From: Granulicella sibirica
GTDB taxonomy: Bacteria; Acidobacteriota; Terriglobia; Terriglobales; Acidobacteriaceae
NCBI RefSeq assembly: GCF_004115155.1
Contig: NZ_RDSM01000006.1
Coordinates: 124,001-188,000 of the forward strand
Direction of reading: 5' to 3'
Length of the DNA: 64,000 nucleotides
Positions 1 to 64,000 of this stretch are shown here, in pieces (the first letter of the stretch is position 1; each line of letters opens with the position of its first letter). The position numbers were made by a program, and so were the translations under genes. The notes under the pieces are model-generated. The model ran no database searches, was not told the origin of the DNA, and was given only the letters and a program-made list of their open reading frames with translations.

Positions 1-86
1 GAAGAAGCCGATCTGGAGAAGATTTTCTCGAAGCGGATGAGATCAACGGCATCAGGCATGGTGACGAGCTTGGCCTGGGCGGACAT
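1..86 (-). CDS. Possible 5' end of a gene running off the window
   Basis: An ATG at 86 on the minus strand opens a frame of 28 codons without a stop up to the window edge. It begins MSAQAKLVTMPDAVDLIR. That opening loosely resembles the start of CoA-transferase subunits, but the residues that follow (FEKIFSRSAS) do not continue that family, so it may be a truncated or chimeric gene. No strong ribosome binding site is visible upstream. Too little is present to name a product. Confidence 0.25.
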   Translation of the reverse strand, partial: MSAQAKLVTMPDAVDLIRFEKIFSRSAS

Positions 87-190
87 TTCGAATTGGTGAG
101 AAGTTTCCCATTGCTCAGGAAAGTCGAATGCCACCAAAGTTGCGCGCCTCATGACTTTCTGAGCACAACTCCGTGGAACTTGCGCGCCGT

Positions 191-673
191 GTACTCGGAA
201 GGACGATACGAAAGGTCGGAACCAGCTATGACCATACTCATGGCTCGACGATTCTGTACCTGGAAGAACGTTGTCCACGTGCCCGGAAGGACGACTGTTG
301 TGTACTCGGAAGAACGACAGATAATACTTTGACAGTGATGTGGGACAAGTGGAGGCTGATTTTTTCTTCGTTTCTCGGAGAGCTATAGGCCTGTACCCGG
401 AAGAACGATGTTGCTCGCCAAAAAACAACTCAACTGTACCCGAAGGAACGACAGGTACATACCAGGAAGGACGATTAACTTGGGTGCCGAGGTTAGGTAA
501 TGCGTACCCGGAAGGACGACGGAGGTATCAAGCAAAAATACCGAAACCGTACCCGGAGGAACGAAACTACATGGCTTATTGAGGGTCGTAGCGTACCCGG
601 AAGGACGAATTTATCGTACTCGGAAGGACGACGAAGATTGTCGAGCGCAGACGGAGTGTACCCGGAAGGACGA
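191..673 (+). repeat. Iteron cluster 1 (about 12 copies of a 16-bp direct repeat)
   Basis: Copies of GTACCCGGAAGGACGA, with one to three changes, begin at 191, 256, 279, 302, 393, 436, 459, 504, 549, 593, 616 and 658. The start-to-start distances (65, 23, 23, 91, 43, 23, 45, 45, 44, 23, 42) are close to multiples of 22 bp, so the copies lie on one face of the helix. All have the same orientation. This is the usual arrangement of initiator-binding iterons in plasmid origins or copy-control loci. The spurious frames across this stretch merely repeat YPEGR or RKDD, which is the iteron translated. Confidence 0.85.
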
Positions 674-894
674 TTTCGGACGACTGGCCTGGAGACGAAC
701 TGTGCGTCCATCATTCAGAGGCATATCTCGCCCGCTCATCTACCACCAATTTTCTGATGTCGATCAAGTGCTGCTATACCATCCAGTGGGACGGAGAGGC
801 CATCTGCGAGGCTCCGTGACTGAAAAAGAGTAGGGTTTGTTCTATAGGACTCCTGGAGCGTCAGGTAGAGCCCATCTGAGCATCCAGTGAGAGG

Positions 895-1136
895 CTGTAT
901 CCAAATTATTTAGTCTTTGCGATCCACACTTTTTATCGTTCATACAGTCTTGCTTAAATCATGTTCTTCTTGAAAAACATCTTGAAACATCTTGCTTCCT
1001 TTAAGCAGTCTGTTTTTGTACCCGGAAGGACGAAAGAATATACCCGGAGGAACGTTCGTAATACCCGGAGGAACGAATGCCCAGACTCGGAAGAACGTCG
1101 AACCGTACCTGGAAGGACGCCGGTGCTTGTGGATTA
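895..1136. other. Putative iteron-type replication origin (AT-rich tract, iterons, DnaA-box-like site)
   Basis: The stretch 895-960 is visibly AT-rich compared with its surroundings and could be the DNA unwinding element. It is followed by five tandem iterons at 1018-1120. A DnaA-box-like 9-mer, TAATCCACA on the minus strand at 1128-1136, is one mismatch from TTATCCACA. The repA stop lies immediately to the right at 1152. This order (AT-rich, iterons, DnaA box, rep) is typical of iteron plasmids. Its function as the origin is inferred. Confidence 0.6.
1018..1120 (+). repeat. Iteron cluster 2 (five tandem copies, 22-bp period)
   Basis: Copies of the same 16-bp element begin at 1018, 1040, 1061, 1083 and 1105, spaced 22, 21, 22 and 22 bp. 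Unlike cluster 1 there are no gaps. The tight array next to a DnaA-box-like site makes this the better candidate for the origin proper, with cluster 1 acting as a titration or handcuffing locus. Confidence 0.85.
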
Positions 1137-1151
1137 TGGTTGTTGACCCAA

Positions 1152-2258
1152 TCACCCGATCCGCCTAGCTGCCTTACCTTGACGAAGAAGATATGTACCA
1201 CCTGTCGGGGGCGCCACCTTCAGTCCGGCCTTTGTGACTTCTGCATTTAGCTCCGGCCATATCTGGATGAAGAACTTAATAGCATCGGCGAAGCGTTGCT
1301 TAATCCGACGCGGATTGGAGTCGCTGCTCCCGAGTTGCTCCCGGATCGATTCCCAGGGAATGACCGAAGGGCTATTTGCCGAGAAGCACCGCCAATAGAG
1401 AAATGTGCAGATGTCTTGCAGCTGAGCATTCCCACGTGTTTGGATCAGTAGTTCTGTCGGAACAGGTACGTGATGTTTGATCAGATCGTTAAACAAGCCC
1501 TCCCCGATCTCAATTCCGTACTTGCTTTTGTTCGGCAAGGGGAGCAGTTCTTGTCCGACGTTTTCAGCGTTCAGGTCCATGCTGGAAGGTAGACGGGTTG
1601 AGCTAAACGCCGACATGTTCGCAGTATCGTTCCGACCGGCACCTTTCCTCGAAACAAAGATCCCCAACGCACGGAGCCTATCAAAGCGATGGCGGAGGTC
1701 AGCGTACGCTTTACCGCCGGTTCCGGTCATACCCAGGTCGGTCATAAACTGTTTCGCGGTGTCCCAGCTCACGTAGCGGCTCCCGGACTTGACAGCCTTA
1801 TCGAGCAAATAATGCAGCAACAAGCGGTCTGACCCGAAGGGCATGTCGGTCGAGGCATCTTGTGCAGTGAACGTTACAGTGACCGTGCTGCCATCTCCCA
1901 AGCGAGCTTTACGTGAAACTTGGCGCTCAGCAGTGCGCGAATATGGCAAGCCACACATAATCAGGGCTTGGGCGAGCTGCATTACGTCAGTTTCGTCCGA
2001 CTGAAGGGCGATTCGAGTCTCGGCACTCTTCATCGCGCGACTGCTCCTCGCGCTGATCACCTCAGCTTTGTGGTCTCTCTTCGGCTTCTGCGGAGGGTTG
2101 CTATGTACAACAAGCTCCTGATCGACCGGCACGAAACGGCCTTCCGCGTCTGCGCGGACTGCTACCCGCTTCCGGGTCCCGGCGAGTACTAGAACTCCCA
2201 TGTCGTTTTCACGGAACTCGCTTATTGTCATCAGTTCTCTGGCTTCAGGCTTCGTCAT
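1152..2258 (-). CDS. repA: RepA-type plasmid replication initiator
   Basis: This 368-residue protein resembles the plasmid RepA family (RepA_C type). Landmarks are a central LIMCGLPYSR segment, then FTAQDASTDMPFGSDRLLLHYLLDKAVKSGS in outline, then FMTDLGMTGTGGKAYADL. These match the initiator's winged-helix core (about residues 80-200) and are followed by a second domain. The ATG at 2258 is preceded by GAAGGA seven bases upstream, so I prefer it to an in-frame TTG at 2303. Iterons lie directly downstream of its stop, and a palindrome at 2369-2405 lies in its promoter region and may control expression. It should bind the iterons and open the origin. Whether the replicon is a small plasmid or a megaplasmid cannot be told from this window. 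Confidence 0.85.
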   Translation of the reverse strand: MTKPEARELMTISEFRENDMGVLVLAGTRKRVAVRADAEGRFVPVDQELVVHSNPPQKPKRDHKAEVISARSSRAMKSAETRIALQSDETDVMQLAQALIMCGLPYSRTAERQVSRKARLGDGSTVTVTFTAQDASTDMPFGSDRLLLHYLLDKAVKSGSRYVSWDTAKQFMTDLGMTGTGGKAYADLRHRFDRLRALGIFVSRKGAGRNDTANMSAFSSTRLPSSMDLNAENVGQELLPLPNKSKYGIEIGEGLFNDLIKHHVPVPTELLIQTRGNAQLQDICTFLYWRCFSANSPSVIPWESIREQLGSSDSNPRRIKQRFADAIKFFIQIWPELNAEVTKAGLKVAPPTGGTYLLRQGKAARRIG

Positions 2259-2368
2259 CTTCTGTCCTTCTCGACCTCTCACTGCTCTTTCAGCAAAAAA
2301 CAAATATCGTGTCCAGCAAACTCGCCGTTAGTGCATACCCACTCTCTAGCGGCTTTGCTCATCCAATT

Positions 2369-2405
2369 TGATTCAGTATGATAGTCATACTGTCACACTG
2401 AATCA
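2369..2405. promoter_or_regulatory. Nested palindrome upstream of repA and vapBC
   Basis: Two perfect inverted repeats are nested here. Outer arms TGATTCAGT (2369-2377) and ACTGAATCA (2397-2405) enclose inner arms AGTATGA (2375-2381) and TCATACT (2385-2391). The inner arm and the adjoining CATACTGTCACACT match the motif of the repeat array upstream of parA. The site lies between the 3' end of vapC and the 5' end of repA. It is a likely operator for repA, possibly bound by the partition protein. Confidence 0.7.
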
Positions 2406-2413
2406 CTCGATTT

Positions 2414-2830
2414 TCAGAGATCGGTGGCCCAATTATCAACACCTACGAGGTCGGGAACCTGGTGGAACGCTTTGTCGTTGGTGACGAGGACGGCTCCCAG
2501 TGAAATTGCATGAGCGGCAATCTGCATGTCGAGGGGACCGAGGGTCTTTCCCATCGCCTCTTGTCTGGCCCGCAAGGGTCCGTACGCCGCAGCCTCTTCC
2601 CTCCCCCACGGCTGGACGGCGACGAGCAGAAGAAACCAGTTCAAAAGTCGCATCCGCTGTTCCCCTATCCCAGATTTTGCGATGCCATAGAGCATCTCCG
2701 CCTCGGTCACTGCGGAAATGCAAGCCAGCTCGCCTACCTGAAGAGACAACATGCGCTGGCGCGTAGCCGGTGACTTACCTTTGAGAAGATAGCTCGCCAT
2801 GTTCGTGTCGAGCATGTAGAGCTGGCTCAT
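2414..2830 (-). CDS. vapC: VapC-type PIN-domain toxin
   Basis: This 138-residue PIN-domain protein has the expected acidic residues: Asp8 in MLDTNM, Glu43 in SAVTEAEML, Asp101 in LGPLDMQIAAHA and Asp119 in VTNDKAF. PIN toxins of this class are ribonucleases that cleave RNA, often initiator tRNA, when freed from their antitoxin. The gene overlaps the upstream antitoxin gene by four bases (ATGA), so the two are translationally coupled. Its place between repA and the par region fits a post-segregational killing module that stabilises the replicon. Confidence 0.9.
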   Translation of the reverse strand: MSQLYMLDTNMASYLLKGKSPATRQRMLSLQVGELACISAVTEAEMLYGIAKSGIGEQRMRLLNWFLLLVAVQPWGREEAAAYGPLRARQEAMGKTLGPLDMQIAAHAISLGAVLVTNDKAFHQVPDLVGVDNWATDL

Positions 2831-3075
2831 AGCTCTTCACGAATCTCGGCGGTACCTTGTGCCCGATTAGTTAGGAAGTCATCGGGAAATGGGTTCTCGT
2901 CAATGGCAGCGAAGAACTCGTGCCAACCTCCGGGAGTTTGCGAGAGTATAAGATCCCCGGTTTGGGGATCACGGCGCACGAAGACCTCTTCGGCTGAAAA
3001 GCGGTACTCGGCTGGAATCGTGACGTGCTGACTGCGTCCGCTCATGAAGACTCGTGCTCTGGCAACTTGGAACAT
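2827..3075 (-). CDS. vapB: VapB-type AbrB-like antitoxin
   Basis: This 82-residue protein carries an N-terminal SpoVT/AbrB-like swapped-hairpin segment (residues about 8-35: VFMSGRSQHVTIPAEYRF) that binds DNA. Its acidic C-terminal half should wrap the VapC active site. The ATG at 3075 has GAGGTG six bases upstream. It overlaps vapC by four bases. Such antitoxins normally repress their own operon with the toxin as co-repressor. Confidence 0.88.
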   Translation of the reverse strand: MFQVARARVFMSGRSQHVTIPAEYRFSAEEVFVRRDPQTGDLILSQTPGGWHEFFAAIDENPFPDDFLTNRAQGTAEIREEL

Positions 3076-3429
3076 ACATTCACCTCAAACTGCTATCCAT
3101 CATTGCTATACAGCGGAAACATGTCAAGGCTGAAGACTATTCGTGCGCGTAAACGCATTAATTCCGTGCGGCTAGAAGTGCATTCTTGCTATTGATAGCA
3201 TGCGTTATTCGAGATCCGTACACCGTACTCCTCTTCGTGAAAGCGCGACCAGGCAATTCTCGCTGTTCTCTTCCCACTGTTCTTCGTCGGCGACTAGTCC
3301 GACCGTCAAGTCGCGCCGATGCATCAACGAGCCGGTCAATAGGTCTATTAGCTCGTAGTAAGACGGAACGGTCCGCGTATCAGCCCTTCAGGAAAGGTGC
3401 GGCCGGCGATCATGGAGTGATTGGTGGCT

Positions 3430-4369
3430 TCGCACATTGTCCAAGGCTCAGTATTCCGACGTCGAAAGTTTCGATCGGCAAAAGTCTGGAGAAAGTGAAA
3501 CTCATACTGTCACACTGTCGGCGGCTAGCGATCAGAAAACCTCTATGCCGCTAACGCTCGGCGAATCTGCGCACCCGTTCGCCGAGCAGACGTCTTCTGT
3601 TCGGAAGAGCTGCGATAAACCTGATCGCACGCCTACAGTATGACTGTCCTACTTTCTTGTGGCATGCGTAGAAGTCCGCTATAAGTCATGAGAAGGCTAG
3701 TGCAGCAACCTCCAGATCTCTCCATCCAGAAACTCATACTGTCATACTCTCTTCACTGAGCAGCGAGCGATCGAGACAGCAGCTGACCATCCAAATACGG
3801 TGCCCGAATCAATGGGTAGGGATGACACTCCTACAGCCAGATTATCAACGGACGAACCGCCTCATGTGTGCTCCTACTGTCCTACTCTCATACTCTCAAA
3901 TGGAATGGCCGGTGGCCTGCGGATTGTCTAAGACTCAATATCCCGCCATCGAAAGTTTGGATCAGCAAAGTCTAGCGACGGTGAAACTCATACTGTCACA
4001 CTTTGCGCTGCTGTGATTAGACAAATCAGTTCCGCTAGTGCTCGACGAAATGCGCATTTTTTGCCGATCAGTGGGGCTTCGTTAGAAAAGCCGCAACAGA
4101 TCTGTCCCAAAACTCCTACAGTATGACAGTCCTACTCTGCTACAGCGCGGAAGGAAAGCCGCTATAGGTAAAATGAGAAGCAAGTAAGTGCAATAATCCC
4201 AGACATGCCAATCAGAAACTCACACGATCTTGATTGACGGCGCTTAATCGAGACAGTGCCTGATCGTCTAGACATTGGGCCTATATTGATGGTTAAGTAT
4301 GACACTCCGACTGTCACACATCACAAACTAACTGGCGGTATTCGCACCTACTCTCATACTCTCATACTT
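3430..4369. repeat. Diverged tandem duplication (unit about 480 bp)
   Basis: Segments 3430-3900 and 3915-4369 align along their whole length with many substitutions. Both carry, in order, a GTCTAAGACTCAATATCCCG-like start, GGTGAAACTCATACTGTCAC, a CTACAGTATGACAGTCCTAC element, an AAACTCA element, ATCGAGACAG, then a terminal CTACTCTCATACTCTCA tract. Short motifs inside the unit are better conserved than the DNA between them, which points to selection on protein-binding sites. No coding frame spans it convincingly. Confidence 0.75.
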
Positions 4370-4528
4370 AATAGTCAACGAACGCAGGTTAGAAGTCCCG
4401 CTGAGACTTCATCCGAAATCTATCGGACAGTGTGATAGTAGGTACTCATCCAAGTGCATTGTTAGGAATCCATGCTTATCGCCCGGTGTATGAGAGTATG
4501 AACCTAAGCGTTTAGGAGAGTATGACTT
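3500..4528. promoter_or_regulatory. Centromere-like array of short TACTGTC-type repeats upstream of parA
   Basis: An eight-base motif of the form YCATACTST, also seen as CACACTGT or CCTACTCT, recurs singly and in runs of two or three in both orientations. Clear clusters lie at 3500-3517, 3635-3653, 3732-3751, 3871-3898, 3986-4002, 4112-4138, 4295-4320, 4347-4369, 4486-4500 and 4515-4526. Small ribbon-helix-helix partition proteins of type Ib systems bind arrays of short direct and inverted repeats upstream of parA. The last copy overlaps the parA ribosome binding site, which suggests autoregulation. The assignment as centromere is inferred. Confidence 0.65.
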
Positions 4529-5138
4529 GAAAATAGCCTTCTTGGCCAAAAAGGGTGGGGCAGGGAAAACCACCTCAAGCCTCCTCGTGGCGGAAGCCTT
4601 GAGGCAGGCTGGTAACCACGTAGCCTTACAAGATTTTGACAAACAGGGTTCAAGCACAAAGAGCATTCGGCACTCAAGATCCGAAGTAGAAATAGCTGTG
4701 CCGAAGAACCAGTACACCTACATCGTCTTCGATACCCCTCCTAATCTCGAACACGCGGCTAGTTTGGTTGCGGTTCAACAAGCGGACGTAATTATCATTG
4801 TGACCGGACAGACAGTCGTTGACTTCTGGGAGGTCAGCGAAGCGGTGGAGTTTGCAGAGAAGACAAATCCCCGGGCAGCGGTCCGCGTCCTCATCAATCG
4901 GGTGAAATCAGGAACCATTCTGGCTCGCAGCGTAGACGACTCAGTGGCGGCCCTAAAAATCAAAGCACTGAAGACCCAAATACCGGACCGGCAGGTCTTC
5001 GCTCATTTCGTCGGTGGAGGAGGCTGGAACGTACTCGATCGCAGCGCTCAAGCGCTCGCGGGTCAATTGGCTTTGGAGATCGTCAGTCTTCCACAAACTT
5101 CTCTGGTGCAGGGAAGCAAAGAACGAGCGAGGGCATAA
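4527..5138 (+). CDS. parA: ParA-family partition ATPase (short, type Ib-like)
   Basis: This 203-residue P-loop ATPase has a deviant Walker A KGGAGKTT at residues 9-16, the A' segment DFDKQGSS at 37-43 and Walker B YIVFDTPP at 65-72. ParA ATPases pattern the nucleoid and pull plasmid copies apart together with a centromere-binding partner. There is no N-terminal DNA-binding domain, as in type Ib ParA. The start is a TTG at 4527 with GGAG eight bases upstream; the ATG at 4522 is out of frame and followed at once by a stop. The ribosome binding site lies inside a copy of the upstream repeat motif. The partner gene follows after nine bases. Confidence 0.88.
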   Translation: MKIAFLAKKGGAGKTTSSLLVAEALRQAGNHVALQDFDKQGSSTKSIRHSRSEVEIAVPKNQYTYIVFDTPPNLEHAASLVAVQQADVIIIVTGQTVVDFWEVSEAVEFAEKTNPRAAVRVLINRVKSGTILARSVDDSVAALKIKALKTQIPDRQVFAHFVGGGGWNVLDRSAQALAGQLALEIVSLPQTSLVQGSKERARA

Positions 5139-5147
5139 CCGGTACCC

Positions 5148-5600
5148 ATGGCAAAAGCAAAATATCACCCGCTCCAAGCCATCAAAAACGACCCACTCGC
5201 CAGCCTCAAAGCGGCGACTACCGAACGAGTCGACTCTGAGATGTCTTTGACCCAGCAAAATCCAGGAACTCCGGATGGCAATCTAGCGCCGCGGAATAAC
5301 GGTCCAGCCACCATCCAAGCCCCGCCGTCCCAAGCAGCCCGGCCGCAGCTGTCGAGTGCGCCCGTCAAACCGCTCTCTTCATCACTGAAGCCGTCCCGAA
5401 ATACGGTTTATCTCTACCCGGAGGATTTGACCAAACTGCGGCAACTCAGCGGCTACGCGTCCACTGAGCATGGAGTTCGAGCCAATGACAGCATGATCGT
5501 GCGCGCTGCACTTTCCCTTATAGAAGCCGACGTTAGGTTTCTCCATGCGCTTAGAGATGCCGAGCTATCCGATCGAAGGCGGACTTCCAGGCGAGGTTAG
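5148..5600 (+). CDS. Small ParB-like centromere-binding protein with C-terminal ribbon-helix-helix
   Basis: The 150-residue product has a Lys/Pro/Gln-rich, probably disordered N-terminal half. It is followed by a segment at residues 84-137 with the pattern of a ribbon-helix-helix fold: a strand NTVYLYPED, a helix, then NDSMIVRAALSLI. It ends in a basic tail. The N-terminal region would carry the short motif that stimulates the ParA ATPase. It has no close named family that I recognise, but size, order and spacing after parA support the role. It probably binds the repeat array at 3500-4528. Confidence 0.7.
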   Translation: MAKAKYHPLQAIKNDPLASLKAATTERVDSEMSLTQQNPGTPDGNLAPRNNGPATIQAPPSQAARPQLSSAPVKPLSSSLKPSRNTVYLYPEDLTKLRQLSGYASTEHGVRANDSMIVRAALSLIEADVRFLHALRDAELSDRRRTSRRG

Positions 5601-5764
5601 GAGAAAGACCGCATCGGTTTGGACAGAACCACATGGACCAGTCTCGAACACGGTTGCTCTTGTGCTAGGAATAGCTGCGCGATCCCGCACTAACGCCTCT
5701 AGGCAATTCTGCGGAGATGCTGTTATTGCACCCGATAATCACGTTATCGTCACATTATAGTTGA

Positions 5765-6710
5765 GTGACACTTCAAATCAGCATCTGGCAGGGAAGTGAC
5801 GAAAATGCCGCTGCAACGGAAGCGCGGCTGATGGACCTGGTGCTCGACGGGGTCACCTCCGGGCACTCCCGTCGGTCCTACCGCACCGGGCTGGCACGAT
5901 TCTTCGCCTGGATCAGGGTCGCAGGGCAGGGGACCGGCTTCACCAAAGCTGTCGTCCAGCAGTACCGGGCAGCGCTGATCGCCGACGGACTCTCCGCGTC
6001 CACCATCAACCTCCGCCTTTCGCCCATCCGGAAGCTGGCACGTGAGCTGGCCGACAACCAGATGCTCGACCCGAAGGTCGCTTCGGCGGTCGAGCGTGTG
6101 CCTGGAGTCGAGAAGCGGGGAACCCGGATCGGAAACTGGCTCATGAAGGATCAGGCCAACCAGCTGCTCAATGCTCCTGACGCCGAGACGCTGGCTGGTA
6201 GGCGTGACCGGGCGATGATCGCTCTCCTGCTCGGTTGTGGTCTGCGCCGAGGGGAGCTGCTCCGTCTCGACGTCGGAGACCTCGAGCAGAGGGAAGGGAG
6301 GTGGGTCATCCCGGACATGCTCGGGAAAGGCAACCGGGTCCGGACCGTCACCGTCCCCGCAGGAGCCAAAGCCCGCATCGATCTCTGGCTTGAGGCGACG
6401 GGGATCACCGCCGGGGCGGATCTTCCGGCCGGTCAACAAGAGCGATGTCATCATCGGAACCGAGATGAAGGACGACAAGGCGGTCTGGAGGCTGGTCCTG
6501 CGCTATGCGAAGCAGACCGAGCTGGGTAAGCTGGCTCCTCACGATCTCCGCCGCACCTGTGCAAAGCTTTGCCGCAAGGCCGGTGGCGACCTCGAGCAGA
6601 TCCAGATCCTGCTTGGTCATGCCAGCTTGTTGACCACAGCGGCCTACCTGGGCACGGAGCAATCCCTGGTTCATGCCGTCAATGACGCGATCGGACTCGA
6701 AATGCGGTAG
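5765..6710 (+). pseudogene. Tyrosine recombinase (integrase) split by one frameshift
   Basis: A GTG at 5765 opens a frame carrying a SAM-like N-terminal core-binding domain (residues 20-110) and the start of the catalytic domain, with Arg161 in GCGLRRGEL. The frame derails at about 6410-6425, near a GCCGGGGCGG run, and the rest continues in another frame: HDLRRTCAKL (His-x-x-Arg), LGHASLLTTAAYLG (second His and the Tyr nucleophile). All catalytic residues are therefore present but divided. Either the gene is a recent pseudogene, or the full enzyme is made by frameshifting, or the sequence has an error. It lacks the extra helix region typical of integron IntI as far as I can judge. It immediately precedes, in the same direction, an array of genes separated by conserved inverted-repeat sites. 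Confidence 0.8.
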
Positions 6711-6792
6711 AAGCGTCCGGTTTTAGCTTCGGGACCGCGCGGTTCCAGACAGCACTTCGGGGTCGAAATTGGTCAAAACGCCGTTTTGGGCG
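6711..6792 (+). repeat. Array site 1 (inverted-repeat element)
   Basis: Starts at the recombinase stop codon. The right arm is clear (GAAATTGGTCAAAACGCCG followed by TTTT). The left arm is more degenerate (CGTCCGGTTTTAGCTTCGG). First member of the dispersed family spread over 6.7-24.8 kb. Confidence 0.75.
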
Positions 6793-6855
6793 CGACGGGA
6801 TCACTGACGACACTGCGACTTACGGAGACTGACTGATCTGACTGCTGTTCAGCGG

Positions 6856-7683
6856 CTACTTCTTTGGACAATCGCTGCAATCAGGCCAGCTCTCGCGATG
6901 TTGGTTCCACCAAGCTCGCGCTCTGAGCGTCTGAAGTGTCGGTAAAGAGGTGGGGCCTTCCCGAGTCGGCCCGAAACTCACTCCGGTCAGTTCCTCCAGA
7001 GCAGTAGCGGCGATATCTTGAGGTACCCAATCAGGATCTTCGAGATAGCCCGCGATCGCGGGGACATCGCTTCTGTCACCCAGGCTCCCAAGAGCTTGAA
7101 GGAGCCATAGGCGGGTCTGCCCGGTGAACAAGGGAAGTTTGGCTCGTATGGAGGGCACCGCCGCTTTGATCCGAAGAGTTTTGAGGGGTAACGAGGCTTG
7201 TTCGACGGCCCCAGGATCTTGTTCTGCCACAAACATCGTTAACAGGTCCGGAACCGCTGATCGAAAGCCAAGGTCTCCGATGACTCTGGCCGCATTAGAA
7301 CGGACTAAGACATCTGGGCTTCTCAAACTGTCATCTAGAAATCGTGCGCAGCCAGCAAAATGTACGTCCCTCATCCCTCGCATCGCCATCCAGCGTGTGT
7401 CCGTCGAGCGGGTACTCTCCGCTAGGTGCAAAAGAGCGGGGCCAGCATTTGGATATCGCTGAGTGATACTCAGCAAATCTTGCTCTTTCTTTGCAAGGTC
7501 GTGTTCCTGGTCAAAGCTCCTCAGAGCCGTAGGTAAAGTCCGCATTGACTGGCTAAGCAAGGAGCTTTGGGCGGCAGTATGCTGGGCGGCATCCTCGAGA
7601 AAGCCAAGAACGGACGCCGCGCGCAAAAGGCCGATTCCCGACAGTGCGACAACAAAAACAACACATTTCGAGCGGCTCGACAT
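6856..7683 (-). CDS. Secreted or membrane-anchored HEAT-repeat protein
   Basis: The 275-residue product starts with a hydrophobic leader (VVFVVALSGIGLLRAASVLG). A helical region follows, with HEAT-like repeats at about residues 95-240, for example NAARVIGDLGFRSAVPDLL and WLLQALGSLGDRSDVPAIAGYL. HEAT solenoids usually bind other proteins; no enzyme domain is visible. A longer frame reaches upstream to 7854, but it would run through array site 2, so I start at the ATG at 7683. The gene stands alone between two array sites and points against the recombinase. Confidence 0.7.
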   Translation of the reverse strand: MSSRSKCVVFVVALSGIGLLRAASVLGFLEDAAQHTAAQSSLLSQSMRTLPTALRSFDQEHDLAKKEQDLLSITQRYPNAGPALLHLAESTRSTDTRWMAMRGMRDVHFAGCARFLDDSLRSPDVLVRSNAARVIGDLGFRSAVPDLLTMFVAEQDPGAVEQASLPLKTLRIKAAVPSIRAKLPLFTGQTRLWLLQALGSLGDRSDVPAIAGYLEDPDWVPQDIAATALEELTGVSFGPTREGPTSLPTLQTLRARAWWNQHRESWPDCSDCPKK

Positions 7684-7749
7684 GCCTTTAACTATCCTCC
7701 TTCCGCTTAATTGGACGAGGGCTGAGCGCTCGGGGGAGCCATAGGTCCT

Positions 7750-7872
7750 GATACAAAACGCCGTCATCGTCACCTGCGCACCGACGCTCCCGCAAACTCG
7801 CGTTTTCGGCAACATCGGCGATTTGGTCGTACTTGACGAGTCGAAGTTTCCCATAACCCCGTTGTTCAGGGA
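7750..7872 (+). repeat. Array site 2
   Basis: A complete copy spans 7788-7872: left arm CGCAAACTCGCGTTTTCGGC then AACATCGG, right arm GTCGAAGTTTCCCATAACC then CCGTTG. An extra right-arm remnant, ACAAAACGCCGTC, lies just upstream at 7754-7766. Confidence 0.75.
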
Positions 7873-7892
7873 ACGGCAGGTGCTAACTGGCT

Positions 7893-8258
7893 TTAGGAAC
7901 CTCCCATAGCGTATTCAAGTGCGATCGTCGTCTCGACCTCCACTGGCACTCCATTGATGAGATAAGGTTTATAAACCCATTGCTTGACGGCTTTCGAGAA
8001 GCTCGTTTGCAGTAATTCGGGTCCACTGATCACCCGTAGCTTTTTGACTGTCCCATCCGTACCAATGATGACTCGCAGTACTACAAGTCCATTGATTTTT
8101 CGCCTTTTCGCTTCCTTTGGGAACTGAGGATCAACCCTTTTTACTAGATCTTTTGCCAGTACGCCGCTTGAAACTCGCACCGGCGCATTTACCGTCGGCT
8201 CCTGCATAGGGCACGGCATAGTCAACACGAAAGTCAATAGCAAAGCGAGCGCCGTCAT
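7893..8258 (-). CDS. Periplasmic TonB C-terminal-domain protein
   Basis: The 121-residue protein has a signal-like N terminus and a TonB C-terminal fold at about residues 35-118. Marker segments are VDPQFPKEAKRRKINGLVVL, IGTDGTVKKLRVISGPELL and AVKQWVYKPYLINGVPVEV. TonB proteins normally pass energy from ExbBD to outer-membrane receptors. This one lacks a proline-rich spacer and, apart from a cleavable-looking leader, a membrane anchor, so it may act as a free periplasmic domain. Its stop codon lies 20 bases from array site 2. Confidence 0.8.
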   Translation of the reverse strand: MTALALLLTFVLTMPCPMQEPTVNAPVRVSSGVLAKDLVKRVDPQFPKEAKRRKINGLVVLRVIIGTDGTVKKLRVISGPELLQTSFSKAVKQWVYKPYLINGVPVEVETTIALEYAMGGS

Positions 8259-8317
8259 TTACTGACGAATTCTAAGCCCTGGAGCGCTGCTTGGGAATAT
8301 GGCGAGCAGGCCCGCTC

Positions 8318-8329
8318 CCGGAAAGTCGG
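8318..8329 (+). repeat. Array site 3, left fragment (interrupted by IS30)
   Basis: The bases CCCGGAAAGTCGG are the outer part of a left arm. The arm continues on the far side of the insertion sequence at 9560. Joining the two, with one copy of the GG duplication, restores a left arm that matches the family consensus. Confidence 0.8.
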
Positions 8330-9559
8330 GGCGGTCTCAACCGGTCGATGCAACACCATCTGATTTAGATCATTTCTCGGAGGTGGTGTTGATGAGACGA
8401 GGAAGACAGTTTGGCCTTTCTGCGGAGCAGAAGGCGGAGATCTGGCGGCGTTGGAAGGCAGGGGATTCGTTGCATGAGATTGGTCGAGCCTTCGACAAGG
8501 ACCATGGCTCGATTCAGTTCCTGTTATCGAAGCACGGAGGGATTGCTCCGGCGGTCCGTCGCCGGTCGCAGCGTACGCTCACGCTGGCCGAGCGGGAAGA
8601 GATCTCGCGAGGCATGGCTTCTGGCTCGTCGATTCGTGAGATAGCCAGGGGTCTCGAACGGCCAGCGTCTACGGTGAGCCGGGAGGTGGCGCGTCATGGT
8701 GGCCGTCTGATGTATCGAGCCAGTGAGGCTGATCAGAGAGCCTGGGACTCAGCACTTCGGCCTAAGAGCTGTTGGCTTGCCCACCACAGGAAGCTGAGCT
8801 TGGCCGTGGCCAGTAAACTGATCCTGGACTGGTCGCCGGAGCAGATTCCCGGTTGGTTGAAGAGACGATACCCCAACAACGAGAGCATGCGCGTGTCCCA
8901 CGAGACGATCTACCGCAGCTTATTCATTCAGGCTCGAGGAGTGCTGAAAAAAGAGCTGATGCAGCACCTGCGCTCCAGGCGGCAGATCCGCCGCTCGGTT
9001 CATGCCAAGGCTGCCGGCCAGTCCCGAGGTCAGATCGTCGATGCCATCTCTATCAGGGAACGACCTGCAGAGATCGAAGACCGAGCCATCCCTGGCCACT
9101 GGGAGGGAGACCTGCTCAGCGGCTCCGGCAACAGTCACATCGCGACCCTGGTGGAACGGCACTCGCGCTTCACCATCCTGGTCAAAGTATCCAGCAAGGA
9201 CACGGCGACCGTCGTTGCCGTGCTCACTCGGCAAGTTCGGAAGCTGCCCGCTTCGCTGAGGCGCTCGTTGACCTGGGACCGTGGCCTCGAGATGGCCAAA
9301 CATAAGACCTTCACAGTGGCCACGAAGGTGAACGTCTACTTCTGTGATCCGCAGAGCCCGTGGCAGCGCGGCACCAACGAAAATACCAACGGACTTCTAA
9401 GACAGTACTTCCCCAGGAAAACCGACTTATCCGGCTACTCCCAGGCAGACCTCAACAAGGTAGCCCTGCGACTCAATCAACGCCCGCGCAAAACGTTGGA
9501 CTTTGAAACTCCGGCTAGTAAACTTCATGCCAGTGTTGCATCGACCGGTTGAGACCGCC
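8330..9559 (+). mobile_element. IS30-family insertion sequence (1230 bp)
   Basis: The ends are inverted repeats: GGCGGTCTCAACCGGTCGAT at 8330-8349 and its complement at 9540-9559. They extend inward for about 27-28 bp with one or two mismatches. A GG duplication flanks the element (8328-8329 and 9560-9561), as expected for the family. It carries one transposase gene. Length, repeats and DDE transposase all fit IS30. It is inserted within array site 3. Confidence 0.9.
8392..9552 (+). CDS. IS30-family transposase
   Basis: The 386-residue DDE transposase has two N-terminal helix-turn-helix regions (FGLSAEQKAEIWRRWKAGDS and LTLAEREEISRGMASGSSIR) and a C-terminal integrase core. The catalytic set is Asp in GHWEGDLL, Asp in LTWDRG and Glu in RGTNENTNG. 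The ATG at 8392 follows GGAGGTGG. An upstream in-frame ATG at 8299 lies outside the element's left inverted repeat, so it is not the native start. The frame looks intact, so the element may be active. Confidence 0.9.
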   Translation: MRRGRQFGLSAEQKAEIWRRWKAGDSLHEIGRAFDKDHGSIQFLLSKHGGIAPAVRRRSQRTLTLAEREEISRGMASGSSIREIARGLERPASTVSREVARHGGRLMYRASEADQRAWDSALRPKSCWLAHHRKLSLAVASKLILDWSPEQIPGWLKRRYPNNESMRVSHETIYRSLFIQARGVLKKELMQHLRSRRQIRRSVHAKAAGQSRGQIVDAISIRERPAEIEDRAIPGHWEGDLLSGSGNSHIATLVERHSRFTILVKVSSKDTATVVAVLTRQVRKLPASLRRSLTWDRGLEMAKHKTFTVATKVNVYFCDPQSPWQRGTNENTNGLLRQYFPRKTDLSGYSQADLNKVALRLNQRPRKTLDFETPASKLHASVASTG

Positions 9560-9632
9560 GGTGTTATCGGCAACTTCGGTCATCGGGACACCCCGGATGG
9601 GTCGAGGCTGGTCAAAATGCCGTTTGCGAGCG
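9560..9632 (+). repeat. Array site 3, right fragment
   Basis: Continues from the IS30 insertion: GTGTTATCGGCAACTTCGG, a short spacer, then GTCGAGGCTGGTCAAAATGC and CGTTTGCG. It is in the same orientation as the other sites. Confidence 0.8.
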
Positions 9633-10053
9633 TCTAGATCGGGTGCCGACGACGATTTTGACGCTGCCTGCCCATTTACCACTACAACGTTGCTTTTGAA
9701 TCCAGCCGCTTTCCAACACACCCGATTGTTTCGCGCTTCTGGGAGGTTTGGATTGATCGACAGCGCTTTCCCGAACTGGTATGTAGTGGCCTATCGCCAT
9801 GCTGACAGCATAATGGAGCGAAGGGGGCCTTCTGTGTCTCCATGAAATCACGGTCTTGGCATTCTCGGTCGTAGGGTAGCGATCGAGTTCAGGAAGAGGC
9901 GGACAGCGGTCGAGGTTTCCAACAATGCTTCTGCTGGCTCAAGACACCTTGAAAGACATGCAGAACTGACAAAGGTTTGACAATTGCAACTCCTCACTCG
10001 TCTTTAGAAGACCCGACTAGCCTATAAGCTGGCAAGAGACGTAGGAGGACCGT
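9633..10053. other. Non-coding stretch inside the array
   Basis: No convincing gene. Frames on both strands here are short, overlap array site 3 and have no recognisable domain. The sequence AGGAGGACCG at 10043-10052 is the ribosome binding site of the next gene. The rest may be the remnant of a decayed cassette. Confidence 0.4.
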
Positions 10054-10581
10054 ATGAAGTTCGACACAGCACAGTCAGCCGTCGCGCTCGTATTACTTAG
10101 CCTCGTCTCGTTGTCGCCGCTTATGACCTGGGCGGAAGATGCAGATTTGCGCTACGCTATCGGCACCGTCTATTACGCTGAGGGAAGTGAATTCAAGGCT
10201 GTTGAGAAGGAAGCAGCTCCACAGAGCGGACGGGGTATTTATTCTGCGAAGGTGAAGGGAGCGCACGCGGCGCTCCGCCTTCAGGCAGAACCGCATCAGG
10301 TATTTCGCGTATGCGGCGTCGATCCCACCCGTTACAAGCTTTATAGGTTCAGGTCAGATGCAAAGACCCGGATAATCACAATTGCGACCAATACACTGCT
10401 AGGTGGTTACAAGGTGGTACTTCCAGAGTCAGAAATCCAGATAAAGATCGAACAGGCAGATAATGGCTGTTTTACACTCACAACACAAGAAACTCTGAAA
10501 GATGGCGAGTTGGGCTTCAGTCCTGTGGATTCGTTGGATGCCTTTATGTTTGGAATCGGAAGGGTACCAGAATCGAGGTAG
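10054..10581 (+). CDS. Secreted hypothetical protein
   Basis: The 175-residue product has a clear signal peptide (MKFDTAQSAVALVLLSLVSLSPLMTWAED) and a beta-rich mature part of about 148 residues with two cysteines that could pair. I recognise no family. The ATG is preceded by a strong AGGAGG. The gene stands alone between array sites, with its stop 23 bases before the left arm of site 4. Confidence 0.7.
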   Translation: MKFDTAQSAVALVLLSLVSLSPLMTWAEDADLRYAIGTVYYAEGSEFKAVEKEAAPQSGRGIYSAKVKGAHAALRLQAEPHQVFRVCGVDPTRYKLYRFRSDAKTRIITIATNTLLGGYKVVLPESEIQIKIEQADNGCFTLTTQETLKDGELGFSPVDSLDAFMFGIGRVPESR

Positions 10582-10603
10582 CGGACAAGACCACTAACTC
10601 CAG

Positions 10604-10908
10604 CGAGGTCGCATTGTCGGCAATCACGCATGATGAACCGTCCAATCGGGTTGATGTTGCCCGGCTACGTGTCGAGCGGAGGGTACTCGGAGTCATAGGA
10701 GTCCCGGGAGCCCCTTCGAAAGGCCAACCCGGGGGAGTCTCTGGCCCCATCCTCACCGAGGGGAATGCAGCCAGGCCGAAGCGTGCTGCCGCAACGTAGG
10801 GAATACAGCCGATGGCCATCCGGGCGAACTTGCCGCCTATGACTGTAAGACCAAGGTGTTCATCCAGCGATAGAAGTCGAAGCTGCCGATAACGCCGTTT
10901 TCATGGAA
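10604..10908 (+). repeat. Array site 4 (two separated arms)
   Basis: A left arm at 10604-10628 (AGGTCGCATTGTCGGCAATC) and a right arm at 10870-10908 (AGTCGAAGCTGCCGATAACG then CCGTTTTC) are about 240 bases apart. I see no gene between them. This may be two sites, each with one decayed arm, that once bounded a small cassette. Confidence 0.6.
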
Positions 10909-10925
10909 CGAGCGCTCCTTCGCGT

Positions 10926-11348
10926 TCACGGCTGGATCAACATTTCTGGTGAGTTAATCAACACGCGAGTAGGGCTGACTCGGACTGCCCGGGGCAGGTT
11001 CCTGTTCCCACTTTGCCGCTTGTAATCCAGCTCTACGGTGCAGATTCTTGTGTGTGCATCCTCATTCGCATGCCAACCTCGAATATAGGTGAGCGCACCA
11101 GAACGCAAGAAGTCTGGTCCCTTCACAAAGGAGATTTTGCCTAGACTTCCATCGCGTAAGAAGGTGACCTTCACGAAGACCGGACCTTGTACGTGGGCTG
11201 CATAAGCGATGGGCGGATACAGTGGTTCTGCTGTCTCCGTGACTGTCATTGAGCTGCACGCCTTGTCCTGAGCCCTTGCAGAGGCCGCTGTGATACTAAG
11301 CGCGAGGACCACAAGTATCCGGAATGGTAAGTGCAGTTGGAGCTTCAT
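10926..11348 (-). CDS. Second periplasmic TonB C-terminal-domain protein
   Basis: A 140-residue protein with signal peptide (MKLQLHLPFRILVVLALSITAASARAQ) and a TonB C-terminal-like domain. Marker segments are EPLYPPIAYAAHVQGPVFVKVT, DGSLGKISFVKGPDFLRSGA and YIRGWHANEDAHTRICTVEL. It differs strongly from the copy at 7893-8258, so the two are not a recent duplication. I start at the ATG at 11348 because the longer frame lacks a signal. Its stop lies 18 bases from the right arm of site 4. Confidence 0.7.
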   Translation of the reverse strand: MKLQLHLPFRILVVLALSITAASARAQDKACSSMTVTETAEPLYPPIAYAAHVQGPVFVKVTFLRDGSLGKISFVKGPDFLRSGALTYIRGWHANEDAHTRICTVELDYKRQSGNRNLPRAVRVSPTRVLINSPEMLIQP

Positions 11349-11403
11349 CGGTCCACCTCGAACAGAATGAACGAAGTATAAATCGGCTGCAGGAGGTACC
11401 TCC

Positions 11404-11431
11404 CGCAAAGTCGGGGTTTTCGGAAACGTCG
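11404..11431 (+). repeat. Array site 5 (left arm only)
   Basis: CGCAAAGTCGGGGTTTTCGG then AAACGTCG matches the left arm. No right arm is recognisable; the next gene ends 11 bases away. Confidence 0.6.
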
Positions 11432-11441
11432 CTAGGATTGC

Positions 11442-11717
11442 TCATCGTGCAGGCTCATCCTTTTCGAGAAGCCAGAGAGAATACTGACCCAAGGTCATAC
11501 CTCCGGGGTCATCGATCCCTTTCCTGTTGGGTCGCGTACTCAGCTCGTCTTTTATCCCGCTGAGGAGATCGTCTGGAAGCTCCTCAGCCCCGTGCTTCTC
11601 TACCTGCACCCCTGTGTTGTCCTCGTAGACGATAGCGACGAGATCATATCGCTCGTTGCAGACCTCCGCCTCTAGGCGGCCAGCTTCAGGGTTGCCAGTG
11701 AGAACGACTTCCATCAT
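11442..11717 (-). CDS. Small hypothetical protein
   Basis: A 91-residue acidic protein (MMEVVLTGNPEAGRLEAEVC...) without signal peptide or membrane segment. It begins with a beta-rich half and ends in a charged helix. I recognise no family. It sits alone between sites 5 and 6 on the minus strand. Confidence 0.55.
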   Translation of the reverse strand: MMEVVLTGNPEAGRLEAEVCNERYDLVAIVYEDNTGVQVEKHGAEELPDDLLSGIKDELSTRPNRKGIDDPGGMTLGQYSLWLLEKDEPAR

Positions 11718-11751
11718 TCCGCCAATGCTACCTCAAATGACAGTCGCTCCT

Positions 11752-11850
11752 CCGAAGTCGGTTTTGTCTGCAAGTTCGGGAGCTCTGGGTGTCCGGAAGC
11801 GGGTCGGATAGGGTCGGAAGGGGCGAGGTTTCCTAGAACGTCGTTCAGGG
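11752..11850 (+). repeat. Array site 6
   Basis: Left arm CCGAAGTCGGTTTTGTCTGC then AAGTTCGG, a spacer of about 35 bases, then right arm GGCGAGGTTTCCTAGAACG and TCGTTC. Complete but diverged. Confidence 0.65.
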
Positions 11851-12089
11851 CCACACTCAACGGCGTCGATTGTTGGTGCCGACGTTTGCCATGGCCGCAC
11901 ACCCTATGCTCGCGACGACGAAGAGTAAACTCTCGTTGTCAGCTATAGCATTCCGAAGTCGAAGGTCTTCGCCCCACGGGCAATGTCCAGGGTTTCCAGC
12001 GAGCCCAAACGGCGCTCTTGGAGGGAATCTTCGTGGCCCCGATCTCTGCATGCAATAGGCTTCGAATATCCTATTCCAGAGGCCTAGGA
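11851..12089. other. Short stretch between site 6 and the TPR gene
   Basis: A minus-strand frame ending at 11857 (start near 12051; it encodes AIADNESLLFVVASIGCAAMANVG) stops just beyond site 6, as other minus-strand genes of the array do. It could be a small membrane protein, but no ribosome binding site or homology supports it. I leave it as undecided. Confidence 0.25.
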
Positions 12090-14300
12090 ATGTCCCGACG
12101 TCATCCGTTGAAGCCGATTGCAAGTAGTTCACGGGCTAAAATTCAGCGACTGATGTCCGATGCTCTTCAACACCACAACGCAGGTCGACTCGATGATGCG
12201 GCCAAAATCTATCGTGAAATCCTCGCGCTCGATGATCACCACGCCGACAGCATCCATCTTCTTGGACTTATCTATAGTCAGGCCGGTCTGAAGGATCGGG
12301 CAGTCGAGCTGATTGAGATGGCTATCTCTCTCAAACCTCATGTGGCCGCTTACTTTTGCAACCTTGGAAATGTCCTGCAAGATCAAGGGCGATGGCAAGA
12401 TGCAAAGAGAGCATACGAACGCGCACTGGCGTTAGATCCAAGTTCAGCTGAGATTTACGTGAGTTTAGGACATCTCCTTGCAAGTCAAGGAGACCCGGGC
12501 GAAGCCATCATGCATTATGAGAAGGCGCGGTCCCTAAAGCCTTTGTTGCCTGAGATCTACTGCAATTTGGGATCTGCGAACCAACAGATGGGTCGTCTAC
12601 CCGATGCTCTGGAACAATTCACACGTGCGGTCCACCTCAAACCTGACTTTCCACAAGCACTCTACGGTATGGGAGCGGTTCTGCATGCGCAGGGGCGGCT
12701 ACAGGAAGCCAAAAAGCTATACCAAGACGTCGTAAAGATCCATCCGACGATGGCTGAAGTCTACAACAATCTCGGTAACATCTTAACGACGGAAAAGCTC
12801 TATGATGACGCTGCCCTTAATTTTGAGCGGGCCCTAACGATCAACCCTCACCATGCAGAAAGTTATTATAACTACGGAAACAGCCTTCAGGCCCAATACA
12901 AGATGGATCTGGCCATACTGCAATATGAACGTGCAATTGAACTCCGGTCTGATTTTGTCGAGGCCATCTTCAACCTTGGTAAAGCTCTTGAGAAGCAGGA
13001 TCTGTCTCGTGAGGCCATCGCTCAGTACAAGCGTGCACTAGCGTTAAAACCGGACTATATCGAATGCCTCACTAGTCTCGGGACCGTCCTGAGTGGTCAG
13101 GGAATGTATTCCGAGGCTCTCGAACAGTATGCCAAAGTGCTATCGTCCGATCCCAATAACGCTACAGCCTACTGTAACTTGAGTGACCTGCTCTTGGTGA
13201 TAGGCAGTTTTGATGAGGCTGTCGTCTTCCACGAGGAGGCGATTTCCAGGCGCCCAGACTTTGCGAATGGCTATTGTGGACTTGGTTCTACCCTATTCAG
13301 AAAAGGGGAGATCGCCCGGGCCAGAGAGTCTTTCGAGAAGGCCCTGATTCTGGATTCCAATCATGCCCAGGCGAAGCTCAACCTCTCCATGCTTCAATTG
13401 CTCGTGGGAGATCTCCAGAACGGTTGGAAGAATTATGAAATTCGCAAAGAGCTGCGGCAGTATAGGTCGCAGCATTTCATCCAGCCTCAATGGGACGGGG
13501 AAGCTCTCGATGGCACTCGAATTCTCATTCATGCCGAGCAAGGGCTGGGGGATACCCTGCAGTTCCTACGCTATATCCCCTTGGTTGTCGCGGCAGGGGG
13601 CACGGTCATCCTCGAAGTTCCAGCAGCACTGCGGGATTTAGCGGCCAACATTCCCGGAATCACCGAGATCCTCTCGGTCGGTGATCCTTTACCGCCCTTC
13701 GAGATACATTGTCCTCTTATGAGTCTGCCGTTGGTGTTCAAAACCACACTAGAGACCATACCTGCCACAGTTCCCTACTTGTCTATTGGGGCTGAAGATC
13801 GCCTACAGTCCGCTTCCTATGCGTGGCCTGCTGATGGGCTACGAGTTGGCATTGTCTGGACGGGCAATCTGAAGAACCTTACCAACAAGGATCGATCGCT
13901 TCCTCTTTCCGCCCTGGATCCCCTTCGCCACATTCCTGGGATCCAACTTTTTTCACTTCAGCTCGGCCAGGACTTAGCCCCGCAAAGTGGCAGTGAAGGC
14001 AGACTGACTGACCTCGCGTGGCTCGCAAGCACCATGCCTAGTACGGCAGCCGTTATGGAGCATCTTGACCTTGTGATCTCAGTCGACACGTCCCTCGCTC
14101 ATCTAGCGGGCGCTCTTGGCAGGCCGACCTGGCTTTTGCTGCAAGCCGCAAATGATTGGCGATGGCTTGAAGGAACTTCCGATAGTCCCTGGTACCCGAC
14201 GATGCGTCTTTTCCGACAGCGAACCCTCGGAGATTGGGGAGAAGTCATTGAAAGAGTTTCAGATGAACTCAAAGATCTGGTGTTCCACAGAACAACATAG
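12090..14300 (+). CDS. TPR protein with C-terminal glycosyltransferase-like domain
   Basis: The 736-residue protein has about 12 tandem TPR units at residues 15-440 with the usual W/L/G/Y/A/F/A/P pattern (for example AEIYVSLGHLLASQGDPGEA). A C-terminal domain at about 460-730 follows. Its segments ILIHAEQGLGDTLQFLRYIP, VGIVWTGN and DLVISVDTSLAHLAGALG resemble the ADP-heptose/O-GlcNAc transferase type (GT9/GT41-like) often fused to TPRs. It probably glycosylates proteins or glycans bound by the TPR scaffold. The start at 12090 is chosen because the frame upstream to 12018 lacks a binding site; an ATG at 12153 is also possible. The stop is 12 bases before site 7. Confidence 0.8.
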   Translation: MSRRHPLKPIASSSRAKIQRLMSDALQHHNAGRLDDAAKIYREILALDDHHADSIHLLGLIYSQAGLKDRAVELIEMAISLKPHVAAYFCNLGNVLQDQGRWQDAKRAYERALALDPSSAEIYVSLGHLLASQGDPGEAIMHYEKARSLKPLLPEIYCNLGSANQQMGRLPDALEQFTRAVHLKPDFPQALYGMGAVLHAQGRLQEAKKLYQDVVKIHPTMAEVYNNLGNILTTEKLYDDAALNFERALTINPHHAESYYNYGNSLQAQYKMDLAILQYERAIELRSDFVEAIFNLGKALEKQDLSREAIAQYKRALALKPDYIECLTSLGTVLSGQGMYSEALEQYAKVLSSDPNNATAYCNLSDLLLVIGSFDEAVVFHEEAISRRPDFANGYCGLGSTLFRKGEIARARESFEKALILDSNHAQAKLNLSMLQLLVGDLQNGWKNYEIRKELRQYRSQHFIQPQWDGEALDGTRILIHAEQGLGDTLQFLRYIPLVVAAGGTVILEVPAALRDLAANIPGITEILSVGDPLPPFEIHCPLMSLPLVFKTTLETIPATVPYLSIGAEDRLQSASYAWPADGLRVGIVWTGNLKNLTNKDRSLPLSALDPLRHIPGIQLFSLQLGQDLAPQSGSEGRLTDLAWLASTMPSTAAVMEHLDLVISVDTSLAHLAGALGRPTWLLLQAANDWRWLEGTSDSPWYPTMRLFRQRTLGDWGEVIERVSDELKDLVFHRTT

Positions 14301-14311
14301 GAGGATACGCA

Positions 14312-14350
14312 GTTCCATTACCAAGGCTTGTTTCCGACAACGCCGTTTTG
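14312..14350 (+). repeat. Array site 7 (right arm)
   Basis: AAGGCTTGTTTCCGACAACG then CCGTTTTGC matches the right arm. The left arm is not recognisable; the TPR gene stop lies directly upstream. Confidence 0.65.
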
Positions 14351-14360
14351 CGGGAGCCTG

Positions 14361-15214
14361 TTATCTGACCATCCAGGTAGTCAGGCATTCCAGGTCGGGC
14401 TTTGCATAAACGCCTCCGTCCTTCCAATGCCGAAGGATGCGCTCAACGGGAGGGCGAAAGAGGGCCGTATCGGGCGAAAGAGAGATATGCTCAAGTCCCG
14501 ACACGGTCATCTCTCCTCCCGGACTGGTATCGACCACCTTCAGCACAAGGCGCATAGGCGCGGAGGTCCAGACTTCGCGGACTGAAATCTCTGGTTTGTC
14601 AGTTCCATGGAGATGGATCGTTGTCGTCCTCACCCCGTTCGCACGGATTCCCTCAATGTCATGCTCACCGATGTCCTGGACGCTGATGCCAGAATCCGGG
14701 TCGTCTCTTGGAGTATCCTCCAGGACCGAGGTGAGCCGCTCCGCCTCTGCGACCTGGCCGCTTTGCAGATCGACCTTCACGTACTGTGTTTTGTCGCCGA
14801 TCTCACCATCTGTCCAGTGCCACATTAGCCCCGCTATCGGATCGAAGAGTGATGTAAACCAGTAGTCACAACGTGACAACTTCCCGAGGATGGAAGGTCG
14901 CAGTGCTCGTCGAAGGAACGGGTACCACTTAGGAAGATTCGGCCCTCAGCATCGCGGGCCAAGAGTGCATGGCCTTTTTCTTCGATGTTCTGAGTAGTGC
15001 CGTCTTTCGCAACCCGTATCGTGCGGTTGAACCTGACAGCGGAAAATGGATGCTGACTAACAATTGTGGCGGAGGAGAGACTCTGGGCAGGCTCTCTGGA
15101 TTGAGCAGACGCGGCGCCCCCGAACGCAGCCAGCTTCAAGACACAGACGAAAAAAGCCAACTGTAAAGGGTGTCTTATGCGCCGCAACTTAAGGGTGAAG
15201 CTGGTTCCCCGCAT
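14361..15214 (-). pseudogene. Secreted protein of an acidobacterial family, split by frameshift
   Basis: The 5' part (15214 down to about 14880) encodes a leader (LQLAFFVCVLKLAAFGGAASAQ) and a beta-rich stretch. The 3' part (14879 to 14361), in another frame, continues with SLFDPIAGLMWHWTDGEI, DIEGIRANGVRTTTIHLHG and REVWTSAPMRLVLKVV. The order is that of a common acidobacterial secreted family whose members read VISDPVAGV..., then GTRTT, then EVW.S. One indel near 14870-14890 separates the halves. Function is unknown. It ends 11 bases from site 7. Confidence 0.65.
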
Positions 15215-15255
15215 TCTGGTACTCCGGTCGTCTGAGGGTAGTGACGGTTGGACTT

Positions 15256-15338
15256 CAGAAAAGTCGTGTTGTCGGCAACTTCGGTCCTAGCGGCACCAGG
15301 GTAGCTTGAAGTTGGTCAAAACCCCGTTTTCCATGCAC
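15256..15338 (+). repeat. Array site 8 (complete)
   Basis: Left arm GAAAAGTCGTGTTGTCGGC then AACTTCGG; spacer beginning TCCTAGCGGCACCAGGGTAG; right arm TGAAGTTGGTCAAAACCCCG then TTTTC. About 90 percent identical by eye to site 18, including the spacer. Lies between two minus-strand genes. Confidence 0.9.
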
Positions 15339-15345
15339 AAGTCGC

Positions 15346-15924
15346 CTAATTAGTAGGCGAACAGGCTCCTCTTGCATGATGCGAGGGCGTCCGATTGAAA
15401 CGCAAATGATCAGACTCCAGCGGACTCTTCGGAAAAACGACTCCTGCGTTTCGCAGCATATCCTCGTCGGCTTCCGGCATCCCGGGTGGAATGTACGAGG
15501 CCCAATATTCGGAAGCTGCCGCATTTGTCGTGAGCACGAGGTTGTTCATCAATGAAAGGCTTTCTCCAGGGCGAAGAACCTTCCATTCCTTAAGCCGATC
15601 TAGTATCGGCTGATAGCCGAAGTCTTTGAAGCATCCGGAACCAAGAGCGCTCCCGGCAGAGTTGGAGTACTTCAATTTGAAGCGCAGTGAAACAGTCCCG
15701 TGTGGAACGTCGCCGCAATTGAGGGATGGCATAGGAAGGCGAACTTCATGACTACTTTTGTTAAGGATCACGACTTCGAAAGACTGCGGGATCTGCTTGT
15801 GAACCGAATCAGGCTGAATGCGCAGTTCCAAGTCGGTCGCAGGGGTATTGGTCTGCGTACGTGCGACGCCGAAAGGAATTAAGCTAAGGGCCAAAACAGC
15901 TTCGAAGATGCTCAACATCTTCAT
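15346..15924 (-). CDS. Secreted hypothetical protein
   Basis: The 192-residue product has a signal peptide (MKMLSIFEAVLALSLIPFGVARTQ) and a beta-sandwich-like mature region starting LELRIQPDSVHKQIPQSFEV. This resembles the immunoglobulin-like proteins that measure what is allowed by a limit (ILNKSSHEVRLPMP), but no family can be named. A longer frame to 16104 would cross array site 9, so I use the ATG at 15924, preceded by GGAGGATCC. The stop is 8 bases after site 8. Confidence 0.65.
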   Translation of the reverse strand: MKMLSIFEAVLALSLIPFGVARTQTNTPATDLELRIQPDSVHKQIPQSFEVVILNKSSHEVRLPMPSLNCGDVPHGTVSLRFKLKYSNSAGSALGSGCFKDFGYQPILDRLKEWKVLRPGESLSLMNNLVLTTNAAASEYWASYIPPGMPEADEDMLRNAGVVFPKSPLESDHLRFNRTPSHHARGACSPTN

Positions 15925-15972
15925 GCACTGGATCCTCCTCAGATGGCGTTGAGAAATGATAGCGCTGGCATA

Positions 15973-16029
15973 GAGTCGAAGCGCCAAGACGACGGTCCTA
16001 GAAAGTCGATGTTGTCGGCAACGTCGAGG
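15973..16029 (+). repeat. Array site 9 (right-arm remnant then left arm)
   Basis: GTCGAAGCGCCAAGACGACG at 15975-15994 looks like a right arm. GAAAGTCGATGTTGTCGGCA then ACGTCG at 16001-16026 is a clear left arm. The reversed order suggests two neighbouring sites of which one arm each survives. Confidence 0.6.
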
Positions 16030-16050
16030 TTCGGCTGTTGGAACGCTGAC

Positions 16051-16378
16051 GTAACCGGCTGAAAGGTCCATTTCAGGAGTAAAAGCCAACCCGTGAGTTT
16101 TCAATGTGCTCGTTTCAACGGCATCGCTATAGTTCTTGCCAGCAGATAAATGGATCAGTAGGTGTGGATCTGAGATCGCGAAGAAGATCGTATGTCATTG
16201 CCACCATTGTGCAAGAGCAGGTGCGAAAGCCACTTTGGCAGCCCGATCCCCACCTGTAGACCGTTCAAAAAGAATCGCAGCCAGGAATGCAGAAGCAAGA
16301 CCGCGAAATGGAAAAACCGCGCAGCAGGTCTACCGTCTCCAACCGCGCTACCGCCGCGCCATTGCTGAGTCATACCTT
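16051..16378. other. Stretch without a recognised gene
   Basis: Frames of 72 and 96 codons exist on opposite strands but neither has a ribosome binding site, recognisable domain or plausible composition. Probably a decayed cassette between site 9 and the acyltransferase gene. Confidence 0.4.
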
Positions 16379-17515
16379 TTACAGCGCTGGTTCCGCCCGC
16401 ATTCGCTCTTCAGCAGAGCGGCTTGATCTGGATTCGACCATATCCCTCAACTGCATAAATGGGCGCTCGATCAGTAAATGCAGTACACCGGCAGCAGCGA
16501 AGCAGGTTGTAAGAAAAACAACGCTCGCTTCAAAGCTTCTCCCAACAGTGAGCGTGGGAAAGTAAATCTGGTCCATGTGGACGATCTCTTTATGGGTGAG
16601 ATAGAGACTGAAAGCAAGTGTCGCCAGCAACTGTGTACCCGGTATTCGGTAACGGTTTAGCAAGCCTTCAGTGCTCAGGCTAGATGCCACGATGAGACCT
16701 AAGCCGCACGCAAGAAGTGGGTACCCGACCACCGTTCCCCACGCGGGAGATCCGGTCAATTTTCCAAGACCATTATTGCGGAACATCCACATGACGGCGA
16801 GTACGAGAACCATACCCGAGAGGAGAGATGCGTGGCCATGCCGGCTAAGCGACTTCCACCACTGCGGACGAAAGTTCTTCACGAGCGCCAGAGTGACACC
16901 TACGGAAAGCCCATCGAGACGCATGTACGTCTGGTAGTAGATACGAACGAAGTACCTGTCTGTGATGTGCGTGATCGCAACCGCACGAGCCGCTAGGCCA
17001 AACGCAACTACAAAGGCTAGTAAGTAGGACGTTCGTCGGAACGAGCGTCGACGCATCATCGCCATCACGAGTAAAGGAAGAATCAGATAGAAATGTTCCT
17101 CAACGCAGAGGGACCATGCGTGTGAAAACGCTCGGTACTGAGGTTGAAAGAAAATGTTTTCAGTGAAAGTGAAGAATTCCCAGGCAGGTGCAAGGCCCGG
17201 TTCTTCTCGCCAAGCTGGAACCCACAGATAGAGCAGCAGCACGGCGACGTAAGCAGGAACGATGCGAAACATCCGCCGCTGGTAAAAAAGACTTATGGAG
17301 AATTTCTCCCCGTTTGCGTAAGACTTGAGTAGCTGATTCCCGATCAGAAAGCCGCTTAGAACGAAGAAAAGGTCGACACCCATCCAGCCGTATTGCTCAA
17401 CAAGGACCATTTTCTCAGGGAGAACATCCTGGAGATGAAAGAGCATCACAGCTACGATTGCGACAGAACGAAGAGTGTCGAGGCCATGGAATCGCGCGGA
17501 CTGGAGTGGATGCAT
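16379..17515 (-). CDS. Membrane acyltransferase (acyltransferase 3 family)
   Basis: The 378-residue integral membrane protein has about ten predicted membrane segments. Family marks are FHGLDTLRSVAIVAVMLFHL at the N terminus (the catalytic His of the first helix), then GWMGVDLFFVLSGFLIG, and FSHAWSLCVEEHFYLILP. Members O-acetylate or O-acylate surface polysaccharides, lipids or peptidoglycan at the cytoplasmic membrane. The length is normal and the frame intact. It is a stand-alone gene in the array, so its substrate cannot be inferred from neighbours. Confidence 0.9.
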   Translation of the reverse strand: MHPLQSARFHGLDTLRSVAIVAVMLFHLQDVLPEKMVLVEQYGWMGVDLFFVLSGFLIGNQLLKSYANGEKFSISLFYQRRMFRIVPAYVAVLLLYLWVPAWREEPGLAPAWEFFTFTENIFFQPQYRAFSHAWSLCVEEHFYLILPLLVMAMMRRRSFRRTSYLLAFVVAFGLAARAVAITHITDRYFVRIYYQTYMRLDGLSVGVTLALVKNFRPQWWKSLSRHGHASLLSGMVLVLAVMWMFRNNGLGKLTGSPAWGTVVGYPLLACGLGLIVASSLSTEGLLNRYRIPGTQLLATLAFSLYLTHKEIVHMDQIYFPTLTVGRSFEASVVFLTTCFAAAGVLHLLIERPFMQLRDMVESRSSRSAEERMRAEPAL

Positions 17516-17701
17516 TCAGCCTCTCGTATGAATCGGTTAACCAGCCCGGCGTGTGAGGCCCAATGCGTAGACAAGCTAGAGTCTAGGCCCGCTGCCTGTT
17601 ATTAAGCTCCAAGATCCCGTGCGAACCACTCTCGGCAACAGTGTGCACAAGGAAGGACCTGCAGGTCGTTATCGCTCACGTTCAAGGCGGGATGAAAGGG
17701 T

Positions 17702-17820
17702 GCAGTCCTAGCGGCCCAAGAAGCGTCGGTCGGGCTTCAAGCTGCCGCCATTCGATGGGAGAAATCACACACGACTACTCCGGTTGTCAGAGATGATTGC
17801 CGAAAACGCCCCGTTTTCCT
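17702..17820 (+). repeat. Array site 10 (two partial copies)
   Basis: 17702-17757 holds the spacer motif AGTCCTAGCGGC seen in sites 8 and 18, followed by a diverged right arm (CTTCAAGCTGCCGCCATTCG). 17773-17818 is a compact second copy ending GATTGCCGAAAACGCCCCG then TTTTCC, which runs into the start of the next frame. Confidence 0.6.
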
Positions 17821-18176
17821 TGAATCTTGTGATTGACGACAGAGCAGTCGGTAAAATCAGCAACGTGATCTCGATCCTGCATGAGCGTGAATACAAGACT
17901 CTCGGCGACATCGAGATTCGTGAGACGGACTGGCAGAGAATTCGAGAGCGCGGGCGGCTGCGGTTTATGGCCGATTGCTGTCGGTCATCCATATCGGGCA
18001 GGGTCGGGCTTGTGCTGATGCTCTCATCGGTGGAAGGCCTACACAGCTTGCACTCCATTGATACATCAGCTTGGCTCCTGCTTCTGTTTGGTGCGTATGC
18101 ACTCTCAGCGAGCATCATCTACTCGGCCCGTGCTTGGGGCCGTCTTGAGCGTAGGTTTGATCGAAGTTGGCGATAA
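17784..18176 (+). CDS. Small hypothetical protein whose ends overlap array sites
   Basis: A 130-residue frame; its first dozen codons lie in the right arm of site 10 and its last codons (RRFDRSW) in site 11. The core LVIDDRAVGKISNVISILHE and DIEIRETDWQRIRERGRLRF looks like a soluble helical domain. It is followed by a hydrophobic stretch (SAWLLLLFGAYALSASIIYS) that may anchor it. No family recognised. The true start may be a GTG near 17829 beyond the site. Confidence 0.45.
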   Translation: MSEMIAENAPFSLNLVIDDRAVGKISNVISILHEREYKTLGDIEIRETDWQRIRERGRLRFMADCCRSSISGRVGLVLMLSSVEGLHSLHSIDTSAWLLLLFGAYALSASIIYSARAWGRLERRFDRSWR

Positions 18177-18200
18177 CCCCGTTTGCGGGGAGCAAGTTGA
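18155..18200 (+). repeat. Array site 11 (right arm)
   Basis: TTGATCGAAGTTGGCGATAA then CCCCGTTTGCGG. The preceding gene terminates inside it. Confidence 0.65.
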
Positions 18201-18231
18201 AGAGGGCCTAGTATCTTGGTTGTAGCCGACG

Positions 18232-18888
18232 ATGACCAACCAGCGCATTAGGACCAACAGTAATGGTTCGGAGTTGATTAGAGCGCGCTTTGCGCTCCGC
18301 CTCTCTGAGATTGGCTTTATCCGCAACGGAGACTGGTTTGTCCTTCGGCTGAGCTCTGATCTACGCGGCTTGGTCTCCTTCAACTTTGCCGCGCACCGTG
18401 AAGACCACTTATTGGGCGTTTGTCCCATCGTCAGTCTGGAGTTCTGCTCCATCGCTAAGAAGCTCAACGAGCTCACAGACAACCCTCTCAGCAAAGTTCA
18501 ACCGTCGCTCAGCTGTGGCTTGGGATACCTGATGCCGGAAGGCCGCTGGCTCGAGTGGCTGTTCAATCCTGCTTCCGCCGACGTCGATGAGAATGACCAC
18601 ATTGCCCAAATATGCGAAGCAATACATACCTACGGGCTCCCCTTCTTCGCTGATAACCGATCGGTGGACACTCCGATAGAGAACCTGATCCATCATCGTT
18701 TTTCATTTAAGGATCGTGCGTCGTTCCACTTGCCTCTGGCATACAGCCTGAGATTTCAGTGGTCATCAGCGTTAGACCTAGTAAGGAACACACAGTCCGA
18801 GATGTTGGGCCGAACCGACGAGGCGGCGAAGTCGTTCCGATCCTTCGCGCAAAGATTTATCGATGAAATTTCGATTATCGATTTGTGA
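18232..18888 (+). CDS. Hypothetical protein, DUF4304-like
   Basis: The 218-residue soluble protein starts with a helix and then FALRLSEIGFIRNGDWFVLRL and RGLVSFNFAAHRED. That order of helix, strand with aromatic residues, then VSFNF resembles the DUF4304 type of small proteins common in mobile gene contexts. The match is tentative. No signal peptide. The stop at 18888 lies five bases before site 12. Confidence 0.55.
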   Translation: MTNQRIRTNSNGSELIRARFALRLSEIGFIRNGDWFVLRLSSDLRGLVSFNFAAHREDHLLGVCPIVSLEFCSIAKKLNELTDNPLSKVQPSLSCGLGYLMPEGRWLEWLFNPASADVDENDHIAQICEAIHTYGLPFFADNRSVDTPIENLIHHRFSFKDRASFHLPLAYSLRFQWSSALDLVRNTQSEMLGRTDEAAKSFRSFAQRFIDEISIIDL

Positions 18889-18892
18889 AACT

Positions 18893-18930
18893 CTTTGAAA
18901 GTCGGTGTTGTCGGCAACTTCGGATGCCGA
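18893..18930 (+). repeat. Array site 12 (left arm)
   Basis: TTGAAAGTCGGTGTTGTCGG then CAACTTCGG is the best match to the left-arm consensus in the window. No clear right arm follows; the reading frame of the next gene begins here. Confidence 0.75.
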
Positions 18931-18991
18931 TAGCTGGCTAGCTCCTCCGTGGTATTGCGCCTCCCTTGGGTTCACCTTAGCCTGTTGTGGT

Positions 18992-21001
18992 ATGCAGAAC
19001 TCTGTCCTCCCTCCAGGCCTCAAAGAGCAAGCAGGAGAGCAAACTCGAGAACTCTTTGGGCCGGGCTACACCTCTTCCTCGTGGGATGTCTCAGGTTCAA
19101 GCGAAGATCGCTCCCCGCAGTCTCGGCCGCCGGACTCCTCTGTTCGCAGAAGGCTTCGTATCATCATGGGCGGAATTGTGATTGCATTCGGGATCGGCGC
19201 TTCGGGATATCGAATGATGAACCACGGCTCGAGCTCACGACCCAGGCCGTGGAGTCACGGCGGCGCGGTTGCGCTGCCGAGCGAACTCTCCGGGACAGGA
19301 CGAATCTATCTGCTCCAACTCGGTTCCCACAAGGATCCATATGCCGTTGTCGAGATGGCGAGTTGGCTTCGTGGGACCTACTCGCTCGACACCCAGGTGC
19401 TACCGCCAGAGCCGCTGAGCGATGCCACCTATGATCACTCTCGTCACAGCTACGTCGCAGAGCGAATCAACGATCAGATCAAGCGCGACCACCCTGGCCT
19501 GGCGGCAGATCCGAATGCTGTTCTCATCGGGTTCACCGACGATAAAATGTATTCGGTGACGGAACGCTACAGCGACACCTTCTCGCAACGCGACCACCGC
19601 ACCGCCATCATCTCCTCCGAGGGCATGCAATATAAGACGTGGTTCGGTCGGGGGGCAAACTGGAAGACTCCGACTTCGGTGCTGCTGCAAAACCGTCTTC
19701 GGCGCATCCTTCTTAAGGACGTCGCAGTCCTGTTCTGGCATCTGCCGCTCAATGATGACCCTGGCAGCCTCCTCTACTACCGCCTTAATCCGAATCTTCC
19801 CGGCAACGACGTCTTCGAGTCCGATCTTGATCCAGTCCATTCACCCTGGGGCCTGTACGTCGCCGATCCTTGCATCGTCTTCACTCATAGCCCGGAATCG
19901 TCTCTGACGATCACAAATCCACTCATCCAGCAGTGTGATTATGCTGAGAGCGCTGGTTCGCTGCAATCCGCCCTCGCCACGCCGGATCATCCGCCGGACA
20001 CCTCTGAGGAGCGCATCGAACTCCGTCTTGCCAATGGACTGCTCACCGAAAAACATACCGATTTTTTCCTGCCCGGCGCTATTCCAATTAGGCTGGAACG
20101 TGCCACCAGCAGTCGCTGGCAGATGGCATCGGCTTTCGGTATGAGCGGCAGCCATAACTACGATCGCTATCTCGGCTCCTTCGACGGAATGCGGCACATG
20201 GTAATCGCGAGCGCTGGAAGCAGCGATGTCGGACTCACGCGACATCCTTCGTGGCTGCCTCTGCTGCTGCTCAACACATGGGTTGATTCAGATTTGTCGG
20301 GCAGTGCGCTCAAGCTGCGTTGGGTAGCCAGTCCGGCAGAACACTTCGATCTGACCCGCTACAACGGTGAGGTTGACTCCTACCTGCCCTGCACCGACGT
20401 CGAGGTCTGCTACCTCAACGCCTACGAGGATGCGACCGGACAAAAGCTCATCTTCGAGCGTGACTCGCAACGCAACCTGCTGAGTCTTCGCGCCTCCAGT
20501 GGAAGCTGGGTGCGGCTGACCCACGATTCAAATCCCGAAGTAAAGATCCGTGTCACGGAGATAAGCGATAGCCAGGGGCGCAAGGTGAAGTATGCCTATA
20601 ACCAGAGAGGCCAGCTGTCGGAGGCGGCCTATCCCTCGGGCGAAGTGCTGAGCTATGAGTACGACGGCGCCCAAAACCTGCTCAGCGTAGCGTCTAGTCT
20701 CGGCGGCGGGCCGAAGCTGCCACTCATCACCAATCGCTACGAACGCGGCCATCTGGTCGCTCAGACGTTGACTGACGGACATACCTACAGGTACGCCTTC
20801 CTGGAAGTCTCAAACGGTGTGATCGCCCGCGCTCAGGTCACAGCTCCAGACGGCACGCTATTTCAGATCGCGTTCGGCCGGGATGGAGCAGCCATCCACG
20901 CGGATGAGCAAGGGTCGGAGCATTCGCTTACGAAGGTTGCGCGTACGAGTTTCGGGGCGCTGCCGCAGACCGAAGTGACGACACCTCTCATACGGATGTA
21001 G
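18992..21001 (+). CDS. Membrane-anchored protein with a short RHS/YD-repeat tail
   Basis: About 670 residues. One membrane segment (RRRLRIIMGGIVIAFGIGAS, near residue 53) is followed by a domain reading GRIYLLQLGSHKDPYAVVEM, then NAVLIGFTDDKMY and LLKDVAVLFWHLPLNDDPGS. This loosely resembles archaemetzincins but lacks the HExxH zinc motif. The C-terminal quarter has YD-type repeats (GRKVKYAYNQRGQLSEAAYP, EYDGAQNLLSVAS). RHS proteins are normally far longer, and this one ends abruptly at site 13, so it looks truncated by recombination. The start is uncertain: a frame reaches back to 18905 inside site 12, and ATG codons occur at 18992 and 19166. Confidence 0.6.
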   Translation: MQNSVLPPGLKEQAGEQTRELFGPGYTSSSWDVSGSSEDRSPQSRPPDSSVRRRLRIIMGGIVIAFGIGASGYRMMNHGSSSRPRPWSHGGAVALPSELSGTGRIYLLQLGSHKDPYAVVEMASWLRGTYSLDTQVLPPEPLSDATYDHSRHSYVAERINDQIKRDHPGLAADPNAVLIGFTDDKMYSVTERYSDTFSQRDHRTAIISSEGMQYKTWFGRGANWKTPTSVLLQNRLRRILLKDVAVLFWHLPLNDDPGSLLYYRLNPNLPGNDVFESDLDPVHSPWGLYVADPCIVFTHSPESSLTITNPLIQQCDYAESAGSLQSALATPDHPPDTSEERIELRLANGLLTEKHTDFFLPGAIPIRLERATSSRWQMASAFGMSGSHNYDRYLGSFDGMRHMVIASAGSSDVGLTRHPSWLPLLLLNTWVDSDLSGSALKLRWVASPAEHFDLTRYNGEVDSYLPCTDVEVCYLNAYEDATGQKLIFERDSQRNLLSLRASSGSWVRLTHDSNPEVKIRVTEISDSQGRKVKYAYNQRGQLSEAAYPSGEVLSYEYDGAQNLLSVASSLGGGPKLPLITNRYERGHLVAQTLTDGHTYRYAFLEVSNGVIARAQVTAPDGTLFQIAFGRDGAAIHADEQGSEHSLTKVARTSFGALPQTEVTTPLIRM

Positions 21002-21085
21002 GTTCGTTGTCTCTTGCAGCAATCTCGACACATCCAACGGCGATAGCCGGCCGCAGTTGGCCACAAAGCCGTTGTCAAGGCGTTG
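21001..21085 (+). repeat. Array site 13
   Basis: Left arm GGTTCGTTGTCTCTTGCAGC, right arm CGCAGTTGGCCACAAAGCCG then TTGTC. Diverged but complete; it begins at the stop codon of the RHS-like gene. Confidence 0.6.
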
Positions 21086-21136
21086 GGAGCAATGGCTCAG
21101 ACACTGCGTCCCTTGGCCTTTGGTATCATCTGCCAC

Positions 21137-21607
21137 ATGTCGCGAGTGAAGAACGGGATTGCTGAGAGCTACCCCTCTCTGGCAACAAGTACAGTCTTCC
21201 TCCCAGCTGAAGAATCATCGGATCTGCGGTTGATGGGCGAACTCGCCGCCCATGCGATAGATCTGTTCGAGGCTGGCGACGTGGAAGACGTTCGACCCGC
21301 ATTCCACTTAGCCGAGCTGTTCCTTGCTTCTACTCTTGAGGCAGAACGTGATGCAGCAGCACTCGGCTTTCTCGAGACCATTCAAAACATAGCGTCTCAT
21401 CGAACCTATGGGATGGCAGCCTTTGAACAGTTCTTGGGTGCCGAATCCCAGGTTGCGTTGGCTAAACTCATGGAAGTATGGCGAGGAAAGGCAAGTCTTG
21501 CCGAAGCGAACTTCTCCGAAGGAGTTGTTGGAGAACGTGGAAAACCCAGAGTTGCACAAAATCATCGAGCAAATGACTCGCGAGTAGCGTTCCCGCAAAA
21601 GTCTTAG
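21137..21607 (+). CDS. Small DUF7674-like protein, possibly frameshifted near its end
   Basis: The frame from the ATG at 21137 gives 156 residues: AESYPSLATS, then a helical region FEAGDVEDVRPAFHLAELFL and GFLETIQNIASHRTYG, then FEQFLGAESQVALAKLMEVW. The order resembles the DUF7674 type, small acidic proteins linked to toxin immunity. The last 45 residues look unlike protein and run into site 14. In the next frame, from about 21480, a plausible tail ends ELLENVENPELHKIIEQMTR with a stop at 21583-21585. A single-base change near 21478 may have switched the frames. Confidence 0.5.
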   Translation: MSRVKNGIAESYPSLATSTVFLPAEESSDLRLMGELAAHAIDLFEAGDVEDVRPAFHLAELFLASTLEAERDAAALGFLETIQNIASHRTYGMAAFEQFLGAESQVALAKLMEVWRGKASLAEANFSEGVVGERGKPRVAQNHRANDSRVAFPQKS

Positions 21608-21692
21608 TTGTCGGCAAGTTCGCCTCCCAGAGGGCTGTTTAGGTTTCTGGGCAGAACTTAAGGGTCGAAGTTGGTGAAAACGCCGTTTTGCA
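21594..21692 (+). repeat. Array site 14 (complete)
   Basis: Left arm CGCAAAAGTCTTAGTTGTCG then GCAAGTTCG; spacer of about 35 bases; right arm GGTCGAAGTTGGTGAAAACG then CCGTTTTGC. The outermost bases GCAAAA and TTTTGC pair exactly. Confidence 0.85.
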
Positions 21693-21816
21693 TTCGGTTC
21701 CTTAGGTCAGGATGAGCTGCAACTTGAGAACGAGCATCCTTGAACGTTCCAAGGTAGTGCTAACGGCCCGATCAAATGTCATCGCACTTGGAAATCGCGC
21801 GTACTGAGGCGGTTGG

Positions 21817-22377
21817 CTATCGGGATTTCAGCTGGTCGATGAAGGCAATGACCGAGGGGGCAGACCAGTCGGCAGCGGCGGTGTGTTTGGCTACCATGCG
21901 ACCGTCGCGGTCGTATAGGAAGGTTGAGGGGAATTGGTGGAGCTGCATGCTGGGTGGGATGTCGTCGTCGTGGGTCAGATAGAAGGGCAGGTTGAGATGG
22001 TTACGGCGTGCATAGGAGCGGACGGCGGTCGGTGAGTCCATGCGGGACACAATGAGGAACTCTACATTGGGATCGTTGCGATAGTGGTCGTACAGCTTCT
22101 GGACTGTGGGCATTTCGGCTATGCACTGGATGCACCAGGTCCCCCAGAGATCGAGGAAGACCACCTTGCCCTTCGTGGAGGAGAGGTGAAGGGGCACGCC
22201 ATCAAGGGTACGGTAGACGAGGTCAGGAGCGGATTGCGGATTGTAAGCGAGCTGGGGAGGCTGCTCGTTGGAGGCGATCTTGTGTACAACAAATTTAAGA
22301 AAGACGAAGCCGATGATGATGCTGAGGACGGTGAGCGTCAGGAGAGCGAGTACCACTCTGCGTAGAATCGTCGGCAC
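21817..22377 (-). CDS. Membrane-anchored thioredoxin-like protein (TlpA/ResA type)
   Basis: The 186-residue protein has an N-terminal membrane anchor (residues 8-31) and a periplasmic thioredoxin fold. The redox motif is WCIQC (Cys82 and Cys85) in FLDLWGTWCIQCIAEMPTVQ. The cis-Pro region is YDRDG...FPSTFLYDRDGRMVAKH. Such proteins reduce disulfides in apocytochromes or other exported proteins. The CIQC dipeptide differs from the usual CxPC. A second gene of a cytochrome maturation system is not nearby, so the partner is unknown. Confidence 0.9.
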   Translation of the reverse strand: MPTILRRVVLALLTLTVLSIIIGFVFLKFVVHKIASNEQPPQLAYNPQSAPDLVYRTLDGVPLHLSSTKGKVVFLDLWGTWCIQCIAEMPTVQKLYDHYRNDPNVEFLIVSRMDSPTAVRSYARRNHLNLPFYLTHDDDIPPSMQLHQFPSTFLYDRDGRMVAKHTAAADWSAPSVIAFIDQLKSR

Positions 22378-22439
22378 GGCTCATCTCCTGGTCGAGATTA
22401 ATGTACATCTGCGGGTGGGCGTAGTTGAAGCCTTTATTC

Positions 22440-22473
22440 GGAAGACCGAAGTTGGTCAAAACCCCGTTTCCAG
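22440..22473 (+). repeat. Array site 15 (right arm)
   Basis: GACCGAAGTTGGTCAAAACC then CCGTTTCC. Very good right arm; the left arm is not recognised in the 60 bases upstream. Confidence 0.75.
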
Positions 22474-22582
22474 GGCAGATGCCAGCGACAACGCGACTTG
22501 TGAGTCTTTGACGGGTCATAGGACGTGTGCGCTGCTCTAGCCAGACGAGTTCGGGCCAGCAAACTTCTTTGAGATTTTCTCA

Positions 22583-23317
22583 ATGTTCTTCAGCTTGCTT
22601 CAGAGATCCATCCGATTGTCAGCCTTCTTCCTTCTTGCGGTTACCGTTGGGGAAGCTCAGAGCAAGGAAGCTCCGCTCCCCCCGGACGTGCCTGCGCTGG
22701 AATGCAGGCCCCCTGCCGTGTTCAACTTCGACGGCCTGCGTGTCTTCAGCGGCACAGCCCCGGTCCTGATGACGTTTCACTGCGGGGACAAGGGCAGTGA
22801 AGCCGCCGCCTGCCACGCCGAGTATCTCGACCCAGCCAGGCCTGACGAATATCAAGGCGATCTCATCGCTCCCGGTGCGACCCAGGACCGTTGGACGTGC
22901 GCCATGGTGGGCGGATGGTCGGGTTGGATCCCAACCGATCGGCTGGTGCCCGTCCCGTCGACTCCCGCCATCACGACGGAACAGTGGCTCGGAACCTGGG
23001 TCACCGGCCATGCACGCATGCACAGTGACCGGCTGGTCGTTACGCGCAGTGCCGAAGGCCACGGCAAGATCCACGTCGAGGGCAGGGCGTATTACACCAA
23101 CATTGCGCACAATGTGCATACCGGCCAGGTGAGCGGCGACGCCGTCGCCATGGGGCCATTTCTCCACATCCTCGATCACGGCGAGTTGCCAGATTGCGTC
23201 CTTGATCTGAAGTACGACCTTGCCAGCAAAACCTTCCGTGCCGTCGATAATCAGCTATGCGGCGGTTTCAACGTCACGTTCGATGGAACCTGGCATCAGG
23301 CGAACTCGAAGAACTAG
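22583..23317 (+). CDS. Secreted hypothetical protein
   Basis: The 244-residue product has a signal peptide (LSAFFLLAVTVGEAQS) and a mature part with six or more cysteines, mostly in the first half (ECRPPAVF, FHCGDKG, AACHAEY, WTCAMVGGWSGW). It ends in a domain with GTWVTGHARMHSDRLVVTRS. The WSGWIP piece recalls SH3-like folds. No family recognised. It lies between sites 15 and 16 on the plus strand. Confidence 0.65.
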   Translation: MFFSLLQRSIRLSAFFLLAVTVGEAQSKEAPLPPDVPALECRPPAVFNFDGLRVFSGTAPVLMTFHCGDKGSEAAACHAEYLDPARPDEYQGDLIAPGATQDRWTCAMVGGWSGWIPTDRLVPVPSTPAITTEQWLGTWVTGHARMHSDRLVVTRSAEGHGKIHVEGRAYYTNIAHNVHTGQVSGDAVAMGPFLHILDHGELPDCVLDLKYDLASKTFRAVDNQLCGGFNVTFDGTWHQANSKN

Positions 23318-23419
23318 CTTTGAGCAAGAGCATTCTGCTTCCAGCGCGTGAGTTGCAGAGGTCTGGAGTCATCGGGACCCAGAGAACGCATTGAGTGTGA
23401 CTGATCCCGGCTCCTGGAG

Positions 23420-23456
23420 CAGTTGGTTTCCCATAACTCCCGTTTTCGAGGCGGGC
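23420..23456 (+). repeat. Array site 16 (right arm)
   Basis: AGCAGTTGGTTTCCCATAAC then TCCCGTTTTCG. Compare CCCATAACCCCGTTG of site 2. Confidence 0.6.
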
Positions 23457-23511
23457 GTTGCTGTAGCAGCGGGTAAACTGTCAGCGAGACACTGATACAC
23501 CCCACGCTGCC

Positions 23512-23973
23512 ATGAAAAATCTCTTCGATCCTGCTCTGCTCAAAGACATAAAGCAACGCATAGGCCGTCTAGACCCCGACAGTGAACGGCAATGGGGTCA
23601 GATGCCGGTCACTCAAATGCTTTCGCATTGCACTGCTGGCCTTCAGATGGCCATGGGCGTCATCAATCCGAGGCGGGCGCCCTTTCCTGGGAATATAATC
23701 GGCCCACTCATCAAACCGATGGTTTTCGGCAATGATAAGCCGATGCGGCGTAACTCGCCCTCTGTGCCGGAACTTTTCTCGGAGATCTCCACAGCAAGCG
23801 AGTTCGACCGGGAGCGGAACGAACTTACCGAAACCGTCGAGAGATTCGCTTCAATGGGCGAATCGTGCTGCTCGCAACATCCACATCCTTTCTTCGGGCA
23901 GCTCAAACCACATCAGTGGGCGATCCTCATGTACAAGCACCTTGACCACCACTTGTCGCAGTTCGGTGTCTAG
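23512..23973 (+). CDS. DUF1569 family protein (DinB-like fold)
   Basis: The 153-residue protein matches DUF1569. It begins KNLFDPALLKDIKQRIGRLDPDSERQWG..., followed by QMLSHCTAGLQMAMG and ending PFFGQLKPHQWAILMYKHLDHHLSQFGV. The conserved histidines (His in MLSHC and HLDHH) form the metal-binding three-His arrangement of DinB-like four-helix bundles. The biochemical role of the family is not established. Intact and of normal length. Confidence 0.9.
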   Translation: MKNLFDPALLKDIKQRIGRLDPDSERQWGQMPVTQMLSHCTAGLQMAMGVINPRRAPFPGNIIGPLIKPMVFGNDKPMRRNSPSVPELFSEISTASEFDRERNELTETVERFASMGESCCSQHPHPFFGQLKPHQWAILMYKHLDHHLSQFGV

Positions 23974-24004
23974 GTAGTCGGCTGCGGCACCCCGCAGGCA
24001 GCTC

Positions 24005-24050
24005 TTTCCTTGAAAGTCGTTTCAGGGAATACAAGCCAACCCAAGACACC
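24005..24050 (+). repeat. Array site 17 (weak)
   Basis: TTCCTTGAAAGTCGTTTCAG then GGAATACAAGCC keeps GAAAGTCG of the left arm, but the rest is decayed. It is listed because it lies between two convergent gene ends like other sites. Confidence 0.35.
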
Positions 24051-24065
24051 TTGAAGCGTGCGGCT

Positions 24066-24374
24066 TCAGCGATTAGGGGATGTGCTGGAACTTGGCCGAC
24101 TGCTATTCCGATGAGGCAACGGAAGAGAGGAGCCTTGCGGGGTAGCCTTCAAATAACCTGCATCGACGAGGTCCTCCAACGTCTGCGGAGATCGGCCCAA
24201 GTCTTTCAGATAATTCTGCATAGCCCCGAGCACGACTCGGTTATCCTCTTGACGAACAGCTTCCTTCGCTCGTTCGACCGCTGCACTTACCAGTCGAAGA
24301 CTGGCAGCGATCGCTCCCAAAGCAATTAAAGAAACACACAAAACGAGGCAAAGCTTCGTAACACGCGGTTTCAT
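24066..24374 (-). CDS. Truncated pseudopilin-like (GspG-type) protein
   Basis: The 102-residue product has an N-terminal hydrophobic helix (LCLVLCVSLIALGAIAASLR) and then VLGAMQNYLKDLGRSPQTLE and DLVDAGYLKATP. This is the alpha-helical spine and following loop of general-secretion pseudopilins (LQALQNYLRD...P.SLEDLV.AGYLK). The beta domain that should follow PxDP is missing, and the last 25 residues are low-complexity. There is no prepilin peptidase site ahead of the helix. Probably a remnant cut off at site 17. Confidence 0.55.
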   Translation of the reverse strand: MKPRVTKLCLVLCVSLIALGAIAASLRLVSAAVERAKEAVRQEDNRVVLGAMQNYLKDLGRSPQTLEDLVDAGYLKATPQGSSLPLPHRNSSRPSSSTSPNR

Positions 24375-24446
24375 GAACAGATCCTCTATCTTGTTCGACT
24401 ATGGCGTTACCCACGACAAATCCGGTTGTCGTGAGGGAGACGTCCG

Positions 24447-24525
24447 AAAAGTCGGGGTTGCCGGCAACTTCGGTCCTAGCGGCACCAGGGTAACTTGAAG
24501 TTGGCCGAAACACCGTTTTTTTGGG
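24447..24525 (+). repeat. Array site 18 (complete)
   Basis: Left arm GAAAAGTCGGGGTTGCCGGC then AACTTCGG, in which GTTGCCGGCAAC is a perfect 12-base palindrome; spacer TCCTAGCGGCACCAGGGTAA; right arm TGAAGTTGGCCGAAACACCG then TTTTTTT. Near-identical to site 8 some 9 kb away. Confidence 0.9.
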
Positions 24526-24600
24526 GACCGCGTCCTTCACCTCGGCGCGTGTCTACCTTTTTGCATCTGCAACGCGGATTTATTGTTCTACTGTACTGTC

Positions 24601-24741
24601 ATGCCGACTTTCTACAGACCGACGCAATCGCGCCATAAGCGTGTGATCTATCGGTCGATTGACCCGGACGAGCCGCGAAGACGAACCATTACGCGCGTTA
24701 TCGTCGCGGTTTTGATGTTCTTGTCATGGTGGAAAGGCTAG
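24601..24741 (+). CDS. Small basic membrane peptide (46 residues)
   Basis: An ATG at 24601 opens a 46-codon frame ending in TAG at 24739-24741. The first two thirds are strongly basic (RPTQSRHKRVIYRS, EPRRRTITR). The end is a short hydrophobic helix (VIVAVLMFLSWWKG). No clear ribosome binding site. It occupies the whole space between sites 18 and 19, with its stop at the edge of site 19, as for other genes of the array. No homologue recognised. Confidence 0.4.
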   Translation: MPTFYRPTQSRHKRVIYRSIDPDEPRRRTITRVIVAVLMFLSWWKG

Positions 24742-24770
24742 TTGCTCAAAGCGCCGTTTTCAAGGAGCTC
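24736..24770 (+). repeat. Array site 19 (right arm, last of the array)
   Basis: GCTAGTTGCTCAAAGCGCCG then TTTTCAAGG matches the right arm. I find no further copies to the right. Confidence 0.65.
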
Positions 24771-24779
24771 CGCAGGAGT

Positions 24780-25514
24780 TCAGCCGCCCGGAGTATTCGG
24801 GACTCTTACAGTCCAGATGCGTGAGTGCGTTTCAGGGAAAGCTTGATCGTTCATGCGATCGAAGATCAACATCGCTGGATCGAGCCATCGTAGATCGAGT
24901 GTCGTGTCTCGTGTTGGTTGTGTGACCCGGATACTCTCGTTCTGCCCTCGGTGGATGACCCAGACAGAGGCTTCTCCCCAGAAGGTGAGATCCGGCCTGA
25001 CGCTCATCGGCTGACTAAGGAAGGTAACGTAAGCAATCGAACGACCGTCAGGGGAAGGCACTGGCAGATAGCCGGACACCTTTCTTCCTACTTCTTCGAC
25101 GCGTGCACCATCGGGGGATGTGACATAAATAGATCCGCCCGTAGAGAAGCACAACGCCGAGCTGTCGGAAAACCACGGATTCCAAGATGGTTTCATATAG
25201 TCCCAGTTGGCGTCAGGCGAAATCTGTATATGACCGAGCGCCACGCTTTTCATGGTGCTCACGTTATAAATCGCAAGCTCCCCACCATTGCTGGCTATAG
25301 CGATGTATTGCTCGTTTGGGGAGGGCACAACAAGACTGTCCAGCGGGACTTTGACTCCCAACTTTCCCAAGGGTCCTCGTGGGGTTTGAAGGACGCTACT
25401 TCCGTTTACTTCATCAAGCCACACAAAAGTCCGCTGTGTTGCGAGATAGGTGACCCTCTCCGCAGGTTGCGGACCGTTCTCAAGATCAACCTTGAGAGAG
25501 CCGTCTTCTCTCAA
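24780..25514 (-). CDS. TolB/WD40-like beta-propeller fragment
   Basis: The 244-residue frame has several propeller blades (VPSPNEQYIAIASNGGELAI, FSDSSALCFSTGGSIYVTSP, SPDGRSIAYVTFLSQ). It begins at a TTG directly overlapping the stop of the upstream frame and has no signal peptide, so it looks like the 3' part of a larger exported protein. It ends nine bases after site 19. Possibly fused out of frame to the fragment at 25511-25891. Confidence 0.5.
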   Translation of the reverse strand: MREDGSLKVDLENGPQPAERVTYLATQRTFVWLDEVNGSSVLQTPRGPLGKLGVKVPLDSLVVPSPNEQYIAIASNGGELAIYNVSTMKSVALGHIQISPDANWDYMKPSWNPWFSDSSALCFSTGGSIYVTSPDGARVEEVGRKVSGYLPVPSPDGRSIAYVTFLSQPMSVRPDLTFWGEASVWVIHRGQNESIRVTQPTRDTTLDLRWLDPAMLIFDRMNDQAFPETHSRIWTVRVPNTPGG

Positions 25515-25891
25515 GCCCTGATCATTACAGAGCCCAAAGTGCCAGTCGCGAGTCCACCATCCCCAACGAGCCGTGCAGGATGCCCATCGCTGAAGCTTGA
25601 AACGATGATCGGTTTCACGGACGTGCCGCAGCCCATGGCCCGCGTCATGCCGGGGAACTCTTGCCCTGCGTGAAAGTACAAATGATCACCAGGTTGAAAC
25701 TGGTGTGAATTCACCGCTGCCATAGTTTGCCAAGCATGGGAGGGTGACTGACCAGAATGCGTGTCTTTGCCGTCTCTCGCGTCTACATAGAAAGTGTGAC
25801 CAGAGGTGGCATTCGCACTTGAAACGGGTGCCAAGAAACACGCGAGGATGTAGCCGATAGAGACTCTACAAGGCAGCATTGGTATCTCCAA
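25511..25891 (-). CDS. N-terminal fragment of a secreted parallel beta-helix protein
   Basis: The 126-residue product has a signal peptide (VSIGYILACFLAPVSSANA) and then TFYVDARDGKDTHSGQSPSHAWQTMAAVN with FQPGDHLYFHAGQEFPG. This is the standard opening of right-handed beta-helix (pectate-lyase-like) proteins, which are normally 400 residues or longer. It stops where the propeller fragment begins. The two pieces together look like a recombination junction rather than an operon. Confidence 0.6.
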   Translation of the reverse strand: MEIPMLPCRVSIGYILACFLAPVSSANATSGHTFYVDARDGKDTHSGQSPSHAWQTMAAVNSHQFQPGDHLYFHAGQEFPGMTRAMGCGTSVKPIIVSSFSDGHPARLVGDGGLATGTLGSVMIRA

Positions 25892-26075
25892 CCTTTCATG
25901 TGAACAGCAGAAAGCGTCATATCTGAACGCACAAAGTCGAACGCCAGAAGGTTATGACTCGAATGAACGAGACTTCCAAGTTCATGTTGAGCGTGCCCTC
26001 AAGCTCAAAGGGTTAGAAAAACAGACGGGCTGACGCTTGCATCTCGCGGTTGGGATTCGTTCTTGTGATCTTGCC

Positions 26076-26351
26076 ATGGTCACCGTGGATGAAAATGTAA
26101 TGCGTGGCGCTCCGGTCGTTGCCGGCACTCGAATCCCTGTTGCCGCCCTATGGGAAATGCTTGCCCAAGGCGCGACTGCTGAAGAGATCGCGGACGGTCA
26201 TCCGTCTTTGAGCGCCGAACAGGTTCGACTGGCTCCTGTTTACGTCGCTGCTCATCCTCGTCGGGGCCGGCCAGCGTCCCGGCCATGGGCAGAGAACTCG
26301 ACCCAAATTAGAAAGACCCTGGTTCCGATTGGAGCGGCAAGGGAACGATGA
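26076..26351 (+). CDS. DUF433 antitoxin
   Basis: This 91-residue protein shows the DUF433 pattern MRGAPVVAGTRIPVAALWEML and GATAEEIADGHPSLSAEQV, a helix-turn-helix DNA-binding fold. Proteins of this family serve as antitoxins of PIN-like DUF5615 toxins. The frame extends upstream to 26037, but the domain begins at about the ATG at 26076. It overlaps the next gene by four bases. Confidence 0.85.
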   Translation: MVTVDENVMRGAPVVAGTRIPVAALWEMLAQGATAEEIADGHPSLSAEQVRLAPVYVAAHPRRGRPASRPWAENSTQIRKTLVPIGAARER

Positions 26352-26719
26352 CCTTTCTGATCGACGAATGCCTTCATCTATCCCTCGTGGGCGTGGCGGA
26401 AGAGCGGAACCACCAAGCGCATTACCTTGTTTATCTAGGAATGCAGGGATGGAAAGATCCCGATGTGTTGAAAAGGGCTGCCGAGCGGGACTGCACGCTC
26501 GTGACCAACAATGCCGCAGACTTCCGTCGTTTGTATGCGGAGCTGGATCTCCACGCAGGGCTAATCATCATTGTTCCGAACGTGACACCGAAGCGGCAAC
26601 AGTCACTTTTTGAGGCAGTCTTAGGTCATCTGGGTAAGCGAGCTTTGGTGAACACCGTAGTAGAAGTTGCGTTTGAGGAAGATCAAATTGCCATCATTGA
26701 GTACGACTTGCCAGATTAA
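26348..26719 (+). CDS. DUF5615 PIN-like toxin
   Basis: The 123-residue protein begins MTFLIDECLHLSLV (acidic pair Asp6 and Glu7) and continues with GWKDPDVLKRAAERDCTLVTNNAADF and HAGLIIIVPN. This is the DUF5615 variant of the PIN fold, a predicted ribonuclease. It is translationally coupled to the antitoxin through an ATGA overlap. The pair lies just beyond the end of the repeat-delimited array and may stabilise it. Confidence 0.88.
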   Translation: MTFLIDECLHLSLVGVAEERNHQAHYLVYLGMQGWKDPDVLKRAAERDCTLVTNNAADFRRLYAELDLHAGLIIIVPNVTPKRQQSLFEAVLGHLGKRALVNTVVEVAFEEDQIAIIEYDLPD

Positions 26720-27023
26720 CGGTGATGTAGATGAAGGGAGAGGCGAACTGATCTTTTGCAGACCAACGAGCTGCGTACCCAGTTCGTCACCCAATCGTTC
26801 GATGGGTGGCGAACTGAATTCTTTTTGCCGGAAGAACGGTAGCGGTCCTGGTCGCAGCGTCCACTCGCCGGGTTTTAAGAACGTCATCTGGCACGCTGAT
26901 GCGTTACGGGCCGCAATATCCGGCAGGATGATCGTTTGTAGGCGCAGGTACATCTGCATCAGGGATGATGTGCCTCGCGATCGCACGGCGTGTCAGGTTA
27001 AGGCCTCGCGGCTCAGGCCGGCT
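26720..27023. other. Stretch without a recognised gene
   Basis: Frames cross this region on both strands, but they overlap the toxin or the response-regulator gene and show no domain. An inverted repeat GGCCGGCTTCAAGCCGG lies near 27014-27030 at the end of the response-regulator gene. Probably a decayed gene plus the 3' untranslated region. Confidence 0.4.
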
Positions 27024-27653
27024 TCAAGCCGGTTTATAGAGGTGGAGGAAACCACGTTGCAAGCCCACTACGACTGCCTGCGTACGGTCATTCACATCAA
27101 GCCTTGTAAGGATTACGCTGACGTGGCACTTCACCGTCGATTCTCGTATTCCCAAGGCAAGCCCAATCTCCCTGTTGGATTTGCCTTGGGCAAGCATCTC
27201 CAGAACTTCGCATTCACGTGGGCTCAGACACGTCTCGGCCGTTCGCTCTGCCAAAGACTTTGACAACGGTACAGGCACATATTTCCCGCCTCCATGCACT
27301 TTGCGTATCGCGGCCACAAGCGTCTCCGTCGGCAACCCCTTGATCAGATAGCCTCTCGCGCCGGCCTTCAGGCTGCGATGGACGTCTTCGTCACCTTCAT
27401 AGGTGGTGAGGATAATAACCCGCGTGTCAGGATGCTTGCGACCGATTTCCAAGAGCGTCTGCAATCCACTTATTCCAGGTAAACGCAAGTCAAGAAGGAC
27501 GATGTCGACCGGCTGACCAGCCAGATACTTTAATCCTTCCTCGCCAGTGCCCGCAAAGGCGACCGCTTTCATGTCTTTGCAATGGGCCATCATGGCTGCT
27601 ACGCCAACCCGCATAATGGGATGATCATCGATGATTAGAACCCTAATCTCCAT
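27024..27653 (-). CDS. NarL/FixJ-type response regulator
   Basis: The 209-residue protein has a receiver domain (residues 1-120) with acidic pocket Asp9-Asp10 and phospho-acceptor Asp55 in IVLLDLRLPG. A LuxR-type helix-turn-helix follows (about 140-200: SPRECEVLEMLAQGKSNREIG). The ATG at 27653 has AGGAG nine bases upstream, so the longer frame from 27716 is not preferred. It lies about 65 bases after the sensor kinase stop and is surely its partner. Its targets are unknown; the adjacent divergent GH2 operon is a candidate. Confidence 0.93.
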   Translation of the reverse strand: MEIRVLIIDDHPIMRVGVAAMMAHCKDMKAVAFAGTGEEGLKYLAGQPVDIVLLDLRLPGISGLQTLLEIGRKHPDTRVIILTTYEGDEDVHRSLKAGARGYLIKGLPTETLVAAIRKVHGGGKYVPVPLSKSLAERTAETCLSPRECEVLEMLAQGKSNREIGLALGIRESTVKCHVSVILTRLDVNDRTQAVVVGLQRGFLHLYKPA

Positions 27654-27719
27654 TGCGAACTGCTCCTGTGTGCTTTGACGCGAAAGTGTAGCATGCGATT
27701 CGGGCTTGGTTAACATGCC

Positions 27720-30700
27720 TCAAAGCTTGGTTAGCACGCCAGTAAGTGGAAGTGTGATGCGGACCACAGTTCCCGCTCCCAATGCACTTTGAATCTGCAG
27801 TTGGCCGCCGAAACCGGAAATCCGCTCCCGCATGCCCTGGATGCCAAAGTGATCCTGTGGTTGCACAGCTTGGGGGTGAAATCCTAAGCCATCGTCCGCA
27901 ATGACGATCTCCAGGATGGTCGGCAGAAAGCGAAGAGTCACCTTGATGGATTGGGGACGCGCGTGCAGAATAGCGTTGAAGATAGCTTCCCGCACCGACA
28001 TGGCGAGCGAATGGGCTGCTCGTGGCCCTAACGAAAGCACCTCTCCCTCCACAAGTAAGGACGTCTCTACCCCGTGCTCCCGCGTGCTTCGTCTCGTCAT
28101 GTCTTCAAGAACAGAAATCAATGCGACGCCCTGCTGCTTGTCCGTCCTCAAGTCCATAATTGTCTGACGAGCCTCATCCATGGTCGCCCTTAGTTGAGTC
28201 GATGCATACTGAATCATGTGAAGGCGGGATTCAGTGTCTTCAACGTCGCCGCTTGAGGCTGCATGCAGGAGAGCAGACACACTGGCACATCCTTGTAAGA
28301 CCGTGTCATGCATCTCTTGCGCGATACGTGTTCTCTCCGCAACGACTATCTGAAAGTGCTTATGCAACCGATTAAGCCGCGTATAGTAAGCCAGAACAAG
28401 AAGGCCTGCGAGGGCCAGAATACCGACGGTGCGAAACCAGACAGTATCGTAAACCGACCGTTCCTTGAAAACGCCGAGGGCCGCAGCCACCTTCGATGAA
28501 TCCCGGCCACCGCCCCATAGCTCGACATGAAACACATAGTGCCCAGGTGGGACGTTTGTATAGGTGGCAATCCGCTGATCGGGTTTCGCCAGGATCCAGT
28601 CTGGGTCGAAACCATCCAGCTTGTAGCGAAATCGCCATCGGTCCTGCGGGTGAAGGGAAACCAATTCGTACGAGATTTCCACTCTGCCGTTCCTCGCGGG
28701 TAGTCTTAGAAACCCTTCCGGAACCACAGTTTTGCCGTCCACGGCAACTGAATCGATATGCAAATGGGCTATGGCTGGTTTTGCGTCCTGGTCTGGCTGG
28801 ATGCTCCACACCCCGTGCGTTGCGGGAAACGCAGCTCCATCACCGTGCAAGAGTACACCCGAAGGCTGTGTGCCGCCGTATAGCTGCGCGATGCCGGAAG
28901 CCCGATTCGCAGTGAAGGTGCGGACGGAAATCAAACTGTGCGCCGAAGTTGGTTCATGGGTCAATTCGTCACGATCCATCAGCATTACGGCGTATGGGCT
29001 GCTGAGCCACAATCGCCCACGGTTATCCTGAAGAATGCAATAAATCGTGTCGCTGACTAAACCTTCGGCTGTTCCGAATCTAGTAACGTTGCCAGCCGAG
29101 TACCAGTAAAGCCCCGCGCCAGCCGTTCCGAACCACATACCCTCAGAATCCTCAAGAATCGACCACACCTTTGCTTGTGCCAAAGCTAGTGTGGCGGTGT
29201 CACTTAGGAACGCGCCGCTCCTCATGTGACTGAGGCCATGGTCGGTTCCAATCCAAATGTCTCCACTACGGTCTTCCACAATGGAACGGATGCTGTTGAA
29301 TGTCAGCCCATTACTTTCCTTAAACGACCGAAACACATCATGACTTAGGTGTGACATCCCGCCGTCAGTACCGATCCAAATGCTGCCGTCTCGTGCTTCT
29401 GTAACGCACCGGATGTAGTTATTGACCAAGCCCTGGCTGGTGTCATAATGAACGGTTCCAATCGAAGTTACATGGTAAAGCCCGCTTCCGTTGGTCCCGA
29501 TCCACATGGAATGATCGCGGGCGTGGTACACGCCGCGGATCAGAGAACCCCTTACGCCAGCAATGCGGCGGCGCGTGACGTTATCTCCATGGACATGAAA
29601 GAGTTCGGAGGAAGGTGCCCACAGATCTCCCCCAGCATCCATTGAGATTGTCCCAAAGTCGGAGTCGGCGTTAGCAGGAAATTGAAGCACACGCATAGAA
29701 GACGCGCTAAGACGCGTCAGGCCCTTCCGGGTACCAACCCAGATGCTGTGTTCACTGTCTCCTGAGATCGACAGGACTGTATTGTCTATGTGCGTCTTGG
29801 TCTCGGCAAGACGTGCAACCTTCCGATCGCGGATAATGTAGACCCCATCGGTGATAGAGCCTGCCCACAGGTCGCCGCTTTGGTCTTCATACAGCGTGCG
29901 AATCGTTCCCCGTGGTCCGTTGATGCGGATGAACTCCAAAGCTCCGGGAGGAAGGCAAAAGAGACCTTCAATGGTGCCTGCCCATATTGAACCGTCATGG
30001 GACTCCAGCAGCGCCCGAATATGAGTACGGCTATCTTTCGGATCAAGAACAAATTCCCGCGCATGCCCTTGGATGCTGGCGAAGAGTTGCGATCCACCAA
30101 TCCATATCCGGCCGGAACGATCTTCTAAGACTGCATCCACAGCGGAACGATCTTTCGTGGCCTCAGTAGACGAGACTGCGGGCACGCCCAGCTCCTGGTT
30201 TGCAAGGACAAGGTGATCATCTTGCACTCGGAACAGGCCTGCGTCCGTAGAGACCCAGATGACTCGATCAGGGCTTTCGTACAGCCCAAGCACGAAGGCG
30301 CTCCCAGGGATGCTTCTCGAGATGTAGCTGCGAAAGTTACCGCTGCTGTATTTAACCACTCCTCCGCCATCCGTTCCAATCCATATGCTTCCATCGCGGG
30401 CGACCAACAGGTGCCGAATGTTGTCGTCGGCTATGGCTGGCGTGTTCGCCCGGGTGAAGTTGCGGAATCGGGTGCCATCAAAACGCGCCAACCCGCTGTC
30501 AGTCCCAACCCACAGGTATCCGTCCGGCGATTCGACAACGGCATTTACCGTCTGGCCAGGAAGTCCGTCGCCCCTCTGCCACGAATCAACCGAGTACGTG
30601 TGTTGTCCGTTCTGGAATCCGAACTCAGCGAGCATGTTGCCTGGTGTCTTCTTCTGCGCGGCAGAAGAGAGAAGAGCAAATAAGCAGAGCCAGCAGAGAT

Positions 30701-30797
30701 GAAGGACTGGACTACTTAAGGAAGCGCGACGCGTTCTTTGTGCCCAACCGATTCGAGCAGAGCGAAACACGAGGATGGACAACAAATACTTCTGCAT
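27720..30797 (-). CDS. Propeller-type sensor histidine kinase (HisKA_3)
   Basis: About 1025 residues. After an N-terminal membrane segment (LHLCWLCLFALLSSAAQ) come some 13-14 two-component-regulator propeller motifs forming two seven-bladed periplasmic propellers (for example DGSIWIGTDGGGVVKYSSG). Then a Y_Y_Y domain (RWRFRYKLDGFDPDWI), a second membrane helix (VGILALAGLLVLAYYTRL) and a HisKA_3 dimerisation domain with phospho-acceptor His near 829 in AQEMHDTVLQG. A HATPase domain follows (FNAILHARPQ, IADDGLGF). Such kinases sense oligosaccharides or other periplasmic ligands. Start at ATG 30797; a longer frame to 31112 lacks support. It is divergent from the GH2 gene at 31086. Confidence 0.92.
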   Translation of the reverse strand: MQKYLLSILVFRSARIGWAQRTRRASLSSPVLHLCWLCLFALLSSAAQKKTPGNMLAEFGFQNGQHTYSVDSWQRGDGLPGQTVNAVVESPDGYLWVGTDSGLARFDGTRFRNFTRANTPAIADDNIRHLLVARDGSIWIGTDGGGVVKYSSGNFRSYISRSIPGSAFVLGLYESPDRVIWVSTDAGLFRVQDDHLVLANQELGVPAVSSTEATKDRSAVDAVLEDRSGRIWIGGSQLFASIQGHAREFVLDPKDSRTHIRALLESHDGSIWAGTIEGLFCLPPGALEFIRINGPRGTIRTLYEDQSGDLWAGSITDGVYIIRDRKVARLAETKTHIDNTVLSISGDSEHSIWVGTRKGLTRLSASSMRVLQFPANADSDFGTISMDAGGDLWAPSSELFHVHGDNVTRRRIAGVRGSLIRGVYHARDHSMWIGTNGSGLYHVTSIGTVHYDTSQGLVNNYIRCVTEARDGSIWIGTDGGMSHLSHDVFRSFKESNGLTFNSIRSIVEDRSGDIWIGTDHGLSHMRSGAFLSDTATLALAQAKVWSILEDSEGMWFGTAGAGLYWYSAGNVTRFGTAEGLVSDTIYCILQDNRGRLWLSSPYAVMLMDRDELTHEPTSAHSLISVRTFTANRASGIAQLYGGTQPSGVLLHGDGAAFPATHGVWSIQPDQDAKPAIAHLHIDSVAVDGKTVVPEGFLRLPARNGRVEISYELVSLHPQDRWRFRYKLDGFDPDWILAKPDQRIATYTNVPPGHYVFHVELWGGGRDSSKVAAALGVFKERSVYDTVWFRTVGILALAGLLVLAYYTRLNRLHKHFQIVVAERTRIAQEMHDTVLQGCASVSALLHAASSGDVEDTESRLHMIQYASTQLRATMDEARQTIMDLRTDKQQGVALISVLEDMTRRSTREHGVETSLLVEGEVLSLGPRAAHSLAMSVREAIFNAILHARPQSIKVTLRFLPTILEIVIADDGLGFHPQAVQPQDHFGIQGMRERISGFGGQLQIQSALGAGTVVRITLPLTGVLTKL

Positions 30798-31085
30798 GCA
30801 CGCACGTTCGTCGTCACATGCGTCGGACCCACAAACGCTATCGGTGGGTAGCACATGCATATTGGTGCAACATCTTCTCACGAAACCTATTCGCTTGACC
30901 AGCATCGGCATCCGCGAATGAGTCCCGATTCTGCAGACACAGTTGAACGCCATTCTGCTCCAAAGCCAATGCGGGCACCGTTGATGTGCCTGGACCGCCG
31001 TTTGGGTTAATGTTCTCAGAAGGGGAGGCTCATGTAGTACTTTCGGCGGATACATGGCAGGTCGAAGGTGCGTAGCCTGATACGG

Positions 31086-33605
31086 ATGAATAAGTCGAAA
31101 GAGACTGCGCAATCTGAATTAACCCGACGCGAGTTTATGAGTGGTGCGGTTATGGCTGTGGCCGCTTCCAAGGTGCCTTTCGACTTTGGTTCTGCAAGGA
31201 ACGTTGAACGTGAATCTTCGTCTCGCAGAAGTAGCTTCGACAGTGACTGGCGGTTCGTAAAGGGAGACGTACAGGGCGCACAGTCTCCAGACTTCCATGA
31301 TGAGCCGTGGAGCATCATCAGTGTGCCTCACGACTGGAGCATCGAGGGCGAATTTCGTGAAGATGCCCCAGGTGCCGGCTTCTGTGCCTACTTGCCCACC
31401 GGCATTGGCTGGTATCGCAGACACTTCGCGGCTCCGCCTGTTTCCAAGGGCGGAAAACTCATCCTCCAGTTCGATGGGGTGTATCAGCGCAGCGAGGTGT
31501 GGATCAACGGCCACTCCTTGGGAATGCGTCCGTATGGGTTTATCAGTTTTGCGTACGATCTCACGCCCTACTTGCATGCAGGCCGCCAGCCGAATGTTCT
31601 TGCTGTTCGCGTCGATAACTCGTTACAGCCAAATTGCAGATGGTATTCTGGCTCAGGCATATACCGGCACACATGGCTGCTGACGACAGAACCTGTTCAT
31701 ATCGCACAGTGGGGAACCTGCGTCCGGACGCCGCAAATCTCCACGAACAGTGCGACGGTTGAAGTGTCTACTCGTGTGCAGAATGATCTCCCGCTACCGG
31801 CCGTCTGCTCCGTGCGTACCTTAATCCAGGACCGGGACGGCGCGACGGTAAAGGATTCCGCGGCTAAAGCTGAGATCCCTGCCGGAGGTGAGCTTACCTT
31901 TGTGCAACGCGTCGAGGTCGCATCTCCGAAACTCTGGTCCGTTGTCTCGCCGTATCTTTACTCTGTTCATCAGGTCGTGGAACATGACGGTCGAGCGGCG
32001 GATGCATCAACGACCCCGCTTGGTATTCGCTCGATCAGTTTTGACGTGGACAAGGGCTTTCTGCTGAATGGCGAACCCGTCAAGCTGAATGGAGTTTGCC
32101 TCCACGGAGACGCGGGCGCGGTAGGGACAGCAGTTCCTGAGCGGATGTGGGCGCGTCGCCTTGCTCTGCTCAAGGATATGGGGTGCAATGCAATCCGTTG
32201 CAGCCACAATCCCCCAGCGCCAGAGTTTCTTGACTTGTGCGACACCATGGGCTTCATGGTGATGTTCGATGCCTTTGACGAGTGGCACGGGGCTAAGGCG
32301 CAGACAACGCAGTACGGTTATCACAAGTACTTCGATGAATGGGCGTATCGCGACCTGAAGGACATGATCCTGCGCGATCGCAATCATCCCTCCATCGTCA
32401 TCTGGAATGCAGGGAACGAGGTGCCGGATCAGGGTTCGGCGCGCGGAGTCGAGACTCTCCGCACGCTGAAAGGAATCTTCTACTCGGAAGATCCGACTCG
32501 GCCTGTCACTGTGGCGTGCGACATGATAGCGGCCGAGCCACATGGAGCGTTACCGGAGTTTTTGGCCGAGCAGGATGTCGTTGGCTATAACTATGTAGAC
32601 CGCTGGCGCGACAGACGAGAGAAGTTCTATAGCATCGACCGGCATCAGTTTCCCAATCGGCGCTTCATCGGCACAGAGAGCGTCGCTTTGAGAGCTCCCC
32701 GTGGCTCCTATAAGATCGGCGCGGAATCGGCCGTATATGTCGAGAAGAGTAGCAACCTGCTGGTCGAGGTCGAGCAGTTGCAACGTTTTATTCAGACCTA
32801 TGACTACGTGAGCGGCGACTTCATTTGGACAGGAATCGATTACCTGGGGGAGGCGACATGGCCGGCAAAGGGATCTTCCTGTGGCGTGCTTGATACCTGC
32901 GGCTTTCGCAAGGACAGTTACTACTTCTATCAAAGCCTCTGGACCAGTAAGCCTGTTCTGCATCTTTCTCCCCACTGGAACTGGAAGGGGCATGAAGGCA
33001 CGGTTGTCTCGATTCTCTGCTATACCAACTGCGACACCGTGGAACTCTTTGTGAATGGCAAAAGCTGGGGAGTAAAAGGGTATGCATTTCCAAGTCCGGG
33101 CATGGAAGAGCACTATGCGAACTACCCGGCACGCGCAAAGGTACTGCAGACCACGGCCGATCTTCATCTGTCCTGGGACGTACCCTATGAAGCCGGAACG
33201 GTAAAGGCCGTGGGCACGAAGAACGGGCAGGTTGTCAGCACGGTGGAGGTTGCAACAACAGGGGAGCCAGCACGGCTGTTTCTCTCATCAGATCGCGTAA
33301 CACTCGATGCGGATGGCCGCGATGTAGCTCATGTGACAGTGGAAGTGCGGGACAGCAATGGGCGTTGCGTTCCGACTGCTGACCATGCCGTAACCTTGCA
33401 GGTTCGGGGAGAAGGCAAACTTCTCGGCATGGACAATGGCGATCCAGTAAACCACGAGAGCTATAAAGGCACGCAGCATAGCGTGTTCCATGGTCTGTGC
33501 CTTGCACTTATCGGCACCACAGAGCGTGCCGGAGCAATCGAGATTGTGGCGTCTTCGCGCGGGTTGGCGCAAGCCGCTCTTACATTGACGACGCGGCGCT
33601 CATAG
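31086..33605 (+). CDS. Tat-exported GH2 beta-glycosidase (GH2-1)
   Basis: The 839-residue enzyme has a Tat-type leader (LTRREFMSGAVMAVAA) and the GH2 layout of sugar-binding jelly roll, Ig-like domain and TIM barrel. The acid/base is Glu445 in VIWNAGNEVPD and the nucleophile Glu531 in FIGTESVAL. DUF4982 and an invasin/Ig-like domain follow (LFLSSDRVTLDADGRDVAHV). This architecture is typical of exo-beta-galactosidases and related exo-enzymes in glycan-use loci; substrate cannot be read from sequence. Start chosen at 31086 rather than 31068 because of the leader. It is divergent from the sensor kinase and is followed 90 bases later by a GH92 gene. Confidence 0.9.
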   Translation: MNKSKETAQSELTRREFMSGAVMAVAASKVPFDFGSARNVERESSSRRSSFDSDWRFVKGDVQGAQSPDFHDEPWSIISVPHDWSIEGEFREDAPGAGFCAYLPTGIGWYRRHFAAPPVSKGGKLILQFDGVYQRSEVWINGHSLGMRPYGFISFAYDLTPYLHAGRQPNVLAVRVDNSLQPNCRWYSGSGIYRHTWLLTTEPVHIAQWGTCVRTPQISTNSATVEVSTRVQNDLPLPAVCSVRTLIQDRDGATVKDSAAKAEIPAGGELTFVQRVEVASPKLWSVVSPYLYSVHQVVEHDGRAADASTTPLGIRSISFDVDKGFLLNGEPVKLNGVCLHGDAGAVGTAVPERMWARRLALLKDMGCNAIRCSHNPPAPEFLDLCDTMGFMVMFDAFDEWHGAKAQTTQYGYHKYFDEWAYRDLKDMILRDRNHPSIVIWNAGNEVPDQGSARGVETLRTLKGIFYSEDPTRPVTVACDMIAAEPHGALPEFLAEQDVVGYNYVDRWRDRREKFYSIDRHQFPNRRFIGTESVALRAPRGSYKIGAESAVYVEKSSNLLVEVEQLQRFIQTYDYVSGDFIWTGIDYLGEATWPAKGSSCGVLDTCGFRKDSYYFYQSLWTSKPVLHLSPHWNWKGHEGTVVSILCYTNCDTVELFVNGKSWGVKGYAFPSPGMEEHYANYPARAKVLQTTADLHLSWDVPYEAGTVKAVGTKNGQVVSTVEVATTGEPARLFLSSDRVTLDADGRDVAHVTVEVRDSNGRCVPTADHAVTLQVRGEGKLLGMDNGDPVNHESYKGTQHSVFHGLCLALIGTTERAGAIEIVASSRGLAQAALTLTTRRS

Positions 33606-33695
33606 GGTCTGCTGAGAGGCCATGTGCAGGTGAGGAATCGAACAGGCCATCGCTCGACGTGAAAAGATGGCGCGCATAGAGGAAGGCATGGTTGC

Positions 33696-35933
33696 ATGGA
33701 CTTACTAAGGGTTACAGAGAGGTTCGGATGCGGATCGTACAGGAAGTACCTAGCGACGGTGGTGGTGAGTAAACGGCCCAAAGGAAACGTTCTTCTAGCA
33801 GCTTTCCTCGCGTTCGCCACTGTCCTGCAGGCGCAATCGCCGCGCCGCCCCGTTGACTACGTGAATCCTCTCATCGGTACTGCCCCCATCACTGACAAGC
33901 AATACCTGGGCAGCAACCCGGCGCCGGGCGAGGAGCTTTACTCCGGGACTGTGAACCCGTGCGCCATGGTCCCAGATCCAGCCGGGTACCTTTGTGTGGG
34001 TCCTGTAACGGGCTTTGACGGCGCGTATCACGTGCGCGGCTCGGGGTACCGCTTTGATGACCCAACGATCATGGGATTTACGCAGATGAACGGCGAGTAC
34101 AGCGATGAAAACCGGCTGTTGTTCATGCCGACGGTCGGCGCTATCAAGACCTCTCCGGGCACCCGCACCGCTCCAGGTTCGGGGTATCGCTCAACCAAGG
34201 ATTCACAAAGCGAACGGGCATCGGCAGGATACTATTCCGTTTCCTTGGGGACGTATGGTGTTCGAGTGGAACTGACTGCGACGGCGCACTGTGCCTTCCA
34301 CCGCTATACCTTCCCCGCATCGCAGCAGGCGAACATCCTCGTTGACTTAGGTACTGCGCGTCCCGCGGTCACGAACGCCTCTGTTTCCGTCGTTGGCAAG
34401 CACACGCTTGAGGGGTCTCAGACCGGGCGTAACAGCACCGTCTACTTTCGTGCCGAGTTCAGCAAGGACTTCGCGTCTTCGGGAACATGGAAGGATGGTG
34501 CTGTAACTGCTGGAAGCTCCGAGGCCAGCGGAACTCCTGTTGGCGCCTATCTCACATTCGACACTTCAAACCAGGAGCAGGTCCTTGTAAAGGTAGGCAC
34601 GTCTACCGTTAGCCTGGCTGATGCGGCTGCCCATTTGAAGAAGGAGATGCCGCAAGAAGCAGACTTTGAAGCCATCAAAGGCCAGGCCAGGGCACTCTGG
34701 AGCCAGATACTGGACCGGATGGTCGTAACCGGCGGGTCCGCGCGCGATCGGGTTAACTTCTACACCGCTGTGTATCGTACGGCTGCCGGTCCAAAGTATT
34801 CGTGGTTTCCGTTCTACGATTCCGCTGGAATGATTCTTGCTCGAGGAGACGATTGGGTTTCCCGACGGATGGCAGGCAAGGGAAGTTTCTGGGGATGGCA
34901 CTGGGGCGGTGGATACTGGGGCCCCGGAAACGTGTCAAGCCTGCTGGGTTTGTACAAGATAGGCTTTCACGACCTTGACCTGAAGGCTGCGTATCAGGAC
35001 CTGCACAACCAGGCCATGAACGGCGGTGGCCCGGCAGGGGCAGCCTATCGTAAGTATGGATACATACCTGCGGACCTTGGAGTCAGGGACTATGTCAATC
35101 GTTCCATCGGGTTGTCGATGGATGACCGGTCCATGTCTGAGTTGGCCAGGCTCGTTGGCAATGAAACTGATTCTGAATTCTTTCTGAAGCGATCACAAAG
35201 TTACAAGACACTCTACAACCCGTCGGTTGGGTTCTTTGCGCCACGTCATGCAGATGGGTCCTGGATGCCTCCCTTGGATCCCGTGGAGCCTCACGCCGAA
35301 GACGTGTATCGAGAAGGCAACGCATGGAATTATCTGTGGTTCAACACGGTCGACATGCCTGGACTCATCGATCTGCTGGGTGGTCCCAGCAGGTTTGCCG
35401 CAAGGCTGGACACGTTCTTTTCCGCACCCTATCAGCCGAAAGTACCGCTGCGTGACCTGACAGGCGTCATCGGTTTATATTTCCATGGCAATGAGCAGTA
35501 CCGGCACGTTCCCTACCTCTATAACTATGTCAAGCAGCCGTGGAAGACGCAGGCGCTGGTTCGCAGAATCCAAACCGAGTTATACCGCCCAGTCCCCGCT
35601 GGCTTATGCGGCATGGACGATTACGGGGATCTGGAGGGCTGGTATGTAACCAGTGCGCTTGGATTCCTCCAGGTGGATCTCTCAAGCAAGGTCTATGAGA
35701 TCGGAAGTCCGATTTTCCCGAAAGTGGAGGTCAAGCTGCCAGGAAGAAGCGGAGGCACCTTCGTGATTCAGGCGAACCACGTTTCGGCAGACAATAAGTA
35801 CATACAGTCGGCCAAGTTGAATGGCAGACCACTTAATGTTCCCCGCTTAGATCAAGCAGACATGGTTGCGGGCGGCAGCCTCGTTTTCGAGATGGGTCCA
35901 AAGCCGAACTTTAACTGGGGAACGGGTAATTAG
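33696..35933 (+). CDS. GH92 alpha-mannosidase family enzyme (GH92-1)
   Basis: The 745-residue secreted enzyme begins its GH92 domain with RRPVDYVNPLIGTAP. The catalytic-domain landmarks are YREGNAWNYLW (with the likely general acid), FHGNEQYRHVPYLYNY and GLCGMDDYGDLEGWYVTSAL (metal and base region). GH92 enzymes are calcium-dependent exo-alpha-mannosidases. The HGNE form, with Glu, is the one linked to +1 sugar recognition in alpha-1,2-specific members. ATG 33696 has a weak AGGAAGG; a GTG at 33765 gives a cleaner signal peptide (GNVLLAAFLAFATVLQAQ) and is a real alternative. Confidence 0.92.
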   Translation: MDLLRVTERFGCGSYRKYLATVVVSKRPKGNVLLAAFLAFATVLQAQSPRRPVDYVNPLIGTAPITDKQYLGSNPAPGEELYSGTVNPCAMVPDPAGYLCVGPVTGFDGAYHVRGSGYRFDDPTIMGFTQMNGEYSDENRLLFMPTVGAIKTSPGTRTAPGSGYRSTKDSQSERASAGYYSVSLGTYGVRVELTATAHCAFHRYTFPASQQANILVDLGTARPAVTNASVSVVGKHTLEGSQTGRNSTVYFRAEFSKDFASSGTWKDGAVTAGSSEASGTPVGAYLTFDTSNQEQVLVKVGTSTVSLADAAAHLKKEMPQEADFEAIKGQARALWSQILDRMVVTGGSARDRVNFYTAVYRTAAGPKYSWFPFYDSAGMILARGDDWVSRRMAGKGSFWGWHWGGGYWGPGNVSSLLGLYKIGFHDLDLKAAYQDLHNQAMNGGGPAGAAYRKYGYIPADLGVRDYVNRSIGLSMDDRSMSELARLVGNETDSEFFLKRSQSYKTLYNPSVGFFAPRHADGSWMPPLDPVEPHAEDVYREGNAWNYLWFNTVDMPGLIDLLGGPSRFAARLDTFFSAPYQPKVPLRDLTGVIGLYFHGNEQYRHVPYLYNYVKQPWKTQALVRRIQTELYRPVPAGLCGMDDYGDLEGWYVTSALGFLQVDLSSKVYEIGSPIFPKVEVKLPGRSGGTFVIQANHVSADNKYIQSAKLNGRPLNVPRLDQADMVAGGSLVFEMGPKPNFNWGTGN

Positions 35934-36250
35934 CCAAAGCCGGTCAGCTGCCGACGTCCTGCGCGTCCGTGGAAGCTCTGATACGCAAATGGAAGTCGTC
36001 GCCTCTTGCCGGGAACATGGCTCAGAGGCAAGTGAGAGGCTTGGCCTTGGAGCAGACGTTCGTTCGAAGTGAACATAAGTCTTCCGCGGAGGCAGTTCCG
36101 GTTTGGCGCCTCCACTGGTCCGCTCTTAACGCGACGCCGCGGACATCCATGGTGATCGACACCGTGAGCAAAGCCGTGCTGAACCCGCTACGTGAACAAC
36201 GCATCGCTATGTTTGACGCGTTGCACCTTCCGTAGCACCAGCACGCAGGT
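35934..36250. other. Intergenic stretch between GH92-1 and lactonase 1
   Basis: The region separates two convergent genes. A frame of 88 codons crosses it but has no binding site or recognisable domain. I see no clear terminator hairpin and no repeats. Confidence 0.4.
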
Positions 36251-37375
36251 TCAGGGCTGCAGCGGCAGAAAGCGCGGACTGAAGGCATGCCGGATATGCA
36301 CGGGGTCTCCGGCCGGGTTGAGCACCCCTGTATCCGGGTTGATGGCGAAGACCGCGGCGGTGTCACTGTCGTGGTTGGTAACCAGCAGCCAGCGGCCACT
36401 GGGATCGAAGTCGAAGTTGCGCGGCGTTCTGCCTCCGGAGGGGATGTCCTGCAGCGGAGACAGCCGGCCAGAGGCCCGGTCGATGGCGAAGACAGCAACG
36501 CTGTTGCGTCCTCGATTGGTGGCGTACAGGAATCGTCCGTTGGGATGGACCCTGATCTCGGCGCTCGTGCTCACGCCCTTGAAGTCAGCCGGCAGGGCTG
36601 AGATCTGCTGTTTCTCGTTCAGCGTTCCGCGCTTTGCATCCCAGTCATACAACAGGATGGAGCTTCCCATCTCCGTGATCAGGTAGGCCCACCTGCCGTT
36701 TGGGTGAAAGGTGATGTGGCGCGGGCCGGAGCCCTGTGGCGCCTGGACCGTCTCCGGATCGGATGGTGTGAGCGATCCCGTTGCGGCATCGAACCGGTAG
36801 ATAAAGATCTTGTCCAGGCCAAGGTCGGCAACCAGCACAAACCGGTTGGATGGGTCCACAAGGATGGAGTGCGCAAAGGCACGCGTCTGCCGCAGCGGAT
36901 TCACGCTATGGCCGGTGTGCTGTATGAAGGCGGTGCGCTCTCCAAGGGTGCCGTCCGGTCGCAGGGCGTAAGCGGCTATGTTTCCACCCTGGTAGTTCGC
37001 CACGAACGCGAAGCGTGCTGTCTTATCCAGGCTGATGTAGCTGGGATCGCCGCCTCCGCTTGGCTTCTGGTTCAGCAGCGTGAGATGTCCGGTTGCGCGA
37101 TCCACAGCGTACGCAGCGATGAACGCCGGAGTGCCGCAGGTGTACAGGAACCGGTGTGACGGATCGAAGACAAAGTACGCTGGCGCATCCGCCTGCAGCA
37201 TCAACTGCGGATCGGTAAGGTGACCGGTTGCGGAGTCGAACCGGCCGATAGAAAATCCCTCACCTGGCCCGCTCGAGTGCGAGCCGAACACGACCGCCAG
37301 GTTCTGTGCGTGGGCAGCCAGTCCGAACGAGAGAGCAAGGAGGCTGCCCGTAATTCGCAACGCCAGATTAAGCAT
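36251..37375 (-). CDS. Secreted lactonase-type seven-bladed propeller (lactonase 1)
   Basis: The 374-residue protein has a signal peptide (LRITGSLLALSFGLAAHAQ) and seven propeller blades of the 6-phosphogluconolactonase-like family. Typical segments are YISLDKTARFAFVANYQGGN, GSGPRHITFHPNGRWAYLIT and SAEIRVHPNGRFLYATNRGR. Family members hydrolyse sugar lactones; export suggests a periplasmic aldonolactone as substrate. It is divergent from the GH38 gene with a shared 172-base intergenic region that holds a LacI-type operator. Confidence 0.88.
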   Translation of the reverse strand: MLNLALRITGSLLALSFGLAAHAQNLAVVFGSHSSGPGEGFSIGRFDSATGHLTDPQLMLQADAPAYFVFDPSHRFLYTCGTPAFIAAYAVDRATGHLTLLNQKPSGGGDPSYISLDKTARFAFVANYQGGNIAAYALRPDGTLGERTAFIQHTGHSVNPLRQTRAFAHSILVDPSNRFVLVADLGLDKIFIYRFDAATGSLTPSDPETVQAPQGSGPRHITFHPNGRWAYLITEMGSSILLYDWDAKRGTLNEKQQISALPADFKGVSTSAEIRVHPNGRFLYATNRGRNSVAVFAIDRASGRLSPLQDIPSGGRTPRNFDFDPSGRWLLVTNHDSDTAAVFAINPDTGVLNPAGDPVHIRHAFSPRFLPLQP

Positions 37376-37448
37376 GAGGACACCTTCGAAAACAGTTGAG
37401 TGCTACACTGCGGAAAGATGGCGCGTCATTACCCCGGTGCGCCCTGCA

Positions 37449-37462
37449 TGACAACGCTGTCA
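37449..37462. promoter_or_regulatory. LacI-type operator between lactonase 1 and GH38
   Basis: TGACAACGCTGTCA is one base away from the perfect palindrome TGACAACGTTGTCA found upstream of the TonB-dependent receptor. It lies 74 bases from the lactonase start and 86 bases from the GH38 start, well placed to control both. Confidence 0.7.
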
Positions 37463-37547
37463 TTCTCCATTGAGTATGCCCCAAGTTCGAGGGATACCGC
37501 TGGAGAGCGCCTAGGAACCGATACCTTCCAACGCTTTGGAGTGCCTG

Positions 37548-40500
37548 ATGGAAACCTTGCGACATGTACTGCGCACCGCCGCTATGCTTGGGCTTGCGGC
37601 CTCGATCTCAGCCGAGGGGCAGAGCACTGCGAAGCCCGACCTTACCAAGGAACCCACCCTCTACGTAATCGGCTATGCGCATCTGGACACCGAATGGCGC
37701 TGGGAATACCCACAGGTTATCGATGAGTACATCCGCAAGACCATGCAGGACAACTTCCGTCTCATTGAGAAGTATCCGCACTATACGTTCAACTTCAGCG
37801 GAGCCAATCGCTACCGTTTTATGAAGGAGTACTTTCCCGCGGACTATGCACGGGTAAAGCAGTATGTTGCCGACGGCCGGTGGTACCCGGCGGGCTCCTC
37901 CATGGAGGAGGGCGATGTGAATGCTCCCAGTGCGGAGGCGCTCATCCGCCAGGTGCTGTATGGCAACAACTGGTTTCGCAAGGAGTTCGGGAAGAGCAGC
38001 GCGGAGTACATGCTGCCGGATTGCTTCGGTTTCCCTTCCTCTTTGCCCAGTATTCTTGCGCATGCGGGGGTGAAGGGATTTTCCACGCAGAAGCTGGTGT
38101 GGGGATCGTCAGCCCCTGGAGGCGGACAGGAATCGCTGGAGAGGACGCCGGAAGGAACTCCGTTCAACGTGGGCGTCTGGGTGGGTCCGGACGGCAGGAG
38201 CGTCCTCGCAGGGCTGAATCCCGGGAGCTACAACGGCACCATTAACACGGACCTGAGCGCGCCGCTTCCGCCTGACGCTGCCAACCCGGAACTCGCCGAT
38301 ATCCAAAAGAAGCTCGCCACGCTGAATGACACCATGAGGCAGAACCGGACTGCCGGCCGGCCCTTCAGCCAGAAGGATCGTGAGGAGCGCGACCTGCTTC
38401 GCAGCCGGCAGTCACAGATCACCACATGGCAGAAGGAGCATTCGCTGTCCCGGTTCCAGGGCGACTGGGCTGCGCGGGTGATGAATAACGGCAAGGTCAC
38501 CGGCCTGTTTACGGATTACCACTACTACGGTACCGGTGATGTCGGAGGTGCTCCGCGCGAGGATTCCGTCAAGCGCCTGGAAGCCATCATCACCAAGGGC
38601 AGCGTGAGTCTCGCAGGCGCAGACGCTCCGGTGAATGTCGGCGATGGTCCCGTGCATGTCCTTTCCGCGAAGGCAGATGACATGTTCCTGAACATCACAC
38701 CGGCGGAGACGGAAACGCTGCCGCGCTACACCGGCGAAATGGAGTTGACGAACCACTCCGCCGGATCTCTGACATCGCAGGCGTATCAGAAGCGCTGGAT
38801 CCGTCACCAGGAATTGTTGGCGGACGCGGCGGAAAAATCGTCCGTTGCGGCCCTGTTGCTGGGAACGCGCACCTATCCGTTGCAGCGTTTGAACGATGCG
38901 TGGACGCTGACCATGGGCGCGCACTTCCATGACATCGCGGCGGGCACCGCCACGCCCCGAGCGTACGAGTTCGCGTGGAACGATGATGTGATCGCAATGA
39001 ACCAGTTTGCCGGTGTGCTGCAGAGCACGGTACAGGGTGTTGCGTCCTCCCTGAACACCTCTGTGAAGGGCGTCCCGGTGGTGGTCTTCAATCCGCTGAA
39101 CATCGCCCGTGAAGATGTTGTGGAGGCCAAGGTCAACTGGCCCACGGGAGTTCCCAGGGCCGTCCGCGTGCTCGGTCCTGACGGTAAGGAGATCCCGTCG
39201 CAGATCAGCGGCGACAGCGTCCTCTTTGCGGCCAGCCTGCCGTCGGTAGGATATGGTGTCTTCGATCTTCAACCCGCATCGTCGGCCCCCCGGACGTCGT
39301 CGTTGAAGGTATCGAAGACGGGGCTGGAGAATGACTTTTACCGCGTCACACTGAACGATGCGGGAGATGTGACCAGCATCTACGACAAGACGGTCAGCAA
39401 GGAGATGCTGGCTGCTCCGGCCCGTCTTGCGCTTTCCTACGACAATCCCGCGCAGTGGCCCGCATGGAACATGGACTGGGACCAGGAGCAGGCCGCGCCA
39501 AAGGAGTACGTCTCAGGACCTGCCGCCATCCGCGTGGTGGAGAACGGGCCCGTCCGCGTTGCTGTGGAAGTGTCGCGCGATACTGCCGGTTCGCACTTCG
39601 TGCAGACCATTAGCCTGTCCGCTGGCGACAGTGGACGGCGCCTTGAATTTGGAAACGTCATCGACTGGAAGACCAAGGAATCAAACCTGAAGGCGACGTT
39701 CCCGCTGGCCGCGTCCAATGACATGGCCACCTACAACTGGGACATCGGAACCATCGAGCGGCCCACAGCCGAGCCGAAGAAGTTCGAAGTGCCGTCGCAC
39801 CAATGGATCGACCTGACAGACAAGTCCGGAACCTTTGGCGCAACCATCCTTACGGACAGCAAGAACGGTTCAGACAAACCGACGGACAACACCCTGCGGC
39901 TGACGCTGCTTCGCTCCCCGGGGGTCAAGGCCGGCTATCCTGACCAAGCCACACAGGACTTCGGCCACCATGAGTTCGTCTACGGCTTCTCCGGTCACGC
40001 CGGTGGATGGCGCGATGCGCAGACGGACTGGCAGGCGCAGCGGCTCAACGCTCCGCTTTACGCCTTCCAGGCAGCCAGGCATGAGGGTTCGCTCGGCAGG
40101 ACGTATTCGCTCCTGAAGGTCAGCAATCCACGCATCCGCGTGCTCGCGGTGAAGAAAGCGGAACTCAGCGACGAAGTGATCGTGCGCCTGGTGGAACTCG
40201 ACGGCAAGCCGCAGCAGGATGTGAAGCTTTCGTTCGCGAAGAGCATCACCAGCGCGCGCGAGGTCAATGGGCAGGAACAGCCGGTTGGCGATGCCACAGT
40301 CCGCGACGGCGTTCTTCCAACATCCTTCGGGAGCTACCAGCCGCGTTCGTTCGCGGTACGCTTTGCCGCGCCGGTACCGGTGGCAACTTCGGTGCACTCC
40401 ACGCCTGTGGCGCTGGCGTATGACCTCGCGGCCGCAAGCAGCGATGGACAGGCTGCCACGGCGGGCTTTGACGGCAAGGGCAACACCTACCCGGCGGAGA

Positions 40501-41066
40501 TGCTGCCCTCGCAGATACAGTTCAACGATGTCAGCTTCCAGTTGGCGGCCGCGAAGACGGGATCGCCAAACGCCCTGACGGCGAAGGGGCAGACCATTGC
40601 ACTGCCCGCGGGCCGGTTCAACCGTGTGTACATCCTGGCCGCTTCTGCCAGGGGCGATCAGCTCGCAACCTTTACAGTCGGCACCAAGGTGGCGGACGTG
40701 ACGATCCAGGACTGGGGTGGCTATATCGGCCAGTGGGACAACCGCAAGTGGAGTTCCCCGGACATTTCGCACGATCATTACGGCGACATGGTCGGCATGA
40801 CACCGGGTTTCATCAAGCGTTCCGACCTTGCGTGGTACGCAAGCCATCACCATGATGCCACCGGCCGGAATGTCGATTATTCCTACTCATATCTCTTCGC
40901 CTATGGGATAGACGTTCCCCCCGGGGCGCGGACGATCCAGTTACCCACCAACGACGCAGTCCGCATCATGGCCATCTCTGTCGCGAATGAAGATGCGGCG
41001 ATCACGCCTGCGCACCCGCTGTACGATGTTCTCCCGGCAGCCGCGGGCGGCGGCAGGACACAGTAG
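37548..41066 (+). CDS. GH38 alpha-mannosidase
   Basis: The 1172-residue enzyme has a signal peptide (RHVLRTAAMLGLAASISAEG) and a GH38 N-terminal domain. Zinc ligands are His44 and Asp46 in GYAHLDTEW, Asp158 in LPDCFGFPSSLPS (the nucleophile region) and His in MGAHFHDIAAGT near 460. The middle and C-terminal beta domains of the family follow. These enzymes release alpha-linked mannose from glycans. The ATG at 37548 has GGAG six bases upstream. Lactonase 2 follows after 135 bases in the same direction, so the two probably share a transcript under the LacI-type operator. Confidence 0.93.
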   Translation: METLRHVLRTAAMLGLAASISAEGQSTAKPDLTKEPTLYVIGYAHLDTEWRWEYPQVIDEYIRKTMQDNFRLIEKYPHYTFNFSGANRYRFMKEYFPADYARVKQYVADGRWYPAGSSMEEGDVNAPSAEALIRQVLYGNNWFRKEFGKSSAEYMLPDCFGFPSSLPSILAHAGVKGFSTQKLVWGSSAPGGGQESLERTPEGTPFNVGVWVGPDGRSVLAGLNPGSYNGTINTDLSAPLPPDAANPELADIQKKLATLNDTMRQNRTAGRPFSQKDREERDLLRSRQSQITTWQKEHSLSRFQGDWAARVMNNGKVTGLFTDYHYYGTGDVGGAPREDSVKRLEAIITKGSVSLAGADAPVNVGDGPVHVLSAKADDMFLNITPAETETLPRYTGEMELTNHSAGSLTSQAYQKRWIRHQELLADAAEKSSVAALLLGTRTYPLQRLNDAWTLTMGAHFHDIAAGTATPRAYEFAWNDDVIAMNQFAGVLQSTVQGVASSLNTSVKGVPVVVFNPLNIAREDVVEAKVNWPTGVPRAVRVLGPDGKEIPSQISGDSVLFAASLPSVGYGVFDLQPASSAPRTSSLKVSKTGLENDFYRVTLNDAGDVTSIYDKTVSKEMLAAPARLALSYDNPAQWPAWNMDWDQEQAAPKEYVSGPAAIRVVENGPVRVAVEVSRDTAGSHFVQTISLSAGDSGRRLEFGNVIDWKTKESNLKATFPLAASNDMATYNWDIGTIERPTAEPKKFEVPSHQWIDLTDKSGTFGATILTDSKNGSDKPTDNTLRLTLLRSPGVKAGYPDQATQDFGHHEFVYGFSGHAGGWRDAQTDWQAQRLNAPLYAFQAARHEGSLGRTYSLLKVSNPRIRVLAVKKAELSDEVIVRLVELDGKPQQDVKLSFAKSITSAREVNGQEQPVGDATVRDGVLPTSFGSYQPRSFAVRFAAPVPVATSVHSTPVALAYDLAAASSDGQAATAGFDGKGNTYPAEMLPSQIQFNDVSFQLAAAKTGSPNALTAKGQTIALPAGRFNRVYILAASARGDQLATFTVGTKVADVTIQDWGGYIGQWDNRKWSSPDISHDHYGDMVGMTPGFIKRSDLAWYASHHHDATGRNVDYSYSYLFAYGIDVPPGARTIQLPTNDAVRIMAISVANEDAAITPAHPLYDVLPAAAGGGRTQ

Positions 41067-41201
41067 TACCCAACGAACTTCGGCGGGAGGATAGCGATTG
41101 AAACGCCACAGCACGGAAAGGTGCGGTGCAGGGGACGCCGCACCTGGAGAAGCAGGAACAGCCACGCATCGGGTCGCTACGCCGCGGCAGGGAGGACATA
41201 C

Positions 41202-42347
41202 ATGCTGCATACCTTGACGCGCCGCTCGTTCCTTGCAGCCTCCGTTCAATCCGTCGCAGCCGCCCGCTGGTGCACGGCAGAGGAACGCTCTGGAACGCTC
41301 GTTTACATGAGTTCAAGCGATGCCAAGGCAGGTGGCGGCATCTACGTTGGGCGCTGGAATGCCCATGACGGCACCCTCGCGGGATACAGGCGGGTCGCGG
41401 ACATCTCCACCACGTTCATGACGGACAATCGCGGCGGCGGTGAGCGGTTCCTCTACGCGGGACACCAGACGGGCAAAGACATAGGCGGCTTGAGCGGATA
41501 CAGGATCGCACTCGATGGCGACCTTCAACCGGTGAACACGGTCACGGCCCCGGGCGCCAGCTTTTCTCATCTCGCCTGTGACCGTACCGGGCAGTGCATC
41601 GTCGCACCGAACTATGCCGCGGGCTTTACGTTGTCGGCAAAAATAGCCCAGGATGGACGGCTCAGTGACTTCATCTCGAACATCCCGCAGCAAGGCAATG
41701 GTCCGATTGCCGACCGCCAGGCCGGACCCCATCCGCATGGTGTTGCCATCGCGCCAAACAATCGGTTCGCCTACATCAACGATCTAGGTGCCGACCGTAT
41801 CTTCATCTTCCGGTTGGATGCTGCCGCGGGAACGATTACGCCGGCTGATCCGCCCGCGTTCGTGATGCCTGCGGGTTCCGGGCCGCGCCACCTGGCGTTC
41901 CACCCAAACGGCAGGTGGGCGTATTCCATCAATGAATTGAACTCAACCCTGACACTCTTCCACTGGAGCGCCCAGACAGGAGCCCTGACGGCCATTGCCA
42001 CCACACCGACGATGAGCAGCGGAGGAGATGTCGCGCATAACCGGGCGGGCGAGATCGCCTTTGATCGTGAGGGGCATTTTCTTTATTGCTGCAACCGGGG
42101 TGCGGTTGAGGAGCTGCCCATCTTCCGCGTGGGACCGGACGGACGCCTGACGTTCATTGCGCGTACTTCACTTCATGGGACGGAGGCCCGTCACTTCGTT
42201 GTCTCGACCGATGACGGCTTTCTGCTTGTGGCGAACCAGTTCAGCAACGCCGTGAGCATATTTCAACGAGACCGCGGAGCGGGATTATTGTCTCTTCGCA
42301 ATCAGACCTACCCGCTTCGCGGGGCTTCGTGCGTCGTCTTCGTTTAA
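41202..42347 (+). CDS. Tat-exported lactonase-type propeller (lactonase 2)
   Basis: The 381-residue protein opens with a Tat-like leader (LTRRSFLAASVQSVAAARW) and carries the same seven-bladed lactonase fold as lactonase 1, for example HPHGVAIAPNNRFAYINDLG and GSGPRHLAFHPNGRWAYSIN. The two differ in leader type and sequence. The start at 41202 follows GGGAGG. Its 3' end overlaps the convergent lacI gene by 63 bases. Probable substrate: a sugar lactone produced outside the cytoplasm. Confidence 0.87.
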   Translation: MLHTLTRRSFLAASVQSVAAARWCTAEERSGTLVYMSSSDAKAGGGIYVGRWNAHDGTLAGYRRVADISTTFMTDNRGGGERFLYAGHQTGKDIGGLSGYRIALDGDLQPVNTVTAPGASFSHLACDRTGQCIVAPNYAAGFTLSAKIAQDGRLSDFISNIPQQGNGPIADRQAGPHPHGVAIAPNNRFAYINDLGADRIFIFRLDAAAGTITPADPPAFVMPAGSGPRHLAFHPNGRWAYSINELNSTLTLFHWSAQTGALTAIATTPTMSSGGDVAHNRAGEIAFDREGHFLYCCNRGAVEELPIFRVGPDGRLTFIARTSLHGTEARHFVVSTDDGFLLVANQFSNAVSIFQRDRGAGLLSLRNQTYPLRGASCVVFV

Positions 42348-43364
42348 GGGCTTGCAGCCGCAGGACTCGCGTGCGATGAACCTGGTTGGCAACACAATGG
42401 ACTGTTGGGTCTTCGGGCCGGTTCCCTTGAGGCGCTGGATCAGCAGTCGCGCTGCCTCGTAGCCGAACTCTTCCGTAGGTTGGCGGACAGCCGATACGGT
42501 TGGATGGATCATGTCCGCCAGGTCGAAGTCATCAAAGGAGACAAACGCAACATCCTTGCGCAGACGCTTGTCATTGTGCTTCAAGCCACGCAAGGCCGCG
42601 ATGGTGCAGACCCAGTTCATGGTGATCACTGCATCCGCCTTGTGCTGCTTCAAAACAACTTCGTCGAGCCACTCCCGCGTGATAGAACTCTCATGCTCCA
42701 CAAGCGCAATCCTGGACTCCAGTCCCGCTTTGCGCATGGCGTCCCGGTAACCAGCGATGCGTTCCACGGAGGTGTGAAGCCAGGGGCGTGTAGAGAGCGC
42801 AAGAATCCGCTCATACCCGTGTTCGAGCAGATGCTGGACCGCGTTCCTGACGCTGCGCCGGTTGTCAATCATCACGGAATCAAACGAAGCCTTGCGCATC
42901 GGCTGGTCCAGTGTGACCACGTGGAAGTCAGGCGGGATGATGTCCAGAAAGTTGCTCTTGGGACTGCCCACCGGCGAGATGATGAGACCTTCAATCTGGT
43001 GCCGAATCAGGCTCTCCACCTCGGAACGCTCCACGTCGGGGTCCCACCCGGAGCTCGCCAGGATCACAATGTAGCCGTTAACACGGGCAACCTCCTGAAC
43101 GGCCTTGACTGCATTGAAGGCGAACGGGTCAGCCAGGTTCTTGACTACCATGCCGATGGTCGCAGACTTTCGTGCCTTGAGTCCGCGGGCCAGCTCATTC
43201 GGGCGATAGCCCAGGTGGGCCATGGCTCTCTGCACTTTCTCCAGGGTGCTGCTGCTCACGGAGACTTCTCGGTTTAGAACCCGCGATGCCGTCTTCAGGG
43301 ACACGCCTGCCTCGCGGGCCACATCGACCAGCGTAACGGAGTTCGAACTCCTGGCTATACCCAT
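42285..43364 (-). CDS. LacI-family transcriptional regulator
   Basis: The 359-residue regulator has the LacI helix-turn-helix at residues 10-33 (TLVDVAREAGVSLKTASRVL) with hinge helix LARGLKARKS. The periplasmic-binding-type sensor domain begins at ATIGMVVKNLADPF. Family members bind palindromes with a central CG and release them on sugar binding. The ATG at 43364 starts just ahead of the helix-turn-helix; upstream codons are non-native. The gene is divergent from GH2-2 with an operator-like palindrome in between, and identical motifs occur at other promoters of the locus, so it is the likely local regulator. Confidence 0.93.
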   Translation of the reverse strand: MGIARSSNSVTLVDVAREAGVSLKTASRVLNREVSVSSSTLEKVQRAMAHLGYRPNELARGLKARKSATIGMVVKNLADPFAFNAVKAVQEVARVNGYIVILASSGWDPDVERSEVESLIRHQIEGLIISPVGSPKSNFLDIIPPDFHVVTLDQPMRKASFDSVMIDNRRSVRNAVQHLLEHGYERILALSTRPWLHTSVERIAGYRDAMRKAGLESRIALVEHESSITREWLDEVVLKQHKADAVITMNWVCTIAALRGLKHNDKRLRKDVAFVSFDDFDLADMIHPTVSAVRQPTEEFGYEAARLLIQRLKGTGPKTQQSIVLPTRFIARESCGCKPLNEDDARSPAKRVGLIAKRQ

Positions 43365-43467
43365 GCAGAGGCATCCTCGTTGCACGGCAATCATACCTGA
43401 CGAAATGAAGGCCAGACTGCGCGGTCGAGAAGCAGGACCGACGGTCAAGAGTCGGCGCCGCACTCTG

Positions 43468-43479
43468 GACAACGTTGTC
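43468..43479. promoter_or_regulatory. LacI-type operator between lacI and GH2-2
   Basis: GACAACGTTGTC is a perfect 12-base palindrome with the central CG typical of LacI operators. It lies 104 bases from the lacI start and 80 bases from the GH2-2 start. Confidence 0.8.
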
Positions 43480-43558
43480 ATCTTCCAGTATTTTCTTCCT
43501 ACAGTCAGGCGTGCCATTCAGCAAGCGGGCTACTCCTCAAAGCAGACAGAGACCCTTC

Positions 43559-46150
43559 ATGACGAATCTCACACGCCGAAGCGTGATCAAAAGCGGGATC
43601 GCGGCCTCCGCAGGCATTATTGGACCAGGTACGGTGTTTGCGGCTGCGGAGAGCGCCGCCGGCGCGCAGGCAGGCAAGCCGGTCCGGGAGCCTGCTCCCG
43701 GCGAGCCGCTTTCCCCGCGTCAGAGATTGCTGCTCGACTTCGGGTGGAGCTTTCACCTTGGGAATGCAGACTCAGCAGCGGAAGATTTCAGTTATGGCTT
43801 GCCGGCAGTGGAGGGGACCTTCGCCAAGTCAGGGCAGATCGTCGGCCACAACAACGTGAAGAATGGCAAGGTGAGCCAACTGCCGCGTGATGACAGCGGC
43901 TGGCAGACCGTCGACTTGCCGCACGATTGGGCGCTGGACCTGCCCTTTGTGTCCGTGGAGGGGCCATTCGTTTCGGCACACGCTGCCCATGGAGGCAAGC
44001 CGCTGGGCCGCAACTTCCCCAAGACAAGCATCGGCTGGTACCGCCGCAGGTTTGATGTTCCCGCTGAGGACAAGGGAACGCGGATCAGTCTTGAATTTGA
44101 CGGTGTCTTCCGCGATTGCTTTGTTGTGCTGAACGGCTTCCTCCTTGGCAGAAACTTCAGCGGCTACTCTCCGTTCAGCTTCGACATCACCGACTTTGTC
44201 GAGTATGGTGGCACGAACCTGATTGAGGTGCGTGTCGACGCCACGTTGAACGAAGGCTGGTATTACGAAGGCGCCGGCATCTATCGCCACACCTGGTTGA
44301 CCAGGACGCGGCCGCTGCATGTTGCGCAGTGGGGAACTACCGTGCGGTCGGAGATTCGTGGCACGGGTGCGGAGGTCACGATCGAGACCGAGTTGCAGAA
44401 TGAGAGCGACGCTCCGGCACGTGGACCGCTGGTGTATACCGTCTCCGGTCCCGCTGGCGAAACGGCCGCCACGGTTCGGGGCAAGGCGTTTGAGATTGCG
44501 CCGTGGAGCAGCCTCACCCTGAAGAACGCGGTGCCGGTGGCACAGGCGAAGCTGTGGTCGCTTGACACGCCCAACCTGTATCGCGTGTTTACACAGGTGG
44601 AAAGCGACGGCGCTATCGTGGATCATGATGCGACCACCTTTGGCATCCGGTCCATCCGCTTTGACCCGGACAAGGGCTTCTTCCTCAACGGGGAACCCGT
44701 CAAGATCAAAGGAACGTGCAATCACCAGGACCATGCCGGCGTAGGCATCGCAGTCCCGGATGCGATTCACGTGGAACGTGTCGCCGCGTTGAAGAAGATG
44801 GGCTCCAACGGATGGAGGGCAGCGCATAACACCGTCGCCGCGGAGGTGCTGGATGCCTGTGACCAGTTGGGCATGCTGGTGATGGCGGAGGCGCGCATCA
44901 TGTCTTCGTCGCCTGAGGGGTTGAGCGAACTGGAGCGGATGGTGAGGCGTGACCGAAACCACCCCAGCATCGTGATCTGGTCCCTTGCGAATGAAGAACA
45001 TTACCAGGGCAACGACACCGGCGCCCGCATCCTCACCAGCATGAAACGGCTGTGCAAGCAGCTCGACCCCACCAGGCCTCTGACGGGTGCAATGAACGGC
45101 GGATGGGGCCACGGCATCTCGGGTGTGGTGGATGTGCAGGGCTTCAACTACTGGAACGGCGCAGCTGAGGCAGACCCGGCAAAGAACATTGACGAGTTTC
45201 ACCGCAGCTTCCCGACATCGCCAACCATCGGAACTGAGACCGCAAACGGCAAGAGCGCGCGAGGCATCTACGCTACGGACCCGGCACGGGGCTACGTCAC
45301 CGGGTATCCGGCGGGCTGTGAGGACTGCAGGATGCCTGCGGAGATATGGTGGGCGGCGTACGACGAGCGCGCGTTTCTCAGCGGTGGATTTACCTGGGTG
45401 GGCTTCGACTACCGCGGAGAACCGAAGCCTTACGATCGCGTGGCCACCAGTTCGCAGTCCGGCATCCTGGATACGTGCGGATTTCCGAAGGACATCTACT
45501 TCTATTACAAGTCATGGTGGGGCAAGGACCCTGTGCTGCACCTCTTCCCGCACTGGAACTGGGCAGGCAAAGAGGGCGAGGCAATCGATGTGCGGTGTTA
45601 CTCCAACCTGGAGAGCGTCGAACTCTTCGTCAACGGAGTAAGTGCCGGGGTGAAATCTCCGAAGCGTAACTCGCACCTGCATTGGCCTGTGACCTATGCT
45701 CCCGGAGCGATCGAAGCACGCGGCATGCGACAGGGTAAGGTCGTCCTGACCGCGCGCCGTGAGACAACCGGCCCCGCAGCGCAACTTGCCCTGCTGCCGG
45801 GCAAGGCAGCTTTCCGTGCGAATGGCGAAGATGTTGTCTCTGTCGCCGTAGAGGTGCGTGACGCACAGGGCCGCATGGTTCCCACAGCCTCCAACACCAT
45901 CCACTTCTCCCTCTCTGGAACAGGCAAGATCATCGGTCTGGGCAATGGCGATCCAGCTTCGCACGAGGCGGACCGTCCCGCCTCCACAACGTCCGCATCG
46001 CGCAGCGCGTTCAGCGGACAATGCATGGTCTTCGTCCAGGCGGCAAAGCAGGCAGGAACCATTGAGCTGAGCGCTTCGGGCGAAGGCCTGAAGCCAACCG
46101 TGGTGAACATCACCAGCACGGCGGAGACACCGCGTCCTGCGGTTGCGTAA
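43559..46150 (+). CDS. Tat-exported GH2 beta-glycosidase (GH2-2)
   Basis: The 863-residue enzyme has a Tat leader (TNLTRRSVIKSGIAASAGII), GH2 sugar-binding, Ig-like and TIM-barrel domains, DUF4982 and a C-terminal Ig-like domain. The acid/base is Glu479 in VIWSLANEEHYQG and the nucleophile Glu560 in TIGTETANGK. It lacks obvious truncation. It is clearly a paralogue of the next gene, with long stretches of near identity such as LSELERMV.RDRNHPSIVIW. The start at 43559 places the leader at the N terminus. Possible activity: beta-galactosidase or beta-mannosidase-type exo-cleavage. Confidence 0.9.
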   Translation: MTNLTRRSVIKSGIAASAGIIGPGTVFAAAESAAGAQAGKPVREPAPGEPLSPRQRLLLDFGWSFHLGNADSAAEDFSYGLPAVEGTFAKSGQIVGHNNVKNGKVSQLPRDDSGWQTVDLPHDWALDLPFVSVEGPFVSAHAAHGGKPLGRNFPKTSIGWYRRRFDVPAEDKGTRISLEFDGVFRDCFVVLNGFLLGRNFSGYSPFSFDITDFVEYGGTNLIEVRVDATLNEGWYYEGAGIYRHTWLTRTRPLHVAQWGTTVRSEIRGTGAEVTIETELQNESDAPARGPLVYTVSGPAGETAATVRGKAFEIAPWSSLTLKNAVPVAQAKLWSLDTPNLYRVFTQVESDGAIVDHDATTFGIRSIRFDPDKGFFLNGEPVKIKGTCNHQDHAGVGIAVPDAIHVERVAALKKMGSNGWRAAHNTVAAEVLDACDQLGMLVMAEARIMSSSPEGLSELERMVRRDRNHPSIVIWSLANEEHYQGNDTGARILTSMKRLCKQLDPTRPLTGAMNGGWGHGISGVVDVQGFNYWNGAAEADPAKNIDEFHRSFPTSPTIGTETANGKSARGIYATDPARGYVTGYPAGCEDCRMPAEIWWAAYDERAFLSGGFTWVGFDYRGEPKPYDRVATSSQSGILDTCGFPKDIYFYYKSWWGKDPVLHLFPHWNWAGKEGEAIDVRCYSNLESVELFVNGVSAGVKSPKRNSHLHWPVTYAPGAIEARGMRQGKVVLTARRETTGPAAQLALLPGKAAFRANGEDVVSVAVEVRDAQGRMVPTASNTIHFSLSGTGKIIGLGNGDPASHEADRPASTTSASRSAFSGQCMVFVQAAKQAGTIELSASGEGLKPTVVNITSTAETPRPAVA

Positions 46151-46176
46151 GCCACGTACGAGGGGGGACACCGGAG

Positions 46177-48801
46177 ATGAGTATGCAGTTCACGCGCCGC
46201 GGCATGATGAAGACGGGCCTCGCCGCATCAGCCGCTTTGATTGGATCGAACGTTATCGCCTTCGCGGAGCCGACGTCCGGCAACGAACCGGTTAAGGCAG
46301 ACAACGTCTGGCTGCAGCCTGCTGGCGGCACGGATGTTTCGCACTCGCCCCGCCAGCGATTGCTCCTGGACTTTGGCTGGCGCTTTCGCCTGGGCGATGC
46401 GAACGACGCCATGAAGGACTTCCGGTACGGCGCGCCGACCCGTGAGGGCACCTTTGCCAAGGCTGGGCAGAACTGGCTGCACAACGCCAAGGACGGGCCG
46501 CTGCAGCACAGCTTCGATGACAGCGCCTGGCGATTGATCGACTTGCCGCATGACTGGGCGGTGGAGCTGCCCTTTGAGCCGATCGAAGGTCCGGACGGCT
46601 CCGTCCACGCGGCACATGGCGGCAAGGCGCTTGGCCGTGAGTATCCCGCCACCAGCATCGGCTGGTACCAGCGCACCTTTGACATACCAGCCCCCGATGA
46701 AGGTCTGCGCATCTCGATTGAGTTCGACGGCGTGTTCCGCGATTCCACAGTGCTGTTCAACGGCTTCTACATCGGACGGAACCTCAGCGGCTACGCGCCC
46801 TTCAGCTTCGATGTGACCGATTACGTCAAGTACGGCGGCAGCAACGTCATCACCGTCCGCGCAGACGCCACGCTGAACGAAGGCTGGTACTACGAGGGCG
46901 CCGGGATCTACCGGCATACATGGCTGGTGAAGACGCATCCCCTTCACGTGGCGCAGTGGGGCACCTGCGTGCGCAGCGAGGTCCGGGCCAAAGGCGCACG
47001 CGTCTCGGTGGAGACGGAGCTGCTCAACGAAAGCGATACGGCGGCTCACGGCCGTCTGACCTCGAAGATACTTAGCCCGGATAGCGCCCTTGTAGCGACT
47101 GTTCCGGCACGGCCATTTGAGATTCCAGCCTGGGGCACGGTAACGGTGACAAGCCAGGTGCTTCTGGCGGAGGCAAAACTGTGGTCCGTGGAAGAGCCAT
47201 ACCTGTACAAGGTGGCCACGCAGGTGGAGAGCGGCGGCCGCATCGCAGATGAACATGGCACGACCTTCGGCATCCGGTCCATCCACTTTGACCCGGACAA
47301 GGGCTTCTTCCTGAATGGCAAGAGCGTCAAGATTAAGGGCACATGCAGCCATCAGGACCACGCCGGTGTCGGCATCGGCGTACCGGACCGCATGCACTAT
47401 GACCGGGTTGCGCTGTTGCGGCAGATGGGATCGAACGGCTGGCGGACCGCGCACAACCCCGTGGCGGCAGAGTTTCTGGACGCGTGCGATCAACTGGGCA
47501 TGATGGTGATGGCGGAGACGCGCATCATGGCATCCACGCCCGAAGGCCTCAGCGAACTGGAGCGCATGGTCAAGCGCGACCGCAACCACCCCAGCATCGT
47601 TATCTGGTCTCTTGCCAACGAGGAGTACTTCTACCAGGGAACTCCCACGGGCGCGCGCATCATCGCGTCCATGAAGCGCGCCACAAAGAAACTCGATCCC
47701 ACACGGCCGGTAACCGGCGCCATGAACGGCAGTTGGGGCAGGGGCATGTCGTACGTTGTGGACGTGCAGGGCTTCAACTATTTCAACTCCGGCATCCCCG
47801 ACGAGAAGCGGCCTGCTGGCCGCGCGGAAACCGCGGATATCGACGACTTCCACGCCAAGTTTCCGAAGCTGCCAACCATCGGCACGGAGATGGCGAACGG
47901 CAAGAGTGTACGCGGCATCTACGAGACGGACCCGAAACGCGGCTATGTGGCCGCCTATAAGCCCGGCTGCGCGGACTGCAGGACTCCCGCCGAGACGTGG
48001 TGGACAATCTTCGACGAGAGGCCGTTCCTGGCGGGCGGCTTTACCTGGGCCGGCTTCGACTACCGCGGCGAACCGACACCGTACGATCACGTCGCCACCG
48101 GCTCTCAATCCGGCATCCTGGACATATGCGGCTTCCCGAAAGACATCTACTTCTACTACAAAGCATGGTGGAGCCAGGAGCCAGTGCTGCACCTCTTCCC
48201 CCATTGGAATTGGCAGGGTAAGGAGGGGCAGGCGATTGACGTGCGGTGTTACTCGAACCTTGACAGCGTGGAGCTCTTCGTCAATGGCGTCAGCGCGGGC
48301 ACGCAGTCGCCAAAGCGCAACTCGCACCTGTACTGGAGCGTCGTCTATGCGCCCGGGGTGATTGAAGCGCGCGGAATGAAGCAGGGGAAAGTTGTCCTGA
48401 CCGTACGGCGGGAGACGACCGGCGCGCCGGCGCAACTGGCGCTGCTGCCGAACCGGACTTCCTTCCAGGCCAACGGAGAAGACGTGGTCTCCATTGCGGT
48501 GGAGGTCCGCGACGCGCAGGGCCGCCTGGTTCCAACGGACTTCAGCAAAGTCCACTTCTCTCTCTCAGGGGCGGGCAAGATCATCGGCGTGGGCAATGGC
48601 GATCCCAGCTCTCGCGAGGCAGACCGTCCCGCGTCTGCCACGTCCGCGGAGCGAAGCGCATTCAGCGGACAATGCATGGTCTTTGTGCAGTCAATCAAGC
48701 AGGCGGGCGCGGTGGAACTGCAGGCCTCAAGTGAAGGCCTGGCAAGCGCAGTTGCGACACTTCACAGCACGGCAGATGCAGCCCGGCCGGCCGTTGTATA
48801 G
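46177..48801 (+). CDS. Tat-exported GH2 beta-glycosidase (GH2-3), tandem paralogue
   Basis: This 874-residue enzyme begins 26 bases after GH2-2 and has the same layout: leader (FTRRGMMKTGLAASAALIGS), GH2 domains, DUF4982 and Ig-like domain. The acid/base is Glu482 in IWSLANEEYFYQ and the nucleophile Glu571 in TIGTEMANGK. It differs from GH2-2 by a short insertion after the catalytic loop (GIPDEKRPAGR) and by scattered substitutions. The ATG follows GGGGGACACCGGAG. Tandem paralogues often split specificity between linkages or chain lengths. Confidence 0.9.
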   Translation: MSMQFTRRGMMKTGLAASAALIGSNVIAFAEPTSGNEPVKADNVWLQPAGGTDVSHSPRQRLLLDFGWRFRLGDANDAMKDFRYGAPTREGTFAKAGQNWLHNAKDGPLQHSFDDSAWRLIDLPHDWAVELPFEPIEGPDGSVHAAHGGKALGREYPATSIGWYQRTFDIPAPDEGLRISIEFDGVFRDSTVLFNGFYIGRNLSGYAPFSFDVTDYVKYGGSNVITVRADATLNEGWYYEGAGIYRHTWLVKTHPLHVAQWGTCVRSEVRAKGARVSVETELLNESDTAAHGRLTSKILSPDSALVATVPARPFEIPAWGTVTVTSQVLLAEAKLWSVEEPYLYKVATQVESGGRIADEHGTTFGIRSIHFDPDKGFFLNGKSVKIKGTCSHQDHAGVGIGVPDRMHYDRVALLRQMGSNGWRTAHNPVAAEFLDACDQLGMMVMAETRIMASTPEGLSELERMVKRDRNHPSIVIWSLANEEYFYQGTPTGARIIASMKRATKKLDPTRPVTGAMNGSWGRGMSYVVDVQGFNYFNSGIPDEKRPAGRAETADIDDFHAKFPKLPTIGTEMANGKSVRGIYETDPKRGYVAAYKPGCADCRTPAETWWTIFDERPFLAGGFTWAGFDYRGEPTPYDHVATGSQSGILDICGFPKDIYFYYKAWWSQEPVLHLFPHWNWQGKEGQAIDVRCYSNLDSVELFVNGVSAGTQSPKRNSHLYWSVVYAPGVIEARGMKQGKVVLTVRRETTGAPAQLALLPNRTSFQANGEDVVSIAVEVRDAQGRLVPTDFSKVHFSLSGAGKIIGVGNGDPSSREADRPASATSAERSAFSGQCMVFVQSIKQAGAVELQASSEGLASAVATLHSTADAARPAVV

Positions 48802-48913
48802 GAATGGGATCGTACAGGCTTGCAGCATTCTGGCTGGAGCCTGAAACCAAAGTAAGCTGACACTGCACGTGATTCGTCGGCGATGTTGTTCTGAGCGGCA
48901 CGGAGGAAACACC

Positions 48914-51055
48914 TTGAAGGCACCGAAGCTCCTGATCCTGATTCCGCTTCTCCTCTCCAGCGCGTTGCGCATGGAAGCACAGAAGCGGCCGGTGGAGTAC
49001 GTCAACACGTTCCTGGGGACGGCTCCGCTGACCAATCCTGCGGACATCGGGTTTAATCCGCCATGGCGTGTGTGGGCTGGCCTTGTCTTTCCTGGAGCGT
49101 CTGTACCCAACGCGATGGTTCAGCTCAGTCCCATTACCAAATTCGGCAGCGGCGCCGGTTACGAGTACGAGAACAACGTGATCTATGCCTTTGCGCACAC
49201 CAACAAGGGGCATTGGAACCTGTGCAACATTCCCATGCTGCCCGTCAGCGGCGACGTCACTCCAGAGGACTTCGGCTCGCCCTTCAGCCATGCCAAGGAG
49301 TCGGCGCATCCCGGCTACTACCAGGTCTATCTCGACCGGTACGGCATTAACGCCGAGCTGACCTCAACCCTCAGGACCGGCTATCACCGGTATACCTACA
49401 AAGACAGTGCTCAGCCGAAGAAGCTGATCGTGAACCTTGCGCGTTCCAACGAGCGCATCCGCGACTGGAAGATCGAGCAGGACGGCGACAACGCATTCAA
49501 GGGCGTTCAGGTCGCGAGCGAGAAGGTGTACTTCTACGCCGTGTCGAACTACAAGATCAAACAGATCGAGATGCTGAAAGGCGAGAAGGCACAATTGCCC
49601 GTCGTTGACATCGCAGGCGGCAGCGGTCCGGTGGAGATCAGGATCGGCCTCTCGTTCGTGAGCATGGACAACGCAAAAGAAAATCTTCAGAAGGAACTTG
49701 GCAGCAAGAGCTTCGACACCGTCAAGGCTGAGGCATCCGCCACCTGGCAGGCACTCCTGTCGAAGATACAGGTCTCCGGCGGCACGGAACGTCAGAAGGA
49801 ACTCTTCTACTCCTGCCTGTACCGCTCATTCCTGTGGCCCGCCTTGCGGAGCGATGTAAACGGCGAGCACGTCGACGAGAAGGGAGCGGTGGTTAAAGCA
49901 AACTTCCAGTACTACACGCTGCCATCCCTCTGGGACGACTACCGAAACAAGCTGGTCCTGCTGGGCATGATCTCTCCTGACGTTACTGTCGACGTCATCC
50001 GCTCACTGGTAGAACGTGGTGAAAAGACCGGGTTCATTCCAACGTTCTTCCACGGCGATCACGCCGCGCCGTTCATCGCAGGCTCCTATCTGCGCGGGCT
50101 GCGAGGGTACGATGTCCGCAGCGCCTACAACCTGCTGCTGCGCAACGCCACAGTCGAGGGTGGCACCAGGCCCTACATCCGCGAATACATGGACAAGGGA
50201 TTTATCTCCGATCCGGATGTGTCTAATCCAATCGTAGAGACCAAGGGCAAAGCGGGTGTCACTAAGACACTGGAATATTCTTACGACGACTATTCCGTGG
50301 CCTTGCTTGCGAAGGAGCTGAACGACCAGCCGAACTACGACATGCTGATGAAGCGGTCACAGAACTACAAGCACATGTTCGATCCGTCCACCGGCCTGAT
50401 GCGGGGGCGCTTGGACAACGGCGAGTGGATCAAGAACTTCAACCCGCAATACCCGTACTACGAGTACATGTACCGCGAAGCCAACGCCTGGGAATCATCG
50501 TTCTTCGCGCCCCATGACACGGACGGCCTGATCGGCTTGTACAAGAGCAAGGCCGACTTCGAACAGCACCTCGACTCCTTGTTCACCATCCCCTGGAACC
50601 CCAACTACATCGCGGAGAACATCAACTCGTTCATCGGGCAATACTGCCAGGGAAACCAGCCCGACCATAGCTTCCCCTTCCTTTACTACTTTGTAGGCAA
50701 GCCGGAGAAGTCGCAGGCAATCCTGAACATCATCATGAGCCGCTTCTATGGCATGGGCGAGCAGGGGTTGGCCTTGTCTGGCATGGACGATGCCGGAGAA
50801 ATGTCCTCGTGGTATGTATTCACAGCGATTGGGTTGTACCCGTACTCTCCCGCGGATCCCAGGTACATTGTTTCCGTGCCCCTGTTTCAGAAAACCACGT
50901 TCCGTCTGAACGAAGGCAAGACACTCACGATCCTGAAGAAGAACGCAGGCGAACGGATCACCGGCATCACGGTCGGCGGCAAGAAGGTGAACGGCTATTT
51001 CGTCGACCACAGTGAGCTTGAGGCCGGCAAGGAACTTGTCATCGCAACGCAGTAG
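48914..51055 (+). CDS. GH92 alpha-mannosidase family enzyme (GH92-2)
   Basis: About 713 residues. TTG at 48914 is preceded by GGAGGAA and gives a good signal peptide (KAPKLLILIPLLLSSALRME), so I prefer it to the ATG at 48869. The GH92 domain begins RPVEYVNTFLGTAPL. Key loops are YREANAWESSFFAPHD, YCQGNQPDHSFPFLYYF and LSGMDDAGEMSSWYVFTAIG. The catalytic Asp pair and general-acid Glu are kept, but HGNE is changed to QGNQ, so linkage preference may differ from GH92-1. Confidence 0.92.
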   Translation: MKAPKLLILIPLLLSSALRMEAQKRPVEYVNTFLGTAPLTNPADIGFNPPWRVWAGLVFPGASVPNAMVQLSPITKFGSGAGYEYENNVIYAFAHTNKGHWNLCNIPMLPVSGDVTPEDFGSPFSHAKESAHPGYYQVYLDRYGINAELTSTLRTGYHRYTYKDSAQPKKLIVNLARSNERIRDWKIEQDGDNAFKGVQVASEKVYFYAVSNYKIKQIEMLKGEKAQLPVVDIAGGSGPVEIRIGLSFVSMDNAKENLQKELGSKSFDTVKAEASATWQALLSKIQVSGGTERQKELFYSCLYRSFLWPALRSDVNGEHVDEKGAVVKANFQYYTLPSLWDDYRNKLVLLGMISPDVTVDVIRSLVERGEKTGFIPTFFHGDHAAPFIAGSYLRGLRGYDVRSAYNLLLRNATVEGGTRPYIREYMDKGFISDPDVSNPIVETKGKAGVTKTLEYSYDDYSVALLAKELNDQPNYDMLMKRSQNYKHMFDPSTGLMRGRLDNGEWIKNFNPQYPYYEYMYREANAWESSFFAPHDTDGLIGLYKSKADFEQHLDSLFTIPWNPNYIAENINSFIGQYCQGNQPDHSFPFLYYFVGKPEKSQAILNIIMSRFYGMGEQGLALSGMDDAGEMSSWYVFTAIGLYPYSPADPRYIVSVPLFQKTTFRLNEGKTLTILKKNAGERITGITVGGKKVNGYFVDHSELEAGKELVIATQ

Positions 51056-51087
51056 CAACACAGGGAACTGGACAAGGTAAAACAGCA

Positions 51088-52206
51088 ATGGGAGATGGGA
51101 TGATGATGAATCGAGTCCGCAGTTGGATGGGTGTTGGCGCGCTGCTGGGATGCACGCTCCTTGTGCAGGCGCAGAGCCTGCCCCGGAGCACACCGGAGGC
51201 GGAGGGCATTCCATCAAGCGCCATCCTGGAGTTTGTGCAGGCTGCGGACAAGAACGTGGATACGTTCGACAGCTTCATGGTCCTGCGGCACGGCAAGGTC
51301 ATTGCAGAGGGCTGGTGGAAGCCGAACTCCGCCGAAGCTCCTCACATCCTGAATTCCGTCAGCAAGAGCTTCACGTCCACCGCGGTTGGACTAGCCATCC
51401 ATGATCACAAGCTGAAGCTGGACGATCGCGTGATGAAGTTCTTTCCTGCAGACGCTCCGCCAGATCCTTCGGCGAACCTGCAGGCCATGACGGTACGTGA
51501 TCTTCTCACCATGTCCGGCGGCCACGAGGTGGAGCCGACGCGTGACGGCGGACCCTCCGTAAAGCAGTTCCTTGCACAGCCTGTCGTGTTTCAACCCGGT
51601 ACCCACTTCCTGTACAACACCATGGGCACCTACGTGCTCTCGTCCATCGTCACCAAGGTCACGGGGCAGACGGCGCTTGAGTATCTCAAGCCGCGTCTCT
51701 TCCGTCCGCTGGGCATCGAATCTCCCCGCTGGGATGCCAGCCCGGAGGGTAATTCCCTGGGCGGCTACGGCCTGTACCTTCGCACGGAGGACATCGCCAA
51801 GCTGGGGCAGCTCTACCTGCAGAAGGGCAAGTGGAACGGCAAGCAGTTAGTTCCGCGTAAGTGGGTTGAGCAAGCCACGTCCAAACAGATCGACAACGCG
51901 AAGGAAAGCCACTCGAAGATCGGCCCCGACTGGATAGAAGGGTACGGCTTCCAGTTCTGGCGCTGCCGCCACAATGCCTACCGCGCAGACGGAGCAGGCG
52001 GCCAGTTCATCGTCGTCATGCCGGACCAGGACACGGTCGTCGCCATTACCGCGGACACCGGCAACATGCGGGGCGAGCTGAATGCCATCTGGGACCATCT
52101 TCTTCCCGGCTTCGGTGACAAGCCGCTACCTGCTGACCCCGCAGGGCAGGCAAAGGTGAACGAGGCGATCGCAGCGTTAGTAGCGCACCCGCATAAGAAG
52201 AACTGA
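51088..52206 (+). CDS. Exported serine hydrolase (beta-lactamase/esterase fold)
   Basis: The 372-residue protein has a signal peptide (MGVGALLGCTLLVQAQ) and a class C beta-lactamase-like fold. The SxxK nucleophile pair is Ser90 and Lys93 in ILNSVSKSF; LYNTMGTY holds the Tyr region; GAGGQFIVVMP is in the place of the third motif. Family members are esterases, peptidases or transacylases. In a glycan locus an esterase removing acetyl groups is a reasonable guess, not more. ATG codons at 51100-51108 are alternative starts. Confidence 0.88.
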   Translation: MGDGMMMNRVRSWMGVGALLGCTLLVQAQSLPRSTPEAEGIPSSAILEFVQAADKNVDTFDSFMVLRHGKVIAEGWWKPNSAEAPHILNSVSKSFTSTAVGLAIHDHKLKLDDRVMKFFPADAPPDPSANLQAMTVRDLLTMSGGHEVEPTRDGGPSVKQFLAQPVVFQPGTHFLYNTMGTYVLSSIVTKVTGQTALEYLKPRLFRPLGIESPRWDASPEGNSLGGYGLYLRTEDIAKLGQLYLQKGKWNGKQLVPRKWVEQATSKQIDNAKESHSKIGPDWIEGYGFQFWRCRHNAYRADGAGGQFIVVMPDQDTVVAITADTGNMRGELNAIWDHLLPGFGDKPLPADPAGQAKVNEAIAALVAHPHKKN

Positions 52207-52290
52207 CACAGCAGGGAAGGTAACCGCACCCATGACAAATGTCTTCGCTAGAAGTGTCTCGCTGCAACAATGCATCACATCAGGAGTGCT

Positions 52291-53178
52291 ATGAACCGGC
52301 GTCAGTTTGGTCAATCGATCGCAGCCACTGTCATGGGAGGAGCGCTGGCCCGTTCCGTCGCGCAGGTAGCGGGGCCCGCCGTTTCGGAGCCCAGGTTCTC
52401 CTGTGAGATCGCGATGCTGAAGCTCCCCTCCTTCGACCGCTGCATTGAAGTTGTCGCTGAAGCGGGATACCAGGGAGTAGAACTGACGGGCTACTTCCAG
52501 ACATGGGACGCCGAAGAGAAGCGCCGTCTCATGGCCAAGATGCGCTCCCTGGGCGTCATGATCGACATGCTGAGCGGCCTTCAGGCCAGCTTCGCCATTC
52601 CCGGCCAGAGCGAAGAGTTCGTCACCCGTGTAACGGAACACTGCCGCATTGCCAAAGGACTTGAGTGTCCGCAGATCAATATCAAGTCAGGCAAACGCCT
52701 CACTGCGGTGGATCCAAACGCGCAGCTCCAGGCAGCGGTCGATAACCTAAAGCGTGCCTCCGATGTTGCGGAAGCAAGCGGCATTAACATCGTGATTGAG
52801 CCGATCGATCTGATCGAGAACCCCACCATTTTCCTTACGTCGGTACATGACGGGTTTGACATCGTGCGTGCCGTCAACCGGCCAAATGTCAAAGTGCTGT
52901 ACGACTTCTACCACGAGCAACGCGGCGGTAACCTCATCGAGAAGCTGGAACAAAACATCGATTGGGTCGGCCTGGTACACATCGCAGACGTTCCCGGACG
53001 GCATGAGCCGGGCACAGGCGAAATCGACTACACCAACATCTATCGCACTTTGGGCAAGCTGCACTACAGCCATTTCATCGGCATGGAGTACGCGCCAACA
53101 TCTGATCCCGTCGCCTCGTTGCGAAAGACGAGACTGGAAGCACAGCAGGCGATGGCAAAGGGTCGTAACATCGCCTGA
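52291..53178 (+). CDS. Sugar isomerase/epimerase-like TIM-barrel protein (hydroxypyruvate isomerase type)
   Basis: The 295-residue protein has a twin-arginine-like leader (NRRQFGQSIAATVMGGALAR) and an AP-endonuclease-2-type TIM barrel. Metal-site segments are VIEPID, YDFYHEQ, LVHIADVPGRHEPGTGEIDY and IGMEY. Hydroxypyruvate isomerase and related sugar isomerases share this pattern. Export of such an enzyme is unusual but common in this type of locus. It lies between the serine hydrolase and GH92-3 in one transcription direction. Confidence 0.87.
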   Translation: MNRRQFGQSIAATVMGGALARSVAQVAGPAVSEPRFSCEIAMLKLPSFDRCIEVVAEAGYQGVELTGYFQTWDAEEKRRLMAKMRSLGVMIDMLSGLQASFAIPGQSEEFVTRVTEHCRIAKGLECPQINIKSGKRLTAVDPNAQLQAAVDNLKRASDVAEASGINIVIEPIDLIENPTIFLTSVHDGFDIVRAVNRPNVKVLYDFYHEQRGGNLIEKLEQNIDWVGLVHIADVPGRHEPGTGEIDYTNIYRTLGKLHYSHFIGMEYAPTSDPVASLRKTRLEAQQAMAKGRNIA

Positions 53179-53219
53179 CACGAACGGAGTATGTTGCGCA
53201 GATCAAGAGGACGCAAGGC

Positions 53220-55526
53220 ATGACCATGACACATCAACGATGCACCCTGGCCGTTCTGCTGTGCCTAAGTACACTTGCGCCGGCTCTTATCGCGCAAGGC
53301 AATTCCAAGAGGCCGCTGGACTATGTGAACACGCTGGTTGGAACCGCGCCTCTCGATCAGCCAAAGCTGATCGGCAATGCGCCGCCTCCGGGCGAGCAGT
53401 TGTGCTCAGGGTTCACCAGTCCCGCTGCCACGCTTCCGCACAGCTCCACGGAACTTGGCCCGATCAATGCGAATCTCGATGTGCACTATCTTGCCGGCGT
53501 CCGCGCCACCTATTTTTACCCAAACCGGATGATCTATGGCTTCTCCACAGGCACAGGCGGCAGCCCGGTCCTTATGCCCGTTGTGGGTGACTTCACCGTG
53601 CCGCCCGAGCGCAGCGGTTCTGTCTATGACAAGTCGCGCGAGAAGGCGTCAGCAGGCTATTACAGCGCCTACCTTGACGACTTCCACACTCAGATTGAAA
53701 TGACTGCGACCACCTGGACCGGCATCTTCCGCATCACGTTTCCCGCGTCGGACCAGGCCAACATCCTCCTTGACCTTCGCCGCAACGGCGGTGCCGTGGA
53801 AGTGGTTGGGGACCGTACCCTTCGCGGCCACAGCGCAGATGGCAGAAGTTACTTCGTCGCGGAGTTTTCAAGCCCCTTCCGGACCTTCGGCACCTTCAAG
53901 CAGAATCCACCACGCACGCCGCGCGATCCTCTCATCGGATTCGATGATGTCAATCCCAGCGATCGGTCCATCTCCGGCAACTATGCCGGTGCGTACCTGC
54001 GTTTCTCCACCACGGACAAGCAGCAGGTCCTGGTGAAGATCGCTTCCGGCACAAGCTATGAGGCTGCCGAAGCGCGCCTGCACGCGGAGCAGCCAGGATG
54101 GGACTTCGATGCGATACATCGTCAGGCGGAAGGGGCGTGGGCAACCAAGCTAAACGCCATTGAGGTAAAGGGCGGCACGGAAAAGCAGCGGCAGCTTTTT
54201 TACTCCTGCCTGTACCACTCGCTGTACAGCCCTCGCCTTCTCGCACGCAGCGGTGAAGAGTTCAAGAACGCGCAGAATGTCGCTGAGAAAGCGACATACG
54301 ACCGCTATGGAGCCGTACCCCTATGGGACACGGGACGCAATCAGATCGTGTTGCTTACGCTTCTCGAACCCCAGACCAAGACGGACATCCTCCGCTCAGA
54401 GTTGGACGATGCGCGCGAACGTGGCTACATGGAAACCTCGTTCCACGGCGACAACGCTGTCTTCATGTATCTCGGAGATTGGGAGCGCGGCCTTACGTTC
54501 GATTGGCCCGGCGCCTACGAGTATCTTCGAAAGAACGCCATGGATCCCAAGGGACCACGCGGGTATCTGGCGGAGTACATGCAGCAGGGTTGGATCTCGG
54601 ATATCATTCCCGTCGGCAATCCGAGCCCTCCCTACGCCGGTGGTAAGGCAGGCGCGGCCACCACACTCGAATACAGTTGGGACGACTATGCGCTTGCCCT
54701 GTATGCGAAGAAACTGGGCAAGACAGACGACTACACCATGTTCCTGCAGCGCGCGCATAACTACAGGAACGTCTTCGATCCTTCCGTGGGGTTCATCCGC
54801 GGTCGCACACAGGACGGCGCGTGGATCTCTCCGTTTGATCCGCGCGAACCGTATTACAACTTCATGATGAAGGAAGCCTCGGGATGGTCGACACTCTGGC
54901 TCGTCCCCCAGGATGTGCAGGGGCTTGAGACTCTTCTGGGTGGCCGCGAGAAATTTGCTGCCAAGCTGGATGAGTTCTTCTCCACACCGTACACCGCCAA
55001 GGGCATCTGCAGGGATTGCACCGGAGTGATTGGTCAATATGTGCACGGCAATCAACCCGACCAGGAGGCCGCCTATTATTACGACTGGGCAGGCCAGCCG
55101 TGGAAGACGCAGGAACTTACGCGAAGGATCCTTGCGCAGATGTACGGCAGCGACCGATATGGATTGGCGTTTCCGGGCATGGACGACCAGGGCTCGACCT
55201 CGTCCTGGTACGTGATGAGCGCCCTGGGCTTTTACCCCGTGGATCCCTCAAGCCCGAACTACATTCTGGGCAGCCCCATCTTCGATGAGGCCACACTCCA
55301 CATGGGCAACGGTCACGACTTCAAGGTGGTTGCGAAGAACAACTCCGCCGGGAACCAGTACATCCAGTCCGCAACGTTGAACGGCAAAGCATGGAACAAA
55401 ACCTGGTTCAGCCACGCCGACGTTGCAGATGGAGCTGTGCTTGTTCTTACCATGGGGCCGCAACCAAATCGGCAATGGGCAAGCGCTCCGGATGCTGCGC
55501 CGCCGTCGATGTCCGACAGCCGCTGA
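53220..55526 (+). CDS. GH92 alpha-mannosidase family enzyme (GH92-3)
   Basis: The 768-residue secreted enzyme (leader LAVLLCLSTLAPALIAQG) begins its domain at RPLDYVNTLVGTAPL. Key loops are MMKEASGWSTLWLVPQD, YVHGNQPDQEAAYYYDW and FPGMDDQGSTSSWYVMSALG. The aspartate pair is kept. The loop after the general acid (EASGW) and the GNQ segment depart from the classic EG..WQY and HGNE forms. Together the three GH92 enzymes cover three distinct active-site variants. AGAGGA precedes the start. Confidence 0.92.
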   Translation: MTMTHQRCTLAVLLCLSTLAPALIAQGNSKRPLDYVNTLVGTAPLDQPKLIGNAPPPGEQLCSGFTSPAATLPHSSTELGPINANLDVHYLAGVRATYFYPNRMIYGFSTGTGGSPVLMPVVGDFTVPPERSGSVYDKSREKASAGYYSAYLDDFHTQIEMTATTWTGIFRITFPASDQANILLDLRRNGGAVEVVGDRTLRGHSADGRSYFVAEFSSPFRTFGTFKQNPPRTPRDPLIGFDDVNPSDRSISGNYAGAYLRFSTTDKQQVLVKIASGTSYEAAEARLHAEQPGWDFDAIHRQAEGAWATKLNAIEVKGGTEKQRQLFYSCLYHSLYSPRLLARSGEEFKNAQNVAEKATYDRYGAVPLWDTGRNQIVLLTLLEPQTKTDILRSELDDARERGYMETSFHGDNAVFMYLGDWERGLTFDWPGAYEYLRKNAMDPKGPRGYLAEYMQQGWISDIIPVGNPSPPYAGGKAGAATTLEYSWDDYALALYAKKLGKTDDYTMFLQRAHNYRNVFDPSVGFIRGRTQDGAWISPFDPREPYYNFMMKEASGWSTLWLVPQDVQGLETLLGGREKFAAKLDEFFSTPYTAKGICRDCTGVIGQYVHGNQPDQEAAYYYDWAGQPWKTQELTRRILAQMYGSDRYGLAFPGMDDQGSTSSWYVMSALGFYPVDPSSPNYILGSPIFDEATLHMGNGHDFKVVAKNNSAGNQYIQSATLNGKAWNKTWFSHADVADGAVLVLTMGPQPNRQWASAPDAAPPSMSDSR

Positions 55527-55586
55527 AAAGAACGTTGGATGTTGGGGCAGGTCGTACCAGAACGATGTAGTGAAAGGGTGTCACTC

Positions 55587-57473
55587 TTGACAAGCTTGTT
55601 GCCAACCATCCCGTTCCTTTCCAGCTTGCCAAAGCTTCGTGTATTAGTCGCCTCATGTGTCTGGGTGGGACTTACGCTGTCTGCAGCTGCGCAGCAACCG
55701 TTCCAGACGCTCCTGGTCGGGGTCGATCATCGGGCCGATGTTACAAGTCTCAACGGTGACTGGCACTACCTTGTCGACTATCCGCCCTTCCGCGCGCTCT
55801 ATACGGGAAGCGGCGCGATTAATGATCGCGGCTATGCCATGAACAGCCACCCGGACATCACGAGCGGGCCACACAATGACGAATACGACTTTGCCACGGC
55901 TCCTACCCTGAAGGTTCCCGGTGACTGGAACACCCAGGTTCCCCAGTTGTTCAACTATGAGGGAGTCCTCTTCTACGAGCGCGATTTTGATACCACCCCC
56001 AAATCCGGCACCCGCACCTTTCTGCACATCGGAGCGGCCAACTACCGCTCGCATATATGGGTGAATCGGAAGCGGGTCTGCGATCACGAAGGCGGCTTCA
56101 CTCCATTTGACTGTGAACTGACAGGTGTCCTGCATGCGGGATCGAACTTCGTTGTGATCGGGGTCGATGCCAACCGACTGCAGGACGGCATTCCATCCGT
56201 TGGATATGACTGGTTTAACTACGGCGGACTGACCCGAGACGTTTCGCTGGTCACCGTGCCTGCCGCCTTCATTGACGACTACGACGTCCATCTTGCCCAT
56301 GGTTCTTCCTGGCAGCCGGGCAACACGGAGTTGTCGGGATACGTGCATGTGCTGGGTGCGGCCGCTGGAACGTCCGTTACCGTTGACATCCCTGAAGCAC
56401 GAGCCAGGACCTCTGCCACCACAGATGCCGAGGGCAACGCACGGTTCAGTGTGAAGGCCGCGCGCCTCTCGCTTTGGTCACCTGACTCGCCGAAGCTCTA
56501 CAAAGTGACTCTTTCCTCAGGCACAGACAGGCTGACGGACGAAATTGGCTTTCGCGACATTCGTGTGGATGGTATCCGCATTCTGCTCAATGGCAAGGCG
56601 GTCTTTCTCAAAAGGGTGAACCTCCACGCAGAGGCGCCCATCCGGGGAGGCCGGGCAAACAACGATCAGGACGCGGCCACCATGTTCGGCTACCTGAAGG
56701 ACCTGAACGCCAACTTTGTTCGGTTGTGCCACTATCCCCATGACGAGCGCATGACACGCACCGCAGACCGTGAAGGCATCATGGTCTGGTCCGAAATACC
56801 GAATTACTGGGACATCTCGTTCAAGAAGCCGGAGGTGTACGCGAAATCGTCTGCCATGTTGAAGGAGATGATTCGGCGCGACCGCAACAAGGCTTCCGTG
56901 ATCCTGTGGTCTCTCTCAAACGAAACGGGCAACAAGCCCGAACGCACGAAGTTCCTGGCCGGCCTTGCTGCTGAAGCACGGCAGATGGATCCCACGCGCC
57001 TGATTACTTCTGCCCTGAATACCGACCGCAGAGAAGGCGGCAAGGGAATCCTGGAGGATCCACTCACCGATCTTCTAGACGTAGTTGGTATGAATGAGTA
57101 CATGGGCTGGTACGGGGACAAAACGGAGGACGCCGATACCATCCAGTGGACGCTTCCGCAGAAGCCATTCATCATGAGCGAATTCGGGGCAGAAGCCCGG
57201 CTGGGCAACCATGGTCCTGTAACGCGGCGCTGGACTGAGGAGCAGCAGGCGTATATCTACAAGCATCAGCTCGTCATGTTCGCAAAGATCCCGCAACTTC
57301 GCGGAACCACGCCTTGGGTGCTGTTGGATTTCCGCTCCACAACCCGTAACATACCGATTCTGCAGGATGGGTATAACCGCAAAGGTTTGCTCTCGGATGA
57401 CGGGAGGAAGAAACAGGCCTTCTTCATCATGCAGAAGGCGTACAAAGAGAACACGGTGGGCAAGCCTGAATAG
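55587..57473 (+). CDS. GH2 beta-glucuronidase/beta-mannosidase-type enzyme (GH2-4)
   Basis: The 628-residue protein starts at a TTG (55587) nine bases after AAAGGG and has a signal peptide (LRVLVASCVWVGLTLSAAAQ). The fold is the short GH2 layout without DUF4982. The acid/base is Glu446 in ILWSLSNETGNK and the nucleophile Glu532 in FIMSEFGAEA. SEFG is the motif of beta-glucuronidases and related enzymes, unlike GTE in the other GH2 copies. An ATG in-frame at 55539 is less likely. It closes the plus-strand run of enzymes. Confidence 0.88.
   Translation: MTSLLPTIPFLSSLPKLRVLVASCVWVGLTLSAAAQQPFQTLLVGVDHRADVTSLNGDWHYLVDYPPFRALYTGSGAINDRGYAMNSHPDITSGPHNDEYDFATAPTLKVPGDWNTQVPQLFNYEGVLFYERDFDTTPKSGTRTFLHIGAANYRSHIWVNRKRVCDHEGGFTPFDCELTGVLHAGSNFVVIGVDANRLQDGIPSVGYDWFNYGGLTRDVSLVTVPAAFIDDYDVHLAHGSSWQPGNTELSGYVHVLGAAAGTSVTVDIPEARARTSATTDAEGNARFSVKAARLSLWSPDSPKLYKVTLSSGTDRLTDEIGFRDIRVDGIRILLNGKAVFLKRVNLHAEAPIRGGRANNDQDAATMFGYLKDLNANFVRLCHYPHDERMTRTADREGIMVWSEIPNYWDISFKKPEVYAKSSAMLKEMIRRDRNKASVILWSLSNETGNKPERTKFLAGLAAEARQMDPTRLITSALNTDRREGGKGILEDPLTDLLDVVGMNEYMGWYGDKTEDADTIQWTLPQKPFIMSEFGAEARLGNHGPVTRRWTEEQQAYIYKHQLVMFAKIPQLRGTTPWVLLDFRSTTRNIPILQDGYNRKGLLSDDGRKKQAFFIMQKAYKENTVGKPE
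55588..55601. promoter_or_regulatory. Weak LacI-type operator-like palindrome at GH2-4
   Basis: TGACAAGCTTGTTG contains the palindrome ACAAGCTTGT, which has the LacI spacing but GC in place of CG at the centre. It overlaps the likely start codon. Low support. Confidence 0.25.
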
Positions 57474-57854
57474 AGCGCGGCATCGCGCTCGCGGCCGGAG
57501 CTGTCCTCAAACTACGCGTGCATCCTGCTCGTTACATCAAGGTTCAGCGCAGGTGAGTGCGTCAATTGAAGGAACCCGTGGCTGCACATTCCTCCGAACG
57601 ATGACAAACGTCGCGCGGTAGCTTCGCCGTCATTATGGCGTTATCGATCACCTGTGCCTACCTGGTATCTCCGGGTCATGTTTGAGAACCATTGACATCG
57701 GCTTTTCTAAATTGCGTTCAGCTGCCCATCGATTTCAGAATGCTCTCAAAGAGCAGCCCAATGCAACGGATCACTTACCAAGCTTCGCTCATGCAAGATA
57801 GGTGGTATGTGGAACCCTAGCCGGGCGCACATACCACCCCTTTCCGCAACGCGG
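57474..57854. other. Convergent intergenic region
   Basis: Between GH2-4 (plus) and the receptor (minus). Short frames at its left edge look spurious. A strong hairpin at 57801-57838 is listed separately. Nothing else recognised. Confidence 0.5.
57801..57838. terminator. Hairpin downstream of the TonB-dependent receptor
   Basis: Perfect 11-base arms GGTGGTATGTG (57801-57811) and CACATACCACC (57828-57838) flank a 16-base loop, 17 bases from the receptor stop. There is no long T run, so it could be a bidirectional terminator or an mRNA-stabilising hairpin. Confidence 0.6.
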
Positions 57855-60800
57855 TTAGAAGATCAGCTTTGCGCCCAACTGCAACTGCCGTGGTGGGTAA
57901 GCGCCATTCAGACGGCCGAACCCGCTGTCGGAGATGTTGGAGTCCAGGCCGGAGTAGTTGGTCTTATTTAGCACATTGAACGCATCCGCCTGAATCTTCA
58001 GCCGCAACGGCTCCCGGAAGGCGAAGAACTTCGAGACCGTCACGTCGCCCTGCTCCAGGCCGGGGAGAATGACGGTTCCAACGCCGGAGTTGCCGAAGCG
58101 TCCCGTCGGCGCCGGCGCAAATGCGGCCGGGTTAAGCCACTGCGCCTGGTGAGAGGCGAGTGTAAACCGGTTGTCTTTCAGGTACATTGCGCCACCCAGA
58201 TAATCGGCCCTGCGGCCCCCGGTTGCCGTGTTGCCGGAGATGGTCTGGTACGGTCCGCTCTGGATACGTGCCACGGCGACGATCTGGAAGCCGCCGATCG
58301 TCTCATGCAGGATCGCGTTCGTCCGGAACGAAGGAAGCTGCCAAACAACGGTCCCCACAAACGCGTGCCGCCGGTCAATGCCCAGCTCGCCGTAGTTGTA
58401 CTGCAGGCTTCTCCAGTTCGCGGTGTCGCCGCCGTTGCTGGATGAATCACCCAGGGCCTTTGCGTAGGTGTAGCTCACCGTGTAGTTCAGCTGGCCCTTG
58501 CGTTTGGTCAGGTAGACCTGCAAGGAGTTGTAGTTGGTATTGGAATCACTCCGGTTTTGGGTGATGCCCGAGAAGCCTTTGTACGGGTTGAAGTAGTTGG
58601 TGCTGTAGGAGAGATCTGCCGCAACCGCGGTGAGGTCCGGATAGTTGATGTTGGGGGAACGCAGCAGGTGGTGGCCCACATTGCCGACATACGTAGTCTC
58701 CATCAGCATTCCAAGCGGCAGTTCCTGCTGTACACCAAGGCTGTACTGCTCTACATAGGGGTTCTTCAGGTTGGGATCGATGGCGCTGATACCCGCCTGC
58801 AGGCCGGTGTTGTTCGGTGTACCGGCGCTGATGTTGTTCAGGTTGGCAAGATCAAATTCAACATTCTGAGAGTATGGCTGAAGGTTCACCTGACTGAAGC
58901 CTACGTTTCCCTCGGTGCGGTAGTAGAAGGTTCCAAAGCCTCCGCGGACCGAGATCTTCTCCGTCGGCGCATATGCGAAACCGATACGCGGACCGAATGC
59001 GCCATGCATGTGATACAGGCCTCTCGGGGCCACGGCCGGAATCAGGCCATACGCTGCGGTGTTGATGTTGGGAACGCGGGACAGCTGGTCGGACGGAATC
59101 GGATCCGCGGTACGGACGAGTCCATTGAACGGGTTACCCGTGCCGGGCACCACCTTGCCGGTCGTTAATACCGTGATCGCATTCGCCGGTACATAGTAGG
59201 AAGGGTCGAAGTTGCCATAGTTGTTTGCCTGCGTATACATGGGCAGCAGATCCTGCCAACGAAGTCCGAACTCAAAGCTTAGTTGCCGGGCCGCTTTCCA
59301 TGTGTCCTGTACGAAAGCCTCAGGCTGACTGAAGCGGAAGTGCCCGACCGGATCGGCATTTGCTTCCGTGTAGCTGCTGAACTGCCCAAGCAATGCATCG
59401 GCAATTGCCAGACCACTGGTCTTGGAGTTGCCGCTGGTGGTGAAGTTGAGGTTGCCATTGTAATTGGGCCGTCCATTCTGATCGACGCGGTTCCGGATAT
59501 AAATGCCGCCGAACTTGATGAGGTGATTCCCCTTGACGATCGACACCGTGTCCCCAGCTTGGATATCCGTTGTCGGTGAGAAGAGCGAAAAGTATGGACC
59601 GGAGAATCCGCTGAATCCGGTCACGCTTACTGATGGGATACCGTTCGGGTATTCGCCAGCCCCGGGAAAGAGCTTGTTGTACTGAAACCCATAGGTCGAT
59701 CGTTCCCAGTTCCTGCCGTAGGGGGGAACGTGCTGAGACACAAAACTAAAGTTGAACGTAGCCTGATTGATGATGTTCGGCCGCACATTCCATGTCTCCG
59801 ACACAAGGTAGCTCTGTCCCGGGCGATTACGCGTCGTGGGCACCGTGGGCAGACCGCCACTGGAGAAAGTACCAAATGGGTCGATCAGGCTATTGTGATC
59901 GCTGATCCAGCGTCCGAAGATGAAGTTCTTGTCGTTGATCCTGTAGTCGAGCCGAACGATATCTTCGCGGAAGTTCAGCGGGTTCGACGGTGTCAGTATC
60001 AGGTTATTGCTGGGGAGTGAAGCCACACCCGCAGGCGAGTCAGTGAAAGCGCCGGTCTTTGTGAAAGTGCTGTACACGTTTTCTATCGCCTTGCCGTCCG
60101 GCGTGATGTAGGGCCCGATGTTGTTTCCGGGGATCGGCGTCGTCGTTCCCGGAAAGACCAGTTGAAGCGGCTTGCCGCCGGACATGAGGCCCGCGAAGTT
60201 GCCACCCAGCATGGCCGTGCTCGGCACGCTCAGGGTCGTGGGATTTTGCTGTTGCCGAAGGCGCTTGAACTCTTCTCCCACGAAGAAGAAAAGCCTGTCG
60301 TGTTTCAGCGGGCCTCCAAGAGCGTAGCCGAAATCGTTGTATACGAGGTGTGTCTTGAAGGTAGAGAAGAACGGTGTCGCATCGAATAGATTGTTCCGGA
60401 GGGACTCGAAGACCACTCCGTGAAAACTGTTCGTTCCGCCCTTGGTCACGATGTTGAAGGCAGGACCCGAGGTGCGCCCATACTCGGCAGAGAAATTCGA
60501 GGTCGCGATCTTTACTTCCTGGATGAAGTCGGGGCCGACATTGTTTACCAGGCTGCCGTTGCTGCCGGAAGCCTGGTTGTAGGCACCGTCCACCGTCAGG
60601 TTTGAGGAGTCGGCACGGTTTCCGTTGCTGGTTTGGTTCACGGACGACAGGCTCGTGGTCACCGAGAACACGTCCGGGTTTGTCACTACCGAGCCCGGTA
60701 TCAACGTAATCAGCTGGATGTAGTTTCGCCCGTTGAGCGGCAGATTTTCCACCTGCTTGGTGTCGATGACATGGGCCACTTCGCCGCTGGTCGTGTTCAA

Positions 60801-61193
60801 GGTCTCGCCAGGCGCGGCGGAGACGGTAACCGTTTCAGTCGTTGTTCCAATTTCAAGATGGAAGTCTGACGATACGTGGGCGTCTGCCGTCACGGACAGC
60901 CCGGTCCTTTTCTCGCCCCGGAAGCCTTCTTTCGCAATCTCGATCGCATATTCACCGATGGGAAGATTGGTCTGGACGTAGAATCCACTTGCGTCGGAGA
61001 TCAACGTCCGCACGGCTCGAGTTCCCAGGTTGGTGATCGTGATGGTGGCTCCGGGCACGGCTGCGCCGGATGCATCAGTTACGTTCCCTGCAATTTGCCC
61101 TAGCGACGTCTGGGCGTTGCCTACGGCGACACTGGCAGATAGTAGTGTGGCCGCAAGTGCTATATTTGTCATCCTTATGATCTGATTTCGCAT
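57855..61193 (-). CDS. Oar-like TonB-dependent receptor with carboxypeptidase-regulatory domain
   Basis: The 1112-residue outer-membrane protein has a signal peptide (ALAATLLSASVAVGNAQ) and a carboxypeptidase-regulatory/Cna-like domain (GQIAGNVTDASGAAVPGATI, residues about 30-115). A plug follows (NLPLNGRNYIQLITLIPGSV), then a large 22-stranded barrel ending in LGAKLIF with terminal Phe. Such receptors are abundant in acidobacteria and import large ligands, presumably here the mannose-rich oligosaccharides released by the enzymes; no SusD partner is present. ATG 61193 has AGGAG six bases upstream. A promoter and LacI-type operator precede it. Confidence 0.93.
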   Translation of the reverse strand: MRNQIIRMTNIALAATLLSASVAVGNAQTSLGQIAGNVTDASGAAVPGATITITNLGTRAVRTLISDASGFYVQTNLPIGEYAIEIAKEGFRGEKRTGLSVTADAHVSSDFHLEIGTTTETVTVSAAPGETLNTTSGEVAHVIDTKQVENLPLNGRNYIQLITLIPGSVVTNPDVFSVTTSLSSVNQTSNGNRADSSNLTVDGAYNQASGSNGSLVNNVGPDFIQEVKIATSNFSAEYGRTSGPAFNIVTKGGTNSFHGVVFESLRNNLFDATPFFSTFKTHLVYNDFGYALGGPLKHDRLFFFVGEEFKRLRQQQNPTTLSVPSTAMLGGNFAGLMSGGKPLQLVFPGTTTPIPGNNIGPYITPDGKAIENVYSTFTKTGAFTDSPAGVASLPSNNLILTPSNPLNFREDIVRLDYRINDKNFIFGRWISDHNSLIDPFGTFSSGGLPTVPTTRNRPGQSYLVSETWNVRPNIINQATFNFSFVSQHVPPYGRNWERSTYGFQYNKLFPGAGEYPNGIPSVSVTGFSGFSGPYFSLFSPTTDIQAGDTVSIVKGNHLIKFGGIYIRNRVDQNGRPNYNGNLNFTTSGNSKTSGLAIADALLGQFSSYTEANADPVGHFRFSQPEAFVQDTWKAARQLSFEFGLRWQDLLPMYTQANNYGNFDPSYYVPANAITVLTTGKVVPGTGNPFNGLVRTADPIPSDQLSRVPNINTAAYGLIPAVAPRGLYHMHGAFGPRIGFAYAPTEKISVRGGFGTFYYRTEGNVGFSQVNLQPYSQNVEFDLANLNNISAGTPNNTGLQAGISAIDPNLKNPYVEQYSLGVQQELPLGMLMETTYVGNVGHHLLRSPNINYPDLTAVAADLSYSTNYFNPYKGFSGITQNRSDSNTNYNSLQVYLTKRKGQLNYTVSYTYAKALGDSSSNGGDTANWRSLQYNYGELGIDRRHAFVGTVVWQLPSFRTNAILHETIGGFQIVAVARIQSGPYQTISGNTATGGRRADYLGGAMYLKDNRFTLASHQAQWLNPAAFAPAPTGRFGNSGVGTVILPGLEQGDVTVSKFFAFREPLRLKIQADAFNVLNKTNYSGLDSNISDSGFGRLNGAYPPRQLQLGAKLIF

Positions 61194-61226
61194 GGCTCTC
61201 CTGGAGTTGAAGCAGCCTAAGCAGCC

Positions 61227-61240
61227 TGACAACGTTGTCA
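61227..61240. promoter_or_regulatory. LacI-type operator upstream of the receptor gene
   Basis: TGACAACGTTGTCA is a perfect 14-base palindrome, matching the operator next to lacI. It lies 34 bases from the receptor start and downstream of the promoter at 61266-61295, where binding would block transcription. Confidence 0.85.
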
Positions 61241-61265
61241 TGTTAACTCTTTAGGCTGCGAAGGA

Positions 61266-61295
61266 ACATATGCTCCTCGCGGGTTTGCTGTCAAC
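61266..61295 (-). promoter_or_regulatory. Sigma-70-type promoter of the receptor gene
   Basis: On the minus strand TTGACA (61295-61290) and TATGTT (61271-61266) are 18 bases apart. Position and spacing fit a vegetative promoter for the receptor. Confidence 0.6.
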
Positions 61296-61314
61296 GAGGA
61301 ACCGATGAATTATC

Positions 61315-61326
61315 AAAACGTTTTGC
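61315..61326. promoter_or_regulatory. LacI-type palindrome between receptor and GH2-5
   Basis: CAAAACGTTTTG is a perfect 12-base palindrome with central CG. It lies upstream of the receptor promoter and could serve either gene. Confidence 0.55.
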
Positions 61327-61803
61327 AAATCCCAGATCCCGTCCAAGGGCGCGTGCTTGGTGAGCAGACTCACATACCTAGCCTCGTTGCGAAAAGCGGG
61401 CTGGCTTTGGCCGCAGAGGGTCATGTGCCAGAAGACGAGGCGGCGGCATTGCTTTCTGCTCAACACCTCAATTCTTACCGCCCGGTCGTCACCGCGACGT
61501 ACACCGGCCAGAGCTATATCCTCCAAAGAAGTCAGAAGCGTACCGTCTGGTATCCGCGCCCAGCAGAACCGTCAGTGCATCCGATTCTCCGGCGACAATG
61601 CAACCCGCGTCGACGTGAAGCGCTCGTGCGCTCCGGGCTAAGGCAGGACCGGAGCCAGAGCCTTTCGCGTATGGCAAAATGGCTCCCGTTCGGCGTAATC
61701 TTGAAACGTTTCACGCGGTATGGGTGGGTTGTCTTTGCCTTAAGTTATCTGTATGCCTTACGATGAAGGTTTTTCTTGAACTTTATTGCCTTCGGAGATG
61801 CCT
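61327..61803. other. Leader region of GH2-5
   Basis: No convincing gene. A 153-codon plus-strand frame starting at 61305 has no binding site and a composition unlike a protein (many Arg and Ser, poor hydrophobic pattern) and crosses two operator-like sites. The region appears to be a long regulatory leader. Confidence 0.5.
61702..61713. promoter_or_regulatory. LacI-type operator upstream of GH2-5
   Basis: TGAAACGTTTCA is a perfect 12-base palindrome about 90 bases before the GH2-5 start. It differs from the TGACAACGTTGTCA group in the arms and may bind another LacI-family member. Confidence 0.65.
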
Positions 61804-64000
61804 ATGCGTTCGTGCCCCCGTCTTGCGGCCTTGTTGTTCCTCTGTGTGGCCTCGATTGCACACGCCGCCGAAACTGAAGTTCGGTATCTGTCCGGCGTGG
61901 GCAAAGACGATCCGGTAAAGTGGCAGTTCCTGTGCGATCACGGACCGAATGCAAACCAGTGGTCCGCCATCGGCGTGCCGTCCAATTGGGAGCTGCAGGG
62001 CTTCGGCATCTATACCTACGGCCGGGTCACACCGGCAGGAGGTTGGACCAAGGTTCACGGGGTCTATAAGCGCACCTTTACGACACCTGCTACGTGGCGG
62101 GACAAGGCCGTCATCCTGAACTTTGAAGGCGTGATGACCGATACGCATGTCACGGTCAATGGCCAATCCGCGGGTCCGCTCCATCAGGGCGGCTATTACG
62201 CCTTCCACTACGACATCACCAGCCTGCTCAAACCCGGCGGTCGGCCGAACGAGATCCAGGTCGACGTGGATGACGAATCCTCAGACGCCTCTGTCAATCG
62301 CGCCGAACGCCGTGGCGACTTCTGGAATTACGCCGGCATCTTCCGTCCGGTGTACCTGGAGGCCGTGCCGAAGACGTTCATTGAGCACCTGGCCGTCAAC
62401 GCCACTGCGGCAGGCGTCCTGGAAGTCGATGCCAGGCTCGCCGACCGGCGCGCTGCGGAATCGTCCGGCGCAACGGTCAGTGTAGAAGCACAGGTGTTCG
62501 ACCTGAGCGGCAAGCCGGTCGGAGAGCCGGTCACCCTTTCGAACGCAGCCTTCGGAGGCGTGGCACATCTTGCCGGAAAGATCTCTAATCCGCGACTGTG
62601 GACCGCTGAAACGCCCAATTTGTACCGGCTGGACGTGCGCCTTAAGGTAAACGGGGCCGTGGTTCACACGGTGCACCAGAAATTCGGTTTCCGCACCATC
62701 GAGGTCCGTCCCGGGAAGGGCCTGTTCGTCAACGGCAACCGCATCTTCCTGAAAGGTGTGGATCGCCATTCGTTCTGGCCCGATTCCGGCCGCACCCTCT
62801 CGGAAAAAATCTCCAGAGATGACGTCAACCTGATCAAAGAGTTGAACGGAAACGCGGTCCGTTCCAGCCACTATTCCCCGGACCGTCACTTCCTGGACGC
62901 CTGCGATGAACTTGGCCTCTATGTGCTGGACGAACTCACAGGCTGGCAGGCGAAGTACGACACCGGCGTCGGCAGGAAGCTGGTGAAGGAGCTGGTCGAG
63001 CATGACGTGAACCATCCCTCGATCCTCTTCTGGGACAACGGCAACGAAGGCGGTTTCAACTTCGATCTTGACGCCGACTACGCGAAGTACGATCCACAGG
63101 CGCGCTTAGTCCTGCATCCCTGGTCTGAGTTTCCCGTTGGCATCGCGGACACCAAGCACTATCCCACGTACCAGGGGCTGCAGCAGAAGCTCGCTGCCGA
63201 TCCTGTCCTATTCCCCACGGAGATGCTGCACGGCCTATACGACGGCGGTGCAGGAGCTGGCATGCAGGATTACTGGGACGCCATTCTGAAGAGCAAGGCG
63301 GGCGCTGGCGGCTTCGTGTGGGCGCTTGTCGATGAAGACGTCAAGCGTGTGGACAAAGGCGGCATACTCGACTCTCAAGGCAACTATGCGCCTGATGGTA
63401 TCGTCGGGCCGTACCGTGAGCATGAACCCAGCTTCAATACCATCAAGCAGCTCTGGTCACCCATCATCGTCGCGCCTCCTGACAGCGGGTCACATGCCTA
63501 CACTGTGACCAACCGCTACAGCTTCCTGGATGCGGGCGGATGCACGTACGAGTGGCAGGCCATTGCGTTCCGCCGTCCCAGTGACGCACAGTCCGGGTCC
63601 ATGGTGCTGACCTCTCGCATCGACCATGGCCGCTCACTGGCGCCCGGCGCCTCGGCAGCGTGGGATGGATGGGGACTCCCGGCATCCGCATCCGGACGCG
63701 GCAAAGCCAGGGCAGACGCCACCCGGCTCATCATCCGCGACGCGACCGGGCGGGTGATCCGGACCTATGTCTGGCCCGTCGAGAGCGCCGGAAGTGCACC
63801 GGACGCCACGGCGAAGCCCGGCGGCGGAGCGAAGCCTGCAGTAACGGAGACGCCGGAGGCATTCACCGCGAAGGCCGGCGATGTGTCCATCCAGATCGAC
63901 AAGACCACCGGGCTGCTGGTGTCCGCCTCGTGGCAGGGACACACATACTCGCTGAAGAACGGGCCCCGCGTCGTTGCCATGGGACCGCGGCCGGTTCCGG
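61804..64000 (+). CDS. GH2 beta-galactosidase-type enzyme (GH2-5), 3' end outside window
   Basis: The visible 732 residues begin with a signal peptide (RSCPRLAALLFLCVASIAHA). They continue with the full GH2 N-terminal set of jelly roll (IGVPSNWELQGFGIYTYGRV), Ig-like domain and TIM barrel, then an additional C-terminal beta domain. The acid/base is Glu415 in FWDNGNEGGFN and the nucleophile Glu473 in FPTEMLHG. The ATG at 61804 has GGAG six bases upstream. No stop is reached by position 64000. A proline/glycine-rich linker near its end suggests a further domain beyond the window. Confidence 0.9.
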   Translation, partial: MRSCPRLAALLFLCVASIAHAAETEVRYLSGVGKDDPVKWQFLCDHGPNANQWSAIGVPSNWELQGFGIYTYGRVTPAGGWTKVHGVYKRTFTTPATWRDKAVILNFEGVMTDTHVTVNGQSAGPLHQGGYYAFHYDITSLLKPGGRPNEIQVDVDDESSDASVNRAERRGDFWNYAGIFRPVYLEAVPKTFIEHLAVNATAAGVLEVDARLADRRAAESSGATVSVEAQVFDLSGKPVGEPVTLSNAAFGGVAHLAGKISNPRLWTAETPNLYRLDVRLKVNGAVVHTVHQKFGFRTIEVRPGKGLFVNGNRIFLKGVDRHSFWPDSGRTLSEKISRDDVNLIKELNGNAVRSSHYSPDRHFLDACDELGLYVLDELTGWQAKYDTGVGRKLVKELVEHDVNHPSILFWDNGNEGGFNFDLDADYAKYDPQARLVLHPWSEFPVGIADTKHYPTYQGLQQKLAADPVLFPTEMLHGLYDGGAGAGMQDYWDAILKSKAGAGGFVWALVDEDVKRVDKGGILDSQGNYAPDGIVGPYREHEPSFNTIKQLWSPIIVAPPDSGSHAYTVTNRYSFLDAGGCTYEWQAIAFRRPSDAQSGSMVLTSRIDHGRSLAPGASAAWDGWGLPASASGRGKARADATRLIIRDATGRVIRTYVWPVESAGSAPDATAKPGGGAKPAVTETPEAFTAKAGDVSIQIDKTTGLLVSASWQGHTYSLKNGPRVVAMGPRPVP

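Follow-up and report, generated by a model that had tools for sequence, protein, structure and literature searches.

A probable cassette array of an integron-like gene-capture system in Granulicella-type Acidobacteriota, with a Xer-like candidate recombinase

The window analysed here, a stretch of 64,000 nucleotides, lies on a 204-kb contig (C6) of the 6.1-Mb genome of a Granulicella relative. Granulicella tundricola MP5ACTX9 (G031), the carrier of plasmid pACIX905, belongs to the same genus. The ParA-like gene and the PIN-domain gene to the left of the array suggest that the contig may be a plasmid. The array itself spans positions 6711–24761 (+ strand), with all sites in one direction. Its left end is abutted at site 1 by a tyrosine recombinase gene (5765–6710, +), which the preliminary description had located correctly but whose reading frame is broken into two overlapping ORFs. 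The toxin-antitoxin pair that had been noted beyond the right edge is present as a DUF433/DUF5615 pair (26037–26719).

Within ~6.7–24.8 kb we find 15 right (R) arms, of which 12 are strong, together with about 11 left (L) arms. Every arm is on the + strand, so that the dispersed two-arm element of the preliminary description, with every copy pointing the same way, is borne out. Site 1 has its R arm at 6764–6788 and a degenerate L arm, recognised by eye, at about 6718–6738. Full sites lie at 7791–7866 (L arm 7791–7818, R arm 7842–7866), 15257–15331 (L arm 15257–15284, R arm 15307–15331), 21596–21690 (L arm 21596–21623, R arm 21666–21690) and 24446–24520 (L arm 24446–24473, R arm 24496–24520). 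Another full site, 8320–9627, is interrupted by an IS30 element (8330–9559, +) with 27-bp inverted ends, which splits the L arm into 8320–8329 and 9560–9580 upstream of the R arm at 9603–9627; a 2-bp GG duplication (8328–8329 and 9560–9561) flanks the insertion. The array as first described is real, with one correction here: the 8.3–9.6 kb region is one site split by IS30. At 11752–11848 an L arm (11752–11779) is followed by a weak R arm (11824–11848). R arms with no clear L arm are found at 10878–10902, 14326–14350, 18162–18186 and 21052–21076, and L arms without an R arm at 11405–11432, 16000–16027 and 18896–18923. Weak R arms with one extra C lie at 17792–17818, where a small hairpin precedes the arm, and at 23422–23448. 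The latter and the R arm at 22447–22471 form the right and left borders of a cassette shared with pACIX905, and the R arm at 24737–24761 is the right end of the array.

An R-core matrix trained on the whole genus scores 12 of these R arms at 15–32 bits and gives no score of 15 or more elsewhere in the 64 kb, outside the array. Two R arms (17795 and 23425) reach 12.0–12.4 bits, compared with 12.7 for a stray match at 50883; the fifteenth (11824) scores 10.7 in the first matrix only, where a stray match at 50011 scores 11.4. Nine L arms are clear by matrix, and two degenerate ones, near 6718 and 24010, were identified by eye. Minus-strand matches above 16 bits in the window all fall on + arms. 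When the whole genome to which the window belongs was searched for the R core with up to two mismatches, all six matches were forward, against none for a reversed-pattern control.

The genes between the sites run in either direction, as had been noted, and are mostly single and of unrelated families or of no family. From left to right they encode a HEAT-repeat protein (6856–7854, −; an ORF whose true start is probably internal), a TonB_C protein (7893–8258, −), a protein of no Pfam family (10054–10581, +), a weak TonB_C match (10926–11408, −), a small protein of no Pfam family (11442–11717, −) and a TPR protein (12018–14300, +). Two ORFs at 14361–15214 (−), probably one broken gene, and the cassette gene at 15346–16104 (−), whose true start is probably internal, belong to no Pfam family. 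They are followed by an acyltransferase (PF01757; 16379–17515, −), a protein of no Pfam family (18232–18888, +), an RHS-repeat protein (18905–21001, +), a DUF7674 protein (21083–21607, +), a redoxin/thioredoxin-like protein (21817–22377, −), a DUF1569 protein (23512–23973, +) and a small protein of no Pfam family (24066–24374, −).

Site anatomy was derived from 189 distinct R sites in loci of 14 genomes, four duplicate sites having been removed beforehand. The matrices were trained on their own matches, and the counts are not genome-wide because the loci were chosen for holding sites. The R core has the consensus AGTTGCCGAAAACGCCGTTTTC, with the core CCGTTT in 160 of the 189 R sites, and the L arm has the consensus GCAAAGTCGGTGTTTTCGG(C/A)AA, with AAAGTCG in 56 of 87 L arms. 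The distance from the start of the L arm to the start of the R core is mainly 32–34 or 52–54 nt, with small groups at 42–44 and 73–76 nt. An L arm is present at 87 of the 189 R sites, compared with an expected background of ~2%, and absent at 102; several of the R-only sites are preceded by a small hairpin, seen by eye, in place of the L arm. The two arms differ chiefly in AAAGTCG (L) versus CGTTTT (R). The GT excess that the preliminary description took to be the sole departure of the L arm from the complement of the R arm is found at some sites, but others have a 3-nt mismatch instead.

The attC boxes of the classical integron are RYYYAAC and GTTRRRY. Both are absent here, as first reported: GTTRRRY occurs in 0 of 189 R arms and RYYYAAC in 0 of 87 L arms, while most sites retain the GTT of the exchange point. 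The suggested search with IntI models revealed no IntI above the TIGR02249 cut-off in the 16 array genomes (in 14 of which every candidate was scored), nor in 73 relatives among up to 26 scored candidates per genome; the TIGR02249 matches listed omit model positions 181–213. Since these site boxes and IntI were looked for and not found, we do not file the system as an integron. An alternative is that the cassettes are those of an ordinary integron whose attC sites have diverged strongly, the IntI being lost or acting in trans, as in a CALIN. The retained GTT and the similar array logic favour this reading, CALINs are common in integron surveys according to one published account (PMC9668308), and a model of Acidobacteria attC sites exists in print, as stated in another (PMC8352920). 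Against it stand the missing boxes, the candidates scored without an IntI and the omitted model positions, and we regard it as quite improbable.

The exchange of cassettes could be followed in six cassettes of 88–97% identity that are common to unrelated contexts and were examined base by base. In both partners of each comparison the cassette starts at the R-arm core CG|TTT, and in five of the six it ends at a site. The window's cassette 22467–23442 (+), carrying a gene of no Pfam family (22583–23317, +), matches pACIX905 over 987 bp at 94% identity; the homology begins with CGTTTYCAGGGC and ends with CCGTTT, and the flanks are unrelated. In the pACIX905 copy, an IS30 end occupies the place of the remaining left R arm. 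Genomes G011 (contig C3) and G037 (C3) share 362 bp (96%) from R core to R core. Homology runs from an R core to the next L arm between the contigs C3 and C1 of G011 (523 bp, 93%), between G025 and G018 (1,288 bp, 97%) and between G014 and G054 (1,030 bp, 93%). The cassette shared by G049 and G031 (460 bp, 88%) starts at an R core and has no site at its end. Overall, 57 shared segments were listed, most of them IS copies, repeats or synteny with ends off sites, and base-level inspection covered the named ones only.

The sister species G014 and G060, whose aligned blocks are 98–100% identical, provided the proposed comparison of gene gain and loss at element boundaries. G014 has a ~6.4-kb segment, with two further R sites in it, that G060 lacks. 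One end of the segment lies at an R core; there is no site at the other end. The junction reads AAAACCCCG|TTTT in G014 and AAAACCCCG|ACCG in G060, the other end being AACG|ACCG; these sequences share CG, a 2-nt overlap, so the breakpoint is fixed only to within CG. More generally, the resolution of the boundaries is ~2 nt because the cores are alike. The expectation was upheld in one of the seven gaps between the two genomes but not in the other six, which have no end at an R core. Cassettes have been exchanged among arrays, among replicons and among species. At the level of sequence, the shared cassettes place their boundaries, and with them the exchange point, at CG|TTT in the R arm. Because the shared cassettes are bounded at the R core and the 6.4-kb difference ends there, the array works in the manner of an integron, the shared cassettes supporting exchange at this core.

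Neighbouring R sites lie on the same strand rather than on opposite strands in a ratio of 62:4 within 1 kb and 102:13 within 4 kb, and the densest array seen (G011:C3) packs 16 same-strand R sites into ~10 kb. Elements in both orientations without cassette turnover, the pattern named in the preliminary description as contrary to its proposal, are not what we find, because cassettes turn over at the sites and the strands agree 62:4. Together with the absence of classical cores, this sustains the earlier idea of integron logic in a distinct system. Two hallmarks of integrons are present: the cassettes, mostly of a single gene each, form an array of uniform orientation, and they are exchanged precisely at the site.

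In integrons, the bases past the exchange point belong to the next cassette, and the outer flank of the L arm is therefore expected to match the start of its own cassette. With duplicate sites removed, this match averages 4.30 of 8 positions versus 3.92 ± 0.15 in permutations (p = 0.010; n = 47 cassettes, within 1 kb); the effect is modest, with p values of 0.003–0.044 in ten settings. The outer L flank does not match the right flank of the same site (p = 0.82 over the 47 cassettes; 0.75–0.97 in ten settings). Pairing of the outermost bases within one site, proposed earlier from sites 8 and 14, can be dismissed as a general rule by this test. As the L arm is an inverted copy of the R arm, one strand could fold. 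Folding was clearly better than in shuffles for two of six sites, among them site 21596–21690 (+ strand, z = −3.15). RNAalifold gave no consensus fold of the sites, and covariation is marginal (the score was reached in 12 of 500 shuffles, the number of changes on both sides in 171 of 500). That one strand of a site folds as the recombination substrate can be proposed from the arm sequences; two of the six shared cassettes end in R-only sites, which implies that a fold is not required for all.

Xer/pdif modules have dif-like core sites in alternating orientation. The present array resembles such plasmid modules in having single genes between short core sites and a Xer-type enzyme, and differs in its single orientation and in the second, inverted arm of many sites. 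Were it a case of Xer/dif-like module exchange, the R arm alone would act as a double-stranded core site and the L arm would be secondary. The two shared cassettes bounded by R-only sites and the Xer-like candidate enzyme fit such a scheme, but the excess of L arms over background, the uniform rather than alternating orientation and the match of the outer L flank to its own cassette do not, and we consider it unlikely.

Our candidate for the enzyme comes from a clade of Xer-like tyrosine recombinases, Int160, with an intact copy of 335 amino acids on pACIX905 (L160:1447–2454). In seven of nine Int160 copies, one or both ends directly adjoin a site arm, whereas among the next relatives (≤65% identity) 0 of 24 loci have a site arm within 1 kb, with one weak match 1 kb away. 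Inverted L arms flank the gene on both sides in G031, G011, G037 and G055, with both arms directed toward it in G011, G031 and G037; three copies in G034 have an R arm at the 5' end, and the 3' end of one of these carries a partial L arm. No arm scored at the G018 copy, which is cut by the contig end, or at the partial G017 copy. Inspection by eye nevertheless reveals this partial L arm at the G018 copy as well. The clade, including the G017 copy, has a support of 1.00 in a tree in which some loci were entered twice and short copies were left out. The nearest solved structures are XerC-like, XerD and XerA; Int160 scores 33.9 bits against the TIGR02249 cut-off of 265 and exceeds that of PF00589, and its translation contains residues that we take to fit the superfamily's catalytic set. 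Four of the nine copies, however, are frameshifted or cut, and the many-site genomes G053, G014, G060, G002, G048 and G054 have no gene of the clade. The association with site arms makes Int160 the likely enzyme of exchange, with catalysis as the inferred step.

The L-Int160-L unit is 84% identical between G011 and G031 over 1,076 bp, and the homology stops at the outer ends of the L arms, which suggests that the unit itself may be mobile. Its inverted ends and its conservation as a whole would also suit a selfish or MITE-like repeat family that the Int160 unit moves in the manner of an insertion element; a selfish repeat family was the alternative raised in the preliminary description. This is very improbable: the segments in common are genes delimited by sites, the sites of an array all point one way, the outer flanks track the cassette and not the element, and such a family gives no reason to expect cassettes to be bounded at the R core.

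Other recombinases were considered and found less likely. The window's left-edge recombinase, put forward earlier as the integrase, is probably not the array's enzyme. Its gene is broken in frame, no site lies within 1.5 kb at any of 29 further loci of its relatives, and it belongs to a different subfamily from the Int160 clade (~42% identical). These relatives are plasmid-borne Xer-like recombinases of Granulicella, Acidisarcina and others, of the same superfamily as Int160 and ~42–50% identical to it, but unlike it in having no sites nearby. Our favoured reading does not account for the window recombinase as the neighbour of site 1, which counts against that reading. An IS91-type integrase (ORF of L008) has an R site 114–155 bp upstream in 4 of 16 loci and no R or L match within 1.4 kb in the remaining 12; an IS91-type transposase follows one copy. 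A host XerC/XerD-like pair (L007) is an unsupported but still conceivable enzyme; close pairs of high-scoring recombinases are present in the genomes inspected and lie near no array. Without an intact enzyme of its own, the window array is, by analogy, like the CALIN arrays of ordinary integrons.

The R-core pattern occurs in 36 of 62 genomes of the genus, with 139 matches against 4 for the reversed-pattern control. The covariance-model search of relatives, suggested earlier, was positive in 32 of 199 genomes, 29 of them in the genus; outside it, at least two matches fell in one genus of the same family and at least one weak match in each of two other families, these site numbers being lower bounds among up to 25 scored candidates per genome. 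A separate search gave a single match in a different family (L072), which recurs in duplicated sequence there. A strict two-arm pattern matched four stretches in 84,980 species genomes, all in Acidobacteriaceae. The sites had no match in viral contigs, nor the arrays in Rfam, and an open-access literature search found no paper on integrons in Granulicella or Edaphobacter.

We conclude that the region is probably a cassette array belonging to a gene-capture system of Granulicella-type Acidobacteriota that resembles integrons. Each cassette usually comprises one gene and a recombination site, whose R arm bears the exchange point. In about half of the sites this arm is preceded, ~10–40 nt upstream, by an L arm that repeats it in inverted form with slight mismatches. 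The cassettes would move by strand exchange at the R core, probably catalysed by Int160, which other genomes of the genus encode between two inverted L arms or beside an R arm. Four R-only sites (in G011:C3, G011:C1 and two in pACIX905) share a leader of 231–277 bp (67–91% identity), and each is the first in its same-strand run within the stretch covered, one being the only site in its stretch. Such leader-bearing sites, which open some arrays at the 5' end, may serve like an attI as the place where new cassettes enter.

Like integrons and CALINs, the system has one-gene cassettes in one orientation, an exchange point past G and before TT, cassette flow between replicons and species, and arrays without an integrase. 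It differs in the missing boxes and IntI, in the mismatch at the exchange point and in its Xer-like candidate enzyme, encoded at or between site arms. We tentatively suggest that capture evolved independently here, with a Xer-derived recombinase between arms of its own site and hairpin-like sites mismatched at the exchange point, and that integron-style capture arose more than once. To our knowledge, a single integrase family and a single type of site have been credited with cassette capture of this kind. With a second system, having sites of its own and a Xer-like candidate enzyme, it would become possible to ask which features cassette capture needs, and the intact pACIX905 recombinase and its sites offer a pair for testing. 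Such a system would also enlarge the mobile gene pool of soil Acidobacteriota by genes that tools built on classical attC sites may overlook.

The reading frame is broken in four recombinase genes that adjoin integron-like sites: the tyrosine recombinase gene at the left edge of the window array (5765-6710) and the genes at L060:18397-19352, L145:3594-4567 and L198:10006-10982 in loci from related genomes. These breaks may reflect either decay or a regulated frameshift. An R site lies 114-155 bp from the start of an IS91-type integrase gene in four of the 16 loci examined (L225, L226, L227 and L228), and one of these integrase genes is followed by an IS91-type transposase.

Ahead of some R-only sites, which have an R arm without an L arm, stands a small hairpin, for example CCACGACAACTCCGGTTGTCAGGG. 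This arrangement is seen at L061:4868, L068:4612, L069:12105, L151:10289, L159:8963 and around position 17775 of the window, and possibly constitutes a second site type.

The window array is flanked on both sides by toxin-antitoxin-like genes, namely a PIN-domain gene preceded by a small ORF (2414-3075) and a DUF433/DUF5615 pair (26037-26719). Short motifs recur in window 1-1100, visible as repeated peptides in several frames; these repeats look like plasmid iterons.

In one related genome (G011:C1), a segment of ~800 bp recurs near four arrays (L059, L126, L127 and L129) with 90-95% identity. Some copies are adjoined by an L arm, and the segment may be either an IS or a cassette present in multiple copies. 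Ends of IS30 or IS30-like elements (GTGTTGCATCGACC...) lie within or adjoin several integron-like sites (window 8330-9559, L110 ~11260, L064 ~9858, L062 ~10960-11190 and L135 ~6340), and the sites may serve as insertion targets for such elements.
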